DNA of 64,000 nt from Asterochloris sp. CNOR1 (Eukaryota > Chlorophyta > Trebouxiophyceae > Trebouxiales > Trebouxiaceae): positions 2,728,001 through 2,792,000 of the forward strand of contig OZ017749.1 in the NCBI GenBank assembly GCA_963969365.1. The letters run 5' to 3'. The notes below the pieces were generated by a model that saw only the letters and a list, made by a program, of their open reading frames with translations, was not told where the DNA came from and made no database searches. Below, in pieces: positions 1 to 64,000 of this stretch (positions within the stretch are counted from its first letter, which is position 1; each line of letters begins with the position of its first letter). Made by a program: the position numbers and the translations under genes.

Positions 1-29
1 AAAAAAACTGTGCTGGAGCTGGAGCTCAC

Positions 30-3000
30 CTGCCAGCGGGGGTCGTCCTCAAAGAGCTCTTTGACCTGGGAGAAGCGCATGTTGCGTGTGATGGCCTTGC
101 TCTCGTCCAGCATGGTCTCAAAGTCCTGCAGCAGCAACTGCGAGGTGAGATTGTGTCATGTGGGGGGGCCCTTAGGACTTGAATCAATCTTTGTGCTAGC
201 AGCTCTATTGCTGCTGGGCATATGACAGGGAGCCAGACAAGCCTCTGAGTGTGCAAACACCACCTTTGTGTAGCCTGCACATTGCACCTGGCTATCTCAA
301 CATCATGTTCAAAGGAAGGTGCACGTGTTCGAACACAGCATCTCCTTCACCCTCGCAGCTGCCAGATTGCACAACCTGCCACCTGGCAGGTCACCTGCCT
401 TGGCTTTGTCGCCGTCACCATACTGTCAGAAGCCACCGACGGGGCAGCAGGCAGTCATTGCTACATTTGCCAGGACCTGACATGGGCGACTTGAGCCTGA
501 AACACATCCAAGATAAATGGGCACCAGAAAGGCTTCCTCTCTGCTCGCCGAACCTCCTTGGACTTCTTTATCTTCATGCGCTCCTCCTCCTTCTCAAACT
601 TCTTACGCTGCTGTAGATACTCATTGAAGCACTGCTTCTTCTCCCCCAGCGATTTGAGCGCCTTATAACGCCGGTCGTTGATGATCAGGCGCATTGCATT
701 CTCCCAAGACCAGTCGCTGCCCACGCCTTTGCTGGTCAGCAGCTCCTTGAATGCGTCTTTTGCCTCTTCCTGCAGGGCGCAGCGCCAGCAATCTCAGTTC
801 AAACGTCACCAGGACATTGGAGGGCCCCCCTGCACAGCAGTAAAACCTTGCAGACCTGAGCACACCACAGCCGTTGTTGGTCAGCAGCACCTTGAGAAAG
901 CCTTTGCTCTTTGCACAGGACTGCTCACGAGAGCAGGCTGCTGCAAGTTTTTAGGAGATTCCAGTCCCAGGGTTTGTGGCACTGCTGCTGTGCTCTTCAA
1001 GCAGCTACCCTTGAAGCCCCTCAATGAGGCTCAAAGATGCCTCCACCACTGCCATCACCCCCAATGCAAGTTGGCCCTTATCTGGTTGCCTGGGCGCCTT
1101 CCTGGCCACTGCCAACCACGGCCTCCTGGCTACCCATCTAGGACAGTGTAGGTGTACTGCAGCTGGCACAACATAGTGGTCCTCACTAATGAGCACTGCC
1201 CCTGGGCTGCTCACGTTGGAGGAGTGCGTGTGCGTGTGCATTGTATGCAGCACAACCCACTGTATGTCACTACCGCTGCTGCCCCTCATCTTACACAGTC
1301 CAGCGTAAGCGAGTGCTGGCCCCTGCCTTGGAGGTCAAGATATTAGCTGCAAACCTTGATGGACGAGGTGCACTGTGCACAATTCCATGTGAATTACTAC
1401 CGCCGCTCCTCAACTGACTCACCACTGTGCTTGCCAGAAACCCTAACCTCCTCACCTTGGTGGAGTACATAAACTTGTCATCCTCCTCTTTGGTTTGCAC
1501 CTTCCCCAGCTCTCCCTCCACAGTGTTAATGACAGGGCCGCTGGGGAACACTGGCTCTGCCTTCACACCATTGGCCTGCTCCGCCTTGACCCCTGCAGTT
1601 GCGCCGGCAGCTCCTGCAGCCGTCGCAGCCGCCGCCGCCCTTGCAGCCACAGCTGCGGCGGCCACAGCCTTTGCCTGCACCGTGGGAGTATCACTTTTAT
1701 TATGAGCTGTGTACAAAAGACATTGGCAGGCGCCCTTGCTACCTGCGCAGCCACAGCAGCTGCTACCATAGCCGTGGCCTGCACATGCCCCTTGTCGGTT
1801 TGTTGAGAGGCCAGTGCCTTGTATAGGCATGTAGCTTGGTTGCAGCTGTTGTTTATCCCAGCTCTGGACACCCCAAGCACACACCTAGAACAGCGTACCT
1901 GTGCGGCAGCAGCTGCAGCCTCTGCGTCCTCCAGCTCCTTGGGCTTGACCCACCGGCTCTCCTACAGCAGCAGGCAGGGGCGTTGCTGTCATGCAGAATG
2001 TCATCCCTGCCTCTCCGAATTGCAACGTTTGAGTCAGCGCAAGCTGCATGCATTTTGTTACGAGGGCGCTTTCATGAGGCAACAACGTCAGTCACACCCC
2101 TACAAGCATCTTCAGACTTGGCTGCTTTCCCAAGCTGGCAGAGAAGTGCGGCATATCTGGTGTAGCTGTAGGTTCCAAACCTCGACCCCGCGAGCGACCA
2201 CCGCAACAGAGGACGACTCAGGCAACAGGCAGATGCTGACCTACATGTCGCAGCTGCACGCAGTGCAATGCAGTGCACCTGTCTGCAATGCAATGCAGTG
2301 GACCACCCAAGCAGGCCTTTCAGCTCAACAGTCTTGACTTAATGGTCATGCCAGAGGTCAAGACTGGTTCAGCAAGACACATACCTTGGTCTTCCGATTG
2401 TGGTAGTATTTGCGCCCGTCAGGGCTGGTGAACTCCTTCCAGTCTGACACAATGACATCTGGCTTGCCAGCAGCAGCAGTGACCGCCGGTTGCTGGGCGC
2501 TCGCTGCAGCAGCAGCAGCAGGCGCAGGGGAGGTGCCTAAGCTGGCTGGCGTGGCAGATGCCTGCAGGCCAGGGCAGCAGCATGCTGGCTTGGGACCAGA
2601 CTGCGGGAACCAACATGATGCAGGGCGCACTGGTGCAGGTCGCCAACTTGCAACGCCAGCAAATTGCAAGCAGCAGCCGATGCAAGCAAGGGTCCTGCAT
2701 TGGCTGGCGTAGCAGATGCCAGCAGGGCAAGGTAACTGCCTCTTAGGAAGACACCCTGCATTGTCAGTCGTACTGAATGGCATGCTGGTGCAGGGTGGCA
2801 CTGTGCAAGGCGCCTGATCGACATCTGTGGACTGACATGCATCAGCAAAGAAGATTCAGGCAGGAGAAGCACGCCCAACAGTGAGATCTGTGCTGTGGGC
2901 TTGGCCATCTCGCTCGAGGCTGCCTGAACCCAGCATGGTCCTGGGGAGAAGGCAGCCAACTGGCTGACATGTAGAGCAGTGAGCAGAGCAAGACGCATTG

Positions 3001-4445
3001 TCGCCCAGCATCAGCCACAATGCCTGGTTCAGTTTGACAAAAGCTCTCAGCCCACGACAGCATGCTACTCACTGGGCCTGGCGATTTCATAGCATCGGGC
3101 TTGGTCCAACTGGATTGCTTCGTGGCCTTGTTGTGGTAGTACTTTCGCCCGTCAGGGGCAGTGTGCTCTGTCCAAACACTTGCAGACGCGCCAGCAGCAC
3201 CGGCGCCGGGTGTGATAGGCGCTGTAGAGGCTGCCAACGGCGCACTCTGCTGTGGCGCTGGCTGAGCTGTCTGCTGCGTCGGGGGCTGCATGGGGGGCCG
3301 TACAGCCCCTGGAGGCCCCTGCACGCCCATGCCTGGCCCTGGTGGGAAGCCCTGCAGCAGGATGCCCAAATGTCGCATGCAGCAGGCCCTTGTGAGCAGC
3401 GAGATGCAGCAGGCAAAGCTGCCACGCATGCTTGTCCAGATTCCGGCACAGGCCAGAGGGGGCAGGGTGCTGGTACACTCTGGCATGAGCGGCTGAGTGT
3501 TGACATGGCAGGCAGGGCTAACCCCTTTGCCTCCTACCTGTGGACGTGGCTGCTGCCCACCGTAACCCATTGGAGGCTGCCCATATGCTCCCATGTGCGC
3601 CTGCTGGGGAGGCATGCCCCCAGGGTAGCCTTGCTGCGGCATCATGCCTGCAGCACAGCAGTACACAACATTTATGGGGCTCAGAACAGGGCCTGAGCAC
3701 TGTGCAGAACCTCTGCACCAGCCAGCAGTACTGCAAACACAGATGCTTGCAACGGATGGAAGAGCCAGCCTGCATGCTTTGACAAACACATCCCATGCCA
3801 GCCTCCTGTCAAAGACATGCAATGCCAGCCTGGCGCCAGAATACATTCCCTGAAAGCTCACCCATGGGGGACCCCTGCATGGGTGGCCGCTGCATGGGCA
3901 TGCCCTGGGGCAGCATGCCTGGCGCCCAGCCCGGGGGCTGCTGCATGCCTGGCCCAGGCATGCCTGGGTACACAGGCCTGGGTGGCCCGCCGTACGGGAG
4001 CGGCTGCTGCTGGCCAGGGGGAGTGTAGCTCGTCATCCCTGTGGGAGGCGCATAGCCAGGCAGCCCCCCCCCCGGCCCAGGGGAAGGTGCAGGCCTGGGG
4101 CCACCCCTATCTGGAGCCTGCAGCACGCAACAGCAGTGGCACTCCGATCGCTGAGTGCCTTGCATAGTCTCCTGGAGATGTCAGCAAACAGCCATGGCAA
4201 AACACTCTGCTGAGGGGCTCTCACTGCTGCTGGTGCAGGGCTGGGGGCTCCTCCACCAGGCGCAGACCCTGGCGCGGTGGCCTGCTGACCTGCAGACACA
4301 GCGGAATGTTTGGAATATATTCCAGCAGACCGCCGCAAACAGCATGTGCCCAGAACGCCTCTGCATGAGGCAAAGCGGCAAACCAGTCACCTTTGGTCAT
4401 CCATGCAGGCAGAGTAGACTCCCTGCCTCTGCCACGCCCAGCCAT
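30..4445 (-). CDS. PRP40: PRP40-like pre-mRNA-processing factor (two WW domains, FF domains), 3'-truncated by window edge
   Basis: U1-snRNP-associated splicing scaffold: WW domains bind proline-rich branch-point factors, FF domains bind phospho-CTD and U1 components. I join exons 4445-4391, 4289-4225, 4117-3862, 3647-3538, 3351-3073, 2561-2385, 1961-1899, 1778-1743, 1674-1456, 769-554 and 137-30, all with consistent phase, giving 528 codons before the window ends in an intron. The start [13 protein letters not shown] follows no better upstream ATG. Order: Pro/Gly/Met-rich N-terminus; WW1 (exon 3351-3073, [19 protein letters not shown]); WW2 split over exons 2561-2385 and 1961-1899 ([16 protein letters not shown] / SRWVKP); an Ala-rich linker; FF1 (769-554, [19 protein letters not shown]); and the start of FF2 (137-30, [14 protein letters not shown]). 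Plant PRP40 has two WW and about five FF domains, so several FF domains should lie beyond position 1. The short Ala-rich exons (1778-1743) are the least certain part. Confidence 0.9.
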
Positions 4446-6408
4446 GCTGGGCCTTGTTCCCTGCTCAGCTACTGCTCAATGAGCTGTGGGGACCTCTGCA
4501 GGGCAGCCCACACCAGATCACGCCTGATCTGGGAGACCGGACCGTTGCGTGCACGCTGGCTTGCAGGTTGCGTTCGCTGTTCAGCAGAAAAGGAAGACAT
4601 TTCCATATAAACAGCCGACTGCTCATCTAGAGATCTTGCAGGCTGTTCAAAAGGTCGCTGCGGTGAGCTCTGGCTCTCAGAGCATTCAGCTTGTGAGACA
4701 TCTGCCTGACTGTTGTGGCTCTGACCTCTGTCTGCAGGTTTGTGTTGAGCTCGAGTTGGCACCATGATCTATGACGTGAATAGCGTGGCATTCAGGCTGT
4801 TCCTGGGCTCAGGTGGTGGCCATGGAGCCGGCCCAGCTGCCAAGTACGCCCTCTCCCAATCATTGTTGCTGTGACCATGACCAGTCCAGTCTGCTTCCAC
4901 TTGGGGCAATAATGGATGGTGTGTGCTTCCTGGTACTCCCTGTAGTCTCTCACCTGGTGTACAGGAGGGACAACAAGAAGCAGCCTGGGGAGAGCAAGAA
5001 GGACAACAAGCCATCATTCGTAGAGTGAGGCGGCTTGCGGCGTGCAGTCATCTGGTCATCAGGTGGGCCTGCAAACTGTTGACGGCACCGCTGTTGGCTG
5101 CCATGCCTGCTACCATAGCATGATGTTCCAGTGCTCAATGGGAAATGATGGTGAGAAGAAAAGCGATTCTGAGCTGAGAGGCTGACAAAACACATTCCCA
5201 CTGATCCCCAATGCTGCTGATAAAGGTTCAGCTGCATTCACTCCATGTGAAGTAAAGTTAGAGGGTTCAGCAGCCTTGGTTGCCGCGCAGGGAAGTGTGC
5301 TTGCCAAGCTGGGCGCCAAGGATGCAGCTCCATTGCCAGCACAATGGCACGGCACGCTGTGCTGCAGCAGCGTGCTGCATTGTTGTTGAGGCTTACTTCA
5401 GGTCAACTGCGCATCGTTGGAGGCCTTTGCACAGCAGCCTTTAAAGCTGGACGGTGTGCTGATGCAGCCACAGCCCTGATTTGATTGCACATGTTGAAAG
5501 TGTGCTGAGTGTCGCAAGAAAGTGCTCCAAAATGAGGCTGCCAGCCCCAAACTTTCTTGTGACAAACAACTCGTGCTGCTAGCCCAGACATACTTCAGCA
5601 AGCAGACATTTGAAGAGGCTCCATTTGCATGAGTCATTGGTCCCTCCTCAATACCACGGAGGGTCGTCATGGCAAACCAATCTTTGGTTGTGTTGGCAGC
5701 TGCTCAAGCGTGGCTGCTGTCACTGAGTGTGACGTCACAGCAGGCTGCATGCTGTCGCAAGTGCTCAGGCTGGTCTGGGCTGCTGGGGCTGGGCTGCTGC
5801 TGCATGGTGTACTGCCTCGGCGGTGAGCCTGGCTTGCGGGGCACCGGGGGGTCAAGCTGTCAAGGCGCTTGTATGATCTTTCCCAGACATAGACGTGAGG
5901 GACTGGGCAGGGTCTCTGCTGTTGAGAAGCAAGCCTATGGTGAGGGGAGAGGCTATGTGGGTAAGAGGTCATGCTGACCTGCATGTGATGCAGAGCAGCG
6001 AGTGCAGCCTCCCAGTGGCTGGCCTTGGTGTGCACAAAGATCAGCCTGTTGGGAATGACAGCACTGGGGCGCGGGACTGCCAGACATCTCTCATCAGGCT
6101 CTCCACCTGCACAGCAGGTCAAGCAGCAGCCCTTGTTGAGCAGCAGCCGATCACGAGCATTCTAAATGTATACATTGGACGTGCCATGGTGTCGCTGCTA
6201 CTTGACCTTCTCCCTAAATCAGCTAAGGTGCTCCTCCCTTGGTCTGACAAACGGTCGTGTTGTTGCTTTGATACCTTTACTTGCAGGCAAGCTTGTCTTT
6301 CAGCAGAATTGTCTCCTGCAGCTGACGCAGGACATGAGCCATCCACAGGCACAGCTCCACAGAAGCATTCCTCCAGCTCGCGCATGTGATGCACCTGCCA
6401 GGAAGCGA
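4446..6408. other. Intergenic region between divergent PRP40 and TGD3 genes; only weak coding hints
   Basis: About 2 kb separates the two start codons, so it must hold both promoters. Two weak coding hints are present. On + 4822-5028 a 68-residue frame ends in a hydrophobic stretch (GVCFLVLPVVSHLVY) followed by a Lys/Asp-rich tail (RRDNKKQPGESKKDNK), as a small tail-anchored protein would. On - about 6106-5966 a frame reads RLIFVHTKASHWEAALAALHHMQ before a CAG/GTCAGC donor, which resembles one pentatricopeptide repeat. Neither connects to further recognisable exons, so I do not call them genes. Confidence 0.3.
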
Positions 6409-9297
6409 ATGACGATGCATTTCAACAGTCAGCAGCCCAGCAAACGACGCTGCATCTGTGCCAGCAGCTCTTTGCAGGCACAGCAGGTACTGTAACCTCA
6501 CAGTCCTGTGACATCATGCTCATGCTTGCGATTGCAGTGCATGGCTGGCCTGCTGTCCTGCAGCTTTTCATTGCCTTTCTGCACTGCTGCTACAGACGAC
6601 TGCATCTGTGCCTGGAGACGTCAGGCAGCCCACCACAGCAGCAGCCTCCCCTGCAGACTTGGATGCAGACGTTCTCATCGAGATGCGCAACGTGCACAAG
6701 TCCTTTGGCAAGAAGCAGATTCTGCGCGGCACTAACATCAAGGTCCGGCGGGGCGAGGCTGTCGGCATCATTGGAGGCTCCGGCACGGGGAAGTCCACCA
6801 CTCTGCGGCTTATGGCTGGCCTGTTGATGCCCGATAAGGTGCAGTTTTGTGGGAAAGCTGCGTGCAATGTCTGGCTGCCCATGCCAGACCAGGCTGCATT
6901 GCTGGCCAGATGCCCAGCAATGCATGTGCACCGCTGCAGGTTTGGGGCACGGCACATTGCACTAACCAGTCCTGCAGAGCCTGTGGGCACACTTGGCACT
7001 TATGCTTGGGTGTGAGCATTGCTGCAAGCTGTGGGCTCGCAGGCTGGTGCCAAGGAACATCTGCTTGGTCCATGTGGGCATTGCAGCGCCCGGATGGCCA
7101 GTCTGCTGGTGCCAGACGCAGTGACTTGTGGGGTCAGGCGGTTTGCGGCTCGTGGCTGGCCTGCTGCTGCTCAAGCAGGTGTCTCTGGGTGGACACTTCA
7201 CATGCCCGCGTGCCCTGTGACAGAAGCATCGGCAACCCTGTAGCCTCCTGCTTCTGCTGCACAGTGCGTGCCTGGCATTTGCAGGGCGCAGTGTGGATGG
7301 AGGAGCAGGTTTCACTGCTGCCCATCCGCGCTTGCCCAAGCTGACCAATGCCCAAATCACAATGGCATCTAGCCACGTGCCTGCCTGGCGGCGTGCACAG
7401 CATAGGCGGTGCACTCAGCAGCTGCACTGTGTATACAGTCGGCCTGGCTCAAGGGGTTGCTTCTGCTGTTGCCATGCCTCCGCATGCATTGCCTGCCTGT
7501 GCACAGCGATGTGCTGACTTACAAGTGCGCAAGGGCCCCAGGTCTCCCTGCAGGGCATCATCTCACAAGGGCAACCCTCTGCCTGTACAGAACTAGGTGC
7601 TGATTAAGTAACAGGATTGCAATGGCCTTGGTCTTTACGTCTTTGAGTCCTAATACAACGGCAACCTCCATCTTTGCAGGGCGAGGTCCTCATAAAGGGG
7701 CAGGTGCGCAAGGGACTCCTGTCAGATGACCCTGAACTTGCCCAGCAGCTCAAGGTGGGCATGGTCTTTCAGAACGGCGCGCTCTTCGACTCCCTCACCG
7801 TGGGGGAGAATGTGGGTTTCATGCTCTACGAGCACACCCAGCTGCCTGAAGAGCGTGTAAAGGTGAGCTGCCAGAAGTTGCTAAGCTGTGCGCTGTCTGT
7901 CATTCAGGGAGGTGCCTTAGCCAACATGAGCCAGGGCTGTCTGCGGCCAGCAAGCTGGGTGTACCCAGGGCAGTGGCTGTTGAGCATGTGAAGATGAGCT
8001 GCAGGGATGCAGGCACACTGTATGCCGTGTCACTGTGAGGGTAGTTGCAAGGGTAGCCTATGAGGCTGGCTGGCTGGGTGACACAAGAGCAAGGCGCAAT
8101 GGCATCTTGCATTTGCTGTGTCATTCTGACACCAGCCTTCCCGCTGCCGCATCAGCAGTGGCATCGAGGCCCAGCTTTCAAGCTACGCTGACAGCCAGTG
8201 TCGCCTCTCACAGAGTGGCCTGACACGTGTTTTCTTTGGTGCTGCTGCAGGAGCTTGTTGCCAGGAGCCTTGCCGCCGTCGGGCTGTCTGGGGTTGAAGA
8301 TCTGTTCCCTGGGGAGCTGTCTGGCGGCATGAAGAAACGAGTTGCCCTTGCTAGGGCCATCATTGCTGATGACGCCAAAGAAGGCCAGGACCAGGTGTGC
8401 AGATGTGTTTTGCTGCATAAGAGCTGTTGTGCATGCTGCACATAGAACAGGCTGCACCGATGCCACTTATCTGTCTCGCATTGCCATACACAGCTGCTAA
8501 CTGCCTGCTGACACAGTAGGCTGCCTTCCATTGCAGTGCTGTGCCTGGGCATTATTCAGCCTTGCAATCCCCACCCTGCCTGTTGAGTAACTGCTTTCAG
8601 AAGCAATCGGTGCCCCATCAAGCATGGCACATGACCAGCCCTCATCTCTCTACCTCCATGCATTCCCTGCCATGCTGGTGCAGGTCATCATGTATGATGA
8701 GCCCACCGCCGGATTGGATCCTGTGGCCTCCACAGTCGTGGAGGACCTCATACGCTCTATGCAAAGTACCCGTGCCAAGTCACAGAGCAATGGCGGTGCA
8801 AACAGCAGTCCCAAGGGGGCTATGCTGCCCTCCACTGGCATTGCCAGCTATATAGTGGTGACCCACCAGCACAGTACCATCAGAAGAGCTGTGGATAGGA
8901 TCATCTTCCTGCACGAGGTTTGTGGCTTTGTAGAATCTCACCTACCTCAGTTGCATGAAGCCTGGCAAGGAGGCTGTAATGCAGCTAGATGCTGCAAGGT
9001 CAAACAGGCACCATTTACTGAGTTGTTTTGGGATGCATGCCTATGTGCCGGCAAGACGCAGCAAGGACTCGTGAGGTGTCAACAGGATCACCATATCATC
9101 GCATGCACAAGGATCTTCTGCAAAAGATTGTATTTCACTGTGCCAGGTGGACGCTGCAAGCGCTCATGCTGCCCTGACTATGTGTGCAGGGCAAGGTTGT
9201 CTGGGAGGGCACCACAGAGGAATTTGATACCACCAGCGAGCCCATTGTTCGCCAGTTTGCGCAAGGCACTCTGGATGGCCCAATCAAATATACCTGA
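6409..9297 (+). CDS. TGD3: TGD3-like ABC transporter ATPase (chloroplast lipid import)
   Basis: ATP-hydrolysing subunit of the plastid inner-envelope TGD1/2/3 complex, the MlaF-like machine that imports ER-derived glycerolipid for galactolipid synthesis. Six exons join in phase 0: 6409-6486, 6596-6838, 7680-7862, 8251-8394, 8684-8917 and 9190-9297, giving 329 residues (Arabidopsis TGD3 is about 345). Visible motifs: Walker [10 protein letters not shown] (about residues 86-94), Q-loop VFQNGALF (Q138), signature LSGGMKKR (about 191-198), Walker [14 protein letters not shown] (about 217-229) and H-loop VVTHQ (H277). The N-terminus is basic and Ser/Gln-rich with few acids, fitting a transit peptide. 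The frame is open further upstream, so the exact start (ATG 6409) is inferred. A hydrophilic Ser/Gly/Lys insert sits between Walker B and the H-loop. Confidence 0.93.
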
Positions 9298-9517
9298 AGT
9301 GGCTCTGTGACTCTGTACAAGCATGTTCAAAGGTTCTTCTAAAAGGGCCCTCGACTCTGTAGTTGAATCTGCAGTGTTGCTCCGGTGCATCTAAGACTTA
9401 GGGCATGTACAGGGTGCACATCTTGCAGGCTGCATGGACTGGCATGCTGCTGTCATGGAGTGACTGCCAGTTATCTCAGGGCTGCACTGGCTGGCCAACT
9501 CCGGCTGACGCGCCCCC

Positions 9518-10806
9518 TCAGAGGCCCTCTGCTGCATCAGGCTTGCTCTTGTCCTTCTTCTTGCGGTGACGACTGCTGGCGCCCTCCTCAGCAGCCTCCA
9601 GGTCTGCACCCTCTGTCGACTCCTTGCTGTGATGCTTCTTCTTCTGCAGTGGGGGTGACACAATCAGGCCGGCCTCTGCTGCGGCTTGATGTGTGGGTAG
9701 GCGCAGACAGACCTCCTGCTGACAGGCAGCAAGCAAGTAACAGCAACTCAAGTAGGATGCAAGATGCTGCACTGCAGCAGCACGGTCCACTCAGAAACCC
9801 GAAGTCACAAGTAGGCAGCTCCAACAGGCCCAGCAAACCGGGCAGCAGCTGTGCTGTTCTTGCTGCTGACTTCAGCAAGCAGCAGATGGACAGCCCGCCA
9901 AAAATTGTCGCCCTGAATTAGATACACTCTGCTGCATCACTGCAACACTCAGGTGTGCCTGTTTGGGCACCTCCATGATCAGGCCAGGGGCACAGACAAT
10001 GCCAAACCATCTCCGCACAAACAGAAAGTCTACCAAGGAGGCAGGCGCACTTTTTTCTTCTCCTCCAAGAGCAATCCAGAGCTAGTGTCCATGCTGCTGG
10101 GGATGGTGGGCAGGTCAGCTGCGGGGTCGGCGGCCTCTGCCCCTCCCAGCGTGGCTGCAGCAGCAGCCAGAACAGCTTCATTGGCCCCCTGCCGTGCCAC
10201 GCTGGGGGAGTGCGTGCCCATGGGCGCGGCATCCACAGCGAGGCGCACGCGGCTGGGGGTGGCTGTGCCTGCTGCGCAGGAGCGCACGCAGAAGATCAGA
10301 GGTACGCAGTGCTGCATGTGCAGTGCAGCCATGCTGAACGTGTCCAGGCATGCAGGGGCTGGCTGTGCAGGGTGCCTGCCGGGGTCAGAGGCCTGTCCTG
10401 TGGACTGCGCCATACTGGGCAGTGAGCACTGTGCATGGCACGGCGCAGCACAGGGCACAGGCCAGGCTGTGCTTGCAGGGCAGATGTGCTTGGAGCGCCG
10501 GTAAGCTGACGCAGCACTCGTGGATTGTGCGCCAGCACAACTTTGAGGCTGACCTGGGGACATTGGAGGAGGTCCTGCTGGAGGGGGTGGGGTGGCTGAG
10601 GACACTCGCACCGGCATCGCCTGTGGAGGTGTCATGGCCTTGTTGGGGGCCTCATACTGCAGGCACAGGGTGAGAAGATAAAGGCAGCAGGGTGCACAGT
10701 AGCTGCCACAGTGTCAGTGGTGGCATGGATGAGCCATGGCGGAGCCGTTCAGCCAGCACACCTGTCGCTGCTCAAAATTCTCTGTCCTGCCTCCCTGCCA
10801 AGCCAT
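9518..10806 (-). CDS. Small disordered protein with lysine-rich C-terminus, unrecognised
   Basis: Not recognised. Four exons join with consistent phase: 10806-10762, 10656-10554, 10271-10051 and 9643-9518, giving 164 residues. The N-terminus (MAWQGGRTENFEQRQYEAP) is followed by a Pro-rich stretch (SSATPPPPAGPPPMSP), an Ala-rich middle and a basic tail in which the exon 3/4 join makes EEKKKKKKHHSKES, then SRHRKKKDKSKPD before the stop. Such tails occur in nuclear proteins and splicing or Mediator accessory factors, but that is only an analogy. The splice between exons 2 and 3 (donor at 10553, acceptor at 10272) is the least certain; an alternative frame at 10553-10475 reads VSLKVVLAHNPRVLRQL and might be an extra exon. 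The 220-bp gap to the TGD3 stop holds nothing visible. Confidence 0.5.
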
Positions 10807-11102
10807 GAGAGGTGCAGTGGAGTCGTTGCCAGGGCCACTGCAGGCAGCAGGTTCATCTCCAATGAGACATGTGTGCCGAGAGACACTCTGGGCTATGCAC
10901 ATGCAGAATCACTGAAGCACAGGGAAGACATTGGGGTGTGTCCGAATCAAGCATCCACATTGCTGAGCCAGCTCAAGCTAGGTTCAGGCAATGCGATTTG
11001 CTGTGGCACTGACCATTCCCCATTGCCCCCTGTCTGTCAGGTGTGCCTGGCAGCAGCATCCTGCCCATCAGACACCCTGCACACAGTGCTGGTAGGCCAG
11101 GC

Positions 11103-13689
11103 TCACTTGCTGAGCGCCAGCTGGTGGGCCTTGATGGTGTCTGGGCTCACGCCCTCAGTGTAACCAGCGTTCAGCAGCGCCAGCTTGGCACGCTCAGCGA
11201 CAATGATCATCTGATCGGACTTGGTAGCCTCCAGTCTCTGGATGCTGCCCTGCAGCAGGCAATGCACCTGACTTGACAAATGATGTGTATGCTCAGCCAC
11301 AACATGGCATCCCTTGCTTGCTGCCTTACACAGCTAGCAGCAAAGTTGACATTGGCGATTTGGAGTTGCTGCACAACAAAACCTGATTGAGGGTTGCAGG
11401 ACAAAGCCCCACATAGGCAGCACAGGTGCAGGATGCTAAAAAAAAAAGGGCAAAGTGCATAGGAAGGCCCTATGCACAACAGGCTGCCAAGCCCCACCCG
11501 CAGAGCCTCCAGTGATAGGGTGAGCGGCTGCTTGGCCTCCAGCAGTGCAGTCTGCTCCTGCACGCGGGCCGCAACCCACTCTACCTGCAGGGCCACAGCA
11601 CCCTGAGTGACTGCAGGACAGGCTGGTAGGCAACAAGAGTTAATTGCTTTGCACAGGAGGCACATCGGGCAGCAGGTCCCTGCTGAAGGAGAAGGGTAAA
11701 GTGCTCTGCATGGGTGGCAAGAAGTGCTGGGTCCTAGGGACCATGAATCTCTGGGGGGGACCAGTGGCTGGCGTTGCGCCTACATCTTATGCACTGGCAA
11801 CGTCCATGCGCTGGCAAAGCATGCAATTATGTGTGCCTTGTCGCCCTGCTGATGCCAGGCCTGCTCACCTTGGTGCCCTCAACGCCACGCTCTGCCTCAC
11901 ACCTCAGTAGCACCAGCAGGCTGAAGACGCAGGGGAGGGCCAGCGCAAACACCGTGACTGCAGACTGCAGGGGCAGAGCCGCAGGCCTGTCAGCTGTGCG
12001 GTGGCATCACCAGCCTAGGCACGACCTGCATGCCTCAGAGTGATGAGGGGGGCAGCCATGCGGCGCAAATGACAATGCACCTGAAAAGAGCGTGATCCTT
12101 AGCTGCAGACCCAGGCACACCACCTGCAGCCCACTGTGCCGCTACAGGGCTGACGATCTGCCGGTCTGTAGCTGAACATTTCACAACGGGCCCCATGGAC
12201 TCACGATGGCGCCGATGATAATCCTGTTGCTGTACCAGTCCTGGCAGAACTCCAGGGAGGGGCTCTGGCAGCCAGAGCAGGCCGTGCTGGCCAGGTCCCT
12301 GCCGCTGCAGGTACCTGCGGCGGCGCAGGTGCAGGCGCCGCTGCACCCCTTGAAGGCAGCCTGGCCCAGCTTGCAGCTGCAGCAGCAGGGGAGGGCAATT
12401 TGGGCGGCTCCATGTTGGTGCGAGCCTGGGATGCCTGGCTCAGCCTGCACCTGCACCTGTCGCAGCAGTGGCAGGCAGAGTGAGGGGTCATGTCCAGGCT
12501 GCTGACCTGGATGCTGCAGACCCCATGCAACTGCAACAGCAAGGACAGCCAGAGGGTCGTCCTCCGCTTTGCTGCAGCAGCACTGGCAAACAGAATGAAG
12601 AGCTTCAGCTCAGCTTCAGGTGCCAGCTTCAGCGTGAATCGGGCTCGGCTTGGTAGCAGCCCTGAAGAAGCTTCTGCCAGGGCAGCATGCAACAGCAATA
12701 GCAGTGGCCAGCAGGAGGAAAGCCGAGTTCAGGAGCCTCCAATAGTAGCCCGAGCCTGACCCAGCCTACACCTGTGGCAGACGTGGCGGGCAGCAGCAGG
12801 AGGCTTGTGCCCAACTTGAGACACCAGCTCCAAGAGCCCTGCTGATGGTGGTCAGTTGCGTGTGTCTGCAAGCGTGCTTGCTGCAGCTGGCACTGTCAGC
12901 GATGCAAGGCCTGCTGTGGCACCTTGGAAACAATGCTAACCTGAAATCCTGGTTGTCAAAGATGCTGGCGTCATAGGCAGCGATTGCAGCCCCCAGCATG
13001 GCTCCCAGCACCACGTGCAGGCTCAGCAGGAAGCTTGAGCGCAAGACCAAGGCGAACAGGCCCTGCACAAGTCATGAATTGACACAGCTCTCATGACACG
13101 GCGCTTGTCCTGGTGGCCACCCGCAAAGCCAGGCAATCACCAAGAAGTCGTGCAGGGCTGGCACTAAGAGGGAGGACACAGGTGCACACGGAAGGCATCA
13201 GCTGGAGTCTGATCAAGTGCGATCAGGTCTGGAAGTAGTGCAGATACTGCTAGCCTCTGATGCGAAGTGCAGGGAGAGATGCCGGCTCACCAGGATGCAG
13301 GCCACCCCGACCACACCCCAATGCACGTACATGTCAATCTTTCCCCTGTAGTCCTCATCGAGTGCCTGCATTGGGGGGCCTTGTTGGCCAGCAGAGATGG
13401 GGGCCTGGCTGGCAGGCAGAAGGCAGGCGGGACGCTGTTGAGCAGGAAAGGCCTGGGTAAACCCTCTGGGAAGACTTACAAAAATGTAGGAGAGGACCGG
13501 AAGGACGCTGGCCACAATGGCTGCAATGATACAGAACAGGACACCCTGCAGGGGATGGGCGCTGCTCAGCCTCTGACCCAGGCATGCCATGCACCCTGAC
13601 CATGCAGTGTTGACTGGTTTAACCACGCTTATCACCTGGGTCCTCAGGGCGCCCGTGGACACGGAGAAAGGCTTGAGAGGCCGTGCCAT
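11103..13689 (-). CDS. Four-pass membrane protein, tetraspanin-like
   Basis: Eight exons join in phase: 13689-13636, 13545-13480, 13365-13291, 13062-12941, 12376-12205, 11964-11869, 11584-11498 and 11249-11103, giving 272 residues. The layout matches the tetraspanin plan: TM1 (VLFCIIAAIVASVLPVLSYIF), short loop, TM2 (HWGVVGVACIL), TM3 (HVVLGAMLGAAIAAY), a Cys-rich extracellular loop of about 55 residues with nine cysteines (from SCKLGQ to FCQDWYSN), TM4 (TVFALALPCVFSLLVLLRC), then a cytosolic tail of about 80 residues rich in Leu, Glu and Ala that could be helical. The classical CCG loop motif is absent, so this is tetraspanin-like by topology and size, not by signature. The tail ends AHQLALSK. 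The 580-bp intron between 12941 and 12376 contains a chance-looking frame that I left out. Confidence 0.6.
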
Positions 13690-15545
13690 GGCACCCCTGT
13701 AAGTGAGTGCTCAGCTGGGAGCAATGGCCTGGCCCAGCTTCTGTGCAGCCAATACGTCTTAAAGCCTTTGCTAACACTGTGGCCCAGTGCTGCGGCACAA
13801 GTGATGTGCTGGGCAGTGGAAGAAGAAAAACAGACCAAGTCCACAGTTTGCTAGGAGGATCACTCCGCAGCTTTCATCAGCGCAATGATGCGGAAGCCAA
13901 ACTGGAGGCCCTCCAGCCTGTCACGGCAGAAGGTTATCTGCGTCCAGTGGCCATGCCAAAGGGACGAACATTGCTGTATCCATGGGAGAACAAGCAGGGA
14001 CACTTGGAGATCTAAGATCTTATTGCAACAGAGTGCTCCCAGACTGCTCTAAGACAGTCTGTCTGGCTGGACTGAATCTTGCAGGGATTGCCATTGGCGC
14101 AATGTGCCAAGATGAACAGGTGCCTGGCGTACTGGTGCTCTGTCCTCTGATGGCTGCTTGGCTCCTGGACTGCTGGCCCATGTGATACGGCTTGTGCAGC
14201 TCCCTGTCTGGTCGCGCCTTGGACGCTTGCTGCTTGCCTGCGCTTGATCATGTCTTGTAAAACCCTGAGGCTTCCCTTGTGCTGAGCTAGTGGAGTGATA
14301 GTGACTTGCAAGCAGGTGGCGTGCAGTGTTGTCAGCACCCATGTTGACAGACAAGTGAGCAAGCTATCTAGCCTTAGATGCCGCAACGATGCAGACCGCT
14401 ACATACAACTGCTGGAACGTGTGGGGCTCAACCAAGAGGCTGGCCCCACTGTGCAGACGTTGGCTTGCAGCCTGCACCGATTGGTGGGGGTTCCCAGCAG
14501 GAGTCCCAGGCAGCATTGCACTGTCTGTGCATCCGCAGGCAGGGCTGTGCCTTCGAGTTGCCACAGACCGCCACTCAGCTTGCCGCAGCAACCTGGCTGC
14601 TTATCAGGAGTTGAGGCTTGCCTGAACCTGCAGGCTGCTCTGCGCTTCTAAGGGGCTTGGGACAGACCCTCAACCGTTCTTCATTGCCATGTTGCGCCAC
14701 CACAGCACCTGCAGGGCGCCTAGGCTGTGACAGTAACTTGGCCGCTGAAGTGTGGAGGCAGGCAGCCCTGTGCTTCTGACAGCAGCCTGGTCGTTTTTGG
14801 CACCAGGGGCTGCACTACCATTCATAGCATGATGGGCGTGCAGTGTGCTTGCACTGCAGATATGAAGTGTCAGCCTGCCTGCACAGCATGGACTCTGTGG
14901 GCAGCCTTCACCATGTTTTGAGCTGGTCACACGTATGTTGAGGCCTGCCTCACAGAGTGGGGCCTGTGTCAGTAGTGGAGGAATATGCATCAGTTGCCCT
15001 GTATCTGATTGACAGGCGTCCACCTGTAGCTTGCACTATATGCTGCTCATCACCAGATCTGCTTGGCTGTCCAGAGCAATGCCAGCAGGCCAGTGAGGGA
15101 CCAGCCAGCGACTCGCAGAACTGTATTCACAGAGGCATTTGCTGCAGCTCCTAGTCGCATGCCACGCCTTGAAGGTCTGGCTGACAACATGCTCCTGTAC
15201 ACCAGCATGACGTGCATGACGTGCCAAGAGGTCTGCGTGGTCGTTGAACATCAAGGGGCAGAGGCCTGGTTGCTGCTGCTGCTGCTGCTCGCACAGCTGG
15301 GCTCGCTATTGGCCAGCAATGCCGCCGCCATGGTTGAGACGCAGCAAAGGCTGACTGCACATTTCAGTCTGACAGGCAGTGATTAACTCCTATCTATAAA
15401 TTTTGACGCAACAGCTTGGCAAAGTCTGACTTGGCTCACACACAGCCCGTTCAAGCAGGCCTGTTCAAGCAGGCAGCTCAAGCCACATAAACGCCCTCCT
15501 TCAAAGCCTCTGCCCCCAGCAGTCGGTTTGACCAGCGCCCTCGGC
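13690..15545. other. Intergenic region (1.86 kb) between divergent genes, containing an inverted ASG1 exon copy
   Basis: Must contain the promoters of the tetraspanin-like gene (-) and the ASG1-like gene (+). I find no convincing gene. A minus-strand frame at about 13960-13860 reads WHGHWTQITFCRDRLEGLQFGFRIIALMK before a stop and looks protein-like, but no further exon fits it. The clearest structure is at 15260-15375, an inverted copy of part of ASG1 exon 1 (listed separately). Confidence 0.4.
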
Positions 15546-15719
15546 ATGACTGCAAGCCCGCTCTATGCACGGCTGAGCCAGGAGCTCGGCCTGAAGCCCA
15601 AGGCACCCAGTCCCAACCTCGCCGGTGCTGAAATGTGCAGTCAGCCATTGCTGCGTCTCGACCATGGCGCCGCACTGCTGGACTACGTCAATAGCAGGCT
15701 GAGCGAGCACAGTGACTGT

Positions 15720-15752
<33 letters not shown>

Positions 15753-15760
15753 GCCACAGC
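15260..15760. repeat. Inverted repeat: reverse copy of ASG1 exon 1 upstream of the gene
   Basis: The segment 15326-15368, read in reverse complement, matches 15627-15669 inside ASG1 exon 1 at 40 of 43 positions. The similarity continues with small gaps, including the CAG/CTG run (15270-15290 versus 15722-15748), so each arm is about 110-130 nt. The spacer between the best-matching parts is about 258 nt and includes the start codon region. If transcribed through, it would fold into a long hairpin. Confidence 0.85.
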
Positions 15761-18658
15761 CAGTCAGGCTGGGGCCGCGCCGCTGCTGTGCACAGTGCCC
15801 AGGGCAGCAGCTCCTCTGCTGAAGGCAGTGTCAGTGCCTGTGCAGCTGATGTCTGTGGGCGGCCAGTGGCAGGTGCGCTTCACTTATCTGACATGCGACA
15901 TGCTGCGGCGACTGTGTCTGCATCTGCGAGCATGCTGCCTGCCGTGCTGTGCACTTCTTTGCTGACTGCTGTGCAATTCTGATTGCCCAGTGCTTTGTCC
16001 AGAACGCTATGCTGCCGCTTAGTCTGACGCAGCTTATTCATCTGCAGAGGGCCGCCAACGGCACAGAAATCACTCTCAAATTCCTGTACTCCAAGAAAAG
16101 CCTGGCCATCGAGGCCCGCCCAGTTGGAGGAGACCGCAAGAGCCGCATGGATGTGACATGGGCAGACCTGAGCGCAATGAGGCTTCTTCTCACAGTGAGC
16201 TTGATTTACTGCTTGGTGGCTCACAGATGCTACAAAGGGTTGTCTTTCAGCATCAGTTTCAGCTTTGTGCACATCAACACCCCTTGGCTTACTTATATTC
16301 TTTTTGCCTTCTGACGACTGGGCAAGCTTGTCGTCTGTTTCGTGGGGGTCTAAGGCCCTTGAATGACTGGTGTCAGCCAGGTGGGAGCTGGCAGCTGTGG
16401 GGCTGCCGAAGTCTGACACATACAAAAGCCTACTCTGCCTTCGCTGCTGCCTGCTCACAGGCTGCTGTGCTTGCAGGCTGAAGACTTAGCTGTCCTTGAG
16501 CTGGACATTGGCCAGCCCCCAACGTTCAAGCATGAGCTGCCACCCCAGGCACGTCGCCACACCCTCTGGAGCACCTGTGACGATTTCACAGCTGGTGTCA
16601 TGACAGCTACAAGGTCAGCAACTGAAAGCTTGACAAGTTGCGGCTGAGTAGTCGCGTGCAACCCTTTCCTGCTCCTCAGTCTGTCGAGAGCTTGTCTGCT
16701 CAGCCTTGGCTGCCCTCTGCAGGACGTTGAGGCTTGTTTGTGAAGCAGGCATGCTGGATGGTCCCATGGAGAGCCTGCTGTCGTGTGATGAGAGGCTGGC
16801 GGAGCTCACTGCAAGTGGCGGCCTGCCAACAGCCGCAGGCCCGCTGCCTGCTGACGCTGCCAACAGTCCTTTAGCCACGGCTGAAGGTGAGGGTGTTGCC
16901 AGTGCGCAGCCAGTGTGCAGCCACACACACATGGCCTCCTTTTGGAAGTGGGGGCAAGATGCTGATGCAGCATCCTCCCACAGGTCCCCAGCTTGCTTCA
17001 TGGGTGACCCTGCACCCCTCTGCATTAGCTCTTCTTGACATCTGAGCAATGCAGCCTGCAGTCCACCCCTCAGCACCTGTTGCGCTCCTAGCAGATGAGT
17101 CACCTTACAACGTGTACCCTACCATGCAGGCATTCCTATCGCGGAGGCGGCCGCCCTGCCCAGGACACCTGTCAGCAGGTCGGCCTCCTCCTCCGCGCTG
17201 CCAGCAGCAGCTGCACAGGCAGCTGCGCCCCTGAAGGCCCCTCCCCAGCAGCAGCCGCAGCAGGCGATGGCTCCCAAGCCGTGCCTGCAGAGGCTGCCCA
17301 GCCTGCCCAGCCTGACCCAGCAGGACAGCCGGCAGAGCACCAGCAGCCTGCAGGCGCTGCCTGCCCTGGACCGGCCGGCCCCTGCTGCTGGTGCTGCGCC
17401 AACGCCACCAGCACCAGTCTATGAGCCACTCCCCACGCTGCCCTCCATGGGCTCCTCCACTCTGGCGGACCACCTGCTGCCTGTCCTGCCGCAGCTGCCC
17501 AGGCAGCAGCAACCGGTGCAGGCGGCCACACCCCCTCAGGTGCATGCACTGGGCCTGCAGGAGCAGACCCACCTGCTGTCACAGCGCGGCTCCCAGATGC
17601 TGCAGGCGGCCGAGGCTGCCCTGCAGTCCCTGGCCTCCATTGGCAGCACCCCTTTCATGGCTGCTGCGCAGCCCCAGCAGGTGTACACGCAGCTGCCCCA
17701 CCCTGCTGTTGCTGCTGTCTCACCACAGCAGCAGTATGTGGCCCTGCCACGGGTGCCGATCACGCCCTTTGCGCAGCAGTCGTTCCAGCAGCTGCCTGCG
17801 CTGCCAGAGGTTGGGGATTGGGTCCCAGAGCTGGACATGGGCATGGAGGCAGGGATGGGGGTCTTCTTCACTCCAGGTAGGGCTTTCATCTCTGCTTGCT
17901 TGTGTGTTCGGCCTTGTGGCTTGGCAACCCTACTGAGTGCTGCACTGCCAGTCTGGCATCTCTCAGCAATCACCCAGGAGTGTCGCACGTTTGGCCAGGT
18001 CTGACCATGAGGCCAGGTCTGACCATGATTAGGCGGCCCCAAAAGGGGTTGTGCTACATACGGCTGACGTTTCTCCCCTCCCTGCTGCAGGCGCCCATCA
18101 TGCTGCGGCGGAGCACTTTGGGGCACCCCTGCTGCCCAGCGACCAGCTGAACAATGCAGTGGGCTGCTGCAGCAGCACCCAGGCCGGCACCACCCCTGAG
18201 GGGCCCACAGACAGCAGCAACAGCTGCTCAGACATGGGCCGCTCCTTCCTGGATGACGAGGCGGCCTTTGACCAGCTCTTCCCCAGCATTGCCCATGATG
18301 GGGATGACTTTGCTGGCAGCGACTTCTGCATGGATGGCCCCCTCCTGGGCGAGAGCAGCTCTATGTTCAACAATACTCAGCTCGAACAGCAGCAGGTGGG
18401 CTCATGAATGAGGCTGATTGGTGCTGCTAGCCTGCCAGTTTGCCATGATTGCAGACATTTGCTTCACTGCCTGCTCCGCTCATGTCAACTGCTTTGGAGC
18501 TTCCTCAGAGGTTTGGACCCTCCACTTAAGCTCCCTTCATCTCATTGCTGCAGGAACCCACCTCTCGCCGCCAGCTGCAGTCGAAACTCAGCGTCAGAAA
18601 CGGCAACATCTCCAAAAAGCAGCTCCGCCGCCATGGGCATCTGCCAGTCTCAGTCTGA
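15546..18658 (+). CDS. ASG1-family (Altered Seed Germination 1-like) nuclear protein
   Basis: Seven exons join in phase: 15546-15872, 16048-16194, 16477-16613, 16723-16886, 17130-17876, 18091-18395 and 18554-18658, giving 643 residues. The conserved core is in exons 2-4: ITLKFLYSKKSLAIEA, MDVTWADLSAMR, DIGQPPTFKHELPPQARRHTLW, DDFTAGVMTATR and CDERLAEL. This pattern matches the plant ASG1 / At4g30780 family (W-x-D, QPP.F..E..PQ.R.HT.W, DFT.G). The family is nuclear and stress- or germination-linked in plants, with no established biochemical activity. The rest is low complexity: a poly-Ser run from (AGC)n at 15722-15748, a long Pro/Gln/Ala-rich segment in exon 5, an acidic FDQLFPS patch, and a basic end (SKLSVRNGNISKKQLRRHG) that could be a nuclear localisation signal. 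The ATG at 15546 is the first in frame, but the frame is open upstream. Confidence 0.8.
15722..15748 (+). repeat. (AGC)n microsatellite coding poly-Ser in ASG1-like exon 1
   Basis: An AGC trinucleotide run of about eight units encodes a Ser tract. A shorter reverse copy (CTG)n lies at 15270-15290 as part of the inverted repeat. Length is likely to vary between strains. Confidence 0.85.
17994..18029 (+). repeat. 18-bp tandem duplication in ASG1-like intron 5
   Basis: The unit GGCCAGGTCTGACCATGA occurs twice in tandem inside the intron between exons 17130-17876 and 18091-18395. It has no coding effect. Confidence 0.85.
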
Positions 18659-19479
18659 TGACCAAGGCATTGCAAGACCAGATCAGATTCAACCAGTCCC
18701 CGCGCAGCCACAAGTGGAACACAGCCACGCCTATTAGTGCCTGGCCCCATATTTGCAGCCGCATGAACCTGGCCCAGGTCATAACATGGCTTCCCCTCCC
18801 TCAAATCTCCACCTTGGAACAGTTTAGTCCACAAAAGCTCCGCAAACTGTAGTCCTTGCGCCCCAAACGGCCCCCAAATGAGAAGCAATCCGCAGATACC
18901 AGGTCTCCACAACCCCTCCTGCCTTGCATGTGCTGTGATAAAGCACACCTACTAACATCCTCCAAGGAACCACAATGAGACACAATTTTTTGCCGCGAAG
19001 GCCACCCATTTTTTTGGCCTTCCATTTGTTGTAACATTAGAGCAGACTGTGCTGCTAGAGCCCATCTTAGCATGCGTTTACACTTCACTGGAAGGCAGGG
19101 GCCATTGCGTAAGGAGGGCAAAATTTGTGCTTCTTCAGGCACGCACTCCCAGAGACAGATATGAAATGGGTCTGACAGGAAGTGAGTGAGCGTCAGCGAA
19201 CAGGTCAGGCAGGAAGCAGCACATTCTATGCTCTGCACTGGGGCCCACACAAATCACTTGCTGCGAAGGGTGACTGCTGGGCACGTGCATGAGCAAGCAT
19301 GCTGTGCACCTGGCGGCAAGGTCCAAGCGTGGCCGTGACAAATCTGGGCAGTTAATTTGTTGACCTGAAGTCAAGCTGACCATGGCATTGCACATTCTGC
19401 ATGTGGCAGCAAGTACCAAGCGCTCGGCAATGACCAGTCATGCACATGACAGCGAGATCCGGAGCGTGGCTGTGACAGA
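18659..19479. other. Convergent intergenic region between ASG1-like and MGD1, with decayed copies of the MGD1 3' end
   Basis: Holds the 3' ends of two convergent genes. No gene is seen. Two degenerate copies of the MGD1 C-terminal coding sequence lie at about 19298 and 19389, spaced about 92 bp apart and from the real terminus at 19481; the first matches 23 of 27 positions over CATGCTGTGCACCTGGCGGC and onward. The rest shows no clear structure. Confidence 0.5.
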
Positions 19480-22400
19480 CTATGCTGCGCACATGGCAGC
19501 AAGGTCCCTCACGATACGGAAGAGCGCATCTGGCTGTGCAATCTGCTTGGCGCGGGCAGCCATCTCATCAAATTCGACGCGCTTCTCCTGTACCCACGAC
19601 CTGATGATGCCAGCAATCTTCTGGGGGTCCTGCTCAAAAGTCCCAACCTGCAGCACAAGCAGGCCTGCAGTGAGGGCAGCCGCGCATCGAGGCCAGGCAG
19701 GGCTGCAGCGCTGGTGGCCTTCCTAAGCGCCCAGCTCCATTGCGCAGGCCTGCAGCACAATCAGGGCAGCAAGAGTGGGGTGTCATTGGTGGGACCGAGC
19801 AGGACAGCTGGCGGAATCTCACAAGGGTCCTGCTGCTGAGTGGAGGCCGCAAAAGCAGCATCTGCCAGGAGGTGTGCCGTCCTCTCCAGTCTGCAGCACT
19901 ACATGCAGCTGCCAGCCAGCTTGCCTGCACATGCAGCTGCCAGCCAGCTTGCATGCACATGCAGCGGGTGCACATCTGGCAGGCATGCTCCTGAGCATGC
20001 AGTGCGCCACCCTCATGCTGTCCTGGCTGCCCCCAGGAGTGGTGGGGCCGGCAGGCAGGCATGCCCACACACCAGCTGCATCCCACTGGCAGCCAGGGCA
20101 TGCACCCACCTCGATGCCAGGCACCAGCTCAAGCAAAGCAGAGGTGGCAGCGTCACCACCTGCCACACCACAGGTGCAGGCAGCGCGCCAGGACCTCTGT
20201 CCCAGACAGCTTGCATGCAGCATGGCATTGCCTGCACAACGATGACACCTGCCCCGCACATGTTGCAGACAGAGGCTCTGCTTTCAGCCCCAGCCCACCT
20301 TGTTGTCCAGCACGTAGGTCACGTTGCCCTCCTCCTGGCAGGGGATGAAGGCGTTGAGCAGCACTGGCAGTCCACATATCAGGGACTCTGCGATGGTGCC
20401 TGGGCCCGCCTTAGTGATGATCATATCGGAAGCGCTCATCCACTCTGGCATGTTGTGCACAAAGCCTGCAGCCCAGAAACTGGTGAGCATGCAGTCCCAA
20501 GACCTGTCCTGATAGCTGCCATGCACAAGCAGCAGCGGGTGGCCATCACAGGCCCCCCAGCAGGCGGGGAGATGTGCCCAGCACTAGGCAGAAGTGTTCT
20601 GTAAGGTCTCAGCACCGCGCCACAGGCACGAGTCTGCAAGGGGTGCTGCATGCCCACAGAGGTCAGATGCTGGTGGCACCCTGGAACCCCAGGACACAGC
20701 CTGTGCACAGGTCCAGGCAGCCACCAGTGCACCCAAAAGCAGCACCTGTCGGCACAAATGCAGGCGCTGCAGGACGATGGGGTGATACAGCTGGCAGCCT
20801 GTTCAGGAGCCAACAGGTGCAAGCTGCGCGCTGGCCTGCACAGCCTGGCCAGCACGCTTCAACCCCATTCACCTGCACAGCCTGGCCGGCACGCTTCAAC
20901 CCTGTTCACCTGCACAGCCTGGCCAGCAAGCTGCAACCCCATGCACCTGCACAGCCTGGCCAGCAAGCTGCAACCCCATGCACCTGCACACCACCAACTG
21001 CAGCCACACCCCAGGCCTAAGAGCATGCCTGCGACTGCACGAGCCAACAGCAAAGGCTGCCATCTCAGCTTGCGTGCCCGGCAACCCCACCCTCCTCAGG
21101 TACTCCCTCTGCTGCACGAACAGGCAGCCCGCAACCTGCAGGCTGCCTGTGTCCATGTTGCATGCTGACTCTCCCGCCAGTGCCCCCAGCCCACCTGTGA
21201 CAACCACCTTCATGCCCTCAGGGTACTGCCTGGCTTCCAGGCGCCGCACCAGGCGCTTGTTGCGCCCGCAGATGACCACCACTTGGCAGGCTGCGCCCAC
21301 CTGCTGGGCGAGAGCGGTCACTGTGCGCTCCACAGGGCCCATGCCCTCACCGCCACCTGCAGCCAGGCAGAGCAGCACCGGTCAAGGCCCAGTAGCCAGA
21401 TGCAGCAGATGCATGGCGAGATATGCGTCTGCTGCCTATGCTCTGTGGCCGCACCAAGCCTGCTGAGGCACTGGCTCATGCATCAGCTTGCAGCAGGCCT
21501 GTGCTCTCATCGGCTCCTGCCACTCGAGCGCAACACATGCGGAGCTGCAGAAGGGTGCAGGGGGATAGCTGCTGAGGATCTGGTGAGGCAAAGCAGCTGT
21601 GCAACCCACACCGCTGCCCCCGCAGCCACCTGGGGCAGGGCAGAGTAAGCCCCCATCTGGTGTGTGGACACTCCAAAACGCAGCGCCTCGACACTTGCAG
21701 CTGGTGTCAGTTGCAAGCTGACAGCTGCATGTGACCAGCAGAAGGCCCCTGGGGGCTGCCAGCTGTCCAAGGGCTGCTCAAGAGAAAGGTGGCCAGCAAT
21801 AAGCATCAGGGCAAACCAAGAGCTGTGCCTCTCAAGTCAAAACACTGCCCCCCATGGAGCAACCGGTCCTCTCTAGCTTGCCTGAGTTGTCAGGGGAAGA
21901 GCTGCCAGCAGCACCCTGAGTCAGCATCTTGCCCTTCTGTGAGGTGTGGCACATGCGGCCTCCACCGCCTGTAACCCACCCCTCCCCTCTCACATAGTAA
22001 CTCAGTGTCCAGACTCCGCTCTGATGCAGTCCCAGCACCCTCCCTACACAGCCAGGCAGACTCACCCACTAGGAGCACTGCCGGCTTGTCTAGGTCCATG
22101 CCCAGCTGCCTGCGCAGCTTCCGCTTGGCTGGGAGCTTCTGGCTAAAGGCTGGGCGGATGGGCAAGCCGTGCACAGTGATCTGGTGGTCCTGCAGGAGCA
22201 GGGGCAGGGAACCCTCAGCCTCGTGGCCTCTGGTCTGCTTGCAAGCAAGCTGGAGGTAGCAGCGTGCCTGAGCTGCAGGTGCAGAAGCTGCACACCACCT
22301 CGATTGGCAGCACCTGATTAGCCTGGAGCCCAGGCTGCTCAGTGTGACACTGCTCACACACTGGACAAGCAAGCACCTGCTGACATGACTTAGCAAGCCA

Positions 22401-25317
22401 AAGGAAGCTACCGTGGTGTCGCTTCACCCCGCCTTGAGCCAGAGTCTCACGGCACAGTGGTGGGCACAGCATCCTCACACTGGACAGCTCAAGGCTGTCA
22501 GTGAGCTGCCAGAGGCCAGCACTGCACCTTGAGGTCCACCCTGACGGCTTGCACACTGATCAAAGCACCTGGCATGATCCGCGAGGCCCACCTTGAGGCC
22601 CATCCTCATAGCCCGCCGCCGCGCCTCCTGCGTAGCCACAAAGCACTGGTCCACACGTGGGTGGAACCAGGTGTTGTGACAGGTCGTCAGGTCGGTCACC
22701 ACTGTGGCAAACTGGGTGGGCTTCTGGACGCCAGCCCTGCAGCAGGCCAGAGCGATGTGCATCTTGGCGTACTCCTTTTTGAGACGGCAAGCAGCTGCAG
22801 AGCCTCGGACCGCAAGCAGCCCCTTTGCAGCTGCACAGCTTCGGCCCACCATGCCAGAGGCCACAAGCCCCTTGTGCCCATGGCAAACAAGCACCCAAGG
22901 CCACCTGACCCGCTTGCAGCAGCTCAAGCGGGGCTTGCGCTGCGGGGGTGGGCTGAGGCCACACCTTAAAGCCTGTTTTGCCAGAGCCATGCCCAAGACC
23001 TGCAGCTGCACAGCCCCAACACACCAGCAGATATCTCAAACATCCAACCTGATGCATTCACGCAGCACCAGCAGTGGCCCCGTCAGCATGAGGGGGGCAT
23101 CAAGCATACCCCTGCAGCCCCATTTGTCAGATTCATGGTCAAGACATGCAGCTGCCCAGCTTCAACAAGCCAGCAGAGGCCACAAGCTTGATGTACCCCA
23201 ATAATTAGACACCAGACAAGCAACTTGACGCACATGTGCAGCTGGAGCACCAAGCACACCCCAGACAGCTAACAGCACACGCCTCGTCTACCAGAGCCAT
23301 GCCCAGGGGATGCAGCTCAACACAGCCTGACACCCTTCCATGTCTACTAGCAAAACACACAGGCCTGCCTGACACGCTTGCACAGCACCTGCAGCAGCCA
23401 CCTGGAGACGCAGACACGCAAAGCAGACAACCCAACATCCTGCAGCTCAACAGATACCCCAACACCCCACCTTACGCGCTCGCGCAGCACCTGCAGCGGC
23501 ACCATCTGCATGAGGGGGTGCACCGAGACCACCAGGTCCGGCTGGTAGAGGTCATAGGCCTCGTTGATCCGCCGCCGCACGATGGGACATGCCAGTCGCT
23601 GGGAGGTGCGGTGTACGAAGCGCGGCTGCTGCGTGTAATAGCCAAAGCGCCAGAGGAAAGAATTTTTGACGAGGAATGAGTAGCTCTTAGGGATCTGGTT
23701 GTAGGGCCAGGGCGTGTGGTCTGACCAGAGGTCCACGATGCTGAACTGCAGGCAGGAGGCTTACAGAGTGAGAAGCAGGCGGTTCAGCATGCGGTGGGGA
23801 AGCCTTGTAGAGAGCAGGATCTGCGATGCCAAAGTGCGGGCAGGCGGCACTGGCGGGCTGAGCAGGGTGCGCATGTTATCAAATGGGCAGTTAGAAAGGG
23901 GGCGCAGACCACGATGCTGCACGCCTCAGGTGGGGGGTGCACGCTCTAAAACAGTGCAGGACGACGCTCACACACTCAGGCTCATGTCACTAAGCAGCCC
24001 ACAATGCTGAAATGCAGACAGCGACACAGGTTTGAGTGGTCGCTGTTGGGTGGCTAGCAGTGCTTCAACCTGCTGCCTGAGTATGGGCTCAAGAGCCTTA
24101 GGCCTGCAATTTGTCTGCTGGCACAGTCGTGCCCCGGCCGGGGAGCAGGCTGCTGGGACCAGCCAGATCCTTGCTAGTGGTGAAGGTTATGCCTGCTGTT
24201 GGGGCGCAAGGTGCTCAAGGCTGGGCCAGCGCCTTGCTGGCAGTGTCATGTCCACTCCCTGGGCGCAGGCTGCTGAGTGCCGGCGCGTTACTGGCAGTGT
24301 CCTGCCCTGCTGCCTGCTGCTGGGACGAGCCAGCTCTGCTGTATGTGACTTCAAGTGAGCTGTTGGGCCCCGCTGCAAGCACCTTGATTGCCGGCAACCC
24401 TCAAGCTTTGTTGCCAGGGGCAGTGTGATGCTCAGCGTCAGCCCGTTCTGAGCTGGCTGTGCCATGCTCAGCGCCAGCCATGCCAAGTTATGGCAGATTT
24501 CTCAGGCCCACTCCTTGCGCAGGGCGCTTTTAAGTGCATTGCTAGTCCTCTGCTGACTGCTGGGGCGGACTTGCAGCTTGGCCACGTGATGTACTAAGTG
24601 GCAGCGTCGCTGGCTGCTGGCAGGCAGCAAGCTTGGACTGTCCCCTGCCCAGATGCCTCACCTCGAACTTGTCCCCGTACAGGATGTGAAACCCTGCCTT
24701 GATGGCATCAGCGCTTGCCCTGTGCCCGCCACCAGTGTCTGACATGAGGATCATGATGCGCTTCTTCGGACCAGGCAATGCCCCAAACTGCCCTGTAGAT
24801 AGGCAGTCGGGTTTAGCAACAGGCAGTGCATATGCTCCAGGTGCCACCAAAGCAGCTGGAAGCAGCACACATACCCCAGACTCTCACTTTTGAGCTGGTC
24901 CAGGCCAGGGAAGCTGAAAGCAGCTGCACCACCAGCTCTTCCAAACTGCAGAAGGTGAAGGCAGCTTCAGCGACTTTGAAGTGCACTCCTCAAACAGGAG
25001 TTGTTGTCAAGCTCCGCAAAACTCACAAACATGGAACCTGCTGCTCCACCTCCCAGCACCGCCCTGCCGCAGGCACTGCCCCAGCTCCATTGTCTACCAC
25101 TACCGCTGAAGGAGTGAGGCCACCCATTTGTTGACTGCAAGCTCATCCCCGCTGGCTGTCTGACGGGGAGACACCAGCAGCCCATTGGCGCTGGCTGCAC
25201 AGCCAGCAACTTGATAGGCTTCCGGAAGAGCCTGGCATGACATGCTGGGCCGAGGCCGAGTGCTGCAGAGGTTGAGGCTCTACCGCTTATAGAAGGCACA
25301 CAACCCTCAGACTCCAT
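19480..25317 (-). CDS. MGD1: Monogalactosyldiacylglycerol (MGDG) synthase
   Basis: Transfers galactose from UDP-galactose to diacylglycerol, making MGDG, the main thylakoid lipid, at the chloroplast envelope (GT28 family). Eight exons join in phase: 25317-25027, 24787-24662, 23745-23476, 22723-22592, 22189-22066, 21356-21195, 20465-20299 and 19647-19480, giving 479 residues (Arabidopsis MGD1 is about 533). Visible landmarks: a Ser/Ala/Gly-rich transit-peptide-like exon 1; the acceptor-side loop [15 protein letters not shown] (about residue 112); [49 protein letters not shown]; the linker motif [11 protein letters not shown]; and the UDP-Gal binding C-domain with [18 protein letters not shown] and [10 protein letters not shown]. 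The gene ends [11 protein letters not shown]. The start lies only 149 bp from the SMC6 stop on the same strand. Introns 6 and 7 carry tandem repeats. Confidence 0.95.
19901..19965. repeat. 28-bp tandem repeat (about 2.3 copies) in MGD1 intron 7
   Basis: The unit starting ACATGCAGCTGCCAGCCAGC recurs at 19901, 19929 and, partially, 19957, within the intron between exons 20465-20299 and 19647-19480. Confidence 0.85.
20835..20990. repeat. 37-bp minisatellite (about 4 copies) in MGD1 intron 6
   Basis: Units beginning CAGCCTGGCC recur at 20841, 20878, 20915 and 20952, an exact 37-bp period. Units share CTTCAACCC/CTGCAACCC and CACCTGCA. The last two copies are nearly identical, which suggests recent unit gain. 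Confidence 0.9.
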
Positions 25318-25466
25318 GGCTACGCTATGTCAGAGACCGCAGAGGGTAGGTCTTGAATGCCAAAAAATTTGTTAGCTACTACCTAGGAAATTGATTGCAG
25401 GCACAGGGCAACAGCCTCAAAAGCATTTAACTCAGCAATTGAAATCAGCAGCACTCATGTGTACTG

Positions 25467-28400
25467 TTAAGGGGAGGGCCTTGCAGGCTTCAGTTGCATG
25501 ACTTTGAACTGGAACTCATCAAACAATCCCTCTGTGTTTTCAACAGAATGTTTGGCATGATAGAGGGCATCTACCCCTAGTGGAGAGAGCAGCAGGAATT
25601 GCTTCTCCTGATATTGTACTGCAGGCAGGACAGGATGGATCTAAGTCAACGAAGGCAGGTACACAAGGTCATGCTTTGACAGCAAACATGAGCAGGGCTT
25701 ACCAGCAAATTTCATTAATAGGCGCAAGCCCATTTGACGGCCTACCGAATCCTGCACATTGGCCTCAAGCTCAGAGAAAAGACTGATGCTGGCAACATGC
25801 ACGAACACCATGTCGGGAACTGTGCACAGACAAGCGAGCTGCGGCACTAAAATGCATGTCCAGTGTGCTCGATGTTGTGGGCTCTTCAGCCTGCACCTGG
25901 AACACATCAAACTCGTCCAACGCGTGGAATGGCGACACCACCTCGCAGGCCAGGGCCAGGAGGAAGCACAGAGTGGTGAAGGACCGCTCCCCCCCTGCAA
26001 ACAGGGCAACTGTTGCTGAGCATGCTCAGCTTGGCGCAAGTGGGTGCCTAATGTCTGCCTGGCATGCAGGCAATGCACTCCCGACATGCATGGCCTCAGC
26101 CTGAGCTGCGCAGCAAGCAAAATGCAGTGCTTGCATGTCGCATGTTTGTGCAACTGAAGCTTCTGGCGGCACTTGCGGGATCTACAGCTTGTGAGCGAGC
26201 CTTGCAACGCGGCACCCCGGCCGGCACCTACAGTTGTCTTCAGCTGAGCCCCCTCCATGACTCACCACTCAGGCTCTTCATGTCCTCCACAGGTGCCTTG
26301 TTGGTCCCCAGCGATACACGCATGATGAGCTTGTGGTTGGTGTGGTCCACCTTGATGCGCCCATTGAAGCCTCGCCCAGTGTTGAGGAACCTGGAGGCCG
26401 GGGCAGAATTCGCTGTTCAGGCAGGGGCTACTCTAGGTCTCATTCAACATTCGACAGAGGGCTATTGAATGGCAATGGCAAGCTGGCAGGGGATGGCATG
26501 CACTGGCATATGCCAGCAACAGCCCGCTGCAGGCAGATCAAGCCCTGCACTGCTGCTTGTGAGGCAGTCTGTGTTAAAGCAAACAGGGAAGCGTCACACG
26601 AGATGCAGATTGTGGACACTCACTGGTTGAACCTCCTGCTGGTGTTCTCCTGCAGCGCTGCCTTGATGGCGTGCTGTGTGGCCAGCCTGGCCTCAATGCC
26701 TGTCTCCAGCAGCTCAGCGCTGCCCAGTAACGAGTTGTGCTCAGCTGTCAGGCGCAGCACGCTCCCTGTCAACTGGTGAAGCTCAGCCTGCAGCAGGCCA
26801 GTTCTGTTTGAGTTCTTTATCATCATCAGCAGCAAAGGTAGCACTCACATGCAGCAGCTAGCAGCCTGAGCAGTTGCTGGCCTTGCCTCCACTCCCACCC
26901 AAGCAGTGCACAGCAGCCAGGACTCCATACTGGGTGCATGCCCCATGAGCAGCAGGACATACCCTTGGCATTAGCAAGCGTTTCACCTGCCCTCCAACTG
27001 CCAGTGACAGCCTCCCAGCTTGCCCAGCTTGCCCTGCCCCAGTCCAAGCCCCCGCCCCCCCCTCCCCCTCAACTCTTAAGAACTGCCAGCCAGCCAGCAC
27101 ATGCAGCACAAGCAACCAGCGCCCACCCTCATCTGCCCCAGGCCGCCCCGCTGCTCAGTGCTGCTCCCAAGACTGCCAGCCAGCCAGCACATGCAGCCTT
27201 CATCAGTCCTGCCCACCTTGACCTGCCCCAGGCTGGCCCCGGCAGCCCGCTCCTGGCGCTGGATCTTGAGTTCCAGGCGCCGTCGCTCCTTTTTCAGCTG
27301 ATCAGGCTGCAGGCGCTCCTCCAGGCTCTGCTGAGTAGGCGCCTGCTGCGCCCACAAGTCCAGCAGGTGAGCCCGCGCAGCGCTGCCGACCTCCTCGCTG
27401 CAGATCTGCAGACAGGCAGGTAATGCACCGTTGCCGCAGGCACAAACTGTCGGCCACAAATGCACCTCCCCTCAACGCCCCTCCCCCCCGCCCCCTGGCG
27501 TGCGACTCTGTTGTCAGCCTCATGCACTGCACACATGCCTTGAGCACTGCACATATTGACTGGGGTCCCTGGCGGGCACCCATGCAGGCTGTGCACCATG
27601 CCTACTCAAGCAGCCTACAACAGGTTTTGTCAGCAGTGTGGACATATTGCTGCCTGCATTGTACAGGGGCATGGCTGACACACATCATGCCTCACTCAGC
27701 TCCACACCCTGCGGTGAAGACCCACAGCACGGCCTGCCAGGCGTGCCACCAAGCTTGCTGCAAAGCGGCACACCTATAAGCCCCACCTTTTCAGTCTGCT
27801 CTCTAGTGCTTCCCACCAGTGGCCAGCAGGCACAGTGCATGCCACAGAGCCTGCTCAAACATGGTAGCCCAGAAACATTCCGAGTCTGACACTTCAACGG
27901 CTGCCTCAGCTGTGCCAGCATGGCAGGCAGGCATGATGCATTTCCCCCAGCTTGCTCCATGGAAGTAGAGCAGTTGTCAGGCCCACCTCCTCAGCCTGCT
28001 GCCTGAGCTCTGCAAGTTGGGCCTGCTGCTGCCGCAGGCCCTCTGTGTCCTGCACCTGCCGAGCCCTGAGCGCATCCATCTTTATCTGCCAGTAGTGCTC
28101 CTGAGCTGCTGCGTCCTGCAGGTGACATGTCCAGTGCCAGGTGTGGGCCATGTTGTGCAGCGCACAGTACCAGGCAAGAGCAACCATATCATGGTATGCT
28201 GCCCACGCAAGACAACGGGGTTCAGAGCCACATGCAATGCTGGCTGCTCTGTGTGGCCAGCAACTTCACCAGCCTGTGCTGCAGCCAGGAGACTGCTGCT
28301 GGACGTGAAGCATTGCACACAAGAGCCAGCAGGGGGCCAAAGCCAAGTGAGAAGTCTACCATGCCATGCTTGAAAGTGCAGCCGACGCCAAGATGTTGCG

Positions 28401-31400
28401 CTCCTCAGGGTCTGATGGGCCACACCTGTGCTATACGTCCAAAGGCTGGCAGGCTGACCCACTCAGGCTGCACACATGAGCCGGCAGGCTTGTTGAGAAC
28501 CCTGTAACACACCCGAATGTTTTGCTCAGCTCCTGCGATGTCCTCCTGGATCTGCTCCACCTCCGCATTGACAGCTTCAATGTCAGCGCCCTTGGCTTGC
28601 AAAGCATCCTCGGCAGCTGTGTCAGCCTCCTTGGCCGCATCCAAAGCATGCTGTTTGACCCTGACCTGCACAGGGCCGACACTACTCACTGAAAGGGACT
28701 GTGCAAAGGCATTGGCCCTGCAGTGAGCTGGTGAGTTACCGAGCATGAAGCAGCTGCCTCCGCCCCTTGAAGGCACCTCCCCTGACGCTGACTTGGTTAT
28801 AGGCAGGCCTTCAGCATGCAGCCTGCTGGCGTCGAGCACTGCCGCAGCCGGGAAGTCTTGAGTTGCCAAGCCTAGGTACAAGGGTGGCTCTTGGCATGCA
28901 TGCAGCTAAAATGCCGGATGCACAGCCACATACAGGAGCTCTTAGCAGTGGACAGTACACACACCCAGCTCAGCAGCGGCAGGCGGGCCAATCTGATACT
29001 TGCAGGTCATGTGCAAAGTCACGAACAGGACAAGCTGAGCTGTGCAGCTTGCACTGGTGCAGGCTGGCCGCATGTGATGACGAGGTAACTCCGCCAATGG
29101 AAGGGGCACACCTCACGCTCTGCCGCCTGCACCTCGCGCCCCAGGGTGGCAACTTGGGCCATGAGACCATTGATCTCCAGGTCCACAGCATCTGTGCTGG
29201 GTGGCTGGGACAGGGTGAGCTGCTGCAGCTCAGTCTCGGTCTGGCACAGAGCGGTTTCTGCTCTCCGCTTGGCAGCCATGGCCGCCAGCTTGCCCTGCAG
29301 GCAGGCACAGCAGGTGCAGTGTCAGCTGAGCTGAGCCACCAGGGTCACCTGGCTGCGCTGCAGGCAGGCAGTGTGTTGCAACATGAAGCTTCAGCAGCCC
29401 CTCCTTGTTTGGGGGGGCAACTGCTTCTGCTGCAGGCAGGCAGATCATCACTTCAGGCTGTGGCAGCCACTCCCAGCTTGCGCTGCTGACAGCCAGCTGG
29501 CCAAGCACGGCATGAGGCAGTGGGTGGGTCAGTCACTGCCATGTCCACTGCCTGATCATTCTCCCAGGGTCTGCCAACTCAGCCGGCAGGTCAGGGCTGG
29601 TAAACTGTGTGGCACCCTCTCAGCAGGCAGCATAGCGTACCTGCTTGGCAACGTCGTGCTCCAGTCTGGCTGCTGTGAGGGCAGTCTGCGCTTCCTGGAA
29701 ACCAGTCTGGGCCTGCCTAAGGTCCCGTTGAGTGGAAGTGATCTGGCCCTTGACATCCCTGCCACGCAGCAGCAGTGGGGTCAGTGGCAGCCCTGAGGGT
29801 GCTCAGCAGCAGACATCAGAAGCAGTCAAGACAGCTGCTGTGCATCAGCAACAGTGGCGCAATGTGCAATTTGACAACTGCAGCTCACAGCAGGAGACAG
29901 GTGCTACAAAAGGCACACCACAGGCAGGCTGACCTCTGCAGACGCCTCTGCAGCTGCCTGTTCATGGGGCGGGTTGTCACCGTCCGGTTCTTCAGGTCAA
30001 CCTGGTCCCCGTTTGGGGCATAACAGACAGTCACATTGCGCTGATGGAAAGGCCTGCTTAGCTGGGGACTGCAGCAGGATGACAAAGCTGTGTCTGTCAG
30101 CCTGGCATGCTCTAGGGAGCATCAGCAAGTGTGATCTCAGATGGACTTGCAGCAAGTGACGAACAGGGCAGGTTGCACATGAATATGTGCCGGCCCACAG
30201 CCCCTCTGCATGCTAGTGTTTGTGGAGGAGGACATTCTAGCGCACAGTCTGTACAAATGTGGCTCAAAGCCATAGCCCTGGGCATGCTTGCAATTCAGTT
30301 ATACAGGCAGGAAGAAGGAGCCAGCAGCATCCTGCCCAATGGCACTGTCCTGACATACACATATATCTGCCTGCAGCCCTGCCCATGCTGGCACGGTCCT
30401 CACTTGAGGATGTTTCGGCCCTCCAACATGTCGTTGCAGAGCACGGCCCTCTCAGCGCGCCCCATCTGAGTCACCACGTTTCGAATCACGTGCTGGTAGG
30501 GGTGGTTCTCTGGGAACAGGAGCTCCTGCAGAGCAGAGAGGTGATGCCAGGCAGCGCTCTGTGGGAGGAGGACAAAGTACAGGCATAGCAGCGCACACAT
30601 GCTGGTCCTGCTGTGAGCAACCAGACATTTGCAGTGCAGCGACAAGCTTTCATGCACGCATTCTTGCAGCTAGCTTGTGCAGGGAGGACTGCGCGGGCCT
30701 AGCAGTCGGCAGGGTCACACAGAGGCACAGGCCCTGCTGGGGCAGCCCGCACAGGTTGAGAAGGGGTGCAAACAGCACAAAAGGGCATCATGCTGTAAGC
30801 AGATCAAAGCAGGGCTGCACAGGACATGCCAACCCGCTGACAGCATTTGTTGGACCATATCAGTGAAGCCAGATAAGCAGTTGCCGCACAGCATGATACC
30901 GGCAAAGCCGTCAGCACGCGCCTGAAATGGAGGCAGCATGCATACTGCCCACCTGATACAAGGTGGTCAGGCTGGGCGGGGGAAGAGGTGGGCCGCTATT
31001 TATGTCATCCAGAGGACGGTCGAATTTGACTACAAGGGTGAAGGGCCACCGTTCCTTTGGAAACCCAGCCTTAATGGCCAACTCCTACAGCAATGTCAAG
31101 CTGGTCAGCTTGATGCAGGAGGGGCCAGTGCAGAGAAGCAGCACTGCTGTAGGGCAAGGGCATGCAGGCAGGACCGCTGAAAAGCTCCTGTCTCCTCAGA
31201 AGCAGCACATACTAAACAGGGCTGTGCTGGCAGCCTCTTGTGTCTGCAAGGTCATTGGCACAGACTGCAACAATGCACACACCAACCAGCAGATGTCATC
31301 CCATCAGAGACCGCATCAGAGATGGGATCACCAGCCCACAGCTGGAACTTGTGCAGACCTGCTCACCCAAAGCAGCCGCTGGTCTTGGGTGTTGTGGACG

Positions 31401-34400
31401 ACAAAGGCACCCAAATGCTTGTTCAGGATGACCTCAGCAGCCAGCGCCCATTTATCGTTGTTCAGGCGCAGGCAGGACCCCAGGGGGCCAATGGGTGGGT
31501 GAGAGAAGCGCCCCTGCTGGGCAGCTTGCCGAATGGAATCCATCAGCCTATTGAACACCCGCATGTCAATCCCTCCTGGCGCGAAGGCTGTCACTGGATC
31601 AGCTGCGCGCAGAACAGCAAATGACGTCAGAAGGGGGATGGCTAGCCTGCACCATGCAGCACCCGGCAGAGAGACAACAGTCAGAGGCACGCAAATGGAA
31701 GCGTCACATGGGCATGGGCCCACACTTGCACCACCAAGCAGCAATGACACACTTGAACCAACAGGCCAAAGACACACGTTTGGCATTGGAATTGACCATA
31801 GGATAGCGCAACAGGCGTCGACAGCTCACTGCCAAACAGCACGTGCTGCATGTTGAGGGCAACCCTGCAGCCTAAGACACAGACAACCAGGAGTGCAGCA
31901 GACATAGACAACTCACTTTGCTGCGCCTGCAGGCGCTGCAGGTGGCCCTGCAGCTCCTTGATGCGGCCGTCAGCATCAGTCACGGCTTGTTGCCGCTCCT
32001 GCACAAGCCTGGCAGCCTGCCTGATAGCCTCGTTGGCTGCAGCCTCCTCCTGCAGGGGCAGAAGATGCGTCACAGAGTCCTCAGACGCCCTCAGAAGCAG
32101 TGTGGCACGTGCACACGCTTGAGGGCTGCCATGGCTGGCCACATCTTCGCAGGTGCTGCACAACCCCACATGCGTTACAAATGTTGTGGGTAGCAGATGA
32201 CTGTACCAAATATGCGGCGACTTTCTGTGAACGCATGGCACGTATATAAGCTGCTGTTGAGGTGTCATCGATTTAGATCACAGGAGCTCTCGAGTGCATA
32301 CTTCTGACAATCGGCATTATTTTAGTAGGATTCTTATTCTGCACAGCGTCCCCAGAGGCTTCACATGCATTGTGCAGGCATGACTGGGTTCCTACCAACA
32401 TGTTGCAGGGCTTCCTGAGCCTCGTGCATGCAGAGGCGACAAGTCAGTGCGGTGTGCGTGGTTCCTCCCTGCCCTGACCTGTCTGCTGGTGGAGACTTCG
32501 GCTTGTGCACCCTCCAACCTGCTCTCCATGCTGCGCATGTCCTTTTGGAACCTGCTCTCTGAAGCCTGCAGAGCACCAGTCTGTCTGTTGGGTGCTGTGA
32601 TGAGGCCACTCATGGTGCATTTGCTGGCACAGCACACCGCTGCAGTCAGCTGCAAGGCTATGCTGCAGCACCAGCTCTGCCTACTCCTGCATACTTGTGG
32701 CATGCTGTGCCTTTCAGATAAACCAACTTCCTCTGCAAGGCAATTGCTGTGCAATTTGCATGCAAACAGGCTACCTGCTATGTTCTCCTGCAGCCTTACA
32801 CCCACACCATCATGCCGGTCACTGTGCATCAGCAGCTCCTTTGCATGCATCAGCAGGCCACCGCAGCAGCCTCACCTGGGTGGCAGCATGCCTAGTGCTC
32901 TCTTGCCGCTCAGAGGTCAGATGTTTGGCCTCAGCAGGAGCATCAGCAATTTGCCCCATAGCAAGAGCAACAGCCAGATGCCTCACCCAAGGCTCAGATG
33001 CTGTACGCTCCCTTGCCGCCAACAAGGGAGTGTACAGCACCTCATTTGCCTGCCATGACTGCAGCACCAATGAGCCTCTGCAGTGGAAGTGCTGGCCACC
33101 AGAGTCTTCTCACCTGGGGCCCCGACACCTGAGCATATCTGCCCTGCCTGCCTTGACAGCAGCACCAGCTGCAGGTGCCCGCAGCCAGAAGGCTCACCTG
33201 AGGGCCTGATGCCTTACGCTCCCTCGCCTCTGCCAGGTCTTCGTGCAGTGCTTGCCGCTCTGCCTGGACGCTGGCAAGCGCCTCCTGTGCTTGTGACTCA
33301 TCCAGGTCTGCGCGGCGCCGGGCAGCCCCAGCCTCGCGCTTTCGCCCCCTCAGATCGGTGACTTCTGCCGTCAGCTGCTGCAGGCGGGGCGCTTGGTCGG
33401 CCGCCACGCTCCTCTGCAGCCGATGCATGAGTCCCTGTCTGGTGCTGGGGGGAGGGGGGCGATGCCAAAGGATGGCTGCATGACTCTCCAGCACAGGCCG
33501 GCCCAGCCACAGACTCCTGCTTTTGCTGCTGCAGGCAGAAAGCCTTACTACCTACCTCAACCTCTGCAGCATAGAGGCACTAACGCTTTGCTGCGATGCT
33601 GCCCCTGCAGGGCCTGTCCCAGGTGCTTCACATGAGCATTGTTGCACATGCTACGCTTGTGAGGCATTGCCCAGCTGGCTCCACATGGGTGAGCGGCAGA
33701 TGCCCTAGATGCGCGCAGGGTTGACAGGTGACTGCATACCTGCTTGCCACTGGGATTTGGCAGCAAACTTCATGTGTGCTAGGCCGCCGACCTGCTTGCT
33801 TTGTGGCCCACCTTGTCAGTCAGGGCCCCTTCAGCATGTGCCACAACCTCCTGTGCCACGCCCAGCTTGACGTTGAGTCTCTGCAGCTTCTCTGGAAGCT
33901 CACGCTCCAGGCGCTGCCTGTTCTTCCCCACATTGTCACTTAGGAAGTTGTGCTACAGCAGTGCAGAGAGTGAGAGTGAGTTTGCAGGCGAGCCAGGGAC
34001 ACAGTCCATGATGCAAAACCAACATGCATGCACAGCGCTTGGAGAGACAGCCCGTGTGCAATATCCACGGCCAGCTGCAAGGGATGCTGCAGAGCCTCAC
34101 AGCGCAAGCGAGGGCCCATACCGCTCACACATCACAGACTGCCTTCAAGCTGACAGGCACCCTGCTGTCATCTCAGCCCAGGCAGCAAGCATGCAAAGTC
34201 TTGCACTGACAGCTGAAGGTATCCTCACCACCTCCCAGGCCATGACCTGCAGCAGCAGGTCATGCGTCTCCTGGATTTTGCCAATCTCCATCAGGTCCCT
34301 CAGCAAAGCCTCCAAGCGCTGCTTCTCCGCCTTCTCGACCTGCAGGCATGATTGAAGCAGTCAAGCTATGACAGCCTGGGCCCCTTTCCAGGGGTTCCCT

Positions 34401-36838
34401 GTTGCTCCAGCGACCAAGAGCTAATTCATGAGGCAGATGCAGTGATCAAAGATAATAGACAGGTGACAGCGGACCGTTCAGGTGTGATGCAATGCATTGC
34501 AATGCAGCCAGAGCAGCTCATCAAAACGCAATCAGCCTTGGCCAGAAGCCAGGCCGCTGGTGTTCTCAGCCCATACGTTTGCTGTACCAAGCCCCAGAGC
34601 GGCTGCCGCAGCTGGCAGGCCAGCCTCACCTCCAGGCGGGTCTCCTGCTCAGCAGTGATGTTGTTGATTTGTTCAATCATCATCTGGGCTTGGGTCAGGC
34701 GCTCGTTGACCTCGTCCAGACGCATTGCAGACATGAACACGTCATACTTTGCCTTTTCACTGACCTCAGAGGAAAAGGTCTTGGCAGTTTCCTGCAGGGC
34801 CGGGCAGGGCAGTCTGGTGCTGATGGCGGATTGTCAGCCAGCAGGGCAGAGCTGGCCTCATCATCTGGCCACTCAGCAGGACGGTGCTTGTCTCAGGACC
34901 TGCCCGACAGCTGGCCGGTGCATACACCAGGATGAGCAACCATCAAGACAGTGCTCATCTCAATGTGGAAGCCAGCAAGATGGTGGGACTGTGCAGTGCA
35001 AAACTGGTGATGCAACAGGCTCAGCCACATGCAGCAGGTGCCTGCATTGGCAGCCACAAATACAGGCATGGGAGAAGACAATGGCTGGTGCAGCAGATCA
35101 CCTGAGAGAGCACCACTGCAGCGTTCCCTGCACAAATGGACAGCGCATCCAGCAGCTCATCCACATCCTGCTTCTTCATCGGCACCTGGCAGAGCATGGG
35201 TGTGCACCGCTCAGTTGTCCTGCTGACAAACGCAGCGGCTTGAGGCTCCATGACGCTGCTGCAGCCATTGTCCTGCCAGTAGCATGATCAGAAAGACGCG
35301 GCAGCATCTTGCCTGATGCATCGTATTGGCAGGACATGGTCATGCAAAGTGGTACCATATGAGGTGCAGCGCTCGAAAGAACGACACGCTGACGACTACT
35401 CTATGTGGTGAGGCTCCCTTTGGGCTACCAGAACCCTCGTTAAATGGCTGCCAGTTACACCTGGCCAACTTGCAGGTGCTGACCTTGCGGCCAAGCTCGT
35501 CCTTGATGGTGTAGGGGGCGGCCCCTGACCGCTGCAGCCTGCGCTCGATGGTGATCTGGGAGCCCAGAGCCTCTGGCATCACAGCGTCACTGCCTGCACA
35601 TGCCAGGAGGGGCACCGCCTCATTTGTTGCAAGAGCACTCCTTGACATGGCCACTGGCAGCTGCTCAGCCAGGATGTGAGCGCTCTGTGTTGAAGCACAC
35701 GGTGAACTCGAGGAGAAACTCACATCTTGCTGAAGGGCAGTCAACACCTCACGGAAGAGATATGAGCTGATGCATGTCAAAGTAACAGCTCCTGCACTCT
35801 ACGCAGTGTTGCACCTGTATTCCAGATGGTCACAGAAACAAGCCCACTGGGTGCGCCATCTTGAATGAGCTCCGCAAAGTTGGCTGCCCTCCCAGTCTTG
35901 CGTGCCTGCACCCCCAGGCAGCATTGCAGAGCCTGCAGGCTGGCTGACTTCCCACTGCCATTCGCGCCTGAGACAAAGTTGAGGTGAGGCCTACAGCAGC
36001 ACATTGTGGGTGTCAGCAACAACAGCGACAAGACAACCGGGAGGCCATCGCTGGTAGAGTGCCAGCACTGGCTCTGCAGTAGGTGCGCTAAAGGTGTGTG
36101 CTCCTGTGCTGGATGACACTGCAGGTGGGGCCATGGGAGAGCACAGGCTTTGGCAGGGCAGGCAGACTGTGGGTGAGGGATGCAGGATGCTCTTGGAGAG
36201 CCTGCTGTAAGCAGGGGCATGGAGTTGTGTAGTTTGGGATGAAGCAGTTGACTTATCCAGGCCAGCAAAGCAAGCAGAGCCCACTCACATGAAGTTGAGC
36301 TCAAAGTGGCTGTGGCACATGAAGTTCTGGCATAGGATGCTCTTGATCTGGCCAGCATGGCCCACAGCGCCGCCAGGCTCCTTGACCTGCAGGCAGCAAT
36401 AGCAAATGTCAGAGTGACTGTGCTCCTATGCAGCAGGAGACTCATGGTGTTTTGGCCAGCAGATAGACTGTTTCAATTGTTGCATGAGGAGAATGTGAGC
36501 TGCGCCATGCAATGTGTCGGCGGCTTAGAGAGCATTGACTGGGCTGTTCAGCATCAAGCTGTTGCAGCAGGGCTCACTGGGCCAATGTCTCGTGTGTCTG
36601 CTGTGGGGCGCAGCCTGCTGCTGGGGTTGGGCCGGCGGCGCTTGGCGCCTTGGCCCATCTCTGCAGCTGCATCAGGCAGCTCCTCTGCATCTGAGATGTG
36701 GTTCTCCCAAGCATCTGCATCTCCCGGGAGATTGTTCGGGGCAGGCCGCTTACGCCTGCACACCAGAGCATCTGACAGTGATGTCCTGGCAGAGGAGGTG
36801 TTTGTTCCAACAGGTGTCATGCGCGTCCCACCGCCCAT
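25467..36838 (-). CDS. SMC6: SMC6, structural maintenance of chromosomes protein 6
   Basis: ATPase arm of the SMC5/6 complex, which acts in recombination repair and replication-fork resolution. About 25 exons join in phase: 36838-36578, 36386-36289, 35990-35815, 35593-35484, 35185-35102, 34791-34630, 34339-34229, 33952-33812, 33434-33198, 32565-32479, 32049-31917, 31602-31367, 31084-30953, 30525-30404, 30053-29934, 29758-29641, 29294-29112, 28665-28513, 28115-27987, 27405-27223, 26787-26624, 26390-26266, 25994-25897, 25751-25703 and 25618-25467; total 1187 residues. Landmarks: NFMCHSHFELNF; Walker A SGANGSGKS (about 127-135); coiled coil 1; hinge near 534-612 (DKWALAAEVILNKHLGAFVVHN); coiled coil 2 (AELHQL, LRLTAEHN); signature LSGGERSFTT; Walker B with the SMC6-specific ALDEFDVF; and a C-terminal QEKQFLLLSP. 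The N-terminal exon is basic (KRRRPNPSSRLRP), likely nuclear targeting. An optional 18-codon exon at 32930-32877 (AKHLTSERQESTRHAATQ) would also keep phase. Confidence 0.95.
27082..27230. repeat. 90-bp direct repeat spanning SMC6 exon 20 3' edge and its intron
   Basis: A 26-bp stretch (starting ACTGCCAGCCAGCCAGCACA) is identical at 27082 and 27172, and similarity continues through CTGCCCCAGG at 27133/27223. The copy nearer the intron interior has lost the 5' splice site (GT to AT at 27132-27131 on the minus strand). Confidence 0.85.
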
Positions 36839-37650
36839 TCTCTGCAACCGGTCTGCCAGTTGAGTTGTTGGGCCGTGCTCTGGGCGCAATGTGCAGTGCC
36901 TGCCCAAGACAGGCCAACTGTGCCTACCCAAGGGAGTCTGCTTGGACCCAAGGGCTCATTGTAGACATGACGCACGCACCACTGCCCTGACCCATGTGGC
37001 AGCCTCAGCCACAACATTAAGCAGGCAGCAGGCTGGGCATGCAGAGAAGGTCCACCAGTCAGGCTGGGTTGACGGGCAGCTCTGTGTCAAGTCCGGCGTC
37101 TTATGCTTGGCTGTGAGGGAGCCCCACAATGACCAAAAGGGGATCGGTGGAGTCTGGCACCACCCGTCATGCAGCTCACCTGTTCCTGGTGCGTCCTCCA
37201 ATGCTGTCCGTGTCGCTGTCCACACGGGGCACCACAGCGACCTGTGTCCCAGCGCCCTGCCCAGGGTTGCTGTCAGCTGTCTCTGAGGACGTCAGCTTCT
37301 GAGATGAAGGGCCTCCTGCAGGCATGGACAGCAACACTGGTTGGTGTCGTCACTGTGCCACTGCAGTCTGTGGCTAAGGAGCAGGCCAGGCCTGACATAG
37401 GCTCAAGCTGCCCGGGGACAACCTTGCCCACAGTGCAGCTGGCAGTGAGTTGCGGTGTCTAAGAAACCCCCTTGGGACTGCGCCACTTTCTCCTACCAGA
37501 CGGGGAGCAATGCAGCCCATCACTGACCAGGACAGCCATGCATGCAGGCACTGCATCACTAGCTGTGCCCTGTGCTTACAGAGCAGTGCAGGCATGCATC
37601 AGGCTTGAGCTGAGCGACCAGCACCCCCTAAGTGACAATGCACCGGCCTG
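36839..37650. other. Intergenic region upstream of SMC6
   Basis: About 810 bp between the SMC6 start codon and the stop of the Tudor-like gene on the same strand. It should hold the SMC6 promoter. The minus frame stays open upstream of the SMC6 ATG to about 36931, so a longer N-terminus is possible. I see no other gene. Confidence 0.4.
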
Positions 37651-38112
37651 CTAATGCATGGGCCCACCACTGTGCAGGACAGCCTTGCCCTTCTCTGCGG
37701 CTGTCCTGACTCGCAGGTCCTCCAGCAGTCTCCCGGCTTCTGCAGGCGTCTCGACCACTTCCACAGCGACCTCGCCCTCTTCAGTGAAACCATTGAAAGC
37801 CTCATCAAAGCTGATGTGCTCCCTGTCCACCTGGGCCTCATAGGGCTCATCATAGCTGCAGGAGCAGGAGCAGCAGACGTCTACATAAGTGCTAGAGTGC
37901 AGAGTTTATGCTCCAGGTCACTGGTGAACCCACCTCAAAAGAAAATGCGTGTGGCACCCTTTGATGGGTTCACCATCATCACCCAGCTCATCATGTAACG
38001 CCTCCACAAGTGTTGCTGGGTGCCACCTGCCAGGCTGGTCTCCCCACACCTGCACCCTGGTGCCAACCAGAGGCTGTGCCTGCTGCAGTGAGTTTGGCCT
38101 CCTGTACGTCAT
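37651..38112 (-). CDS. Small Tudor-like domain protein
   Basis: Two exons, 38112-37934 and 37855-37651, join in phase 2 to give 127 residues. Residues about 14-75 look like a Tudor/Agenet-type barrel: VGTRVQVWGDQPGRWHPATL, then HFLLSYDEPYEAQVD after the splice; the W..G..W.PA.V..../.L.YD pattern is typical. The rest is acidic (FNGFTEEGEVAVEVVETP). Tudor-like domains bind methylated Lys or Arg, but the ligand here is unknown. The coding stop of the coiled-coil gene lies 199 bp upstream on the same strand, so a single larger gene is possible if the stop at 38314-38312 is bypassed by splicing; I find no good donor for that. The ATG at 38112 is the first in frame. Confidence 0.5.
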
Positions 38113-38311
38113 CAGGCAGAGTGGGTGCAGCTCTGGAGCATGGTCTGCTCACTGTCCATGATATGCTCTCCGAGCCGCTACACGATGTCTTGCATGCTCT
38201 CTCGATGCCAGAGACTGCTTGCAGCACCCTGACGCGCGAAGGGCTTCACAGCATGCAAGAAGGGAACTCTTCCAGCAAAGAAGAATTGACTGGCACTTGA
38301 CCATAATGAAT

Positions 38312-41300
38312 TCAGACATCAATTTCATCATGATCAAGTTCTGTCAAAGTTGATGTCAGGGTCTGCTTGCGCATCTTCTCTAGCATGTTGCTGCCGGACC
38401 CTAAGCGCAGGGGCATGGCAGAGGGGCCAAGCACTGTGTTCTGATACTGGCTGTGCTTGGGGCCTGCGCCTGCCTCATCCAGATCAGCTGGCTTGGCGTG
38501 CTTGCGCTGCAGGAGCCCTCCCAGTGAGAAAGGCTTCTTTGGGGACTTCTGGTGTCTGCCTAGTGATGCCACAGGCTGGACCTCTGGAAGCGCTGAGACC
38601 AAGGGAGAGTGGGGCCTGCAAGCAGCAGATCACCTGAGACATGGGGCTGGACCTGCAGAGGGAGTGATGCCTGGCTGAGGCCTGCAGCACACCTGACACC
38701 CTGCTCAATGACGACAGCTCCGCCTGGCTCTTGCCTGCCACTCACAGCCTCGGGCACGAATGCGGCTGACGGAAGAGCCAGCCCTGCCAGTGAAGGCAGA
38801 CGCTTCGCTGTCCCGCTGGCCGCCCTGCAGCCAGCAACGTGTAGCACGTCTTAGCATCTGTGGGTGGAGCCATCTGGACAGGTGGTATGCTGTGCACAGG
38901 AGTTGGCCTGACGTGATGCTGAGAGCCTCCAGCAATGCTAACCTCCGGTGACCAGGCAGCTCCCCCTGCTCCTGCTGTTGCTCTGGCAGGACCCTTGACA
39001 GCTGGAGCAGGCCCCCTGCTCCGACTTCTGCCTTGGGCACTGTGGCAGACTCCGGAGGTTTGCCAGAGGCTGCCAAGCCGCCGCCAGACTGCTCCTGACG
39101 CAGCACGACCCCACTGGCGGCAGCCCTCTGCTGCAGTGCAGCCCCCTCTGCGCCCCACCGGGCTGCTGGCGCTGCCCCTGCCTTAGGCAGCTGGGTGTTT
39201 TTGATGTCAGCGCTGCCCACTGCGAGGGAGTTTGTGAAATATGAAAACTCGTCGCTGGAGGCTGACTCCGCATGAGCGTCTGGGTCACCTCCCTGCTGCG
39301 CTGCCAGGGTGGTCCCAGGCTGTCTGCTGGGCATGGCAGGGGGCGTGTAAACGCTGTCACTGGGCGTGCTCAGGCCAGTCTGCGAGGCGCTTGGTGATGT
39401 GGTGGCACCCTCCTGTGAGGCTGCTGGCTCCAGTGCAAGAGCAGGGCTGGCTGGCAGAAAAGCGGCAGCCATCTGCTGCTCATGTCTGCCAGGCATAGGG
39501 CTGCTTCCTGTGGGAGCGACAGTAGCAGCCTTCGCACCCTGCATCTGACTCACAGTGGGCAGGGCTCTGACGGCTGCAGGAGCAGGCGGGCGCGTTTCCA
39601 GGCTGCCCACCTCAGATTGCTGCTCAGGCTGATGGCCATGACCTGGCGGGGAGTCAGCCATGAGGGCTGTATCTGCAGCAGACTGCCAATGGCTGACAGC
39701 TCTGCTTTGCTGCCGGTTCAGCTGACTGCCGCTACCTTGCAGGGAGCTTCTGCGCCCATACGCAGGGCGGCTGCCATCACTGCTCAGCCCCCTGCCTCCT
39801 GGGCACAGCACACCAGCTCCAGTCCCTGCTGCAGGGCTGCTGTTGCTGGCGCCACCTTGCTCCCTGCTGGCATCGGCAGGGGAGGCGCTCCTGTTCAACA
39901 CATGTGAGCCTGCAGACACAGGCTCCCTGCCATGCTGCACAGCCGCCACCTCTTGCTGTGGGGCCACTTGTGATGAAGAGTCCGAGGCTGCTGCACAACT
40001 GTTGGCGGCCAGATTGGCTGCAGGCCTGATGCCCCATCCCGACTCCAGGCTGCCCGGGACTGCAGGTGCAGCAGAGTCTGGCAGCTGCAGGGCTGCAGCA
40101 ACAGGCTGCTGACTCTGCTGCAGCTGGCTAACAGAGGCAGCGAAGGCTGATTGGTTCTCCCATGATCTGGCTGCCTTCTGCTGGTCAGCGTCCTGCTCAG
40201 CCTTGACAGCACTGTGCTCACCACCGGCCTTCCGCAGTTGCAGGGATTGTTGCTGCTCAAGCACGGCCTCATTCTGGGGCTGCACTGCTGCTGCAGCCTT
40301 CCGGGAACACTGCTGCATATCCCTTTGCTGCTGCAGGAGGTCCGCATGGTGCTTCTGCAGGGCAGTTAGTGGGTTCAGCTTGCCGCGAGGATCAGGTGTC
40401 AGTGTGCTACACACCTGGTTTGCAGGTGCTGCAAGATCTTGGCAGACTGCCAGATTGCAGCCAGACCCATCTGCTCAACTTGACAGTACGGCAAGCCTTG
40501 CCTCTGCACCATGGAGGCGTTGCCAGCAAAGCACTGACAGACGCAGCATACCTGCATGCTGGCCAGTGCTGCGGCAGACTCTGCCTCAACCTCCTGCTGC
40601 TGCTGCAGTAGGGCTATGCGCCAATCCCGCAGCCTCTCCTGGGCAGCGGCCTGCGCCTGCCGCAGTGCCGCCAGCCGCCCCTCAAGCTCTGTGCCCTCAG
40701 CGGCGACAGCCTCCTGCTGCAGCTTGGCGGATGCAGCCTCTGTCTCCTGCTTCAGCCGAGCAGCCAGCAATGCAAGCTCATGCTCATGAGCCTGGCGCTG
40801 CCCCTCCAGCTGACTGCGGAGTTGTTCCACCTGCGGCCAGTTGGAAGGCCGCCGTGGAAGCGTTGGGCTGTGCGCTGCTCAGGTGTCTGGGTCTGGCTGG
40901 CAGGTTGACTGTCAGCGCTGGCAATGTGTCGCTGCTCCCAAGCTAGCACAGCGCTTGCACCCTGTGCCTCCCCTGCACAGGGTCTGCTGCAGAGTGCTGC
41001 ACAGGCCGGCGTCCCCTCTACACAGGAACAGGCACTGCTGCTGATGTGCCCGACCACAGGCTGCTGAGAGGCACAGCAGCAGAGGGCCCCACCTGCTGCA
41101 GGTGCTGGTGACGCTGCTGCTCCATCTCTGCAGCTGCCGCCTCCAGCTCGAGCTGCAGCTGCTGAGCCTCTTCCTGCTGCTTAGCCAGCTCCATCTGGAC
41201 GCCCACCTGGTTCTGCAGCTGCATCACCATCTGCACGGAGCACACTACAAGTCAAGTACAAAATGCTGGAGGCTGCTGGTCTTGCAGGTGCTCAGCACAC

Positions 41301-41895
41301 TTAACAGGCTGGGATGTCAGGCAGAGGAATCTTGATGCATGGTGCAGTCAGATCTGGGGCCTGACTTGTAAGGGTCTTCAGGGACTGTTCACACAACATG
41401 TGCAAGCTGTGAGTCAATCGAGCAGGAATACAGAGCCAGACCCTGGTGTTGTAGAGCTTGTGCTCCTCAAGCAGCGCCTGTGTGGCTGACAGCTGGTGCT
41501 GGTGGTGTTCCTGAGACCTTATTTGGTGAAGTGGCATCATCTCCTCCATTTGCATCTGATACATATGGCGAGCTGCAGCCACCTGCAAAGTGTGGCAGTC
41601 AGCTAAACATGTACACCAATGCCAGGGCCTGTGAATGGACATGTGTACACACCTGCAGCTTGTGCTGCCTTGCAGAATTGCCTGCAGTGGCCTCTGCGTG
41701 CAGCTGCAGGAGACGTGCTGCCCTGCGCTGCATGTCTGCAGTCGCATGCTTTGCACAGATGCTGGCAGCCCCATGCTCATCGAGATCCCTTCTGCACTGC
41801 TCAAGCAGGGAAGCCACCACTTCTTGCTGCAGAGCCACCTTGATGGTGGCCTTATGTCGCTTGAACCGCACAGCAGGCAAGGACTGCAACGCCAT
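38312..41895 (-). CDS. Large coiled-coil protein with long disordered region, unrecognised
   Basis: Not recognised. Six exons join in phase: 41895-41653, 41582-41442, 41230-41093, 40830-40552, 40414-38953 and 38592-38312, giving 847 residues. The first roughly 270 residues are Gln/Glu/Ala/Leu-rich with heptad-like spacing (QQEEAQQLQLELEAAAAEME, LRDWRIALLQQQQEVEAES) and should form long coiled coils. The single 1.46-kb exon encodes a low-complexity Ser/Ala/Pro/Gln segment. The end is basic then acidic (HQKSPKKPFSLGG, LTELDHDEIDV). The start MALQSLPAVRFKRHKATIKV is the first ATG. Such designs occur in centrosomal, motor-adaptor and nuclear scaffold proteins, and the sequence does not choose among them. 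The exon 5 donor (CTG/GTCACC at 38953) is weak; a better-looking donor at 38943 breaks the phase with the next exon. Confidence 0.6.
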
Positions 41896-42295
41896 CGGGT
41901 GAAATTATTATGGCAGAGGGTGACCTAAGCTGCAGGACTTGCACAATCTGCCTAGGTGTGTCATGCTCAAACTCTGTATCCAGTTGCAATCCTCTTCAGC
42001 CCCATGAGTATCATCAGCAACAAGGTAAAAGCATCTGCTTGGTTTTGGATTGCACAGCTCAAAGTATGGTAACATGGCTGTGGACATGAGTATTCATTAG
42101 AGCAAAGCTCATCTGGTCATGTAATCAAATTGTGCAATAAATCAGGAGCATCATCCCTAGTCAGTGGAGGCAAGAGGTAGGTGAGTCTCCTTGCCAAGCA
42201 CATGGGAATCAGTGGGGGAGGTATTGGCGACTCTCAGCTCTCTAGCATGAAATGGGCAGGCAAAGGTGCTGACTAGACAGGTCTGGGTAAAGGCT
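41896..42295. other. Intergenic region between tandem minus-strand genes
   Basis: 400 bp, more AT-rich than its surroundings (TCATGTAATCAAATTGTGCA near 42116). It separates the coiled-coil gene start from the TauD-family stop. No gene or repeat is seen; it should hold the coiled-coil gene promoter. Confidence 0.4.
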
Positions 42296-45024
42296 TCACC
42301 AATATGGCTCAGCGTCCAGGGGCGCACGGGGCTCAGAGCCAGAAATGACAATGCCACCGCGCTGGCCAGGTGTCAGGCCATTCCAACGAGACGCAAAGCC
42401 CTGAGGCAGCTCCCAATCGTTCTCGGGCGAGATCCACAGGCGCATCAGGTGGCGCTTGAGGTCATCATCCTGGCTCTGCAGAAGGAAGTTTGGAGTTCAG
42501 AGGCTTAATGTTGCAGTTGACAGGCACACAGACTCTGCTGCAGAAAGCATGTGAAGGGTGCTGCACAGTTCCAGGACAAGCGCTTGGGGGATGCTGTCAC
42601 AACAGCAGGGGCAGCAAGGGTGTAGAGTTGCAGCAATCCGCAACATCAAAGGCTGCACAGCACACTCACCGCGTCAAAGTCTGTGTACTCAGTGCGGGCA
42701 TGTACAATGCTGTGGTTGTGCAGCAGCTGGATGTCCCCAGGCTGCAGCACGTAGTCGATGCGCAGCTCATCGCTGTCTGCCAGCGCATCAAAAGCCTCAA
42801 TGGCTGCTGCCTGCTGGGGAGTCATCTCAGGCACGTCCGCATGGCGGGCTGCCGTACGGAAGAAACTGTTCTCATAATAGACAATAAGACGTCCCTGCAG
42901 CCAGTGTAAGTGATGATGGCAGCCAGCATACGACGGGAGCAGCACAGGGAAGTACAGGCAACACTGCAGGTAATGAGGATGGTTAAGTGCCAGCAACAGC
43001 AGCTGGAGGCAACAAATCATCAAGGCACACCTAAGTGGAGATCTGCCACACACTGAACAGATTCTGGCCACTGATCAGGGCTGCACAGTCTCGGCCGGCC
43101 AGCACTACAGAGGCAGTGCTCAAACAAGCTGAGCAGCTGCCTGTGGCAGCTGACTATAGCAGAGTATGAGGCTGGTGCCCACCTTGTGGAAGTTGAATAC
43201 CGGCAGCTTGTACCAGGGCCCCTCCCCCTCAGGAATCTCGTCCTTCCTGTCTACATAGTAGTCTCGTGTCATCACCTCTGCCAGCTCAGGGTGCTTCTCC
43301 AGCATGGCATTGTAGATGCTGTAGCTGCTGGCCCAGGTGCTGTAGCCACCCTCCTTTGCAGGCTTCAAGCACAGCAGCGCTGCAGCAGGAAGAGGTGGGA
43401 TGGTCAGAGCAATCTGCATGGAGATGGGTACTGGGCGGCAACTTCTGGAGACAGCAGTCCTCTGCAGTCGCTCAGGAGCACCGGCAGCAGGCATGTCCTC
43501 AGCAAGGGCTGCCGCATGTGTGCACTGCATGGGCGACAACACTCCTGGTCGCACAGCACTGGCAGAGATCAGGCACAGTCAGATCACTCACCAACCATGT
43601 CAGAGGAGTCAGTGTGGTAAGGCTGAGCACCATGGGTGGCGTAGACCCTGTTGACAGGATTCTTGAAGCCGCCAGGGGGCTTGATGTCCTGCACAAGCAA
43701 GCAGGCATTGTGAGCAAGCAGCAGATGATGAGGTATGGCAGGCAAGCACCAAGCAATTCAATGGGCCAGACCTGGCTTCAGCTGAAGTGCAGCAGGCCGC
43801 CAACAACTCTTTTGGGGCCAGCAGGCCAGCAAGCATATGTACCACAGCTGGCACATGGCTGCACAGCAGTACATGTGCTGCAACACAAGCACAGTGTCGC
43901 TGTACATCAGCAGTCGGAAAGTGAAGACTCGCACCTTGACGTGCCCCAGCAGGTGGTGCAGCCGGTTCTGCGACTGGGGGTTGCCCCAGTGACGCCCGAT
44001 GCCCCAGTAGGCTGTTGCAATCTCGTCCTGGGACCACTGCCCCACAGGGAGGCCGCGGAGCAGCACGAAGCCTGTCCCATTGACCACCTGATCCCGGAGG
44101 GCCACCAGCTTGCTGCCCAGGGAAGGCAGAACAAAGTCCTCCTTGACCATGTCCTGCAAGCAAGCAGGTGGCATGATGATAGGGTGATGGAAAGGGGAGG
44201 CACTCTTGTGCAGTCACAGGGTCCTGTTACTGCACAGGCCAAGTACCACAAGCAACGCGCATTGCAAATACCGGTCTTCAGCCCTCACATGACTTGCATG
44301 AATATGCAGTCATACAGCAGCGCTGGCGGTGGCCAGAGAGGTGGCTGAGGTAATGCCCCTTCAGCCGCCATCAGCCGCCACAAGGGGTTCCTCCTGATAG
44401 CTGTACAGACAAGTGAGGCTGCTCACCTTGAGCTCTTTGCCAGTGGCAATTGCCTGCTGCACGGCTGCTCTAAGCTCCACCAGATCTTCCTCTGTGAACC
44501 ACGTGGCGTGGTCCTCGATAGGTGAAAAGTCTTTGGCCTTCCACACGTGAGGTCCAGTTACAGGTTTCAGGTAGGCAGGGTCCTGGTAGGACCTGCAGGC
44601 AATCCAGCTGGCAGCTATTGCAGGACCCATGGTGGTGGGGCAACGTGTACAATTTAGGCAGCTATCACAAGGCAATGATTTGCCAGTCAAAACATGCACA
44701 TCTTGTGTTTAGATCGAAAGCATGCACCAGCGGGCATGTGCAGGCGTGGGGCGGTCAAAAGCACCTGTTCAGTGATTGCTCCGCTGGCCTTGTGGCTACC
44801 GATGGGCTGGCCTGGGCAATCATAGAAGGTCTGCCTGTTGGTGAAACGTTCCAGGCCCTGTTGATGGCTCTGCTCTCTCTCCTGAATTGCCGCCGGCTGA
44901 GTTGGATGTGCCCCTGCATGCATATCTGTTCTGGGTAAGCAACAGATTGGTTGCCATTGAACAGGTGAGCCCCAGACAGGGGCCTCACCTGAAGGGCAGC
45001 GGGCATTGTTGTCTTTGTCTGCAT
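42296..45024 (-). CDS. TauD/TfdA-family Fe(II)/2-oxoglutarate dioxygenase
   Basis: Member of the non-haem iron, 2-oxoglutarate-dependent dioxygenases. Eight exons join in phase: 45024-44989, 44913-44765, 44592-44427, 44153-43935, 43688-43592, 43379-43183, 42894-42670 and 42475-42296, giving 422 residues. Landmarks: GFVLLRGLPVGQWS with IGRHWGNPQSQN; the iron-binding HxD motif in THGAQPYHTDSSD; LLCLKPAKEGGYSTWASSYSIYN; and the distal His and 2-oxoglutarate Arg region GDIQLLHNHSIVHARTEYTDF. The C-terminus RLWISP..WELP is typical of eukaryotic TauD-like proteins. The substrate cannot be read from sequence; taurine is not implied. The first two exons (Arg/Ser/Gln-rich, few acids) could be an organelle transit peptide and are less certain than the rest. 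A TATA box lies 63 nt upstream of the chosen ATG. Confidence 0.9.
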
Positions 45025-45086
45025 TCTGCTGTTCGTGGCTTTGCTCTGATGGATGTGGGCAATGTGGTTGTGCGGAGCGGCGTGTC

Positions 45087-45094
45087 TTTTTATA
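45087..45094 (-). promoter_or_regulatory. TATA box of TauD-family gene
   Basis: TATAAAAA on the minus strand, 63 nt upstream of the chosen ATG at 45024. This fits transcription starting near 45060 and supports that start over a longer N-terminus. Confidence 0.55.
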
Positions 45095-46087
45095 AGCACC
45101 TCTCGTCAGATTTGGGCTTCTAGTGATGCTCATGCTGGCACACGCTATTGCTGATTAATTCCGTCTTCTTTCTAAAATGGAGTAACATGCCATATGTAAT
45201 ACTAGGCTTCAACCTCTTTTCTACGCTGCATGATCTGCAGGTAGCTGCTGCCAGTGTGGTGGCGTCAAAGAAGTGTCAGGGCGGCACCCATCTAGCGTTG
45301 CATTCACTGCAATCATGCAGCCGCATGGCATGGCAAGGGCAGACAAGTTCTGGCATCAGCCTGCTGCAGCCACTCCTCCCGGGGCCAGAAGGCCTGGGCT
45401 CAATTTTCTGCTACCCCAGATGCAGTAGTGGCCCGCCGAGGCTGCCTGAGTTTTCACCCATGGGGAATAGGACTGGCTGTGGAAGGCTTCTGCCAGCTTA
45501 TTGAATGAACACAAGCAGGTTGTCTAACATCTAACTCCAGACCCAGCCTCTCAGCCCATCTCAGCAACGCCATGCCTCCCCCTTCTCCTCTGCCTGTGCT
45601 CCACCCTCAGATGCATGATGCCCACCATGGCAGCCAGCCTTGGTTGGAGACATCCGCAGATGCCCAAGTGTTCCACCAAGGGCAAGGAGGCTACTGCCCT
45701 TAAGCCCACAGCAGGACTACAGGTGGCCATTGTGGGCAGCGCAAATCGCAGTGTACTTGTCACCACCTGCAGCCATTGTGGCATGCTCATTGGCTCGGGC
45801 TGCTCATGAGCAGGTGAAGTCTCTGCTGCCTCGCTCATTGTATAGCTATCAAGTGGCCTCCTTTGGCTGCACCAGCTTTCACATGGACACCGATACAATT
45901 GCCAGTCTGCATTTTATACAGCCTGCAGCGCTGCCAGCTTGCCTGCTAGGAAAGCACCTCTGTGACAGAGACAAGTTGCACAACATGAGCCAGACCATTC
46001 AGCCCTTTTTCCGAAAATCCAAAGCTCTCTCCTCCAGAGCTGACTCACATTTGAGATTCTACGATTTGCAAAGCCGAAACCCACCCT
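45095..46087. other. Divergent intergenic region between TauD-family and Mut7-like genes
   Basis: About 1 kb serving as promoter region for both genes. A plus-strand frame stays open from 45640 across the start of the Mut7-like gene, but shows no family signal. Inside it, an ATG at 45985 would give MSQTIQPFFRKSKALSS; no GT donor exists between it and 46088 to join it to the exonuclease. I therefore treat the region as non-coding. Confidence 0.35.
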
Positions 46088-48866
46088 ATGGAGCTGCCCA
46101 GCCATTTCAAGCTACACCTGCTGGACCAGCAGGAGCATGTTCAGCACCTCTCCTTGCTAGAGAATGCCTATGTTGTTGGGCTGGATGCAGAGTGGCAGCC
46201 AAAATCAGGAGGACAGCCCAAAGCTGCTCTCATTCAGCTGGCGATTCATACACCCCAGTCAGGAGACCACGTCCTCCTGCTAGTGAGTGTCTGAGCTCAT
46301 GCCAACCTCAGAAGCTGCCAGGGAAGTTCTCAGACTCCATGTTCTGTTGCCAGGACATGCTCACTCTGCCAGTTGGAGAGGTGCGCAAGAAACTTCAAGC
46401 CCTGTTCAGAGACCAAAACATCCTGAAGGTGCGGCAAAATCTCAACTTTCAGGTACCTGTGCGACAGCGACATGCTCCTCAACAAGATGCATGTTGAGTG
46501 CAGGTCGGCTATGGCCTGGCAAATGACCTGTGGGCTATTGCAGCCGCCATAGGCGCAGAAGGAGCAGGCTGTGTTGCTGTCGTGCAGCCCCAGGTTGATG
46601 TCGCGCGAGTGCACAGAGAGCTCAGGCACAGGCAGGCTCTGGACAACAGCAAGGTGGGCCGTTGATTGGCTTGCTGGGTACCCATGCACCTGCACGGGTC
46701 ACAGATGCGAGGAAGCACCTGCTGCTGACCCAGTTGAGAGTGCTAGCAGCATGGCCCCTGAGCTGTCTACTTGTGCAGGGTGTGCCCATGGGGCTGGCAG
46801 GCCTGGTGCAGTCTGAGTTGGGGCAGGAGCTGGACAAGACGCTGCAGTGCAGCGCCTGGGGCAAGAGGCCTCTCAGCCATGAGCAGGTGCGATGACACTA
46901 CATTGTATGGTGACAACGGCGAAGCTGTGCACGTGCTTTCCCTTCTGACTGGCCTCCAGCCTCTGCGGGTTGCAGTTGCATTGCGCGGCGCTAGATGTAG
47001 CCTGCCCTGTCCCTTCTGACTGGCATGCTGTCTCTTCTGGGTGCAGCTGCAGTACGCAGCGCTTGATGCAGTCTGCCTCCTGCAGCTGCTGGCCCACATG
47101 GTCTCAGTGGCACAGCCCCCACGTCACAGCTTCACCTGTCCTGAATCAGGTGCAGCAGCAGGGACTGAACAAACCCGTCAAAGCCAGCAGGGCAGCGCTC
47201 AGAGTGCCCAGGGTCCACCACAAATAGCTCCAGAAGCAGTGGTAGGCAGTGCCGCACACCAGAAGGGTCCTGAGGGCCAGCAGGCTGCCACCGGCACTAC
47301 AAAGGCACCTTTGTACAGCCCTGTTCAGAATGACGGCCAATGGTGGGAGGTACTGTCTGCGGGCCAGGCCAGCGCGGTAAGCAAGTTCTTAATGATCAGC
47401 AGCAGCATACAGCTGAGGGCGTGATCTCTGTGATGCAATGATTCACGTGATGTTGAGAAAGCAGTGGATGCTAGTCCCGGGCATGCAGGCTTGATTGATT
47501 GATGTACTCAGGGCAGAGGTGGTCGTGTAAGTGCATCAAGACTGTTATGCCATTTGCGGCACAGGTAGTCCAGCACTGGGCCAGCCGCCTGGACCTGGTG
47601 GCAGGGGCGCCACAGGAAGGCAGAAGCAGGCCGCCCCGGGACACATCCCTGCGGATGAGCAAGGTCGAGCGCAGAGCTCTGCGGAAGCAAAATGAGCGGC
47701 TGCACATGAGCTCCCCAGCCTATGGTGGGTCCTTGCTGCCAATCCACCCAGCCAGCATGCTTTTTGCATTCAGAGAACGCCTGCAGATGAGTGCCTCACC
47801 TTGAGTTGCTACCGGGAGCAGGCTTGCTGTGATGGGAGCTTGCCTGTCGTGGGCATGACGGCAAGCAGCTGAGGCAGATGGCTCAATCAAACTGTTGATT
47901 CTGCAGGCAGGCCCAGACACATACCCTGGGCAGGGCAGGAGGACGCAGAGCCTCGCTTCGTGTGCGATGTGATGACAGAAGGGTTGGCCAGGCAGCTGCG
48001 CATGTGTGGTGTAGATGCAGCAGCAGTGACAGACCTCCTGACAGGGGGCCCCAGGCACATGGTCCACAGGGCCCTGGTGGAGGCTGCTGAGACAGAGCAG
48101 CGCGTGGTGCTCACCTGTGACAGGTTATTCATTACAGCAGGCTACACAGACCAGGTGCGGTCCCTTCTGAGACTCTCTGTGAATGTTGTCACTGCTGTGC
48201 ACAAAGGCAAGCCCGCTTGGAGGTTGCTGCACTCCTGAGCCTGTGTGTGTGGATAACCGAGCATTCTGGCAACCATTGGCAGATGTCCTGCAGGCCTACT
48301 TCGTGAGAGGGAATGACAAGCGTGCCCAGCTCAATGAGGTGCTGGACGCTTTCAACATCCAGGTGTTCTTTTGGCTGGTGGCTTCAGGCCAGTGTGTTCA
48401 TTGCTTTGGCCTGGCCCATTAGGCGCACATGCTGCAGCCTCTGAATGTTGCCGCTTTTGACTCCAGGTACAGGAGGATGAGCTCCTCAGCCGATGCCAGA
48501 AGTGCAATGGCGAGTTCGATCCGACGTGAGGGCACTAATGCTTAAACTGCCGATTTGGTAACTCTATGCACAATGTATGCAGCAAGTGGCAGTGACTTGA
48601 TTGGCTAAGGGTGTGCCCTCTGCAGGCCAAGGACGCCTGAAGAGTTGACACCCGACTCTGGGGTGCCGGAGAGCGTGAAGGAGCAGCAGGTGGACTTCTG
48701 GGTCTGTGCCCGTTGCGGCAAGGTTTATTGGCAGGAAAGTAGCTGTCCAGCTGTTGCGCTGTTGATGGCCAAGCTCTGATGCAGTATGATGCTGCTGCAG
48801 GGCAACACATATGGCAAGGCAATGGCACGCATGGCTGAGCGAGTACTGGGCATTCGCCTACAGTGA
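46088..48866 (+). CDS. Mut7-like 3'-5' exonuclease with C-terminal Mut7-C RNase domain
   Basis: DEDDy-type exonuclease (EXD/Mut-7 group) fused to a Mut7-C domain. Eleven exons: 46088-46282, 46354-46428, 46504-46653, 46779-46886, 47047-47376, 47565-47724, 47907-48154, 48294-48362, 48467-48525, 48626-48734 and 48801-48866, giving 522 residues. Exo motifs: VVGLDAEWQ (D33, E35), VGYGLANDLWAI (D98) and the third motif YAALDA (Y179, D183). A low-complexity linker of about 100 residues follows. Mut7-C starts RFVCDVMTEGLARQLRMCGVD and holds two CxxC pairs (SRCQKCNGE and CARCGKVYW), probably a zinc site. Homologues process small-RNA or tRNA ends, but the substrate here is unknown. The last splice is odd: the conserved VYWQ is followed by GA, not GT; the only phase-correct GT donor (48723) would delete VYWQ. 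Confidence 0.85.
46940..47081 (+). repeat. 71-bp tandem duplication covering the start of Mut7-like exon 5
   Basis: The unit 46940-47010 is repeated at 47011-47081. CCCTTCTGACTGGC is identical at 46940 and 47011, and the acceptor CAG recurs at 46973 and 47044. The 31 nt after the acceptor match at 24 positions, so the upstream unit is a decayed copy of the catalytic-motif exon edge. Confidence 0.85.
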
Positions 48867-49182
48867 AGGCATTGGTCAAGCCGCATCATGACCTTTGTAC
48901 AAAAGTTGAGCTGAGATTTGAGGTGAGGACCCCTTCTTGCATGTCTGCCAGAGTTTTTGATTTGAGTGTTGCATCATTTGCCTGCAGGCCTATCCTGGAA
49001 AGGACGGCATCGCGCGCAGAGCTGACTCTTGATTTTGCCTGCCTGAAAATATTCTAAAATCAGGCCTTAGTCAACTTGGTGCTGATTAAGTTTTTCCTTC
49101 CCCCGATTCCGGAACTCGTATCAGAATCAGGGAACCGGCTGCGACATGCTGCTGGCATCAGGAGTCTGAGCAAATCCCACAC
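48867..49182. other. Intergenic region between tandem plus-strand genes
   Basis: 316 bp after the Mut7-like stop and before the ATG of the disordered protein. It is fairly AT-rich around 49040-49110. No gene, repeat or clear terminator is seen; it likely contains the promoter of the downstream gene. Confidence 0.4.
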
Positions 49183-52100
49183 ATGAGCAGCGTGATTGCC
49201 CATGGTGGCCCTGCGGACTCAGGCCCTGGCACAGCCCTCTCAGAGGCTCGCACTGAAGATGCCTCTGCAGATCCGCTCAGCGAGGCCCAGAGCTTTGGTC
49301 AGAGTCAGCCCGTGAGTTTGATTGGCCATGCTGTGCCGCAAGCCACTTCAGCTTCTGGGCCTTTTCCCCTCATGCCCGCTGCATGGGGAGCGGAGCAGCA
49401 GCATAGTGCTGGCTCCATGCGCGGCGCATAAGGCGTCATTGCTTTCAAGCGCGGACCAACATGCCTCTGTTCCCTGCAGCATCCTGCCTGGAGCCAAATC
49501 TCGGCCGCACTGCAAGGCCCACCCCGCCCAGCAGGCTCAACAGCAGCACCTGCACACTCGGCAGCAGATGACAGTGCTCTGTCGTCAGTAGACCCTGAAG
49601 GTGAGACCCACTACTGTCGCCACAAACTGTCATCCCATGATCCAGGGGTGCAACCATTGACGTGCACGGCAAGCTGTGGTGCGATTTGAGGAAGCTTGCA
49701 TTGCCAGCCAGAAGTGCTCACAACACTTGAGTCTGCTCACTGCCAACCCCCTGGAACCCCTCCCCTACCCTCCTTCCCTAGGTCACGGCTCCAAGCTCAG
49801 CCTGGTCCGATGAGTCTGCTGCGCTGCCTATGCAGGCGAGCACTCATCCCTGCCCCAGTTGCGGGCTGAGCGCTCCGCTCTAGCAGGTGGGCCTCAGGGC
49901 CTGCCACTGGCACCCGCCGCAGGCCAGCACCAGCAGGGGCCCCCAGCAGGTGCCTTCGTCCTGGAAGGCGCACCTGCTCAGCCAGCACACCAGCACCAGC
50001 TGCAGCAGGAGGAGCTGTCCATGCTGCACCGTGCCAGCAGCGTGGTGTCACAAACGAAAGGAGGCCCCAAGGGCACATCCCATGAGGGGACACCAGCCTC
50101 CCGGCATGCTGCAGACAGGTCCCCCTTTGCTCAGGGGCGCCCGCGAGACAGCAGCCCGCAGGCCAGCCAGGCTGGCAGCCAGGCACGCCCTGCGTTGACT
50201 GGCTCTCGTACTCACTTTCACTGCTTACGTTCTGGTGTCATTGCCCTAGGATGCAATGCTGCAAGTTGCTCGCTGTTCACAGCTTTACGGTAGAGCCAGG
50301 GTCATATTGATGGCTTGAGCAGCCTTTTGATCGGCAACAGCTGAGCTTGAAGGTGTACTCCAAGAAATACACGTTCCTGCTTTGGTTCTCAGCTGCGGCA
50401 CAATACTCTCGTCAGCTGCAGGTCATGGACCAGTGCATTTGCCTGCATGCTGGCGTCCCGCCTGGCGCAGAAGCCCTCCTCCTGCATGGCCATACCACTG
50501 AGGCATGTCGTCTCTGCATGCAGGACCAGGGGAGCCCAACCAAACGGCGCCGGCTGATGCCCACCTCCCCAGCAGCGCATAGCCTGGTCCAGCAACGGGG
50601 TCTGCCACTTCCACAGGTCACAGCTGCAGCGCCCACACCCCCCAGCATCGTGCAGGGCGGCCAACGGCACACATCGCGCCTGCAGGTGGGGCCTCAGCCG
50701 CGACTGTGTCTTGTGAGACACCCCTGTGTAGCTTGCAGACTCACAGATGCAGGGTGGGCCTCGGATGCTTCTTTGTGTAGTAAGATACACTGTGTGGCTT
50801 GGAGGTGCCCCTGGTGCCATGCACGCCGGGGGGACCATCTTGCAGCTCAAGCCAGCTATGGAGGAATGGTCTACAGCCAGCGCTTGAGCTACAGCTACAG
50901 CGGGCGGGGACCTCGAAGTCTCTTGTCTGTCAGTCCGTCAGACTTCTTGATGCCCACTGGGGATAGCCTCGCCGTTCCAGACAGCTGCAAAGGAATGGGT
51001 CGAAGCCAGCACTCCCAGCAGGCTTTTTGCACATGCTGACTGCCATTAATGGGGCCCACTGTCTCGAAGACAGCATTTGCAGGGGCAATCTGCTGGTCAG
51101 AAGATCTCGGTACTGTGTGCAGGTGGGGCAGAGCTCTGCCGCTGGTGCCGCCGTGGTGGGTGGGCATGCGACATGGGCTGGAGCACGTGAGTCTGGAAGT
51201 CAGCCGCTGCTGCAGCCTGCGCTCTCCCTGGGAGCCCAGGCTGCCTCCATCGAGGCGGTGCAGACTGGAGGGGAGGATGTGGATGCAGACATGCACGACG
51301 CTGGCGAGGTACAGGCCCCTTTAATGGGCAGGCAAGCCATCGGGGCTTCCTGGGGCCACCAGGCTCAGGGGGCGGCTTCGGTGCACTCAGGCAAGGGCCC
51401 ACGGCAGACAGCGCGGCATGCTGCAGCCGCTCAGGGGGCCGGCTCGGTGCACTCGGGCGAAGGTCCACAGCGGGCAGCAGGGCCCTCTGCAGCGCAGCAG
51501 TCGCTGGGGCCTGCAGCAGCGGCCCTCTTGCAGGGGCGGGGCAGCTCCACACTGCACCATCGCTCGCTGTCGCCCCCCAACCAGCACTCTGCTCAGAGCC
51601 GGGGGGAGACGCAGGTGCACCCTGGGCAAGGCGCAGGGGCCCGAGCAGTGCCTGCCGGCAGCAGCGGCAGGCCATTCACTGAGGTGTGTGCTGGAGACAG
51701 CAGTGAGCATCATGCCAGATTCCCACTCCACAAGTGACGTGCCGCCCGGCACCATGCACCTCTCTCATCTGCACCGCACGGCAGCTGCGGTCAAGAGGGC
51801 TGGTGGTTGCTTTGCTGCAGTGCTGCAGCTGAAGCGGAAGCAGCTGACCACAGAGACATGGCAGTGGAAGCTGCAGCCTGGTGATGCAGTGTTCTCGGCG
51901 CGCCCAGAAGCATGTGGGCACGACCCCTGGGCACTAGCCTGCCCGGCAGACGTCAGCTCACGATGACACTGCTGCCTGCAGGGGTTGGAGCACCAGGGCT
52001 CAATAGTGCATGGCTCCCTACCAGCACAGGAGCATGTGGGCACCACCCCTGGGCGCCACCCCTCCCCGGCAGCACTGCGCCAAGCAGTGCGGGGTGACCT

Positions 52101-54842
52101 GCATCACGCAGCCTCAGCCAGGCTGGATGCGGCAGCAGCAGGCGCGGCAGCACAGCAGGGCACGGGGGTGGCTGCCCCTGCAGGGGAAGCGTGCATGCAG
52201 GACGCCTCCATCATGCAGGCAAGCTGTGCAGCAGTCCTGTCCTCAAGGCGACGGTGGACACCAAAGGAGAGGTCATCTGTTCCCTCTGATGACGGTGGTA
52301 GTGCGTGCCACTGCAGCCTGGACACCCTGGTGAACATGTGCTGCGTGACAGCAGTGGCAGTCAGGACTGGGGCTGGCCAGCTGCGGTTCCCTACGCAGCC
52401 CGGGGTGAGATCGTGCTGCGCTGTTCGGGCCTTGTCTCCTGCCCTAACCCCCAGATGTTGCGGAGGCCCTCCCCTGTGCAGTGGAGGCTGCTCACCTGCC
52501 ACAAGCAGCCCGTCACCTCAACCTCCCGTGCGGGCTGCAGGGCTGCTCCAGCGAGGCTCATGATGACGAGGCAGCTGCCCCCCTGCAGCACCAGACCTCG
52601 GCCCAGAGTGGGCCGCCTGCCCCCGGGTGGTCCCTGCAGCACCGGACCAGCTCCAACATGGCGGCGGGCACCTCTGGGCATCGGCAGGCCACCAGCAATG
52701 CATCTGATGACATGCAGGGAGCGGGGCAGGGGGCTCCCTTTCAGGTCTGCCTTGCCTTGTCTTGCTGCCCTTTGCCTGGCAGCACACACTGCCGATCCTG
52801 TGTGCCCTAACTTCTGCACCAAAGGGCATCTGCAGCACACCAGAGGTGAGCCCAAAATCACCTGATCTGCCACACCATGGCAGAGCTTGGGGCTTGCAGT
52901 CATGCAGCTGGTGCCGGGGGAGTCATTTGCCCACAGGTCTAGTTGCTGTGCACCTTGCGGGGCACGCACAGGTGCAGCCGTGAGAGGGTGGCAGTCACAT
53001 GCTGCCGTGATGCTCTGCTGCAGGGTGAGGCACAGGGGCAGGTTGGCGCTGCGCAGCCGCAGGGGCAGGCAAGGCACGCGCCCGCCTCTGTGATGGCCAC
53101 CGACAACTCAGATGGGGGCCTGTCTGACATGGAGACAGACCTGTCATCCCTGCAGCCGCACCATGCTGGCAGGGCAGCTGCCTCCCATGCAGGCAGCCAG
53201 GCGCAGGTGGGCAGCAATTGTGCTCTGTGACATGGCGTGCCAGGCGATGGAGTTAATCCGGGTGGTGCTGCGCCTGCTGCATGTGCTGCATGGTTTGCTG
53301 ACAACTGTGCCGGTCTGACAATGTCACGGCCAAGCATGAATGTTCCTGTGCAGTGGCAGCTGGTGGTGCTGCATGACTGACCTGCTGGGTCAATCAGGCT
53401 GGCAGAGGCTTTGCCCAAGCATGGGTCAGCAATGGTGGCCAGTCTTGGGGCCTCTGCATGGACTGCTTGCTGTGCAATATCAGGCAGGGGACCCAGGGTG
53501 TCGAGTGCCATCTGGCCTGTCTCGCCGGTTCATGACAGATCGAGCAACTGGGCCAGCACTTCAGAGGCACACCACAAGCATGCTGCAGCAACTGAATGTC
53601 TGCAGCACAGCAGGGCAAGCACACGCCCTCCACTCCAGTGTCCGACTCAACCTGGAGCCCATGCGTGCAGGGGTCCCAATTGAGGTTTGCATCGCCCGCG
53701 CCTGTGCCCGGCAACGCGTCCCATGCCAGCTGCGCCCCCCAGCAGCCATCACTGGGCAGCCCGCCGCTTGAGGGGGATGCGGCAGAAGTGCGCAGCCCCG
53801 ACCGCACTGCGCAGGCGTCCTGTGGGCACGGGCGGGCAGCGGGGCAGCATGGCCTGAAGAGGGCGACTGGCCGGGGCATACAGACCCATGCGGCCTCTGC
53901 AGCTGGCTCTGGTGAGGAGGCCTCGCTCAGCGCTGTGCCAAGGGAGCCATCTCAGACACTTTGAGGCTGGCTGGATGGCTGTGTTGGGACGTCATGTGCT
54001 CACCAGCAAACTTGAGGGGGCAGACAGCTAGACGACTGTGGGCTGTTGCACAGAGTCTTGTTCAGGGCGGCCCATCACATGCATCAAGCAGTCTTGCTCT
54101 CTCCTGCTATGCTCCAGCTCACAGCTCCACTGGCTGCCCCTGCAGGTGCGCGGCGCCCCCAGCAACCCTGCCCCAGCTACCAGCCCCGCCCGGCTAACAG
54201 CGCCACCAGCGGGAGCATGGCCGCCCCACGCAAGCGCCCTGCAGGCTCCCTGCACAAGGCTGGCAGCAAGGAGATGAGCCCCGCAGCTTCTCAGCAGGAC
54301 GGCCATGTAGGCGTGATGCCGCCGCCTGCCCGGCCGGGGCGTGGCCCCTCTCCCCAGGAGGGTGCATGGGCTGCCAATGGTGCTGCAGGTAATGATGCAG
54401 GTGACCCACAGCCAGCAGCAGGCCTGCATGAGGTTGTGATTGTCAGGGAACGAGCTGAGTTATAGGAGCGAGGCTCGGACCCTCAGAAGCTCTTTCTTGC
54501 TACTTTCAGAGGTCCAAACTCTGCAGAGATCTAAAGGCTGCTGACACCAGGTGGTCCTGTGCAGGAGCGCAGCATGGGGATGAGGATGGCCAGCCCACCA
54601 GTGCCGCCACGCTGCTGCAGCAGGCAGCCAGCGCTGCCCTGCCTGCGCTGACAGTCGTGGAGCCAATAGCTTCCAGCGCGCCAGGGACAGCCTATGAGTG
54701 CCAGTCAGCCCCCGCGCCGGGCGCTGTGATGCAGATGGCCCAGCCGCAGCCAGCCCTCACTGAGATCCTGCCCACTGGTCTTCACGGAGGGGAGTCCTGC
54801 CAGGGCAACAGTGTTGGCACCAGCCCGTATAGGTACCAGTGA
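49183..54842 (+). CDS. Long low-complexity, probably nuclear protein, unrecognised; exon model incomplete
   Basis: Not recognised. Well-supported exons are 49183-49311, 49480-49600, 49836 to about 50180, 50524-50685, 51123-51683, 51982-52218, 53024-53206, 54146-54388 and 54565-54842 (TGA). Others near 52450-52745 and 53595-53900 are likely but their edges are unsure. The protein is rich in Ala, Gly, Ser, Gln and Pro throughout and should be largely disordered. Candidate nuclear localisation signals are SPTKRRRL (about 50533) and APRKRPAGSLHKAG (about 54224). Exon 51123-51683 holds a degenerate tandem repeat around ASVHSGKGP / GSVHSGEGP. I see no folded domain, so the function is open; transcription co-regulators often look like this, but that is only an analogy. 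The donor after 52218 is GC (AG/GCAAGC), and the exon ending near 50180 may also use GC. Confidence 0.55.
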
Positions 54843-55177
54843 CATGTTGGCCAGTGGTTTTTGAGCATCACAATGCTGAGCAAGCTTGGGCCAGGCCCAG
54901 TCAGTTTGATGTGACTCTGTTTGCTCATTGAGTAAGCTTCACGGCTGAAACATCAGCCATCCTGTTTGCTTCTACATCAGGACAGTTTGTTCAGGTACAG
55001 TATACTGCTTGGCTACTTGTTCAAGCATGTTCAAATTAATTGTTGACCGCAACAAGAGGAGAATTCAGGGGCTGCATATGGTCATTGATGCACCCTCATC
55101 ACTGGAAGCACAAGATTGGTTCCCTGAGCATGTGCTGGATCAGGAAACCAGAAGTGAGATGGCCTGAAATGCTGAAG
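54843..55177. other. Convergent intergenic region
   Basis: 335 bp between the stop codons of the low-complexity gene (+) and the DNAJC17-like gene (-). AT-richer than the genes (for example near 54900-55040). It holds the two 3' ends; no gene or repeat is seen. Confidence 0.4.
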
Positions 55178-57536
55178 CTACACCGCATGGTCCTCATCAG
55201 CCTGCATCTGTCTAATGACCTCAGCTCGTTCAGCAGCCTGGCGCAGCTTCATAAGAGTGACATCTTCAAAGTCTTTATTGCCAAAACCAAAGCCTTTGCC
55301 AGGCAGCACGCTACTTTGGGATGCTGCTGGCTGCTGCTGGGGCATGTCGGGGAAGCTGCTGGGCCTGGCGCCGAACACGCTGGCTCCCGGGAAGGAGCTG
55401 GGGCGTGCTCCAAACACGCTGGACGTGGCAGGCTGGGCTGCCGAGCCGCAGCCACTGGCTGTGGCAGCAAACGCAGGCTGTGCCGCCGAGCCAGTACCAG
55501 CACCATTGGCTGTGGCAGCAAAGGCAGGTCGCGCTGCCAAGCCCACACCTGCCGCAGCGACGGCGGGCTGGGAGGGCACAGAGCCAAAGGGGTTGCGTGG
55601 CGGAGGCCGCAGGCCAAACCTGGTGAGGCCCGCGGGCCCCCCCCTGACGTCCTCGCGGTCGGGGTCTTTGACAGGACTGGAGGGCGGCGTGACAGCGGGC
55701 ATCCTAACCGCGCTCGGCCTGACGCTGCCTGCCTGCTCCTGCCCACCCTCTGGCAAAGCATCCAGGCCACTGCTGCTGCTGCCTGGTTGACCTGTCACCG
55801 CAGCGGCAGCATCTGGTGCTGCAGGGGCCACCTTCGAGAGAGGCACAGTCTGCAGAGGCTCCTGGAGGTCCCCATTGACCGCCTCGGCAGCTGCGATGGC
55901 CGCGTCCAGGGTGCTCATGACCACCAGCGCGCTGCTGCTCCTCTTCTTCCCCGCTTTCAACACAACATCCTCCACTCTGCCGTGCCTCTCAAAGATGCAG
56001 CGCAGGCTGGCGGCATCGTGCTGGGCGCTGCCCTTGTCCCAAGACACCTGCACAGGGGCAGTGTGGGACTGCATGGGGCACACGAGCAGGGGCTCTGGCT
56101 GGCTTTGAGCAGGTGGGTGTGGGGGAGCAGGCCCTGTGAGCATTGTGCAAAGTGGAGCCCCACCATGAGTAGATTCAGGCAGTGTCCATGCCTGAATACT
56201 CAGCAAAGCTGGTCCAAGGTAAGATGCACCAAGCAGCGGCCCTTTGATGTTCACAGGGGCCTCACACAAGTATGCGCGGGCAAGTTGCGAGACAGCTGCT
56301 GCAAAGGCAGGCAACAAGCGGCGGGAGCATGCCTTCAGGGTCCGCAGGAGCGCCTCGGTCATCTCAGGCACCACTTTAGGCGCCCGGGCGCCTGCCGTGC
56401 TGGAGCTCGACCCCGACTGTGCAGCTGGGGGTTGCGGCATGTAGTCGGCAGCCGTCCCTGCATCTGGGTACCAGGCTGCGCCGTGTGCGGGGCCGCCGTG
56501 AGCTACAGCCCTGTGCCTTGCCATCTGGGCAGACTGCTGGGCCTGGCGCTCGGCAGCCTGCTTTCGCAAGCGCTCCAGCTCACTCTGCAGGGGCACGGTG
56601 GGAGAGGCTCAGTGACTGAGTGCCTGCTGCAATGATTGACTGCCTTTGCAGATGCCGCACCTCGACCTGCAGGGGCCACAAGGGAGCACTCAGCGGTGCA
56701 CTGGGTAGCTGCTCTGCCTCACCAGCAACAGGGTGGCTGACGCACACCCACAGCCTTTCAAGGAACTATACTGGATGCCAGATGCCACCTGCTTCTGGAG
56801 CTGGGCCGCCCCGCGGCCTGCACTGAGGGGTAGCACCGGCTGCATGCTGTGCCCTTGGTGCTGGATGCATGGCAACTTCACACAGGCAAGCCTTGCCGGC
56901 CCCAGCAGACCTTGCAGCCCACCTTGAGGCGACTGGAAGCCTGCTGCTCAGCAGACCGCTCTGTCTGCCAGGCCTCTTCCCTCTTTGCCAGGTCCTGCTG
57001 CATCTTGCGGCGCTTGTCGCTCTGCCCTGCCTGGCGGGCCTGCCGTGCTGCTTGAGCCCTGCAGGTAGACAGAGACTGGCTTTGTGGTGGAGCCTGCACA
57101 TCCCAGGCACGCTCGCCACCCGAAAAGTGGCTTTGCACAATTGCTTATGCTTGGCTCCCACTGCAGTGCGGATAGCTGCGCACTGGCAGCCAGGGGTGGC
57201 AGACTGACAGAAGCAAGGGAATGCATGCCTGTGAAGATCGTCCAGGGCTGCTCTGGCCTGGGCATCTGACAGCAGCTCGTACGCCCTCTGGATGAGATTG
57301 AACTCTGCGGCAGCGTTGGGGTTGTCCCGCTGCTTGTCAGGATGCTTTTTGAGGGCCAGCATTCGAAATGCCTGCAGGAAGGGTGAACAGGAGCACATAC
57401 ACATCAGAAATTATGCTGCACTCCATCCACAGGTAAATGTCTGTACCTTTTTGATGTCTGCATCTGTGCTCTTGCTGCCCTCCTCCAGCCCCAACATAGC
57501 ATACGGATCCTGCTGCTCAGTCCAGACTTCTGCCAT
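55178..57536 (-). CDS. DNAJC17: DNAJC17-like protein: J domain, coiled coil, RRM
   Basis: Spliceosome-associated co-chaperone family. Five exons: 57536-57447, 57371-57229, 57058-56923, 56584-56333 and 56047-55178, giving 496 residues. The J domain opens [21 protein letters not shown] and carries HPD in [13 protein letters not shown] (H40), followed by a basic coiled coil ([19 protein letters not shown]), an RRM ([46 protein letters not shown]), and a C-terminal helix ([24 protein letters not shown]) that is a hallmark of DNAJC17. Between RRM and tail lies an algal insertion of Ala/Pro-rich repeats, including two copies of [11 protein letters not shown] and three AAQPA units. Two introns need GC donors: AG/GCATGC after 57229 and AG/GCATGC after 56333; phase and conservation support both. 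Confidence 0.88.
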
Positions 57537-57755
57537 GCTTCCCTGTTTCTCCAAAGAGATGCCCTCGCAGGGCTGGGCTGCTGAGCCGTGCCAGATGCAG
57601 TTCTGGCGCTACTTGTCTTTCTTGGGTTTGACCTACACCTCCCGCAGGCCCATTCCTTCTCACCCCCTAGCAGCTTGCCCCTTACATTCAACACCCCTGG
57701 CCTGAGGGATTGGAGGGCAACTCGCAGTCAGCGGCTGTAGGGCAAGGGGGACAGC
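57537..57755. promoter_or_regulatory. Bidirectional promoter of DNAJC17-like and CFAP20
   Basis: Only 219 bp separate the two divergent start codons, so both 5' UTRs and core promoters must share this stretch. No TATA box is obvious. It is CT-rich near 57645-57680. Confidence 0.6.
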
Positions 57756-60077
57756 ATGTTCAAGAACACCTTCCAGTCGGGGTTCCTGTCCATCCTGTAC
57801 AGCATTGGCAGCAAGCCCCTGCAGATATGGGATAAGCAAGGTAAGTCTGGCATGCAGCAGCGTGCCGTAGGTTGCTTTGCAGGGCCGACTTTGACATGTC
57901 TTTTCCCCGGGCTCAATGGGGCATTCGAGGCCGCGCGGCCGGGGCAACGGGTCTGCGAGGCCTGGAGGGTGCCCTTGCCGATGGCTGAGCTCTCTAATCT
58001 GAGCCCTGGCAGCCCCGTTCAGGATACTTAATTGTGGCAGTATCTGGCCATGCCTGCTCAGGCTGTCGGCGATGTGATGCACAGCCTGACATGTCATGCA
58101 CTGCCTGCATGCCCAGGACGTACGTTCATGCACTTCTCTACATACTCCCTGCCTGAACTTGGTCTTCATTGAGCAATGTGCAGGGTTAGCATCCTCTGCA
58201 GGCAGGCGCGTTGCAGCCGGATCTCTGGATTTGCAGGATGCCCTTGTTGTCGCCACAACAAACAAGGCTCTGCCTCCAGCACTGCACAGGGGTCTGGTGC
58301 ACCCCTACAGAAGCCTGCTGCCCTGTGAGCACGATGTTTCGAACCCCTCCTGCCCCATCCCTGCCCTGCAGTGCGCAATGGCCACATCAAGCGCATCACC
58401 GATGGCGACATCCAGTCCAGCGTCCTGGAGATCATGAGCAGCAATGTGAGCACCACCTACATCACGTGCCCCGCGGATCCCACCAAGACGCTGGGCATCA
58501 AGCTGCCCTTCCTGGTCATGATCATCAAGAACCTGAAAAAGTACTTCAGCTTTGAGGTGCAAGTGCTGGACGACAAGAATGTGCGGCGACGCTTCAGGGC
58601 CAGCAACTACCAGGTAAGCTGCAGTGACGCGTTGTTAGGTTCAAGGGGCAGCAGTAGGCCCTGACAGCCTCGCAGCCTTGCGAGGGGTGGGGTGGGGGTG
58701 GGGGACTGTGTGCAACTTTCAGGCGAGATGCTGTGGCATGTGCTTAGATGGTTTTCACAGACTGCATGGCACCAGCTGCACTTCAGAGCCCAGGCGATTT
58801 GGGCCGTCGACAGCGGTGTGAGCTGCAGAAGTGGGGGTTTGGGCCATAGTGCTGCCTCTCTGTGTGCTGCAAAGGTGAGTACTGGTGCCTGGCTGGCAAG
58901 GCCCCGGGCATTTCAGAGCATGCTTGTCAGGCGCTCAGCAGGGCAACTTCCCGTCATGGCAGCCGCTGCTGCAGTGAAGAGATGACACCGAGGCTGGCGG
59001 CAGTGAGCAGCCTTGGGATTGGACAGCGCCACCAGCACAGCAGCCCCCAAAAGACACTCTAGTGTGGTGGAGAGCATGGGCCCCTGCTGCGCCCAGAGGG
59101 GAGCAAGCCGCCTTAGTGTGCACTGCCAATCAGCCCTCTAAAGGGTTCTGCCCTCGAATTTCCTCATCAGAGACTGCACGGCAGCCAAGCTGACTCTCGC
59201 TGTACGATGCACTGCTGGGCTTCACAGCTCACTTACAGGAACTCTGGCCCCAGACAGCAGCACCATGAGGCAGCATGACAGGCTGCTCATCTGCTTTCCT
59301 GCGCTGGCTGCAGTCCACCACTCGGGTGAAGCCCTTCATCTGCACCATGCCCATGCGCCTGGATGAGGGCTGGAACCAGATTCAGTTCAACCTGTCAGAC
59401 TTCACGCGGAGGGCCTACGGTGAGCTCCCTGCTGGACGGTGCAGGCCTTCGTCACTGCCACACAGATGCAGCACATCTGGTGACCGCAGCTGGTACAATG
59501 TGCCATGCTGCTGGCACTTGGAGACTGGCAGAGTTTGTGAGGCATAGCGGTGCGCCAGCCTTCTCAGCTGGGGCTGTGGCGGCCTACAGCTCCAAGCTGT
59601 ACTGCCCAGGCCTGCAGCAGAGCCCCGGACGGGCTGGCATGGACTGGCATGCCTTGTGGTGCACCGCCCCCCCTGATGCTGCATGCGCTGCAATGCAGTA
59701 CCACAGCCTGGTTGCTGCTCCAGGTACCAACTACATTGAGACACTGAGGGTACAGATACATGCCAACTGCCGCATCAGGCGCATCTACTTCTCAGACAGG
59801 CTATACAGGTGCGCTGCTTTCCACCCACCCTGCTGGGGCACGCTTGATGTCCTGCACCTGCCTTGCTGGCCTCTGGGCTCGCTACCCTGCACATGCGTCT
59901 GCCTGCACGTCTTGTGAATGCATACCGTTTCTCCTGAGCGGGACAGGAACCTCTCTTTCGGTAATGTTGCAGAGTTCCTGCGATGTCACGCTTAATTAAC
60001 CCCCTGTGCCGCTGTGCAGTGAGGAGGAGCTTCCCCCAGAGTTCAAGCTATTCCTGCCCATTCAGCAAAAAGCCTGA
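57756..60077 (+). CDS. CFAP20: CFAP20 / BUG22, cilia- and flagella-associated protein 20
   Basis: Highly conserved axonemal inner-junction and centriolar protein, also kept in plants without motile cilia, where a nuclear or RNA-linked role has been proposed. Five exons join in phase: 57756-57840, 58372-58613, 59314-59419, 59724-59808 and 60020-60077, giving 191 residues, the usual length. The sequence is close to the family consensus throughout: it starts [19 protein letters not shown], and includes [82 protein letters not shown] and [20 protein letters not shown]. Intron 3 (58614-59313) is the longest. The presence of this gene does not by itself show that the alga has flagella. Confidence 0.97.
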
Positions 60078-60354
60078 GAGCGCGGGGCTTGCTCAGCTGA
60101 GTGGCCACCCACAGCTCTTCCCAGCTTGCAGTGCTCGACCATGTCAGCCTCATAGACTCGCTGCCGATGGCTTCTGCAGCAGAACTGGAGCTGACTTGTA
60201 TTGTCTGAACCTTAATCATCGGCTGAATAGATGGAAGTGCTCCCTTGCTTGTATTCACTGTGTCTCTCAGCAGGTTTTCAAGACTGACAAAGTGTCATGT
60301 GACACACAACCACAGGAGGCTCATTGCTCAAGGGCAGGCCACCGTCTGTGGTTG

Positions 60355-63300
60355 TCAGTCAGGAGGCGGCGGGGGTACCTCCTGCTGATAACTTACAATC
60401 TGCTGCAATGCCCAGGTCCCATTATCTGCTGGAGGGGGAGGGATATTTTGGTCAGTAAGAGGCGCCTGGTATGAGCCATAGGCCGCTCCCCCACTCCCGC
60501 TGGCGTCTGGCTGAGTGCCTGCAGGGATGGGCAGGAAGCCATTAATGCTGGGAGGGCTCAGCCAATGACGTGAACAGCTCAGATAACCCAGGGCGCGGGG
60601 CCAGCCCTTTGCTTGGCAATGCGTTTGCTGCGCAACAGAATGCTGCGTGGCGCGTGTGGCCATTGCCGGACACAGCTCAGAAAGCAGCAGCAGCACCAAT
60701 ACATGCTTGTGCAACCTGCAGCTGGCTGTACCATAGTAGCCTGGCACAGGCAGCGGCTGCATGGCTCCTGCTCCACCACCAGCAGGGACAAAGGTACTCC
60801 CATACTGGGAAGCGTAAGCATACTGAGATGGCAAGCCAGGCTGCTCATAGCCCTGCACGGACAGAAACACACATTGATGTAGCCCTGCTCTGTCCCAAGC
60901 TGAAGCTCCTGTGCACCACAGCCATCAAGCAATTCATTGCTCACAGGCACTTGTGCAGCTATGCAGAGCGGCAGTGTACTGCTGTCAGACGTTGAGGCGC
61001 TGTCATACAGCAATGCAGTGCAAACGTGCCCTTGTCTCTAAGCATGCCTCTGCCTCTCAGGCTCGCTCCGAGCAGCCCGCACCTGTAAGCCGAAGGAGGC
61101 TGCACCACCATAGCCGGACCCATAAGAGCCAGTAGCTGACGCGGGCCGAACGCTGATGCTGTCAGCAGCCTTCTGCGTAGGCGCATCTGGGTTCTTCTTG
61201 AACCTGTCCAGCAGATGCTCGATGGTGTTGTGCATCTGCACCAAGCAGGTCATGGCACCTTGGCGGTCCGTTGCATGTGGCCAAGGGCAGCCCCTCTTGA
61301 GCACCAGGCAGAGCGTGGTTTCATCAGATCGCGATGACACTGACACCGCTGGAGGAGGTGATCTGGGGCAGCATTGCACTGGGAGCTGCACAGTTGTGCT
61401 TTGATGGATCTGAGACCAGGAGCTGCGACCACTGCCTCACCTCCCTGCGGAACCAGAACCCATTGGGGTTTACTGTGAAGGCCTCCCTGTGTGGGGTATT
61501 GCGCAGCAGCTTGCCAATGTAGAACATGCCGGGCATGTCATACAGCACTCCCAGCCTGCAGAAGAGGAAGTATGCTTGCATCCGCAGCACTGTGAAACAT
61601 GTGATGAAGCCTCTCTTAAGCCCACTCAAGTTGTCTGTTGTGGCCCTCAGACAAGCAGTGCAGCCAACACACTCCATTGAGGACTAACGCGGCATGCATG
61701 CTGCCATCTGCACAGGATTTGCTGCCGTCCTGTGCTGCAGGAGGGGAGCATGGTTGCTTGCGTCTGACTGCGGACTGCCATTGCTCAACAGAAGCACCTG
61801 TAACACACTTGTCACACAACCCACCTGTAATTGGGCCGCACGCTGCTGCTCTTCAGCACCTCCTTCATGCCCTCCCAGTCGTGGGGGTCCCACTTGCGGT
61901 GCATGGTCTGCAGGCAGCGCTCACCAGTCACTGCTGCCAAAGGTGGCAGGAACATCAGCACATCGCCACAAGAGGAGACATCAGCAGGCCATGCTGCCGT
62001 GCTGCCAGCACTCCAGCTGCTCGCCTCACACAGGGACCCAGGTGCCCTCACGGCGGGCACAGGACAGCTGTTGCAGCACAGGGGATGACTGAGCTGCACC
62101 AGTGAGGTACATCTGGGCTCATGGAGCGTGTTACCCTCTGTCCTTGTGATCCAGTGCTTGATGTTGACGCCGGTAAGACGCAGGTAATTCATGGTGTTCA
62201 CATGGGACTCACCATCAGTAGATACAGACATGGTGTACATGCTGCATGCCATGCTGCAGAACTGCTTTGGGCACGAAAGCCAATTCTGGGCTCTGCCAGG
62301 GCTGATGCTTTTGCCAAGAACAAGGAAGCACCCTGTTTGCCCTCAGCCAGTACACAGCCTCCAGGCTGCAGCAGCGCTTGGGCCGAAGGCATGCGGCTGA
62401 GATGGCAGCCGCCCCACACACACCCTGCAGCTCTAGAACAGACAGCGGCTGTGCAAGCAGGTAGTCACAGACTCCCCGGTGAGACACGAGCACTCTGCAC
62501 TGCCCGCTGCTTCCGGCGGGACCCAGCCCCCTGGCAGTCCTGCCTCAAGCCTTCAAAACTCCATGCCACCAAACGAGGGCATGATGAGGTTGGCAACCAT
62601 GCTGGCATCAAGCTGGCCTTAGCTGTGAAATGCCGCTGCCTGTTTGCTTGCATAACCCTGGCCCCCCCACCTCCCCAGCAACACCCATCACTTGATTTCC
62701 TGCCTCACTCATGCAGGCAGAGACTCACAATTTCCCTGACATGGTCCAGGTAAGGGGTGATGAAGTTGGCAATGAGGTCATCAATGTCCTCGTACTGCTC
62801 TGTGCCCATGCCGGGGCAGGTGACCGTCAGGGGCGTGGACAGGCGCAGGCGCTGCTGTACGCTGCCGCTCTTGACAGCCTCCATCACATCCACGTTCAGG
62901 ATGGCTGACCCAAACAGCTGCAGGGCAGTGGGGACAGTGATGCGAGACTGCACTGGGTGCCAAGAAGTGAGTGGCGAGCACTGGGTATCAAGCTTTGGTT
63001 GCCAAGGGCCACGCCTAGTCGCAACACAGGCTGCCTGCAGGTCTTGCTGCACTGCATGGTCAACAGTTCACCCTGTGCACAGGGGTCTGGACAGGCCTGG
63101 AGGTGGAGCTGCCCTGCCGCATGCACATGGCGCTGCAGGGATATCATGTTGCACCATTCACCCTGACGTGTGCTGTGCTCTGCAGTTGACTGGCTTATGC
63201 CTGACTGCACTTCTGCCCTGCCATTCTCGGACATTCTGTGGTCAGTTCCATGTTGCCCTGCAGCTGCCTGGGCACTCTCAATGTTCCCCTGTCTGTCTCT

Positions 63301-64000
63301 GGCGCCCACCCCTACCCTGCATCTTGTTTTGTCGGCCACTCTTGATCAGGCCATGATGGAGGCTGCTCTGCAGAACCCTAATTATCCAATCCTCCTCCCT
63401 ACATATGATTGGGCTGACCATCCTGAATGTGGGTGCTGTGAGGGAACTGTAGTGGCTAATCCTGGAGATGTGTGCTGCACCTCGGCCGGCAGGTGGGTGC
63501 AGCAGGGAGGGCGCCCCCAAAACCTTGCAGCTCCAAGCAAGGCATGGGGCCGCCCCTGAGGCAGGCCCCAGATGACTGTCCCAGCAAGCCCAGTCTCCAG
63601 GACCTCCCACCTGGTGAGCACCGCAAGCCCCGCCGGATGGGGAAAGTTTCAGCAGCCAGGCCTTGCCCCACTGCAACCAACATGACAGATGCCCAGACTA
63701 GTTTGCCCCACATGGGTGAGCACGACCTGGCCTGGCCCCTGAGGGCATGGGCTGCAGCAGCCAGGCCCACTGCATGAAGCGCTTCTCTGCCCTGTCTGCA
63801 AGCAGATCCTGCCGACACCACAAACGGGAAGTCACATAGCCAACCTGCATGGTGAGGACGATCTGGCCTGGGCCCCTGGGCGAGGGGCGCAGCAGCCAGG
63901 TCTGGGTGTCATCCTTGTCCAGCAGCTCCACAGCATCAGCCACAGACACATTCCTGAAGCTAGGGTGGAAGATGGGACGCTGCACGAGGTTGTCCCGGTT
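60355..64000 (-). CDS. SPT6: SPT6 transcription elongation factor, C-terminal part (5' end beyond window)
   Basis: Histone chaperone and elongation factor; the tandem SH2 domain binds the phosphorylated linker of RNA polymerase II. Exons read in phase: 64000-63845, 62917-62729, 61907-61825, 61555-61441, 61235-61083, 60852-60732 and 60518-60355. The first begins NRDNLVQRPIFHPSFRNVS, the start of SH2-1, with the phosphate-binding Arg in WLLRPSPRGPGQ. It continues with EQYEDIDDLIANFITPYLDHV, then SH2-2 (YDMPGMFYIGKLL, REAFTVNPNGFWFRRE, TIEHLLDRFKKNP). The tail is Gly/Tyr/Pro/Gln-rich and ends NGTWALQQIVSYQQEVPPPPPD, resembling the GW-containing tail of plant SPT6L, although only one GT-W is seen. 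The stop is 277 bp from the convergent CFAP20 stop. The 927-bp intron 63844-62918 contains a decayed copy of the exon 64000-63845 edge. Confidence 0.93.
63700..63903. repeat. Decayed 136-bp-offset copy of an SPT6 exon edge
   Basis: About 55 bp from 63710 (TGAGCACGACCTGGCCTGGC and onward) resemble 63846-63900, which is the 3' part of an SPT6 SH2 exon. In the copy the 5' splice site sequence is destroyed. Confidence 0.75.

Follow-up and report, generated by a model that had tools for sequence, protein, structure and literature searches.

The introns of this stretch of DNA carry short, decayed copies of the exon boundaries next to them, and the question which they raise is whether such copies record the way in which introns become longer. 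An earlier note on this DNA had proposed that introns grow by local tandem duplication across exon-intron edges, after which the spare splice site is lost under selection. To our knowledge, the growth of introns has been less studied than their origin. The 64,000-nucleotide stretch (the window) comprises bases 2728001-2792000 of contig C4 from an assembly of 56.4 Mb and 21 contigs. It was analyzed together with its two 10-kb flanks and with two 100-kb samples, C1 and C2, taken from one further contig each, giving 284 kb in total. Gene models were obtained with a hidden-Markov gene finder, which was trained on these 284 kb alone with loosely seeded splice signals. Unaided, it learned a strong acceptor (CTGCAG/G) and a strong donor signal (CAG/GTGAGC) and predicted 715 introns with a median length of 211 bp. 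Pieces of the predicted proteins match Pfam WW and FF domains (PRP40-type), an SMC-type ATPase, MGDG synthase and CFA20 in the window, and further matches were obtained to SPT6 (window), RNR2 (C1) and HEN1 (C2). No RNA family matched the window at gathering score. The genes have introns, and the genome is plant-like, probably that of a green alga. Errors of the gene finder blur all counts given below: an exon of the Mut7-like gene near 47037 went unpredicted, and decayed copies were taken for exons in HEN1 (47965-48012) and probably in SPT6.

The copies described by the earlier note proved to be largely sound. With query borders redrawn close to the original ones and partners within 450 bp, eight of nine named places scored above all of the approximately 365-390 control placements of the same query, namely PRP40, SMC6 (two places), SPT6, the Mut7-like gene, the low-complexity gene, the MGD1 flank at 19298 and the inverted copy at 15326-15368. 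The remaining copy, at 19389 in the MGD1 flank, did not stand out from its controls (P = 0.16) and may have been clipped by the redrawn borders. A blind self-comparison of the window at E ≤ 1e-3 yielded 10 pairs, none of which has an offset above 504 bp. Six of these pairs are named places (2511/2669, 15257/15628 in inverted orientation, 27082/27172, 46936/47007, 51902/52024 and 63715/63851), and the second SMC6 pair, with an offset of 211 bp, surfaces in the more sensitive scan described below. The range of 71 to 211 bp given before for the offsets holds for the confirmed direct cases. In window coordinates, the features are the following:

2511-2581, minus strand: real acceptor edge of a PRP40-like gene, source copy (intron 2562-2754, exon 2385-2561; pair offset 158; WW and FF domains in the spliced product)
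2669-2739, minus strand: decayed copy of this acceptor edge within the PRP40 intron, with CAG changed to CTG
15257-15367, plus strand: copy of 15628-15761 in inverted orientation; no longer inverted pair was found in the 284 kb
19299-19324, minus strand: copy of an edge predicted close to the 3′ terminus of an MGD1-like gene (partner 19482-19507)
20835-20990, plus strand: 37-bp tandem array of about four copies within the predicted intron 20767-20991
22970-23177, minus strand: predicted acceptor edge with decayed copies at +146 and +310, AG lost in both
27082-27149, minus strand: decayed copy of an SMC6 donor edge, located within the intron at an offset of 90 bp, GT kept
27172-27239, minus strand: real donor edge of the SMC6-like gene (exon 27217-27405)
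32971-33017, minus strand: second decayed SMC6 copy, offset 211, CAG/GTGAGC changed to TGG/GTGAGG; called an exon by the gene finder and overlapping an inverted repeat (32996-33042)
33182-33228, minus strand: second real donor edge of the SMC6-like gene (donor base 33197)
46936-47006, plus strand: acceptor-edge copy in an intron of the Mut7-like gene, a complete 71-bp tandem with its TTGCAG acceptor kept
47007-47077, plus strand: real acceptor and exon start of the Mut7-like exonuclease (exon from about 47037, missed by the gene finder)
51902-51950 and 52024-52072, plus strand: copy pair in the low-complexity gene, offset 122, the exonic member of the pair being unassigned
63715-63765, minus strand: decayed copy of an exon end of SPT6, lying 136 bp downstream of it in gene orientation; a part of it (63727-63751) was called an exon, probably wrongly
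63851-63900, minus strand: real exon end of the SPT6-like gene (exon 63845-64021; homology to SPT6, PDB 7oop, extends to the exon end)

Judged by gene models and homology, the matches in PRP40, at both SMC6 places and in the Mut7-like gene extend across an exon edge or border on it; the manually joined Mut7-like product shows a match to DNA_pol_A_exo1 up to residue 124 of 125. The SPT6 match ends at 63851, about 6 nt inside the real exon end. That the copied splice site is mutated in three cases could be upheld for PRP40 only. The GT or AG is kept in the copies of SMC6 (27216; 33197), the Mut7-like gene and the low-complexity gene (51914).

Copies of this kind are by no means restricted to the named places. 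An ungapped scan of every offset from 30 to 629 at a score of at least 18 gave 85 direct pairs in the 284 kb (26, 23 and 36 in the three stretches), compared to 2 in two control bands of equal width. Local shuffling, which preserves word content only approximately, yielded none or one pair in each of nine runs (six approximately dinucleotide, three trinucleotide in 300-bp blocks). The other three of 12 runs, a triplet shuffle in 150-bp blocks, were set aside; they returned 35, 9 and 46 matches at score 18, which is believed to result from faulty looping in short blocks. After overlapping pairs had been merged to the best one, 63 independent pairs were retained at score 18, of which 57 have an offset of at most 218 bp within the scanned range of 30-629. 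Inverted pairs, searched over a wider span (4-1300), numbered only six at this score, and a single locus of the window (15257-15761) accounts for four of these. Self-comparison of the C1 and C2 stretches likewise gave exclusively direct pairs (6 of 6 and 8 of 8) with offsets of 86-179 bp. With regard to an introner-type family of shared intron sequence, no self-match beyond 504 bp was obtained at E 1e-3 when each of the three stretches was compared with itself. Apparent peaks near 100 and 150 in the offsets of donor and acceptor copies were also considered, and periodic or nucleosome-sized spacing was rejected on a period test (P 0.27-0.63). Altogether, recognizable duplications touch 69 of the 715 predicted introns, i.e., about one in ten, and no pair at score 18 lies in the approximately 19 kb of intergenic calls. 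The signal is hence genuine and strong, and each of the three sampled stretches shows it.

The preference of the copies for exon edges is a different matter. One could imagine that duplication is directed to exon-intron edges and that the spare splice site is subsequently removed by selection. At first sight the placement of the 63 independent pairs fits such targeting, as 32 of them touch an edge compared to 21.6 under random placement (P 0.0035), with similar outcomes at higher cut-offs (28 of 51 versus 18.9 at score 20; 15 of 26 versus 10.8 at score 24), and nine pairs have an edge in both copies where 2.8 are expected. The other classes comprise 19 intron-intron pairs (21.6 expected), six exon-intron pairs (14.0 expected) and six exon-exon pairs, which are not below their random expectation of 5.7. 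Yet, with the bases of the splice consensus masked, the excess at edges is gone (16 of 46 pairs versus 16.5 expected; 21 of 53 versus 18.4 at score 16; 12 of 36 versus 13.9 at score 20), and the class in which both copies contain an edge drops to three versus 2.3 expected. This masking hits edge pairs harder than others. A mask of like size placed on non-edge pairs lets 52% of them survive, the score being lost in 48% of the trials, so that the fair expectation is about 11 rather than 16.5. By our own arithmetic there may thus be a residual, statistically non-significant excess of about 1.4-fold. Moreover, copies of exon edges would be more visible than others, because one copy of such a pair is held by selection and would therefore stay recognizable for longer.

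In a second test, 40-nt queries were compared with their own intron, the splice consensus being excluded, at a score of 13 and with other introns of like length as control; this comparison was restricted to the 562 of 715 introns with at least 100 bp. At the donor side, the last 40 nt of the exon are copied in 24 of 466 cases (5.2%; 0.9 expected), while successively deeper windows are copied in 2 of 383 (0.7 expected), 1 of 304 (0.5) and 1 of 217 (0.6). At the acceptor side, the first 40 nt of the exon are copied in 11 of 467 cases (2.4%; 0.7 expected) and deeper windows in 2 of 385 (0.8), 1 of 321 (0.3) and 1 of 242 (0.8). Exon windows 40 nt further in are thus copied in about 0.5% of cases, whereas windows within the intron itself reach 2.1-2.5% (13 of 524 with 1.2 expected, 11 of 524 with 1.4 and 8 of 380 with 0.4). 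Donor ends therefore exceed intron windows about twofold in the full set, which is in favor of targeting. With 30-nt windows at score 12, the donor side gave 21 of 477 (1.25 expected), followed by 6 of 423 (1.5), 0 of 364 (1.2) and 2 of 309 (0.95). Among introns with strong splice signals, donor ends (13 of 229, 0.35 expected; next window 3 of 213, 0.65) are copied about as frequently as intron windows (10 of 231, 0.4 expected; 5 of 174, 0.95), the signal at acceptor starts being weak (3 of 223, 0.6 expected). Reverse-complemented queries (5 of 466, 2.35 expected; 2 of 467, 2.2) and targets displaced by 600-900 bp (9 of 466, 8.75 expected) served as controls; a mild excess was seen when the target was shifted 300 bp to the upstream side of the donor (13 of 466, 7.05 expected). 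Over the 284 kb, edges are therefore clearly set apart from exon interiors, and to a much lesser degree from introns. Copies of exon interiors in the adjoining intron are nearly absent.

Duplications inside exons do exist, and nearly all of them keep the reading frame. They account for seven of the 85 direct pairs, and the offset is divisible by three in six of these seven as compared to 26 of the 78 other pairs, a bias which may be partly overstated as the gene finder demands open frames. Exon bases at least 150 nt away from an edge are covered to 3.6%, in all cases by four exon-exon pairs.

For loss of the spare splice site, the second element of edge targeting, no significant sign of selection was seen either. 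From the remaining identity of the copies 8.8 losses would be expected among 27 spare sites, which were not collapsed although several pairs share one edge, and 11 were found (P 0.24). In the set of alignments obtained independently of splice signals, 36 of 45 spare sites are gone, which at face value agrees with targeting, as do the six losses among the 10 alignments which reach the border of the query (own count). Most of these alignments, however, stop before the edge. Taking both elements together, it appears rather improbable that duplication is aimed at exon-intron edges.

Since their formation the copies have decayed throughout. Most of them are 70-90% identical to their partner, and none of 34 cores with at least 40 nt reaches 95% identity. 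Mismatches between exonic and intronic members fall on all three codon positions (73, 67 and 91 of 369, 374 and 370 sites), and purifying selection for a coding role of the copies in introns was rejected on these grounds. With 117 transitions and 114 transversions, the two kinds of change are nearly balanced; a repeat-directed C-to-T mutation process was rejected, as the spectrum is not skewed in this way.

How such copies accumulate is best seen in two introns outside the window. In RNR2 (C1), an intron of 654 bp separates an exon with the terminal residues ...VEGIHFSG, its last base being 15057, from the following exon, which starts at 15712. When the two exons are joined, their product shows a gap-free alignment over the junction with the RNR subunit M2 B (PDB 3hf1), and within the intron the exon end together with the donor is matched at +152, +298 and +430. 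In the first two units the intron part following the donor is also alike, as judged by eye. In HEN1 (C2), the exon ends in ...KLRNTDHRFE, and the product joined to WTRGDF aligns without a gap to Hen1 at the junction. Here, copies are located at +108 and +216 and a fourth unit aligns weakly; the first copy was called an exon by the gene finder. Its core covers 66 of the 108 bp, and 36 nt ending in the first bases of the donor are identical. In both introns, the end of the preceding exon is thus repeated two to three times in decayed form.

Several copies have retained a good donor (RNR2 GTGAGC; GTGAGG at 95908; another intact one at 79469 in C2), which, like the stretch of 36 identical nucleotides in HEN1, might hint at a function as alternative exon ends or as decoy donors under selection. 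With changes spread across codon positions and only a slight excess at the third one, and with RNR2 and HEN1 products aligning to their solved homologs without the extra pieces, a functional role of the copies is highly improbable.

A further possibility is that a tandem duplication of an exon piece carrying AGGT gives birth to an intron, in which case the offset should equal the length of the intron. One clear case was found in C2 (8412-8500), where an intron of 89 bp coincides with an offset of 89 and both splice sites lie on matching positions, and there are a few weaker matches at registers within 12 bases. The exact register at score 16 is, however, seen in only 1 of 699 introns, and the offsets of exon-end copies are mostly far below the intron lengths. 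As a general cause this kind of intron birth therefore fails, and that it accounts for the copies described here is hardly conceivable.

What remains of the original proposal is that the copies are local, direct and partly tandem and that a copy straddling an edge would lengthen the intron, as in RNR2 and HEN1; after masking, no significant preference for edges is left. We consider it probable that the copies are remnants of ordinary short, local, direct duplications, which are tolerated where splicing hides them, with no process aimed at splice sites. Short direct duplications, in tandem or nearly so, would arise along genes, mostly within about 220 bp. Those placed in introns, or straddling an edge in such a way that the extra piece of exon is spliced out, would be tolerated and would then decay. 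Each straddling event would extend the intron by one unit and leave behind a decaying copy of the exon end, and repeated events would build up ladders like those of the RNR2 and HEN1 introns. This reading is directly supported by the locality and direct orientation of the pairs, by their distribution over introns, edges and exons, by the decay at all codon positions and by the two ladders checked by homology. Judging from sequence comparison, each individual pair would go back to a duplication and selection would have shaped which of them survived. As for the molecular cause, slippage or mis-processed fragments of the lagging strand would fit the direct orientation and the short range.

Some observations do not fit smoothly with duplication in tandem. 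Complete units are found at the short offsets of 37, 71 and 86 bp and the RNR2 unit is partly filled, while most longer offsets have flanks near background. For offsets of 90-240 the median ratio of core to offset is 0.34, and the better flank outside the core averages 43% identity compared to 40% in controls (38 pairs). Simulated whole-unit tandem copies reproduce such weak flanks only at a divergence of at least 0.2 per copy. Furthermore, exon copies are rarely deeper than about 45 nt, which according to our own arithmetic is less than simple tandem geometry predicts. The reading as tolerated duplication is also countered by the exon-exon pairs, which are as frequent as under random placement, by the coverage of exon bases far from edges, by the weak acceptor signal among introns with strong splice signals, by the mild excess upstream of the donor and by the lack of pairs in intergenic calls. 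The unfilled offsets, the shallow exon parts and the scarcity of young copies leave room for captured, spaced copies as a second source. Repair of a break would in such a case copy 30-100 bp of neighboring sequence into a site about 100-150 bp from the source, with a spacer in between (repair-mediated capture), and cores which are shorter than their offset and have flanks near background, as in HEN1, would follow directly. Vertebrate repair-mediated duplications described by Pace et al. (2009; PMC2671141) include four donors made of partial exons and introns. The distances given there peak at about 1.2 kb with a median copy length of 147 bp, although the peak is, according to the authors, a possible artefact of the method, pairs within 50 bp having been excluded. 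Capture should also paste pieces from the interior of exons into introns, where they are nearly absent, and the ladders as well as the complete short units indicate tandem events. As the main source of the copies, capture is therefore unlikely.

Short local duplications are a known kind of event, of which the present copies are a clear example. Thomas et al. reportedly described "doublets" in 2004, short local duplications with identical or nearly identical copies, and Messer and Arndt are said to have reported in 2007 that recent short insertions are tandem duplications. Common to those observations and ours are short, direct and close copies far above chance; theirs, however, as cited in PMC2671141, are identical or nearly so, whereas here most copies are 70-90% identical and reside in a compact, plant-like genome.

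Three further systems are comparable. Vertebrate repair-mediated duplications (PMC2671141) are also local, include introns, partial exon and intron pieces and splice sites, and comprise copied exons without coding constraint; the pairs described here differ by being direct, often adjacent and mostly confined to offsets of up to 218 bp. In the potato RdRp case (PMC4974935) a tandem duplication likewise crossed exon-intron edges, but there a new intron was created, while here, except for one case, an existing intron was lengthened. In regulatory DNA of flies, too, similarity between neighboring sequences has been traced in general to local duplication (PMC3188502); the signal there is motif-sized and extends up to about 70 bp, compared to cores of about 20-120 nt at offsets of up to 218 bp, mainly in introns, in this study. 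Among the titles and abstract openings listed for the gain and expansion of introns, for introns of green algae and for short duplications, a selection which leaves most subscription journals outside, there was no description of exon-end ladders in algal introns.

A far-reaching view would be that introns in this lineage lengthen largely through repeated duplications of up to about 220 bp which include their own exon edge. Many introns would then be palimpsests of exon ends, mostly too decayed to be seen, with intact decoy donors that could feed alternative splicing. We regard this as speculative and doubtful. For annotation the copies are of immediate relevance, since decayed exon ends within introns can be called as exons, as happened in HEN1 and probably twice in SPT6. 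In the simplest reading, short direct duplications would be tolerated in this organism wherever splicing hides them, including those which reach into the last approximately 40 nt of an exon.

Within the RNR2 intron of sample C1, one of two 100-kb stretches analyzed from other contigs, the end of the upstream exon recurs at three positions, and the donors behind these copies have all retained GT at their start.

Sample C1 (G000:C1:1000001-1100000), 15058-15711: RNR2 intron, upstream exon end matched at +152, +298 and +430

The acceptor consensus CTGCAG/G was very strong (T 0.90, G 0.94, C 0.96) in the gene finder self-trained on the 284-kb sample, which comprises the window, its 10-kb flanks and samples C1 and C2. 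In the window, a predicted intron holds a tandem array of about four copies of a 37-bp unit (20835-20990), and the decayed copy of an SMC6 exon edge is straddled by an inverted repeat of about 81% identity (32996-33042).

Wholly exonic duplications occurred at seven places in the 284-kb sample, with an offset divisible by 3 in six of them. One of these places is:

Window, 55452-55543: wholly exonic duplication

The approximately 19 kb of this sample called intergenic contained no local pairs (similar segments 30-629 bp apart) scoring at least 18, although a portion of this size should have yielded a small number.

The two ends of one predicted intron are copies of each other:

Sample C2 (G000:C2:1000001-1100000), 8412-8500, minus strand: predicted intron of 89 bp, ends mutually copied

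As the spacing between these copies equals the intron length exactly (89 bp), this intron is a candidate for an origin by tandem duplication.
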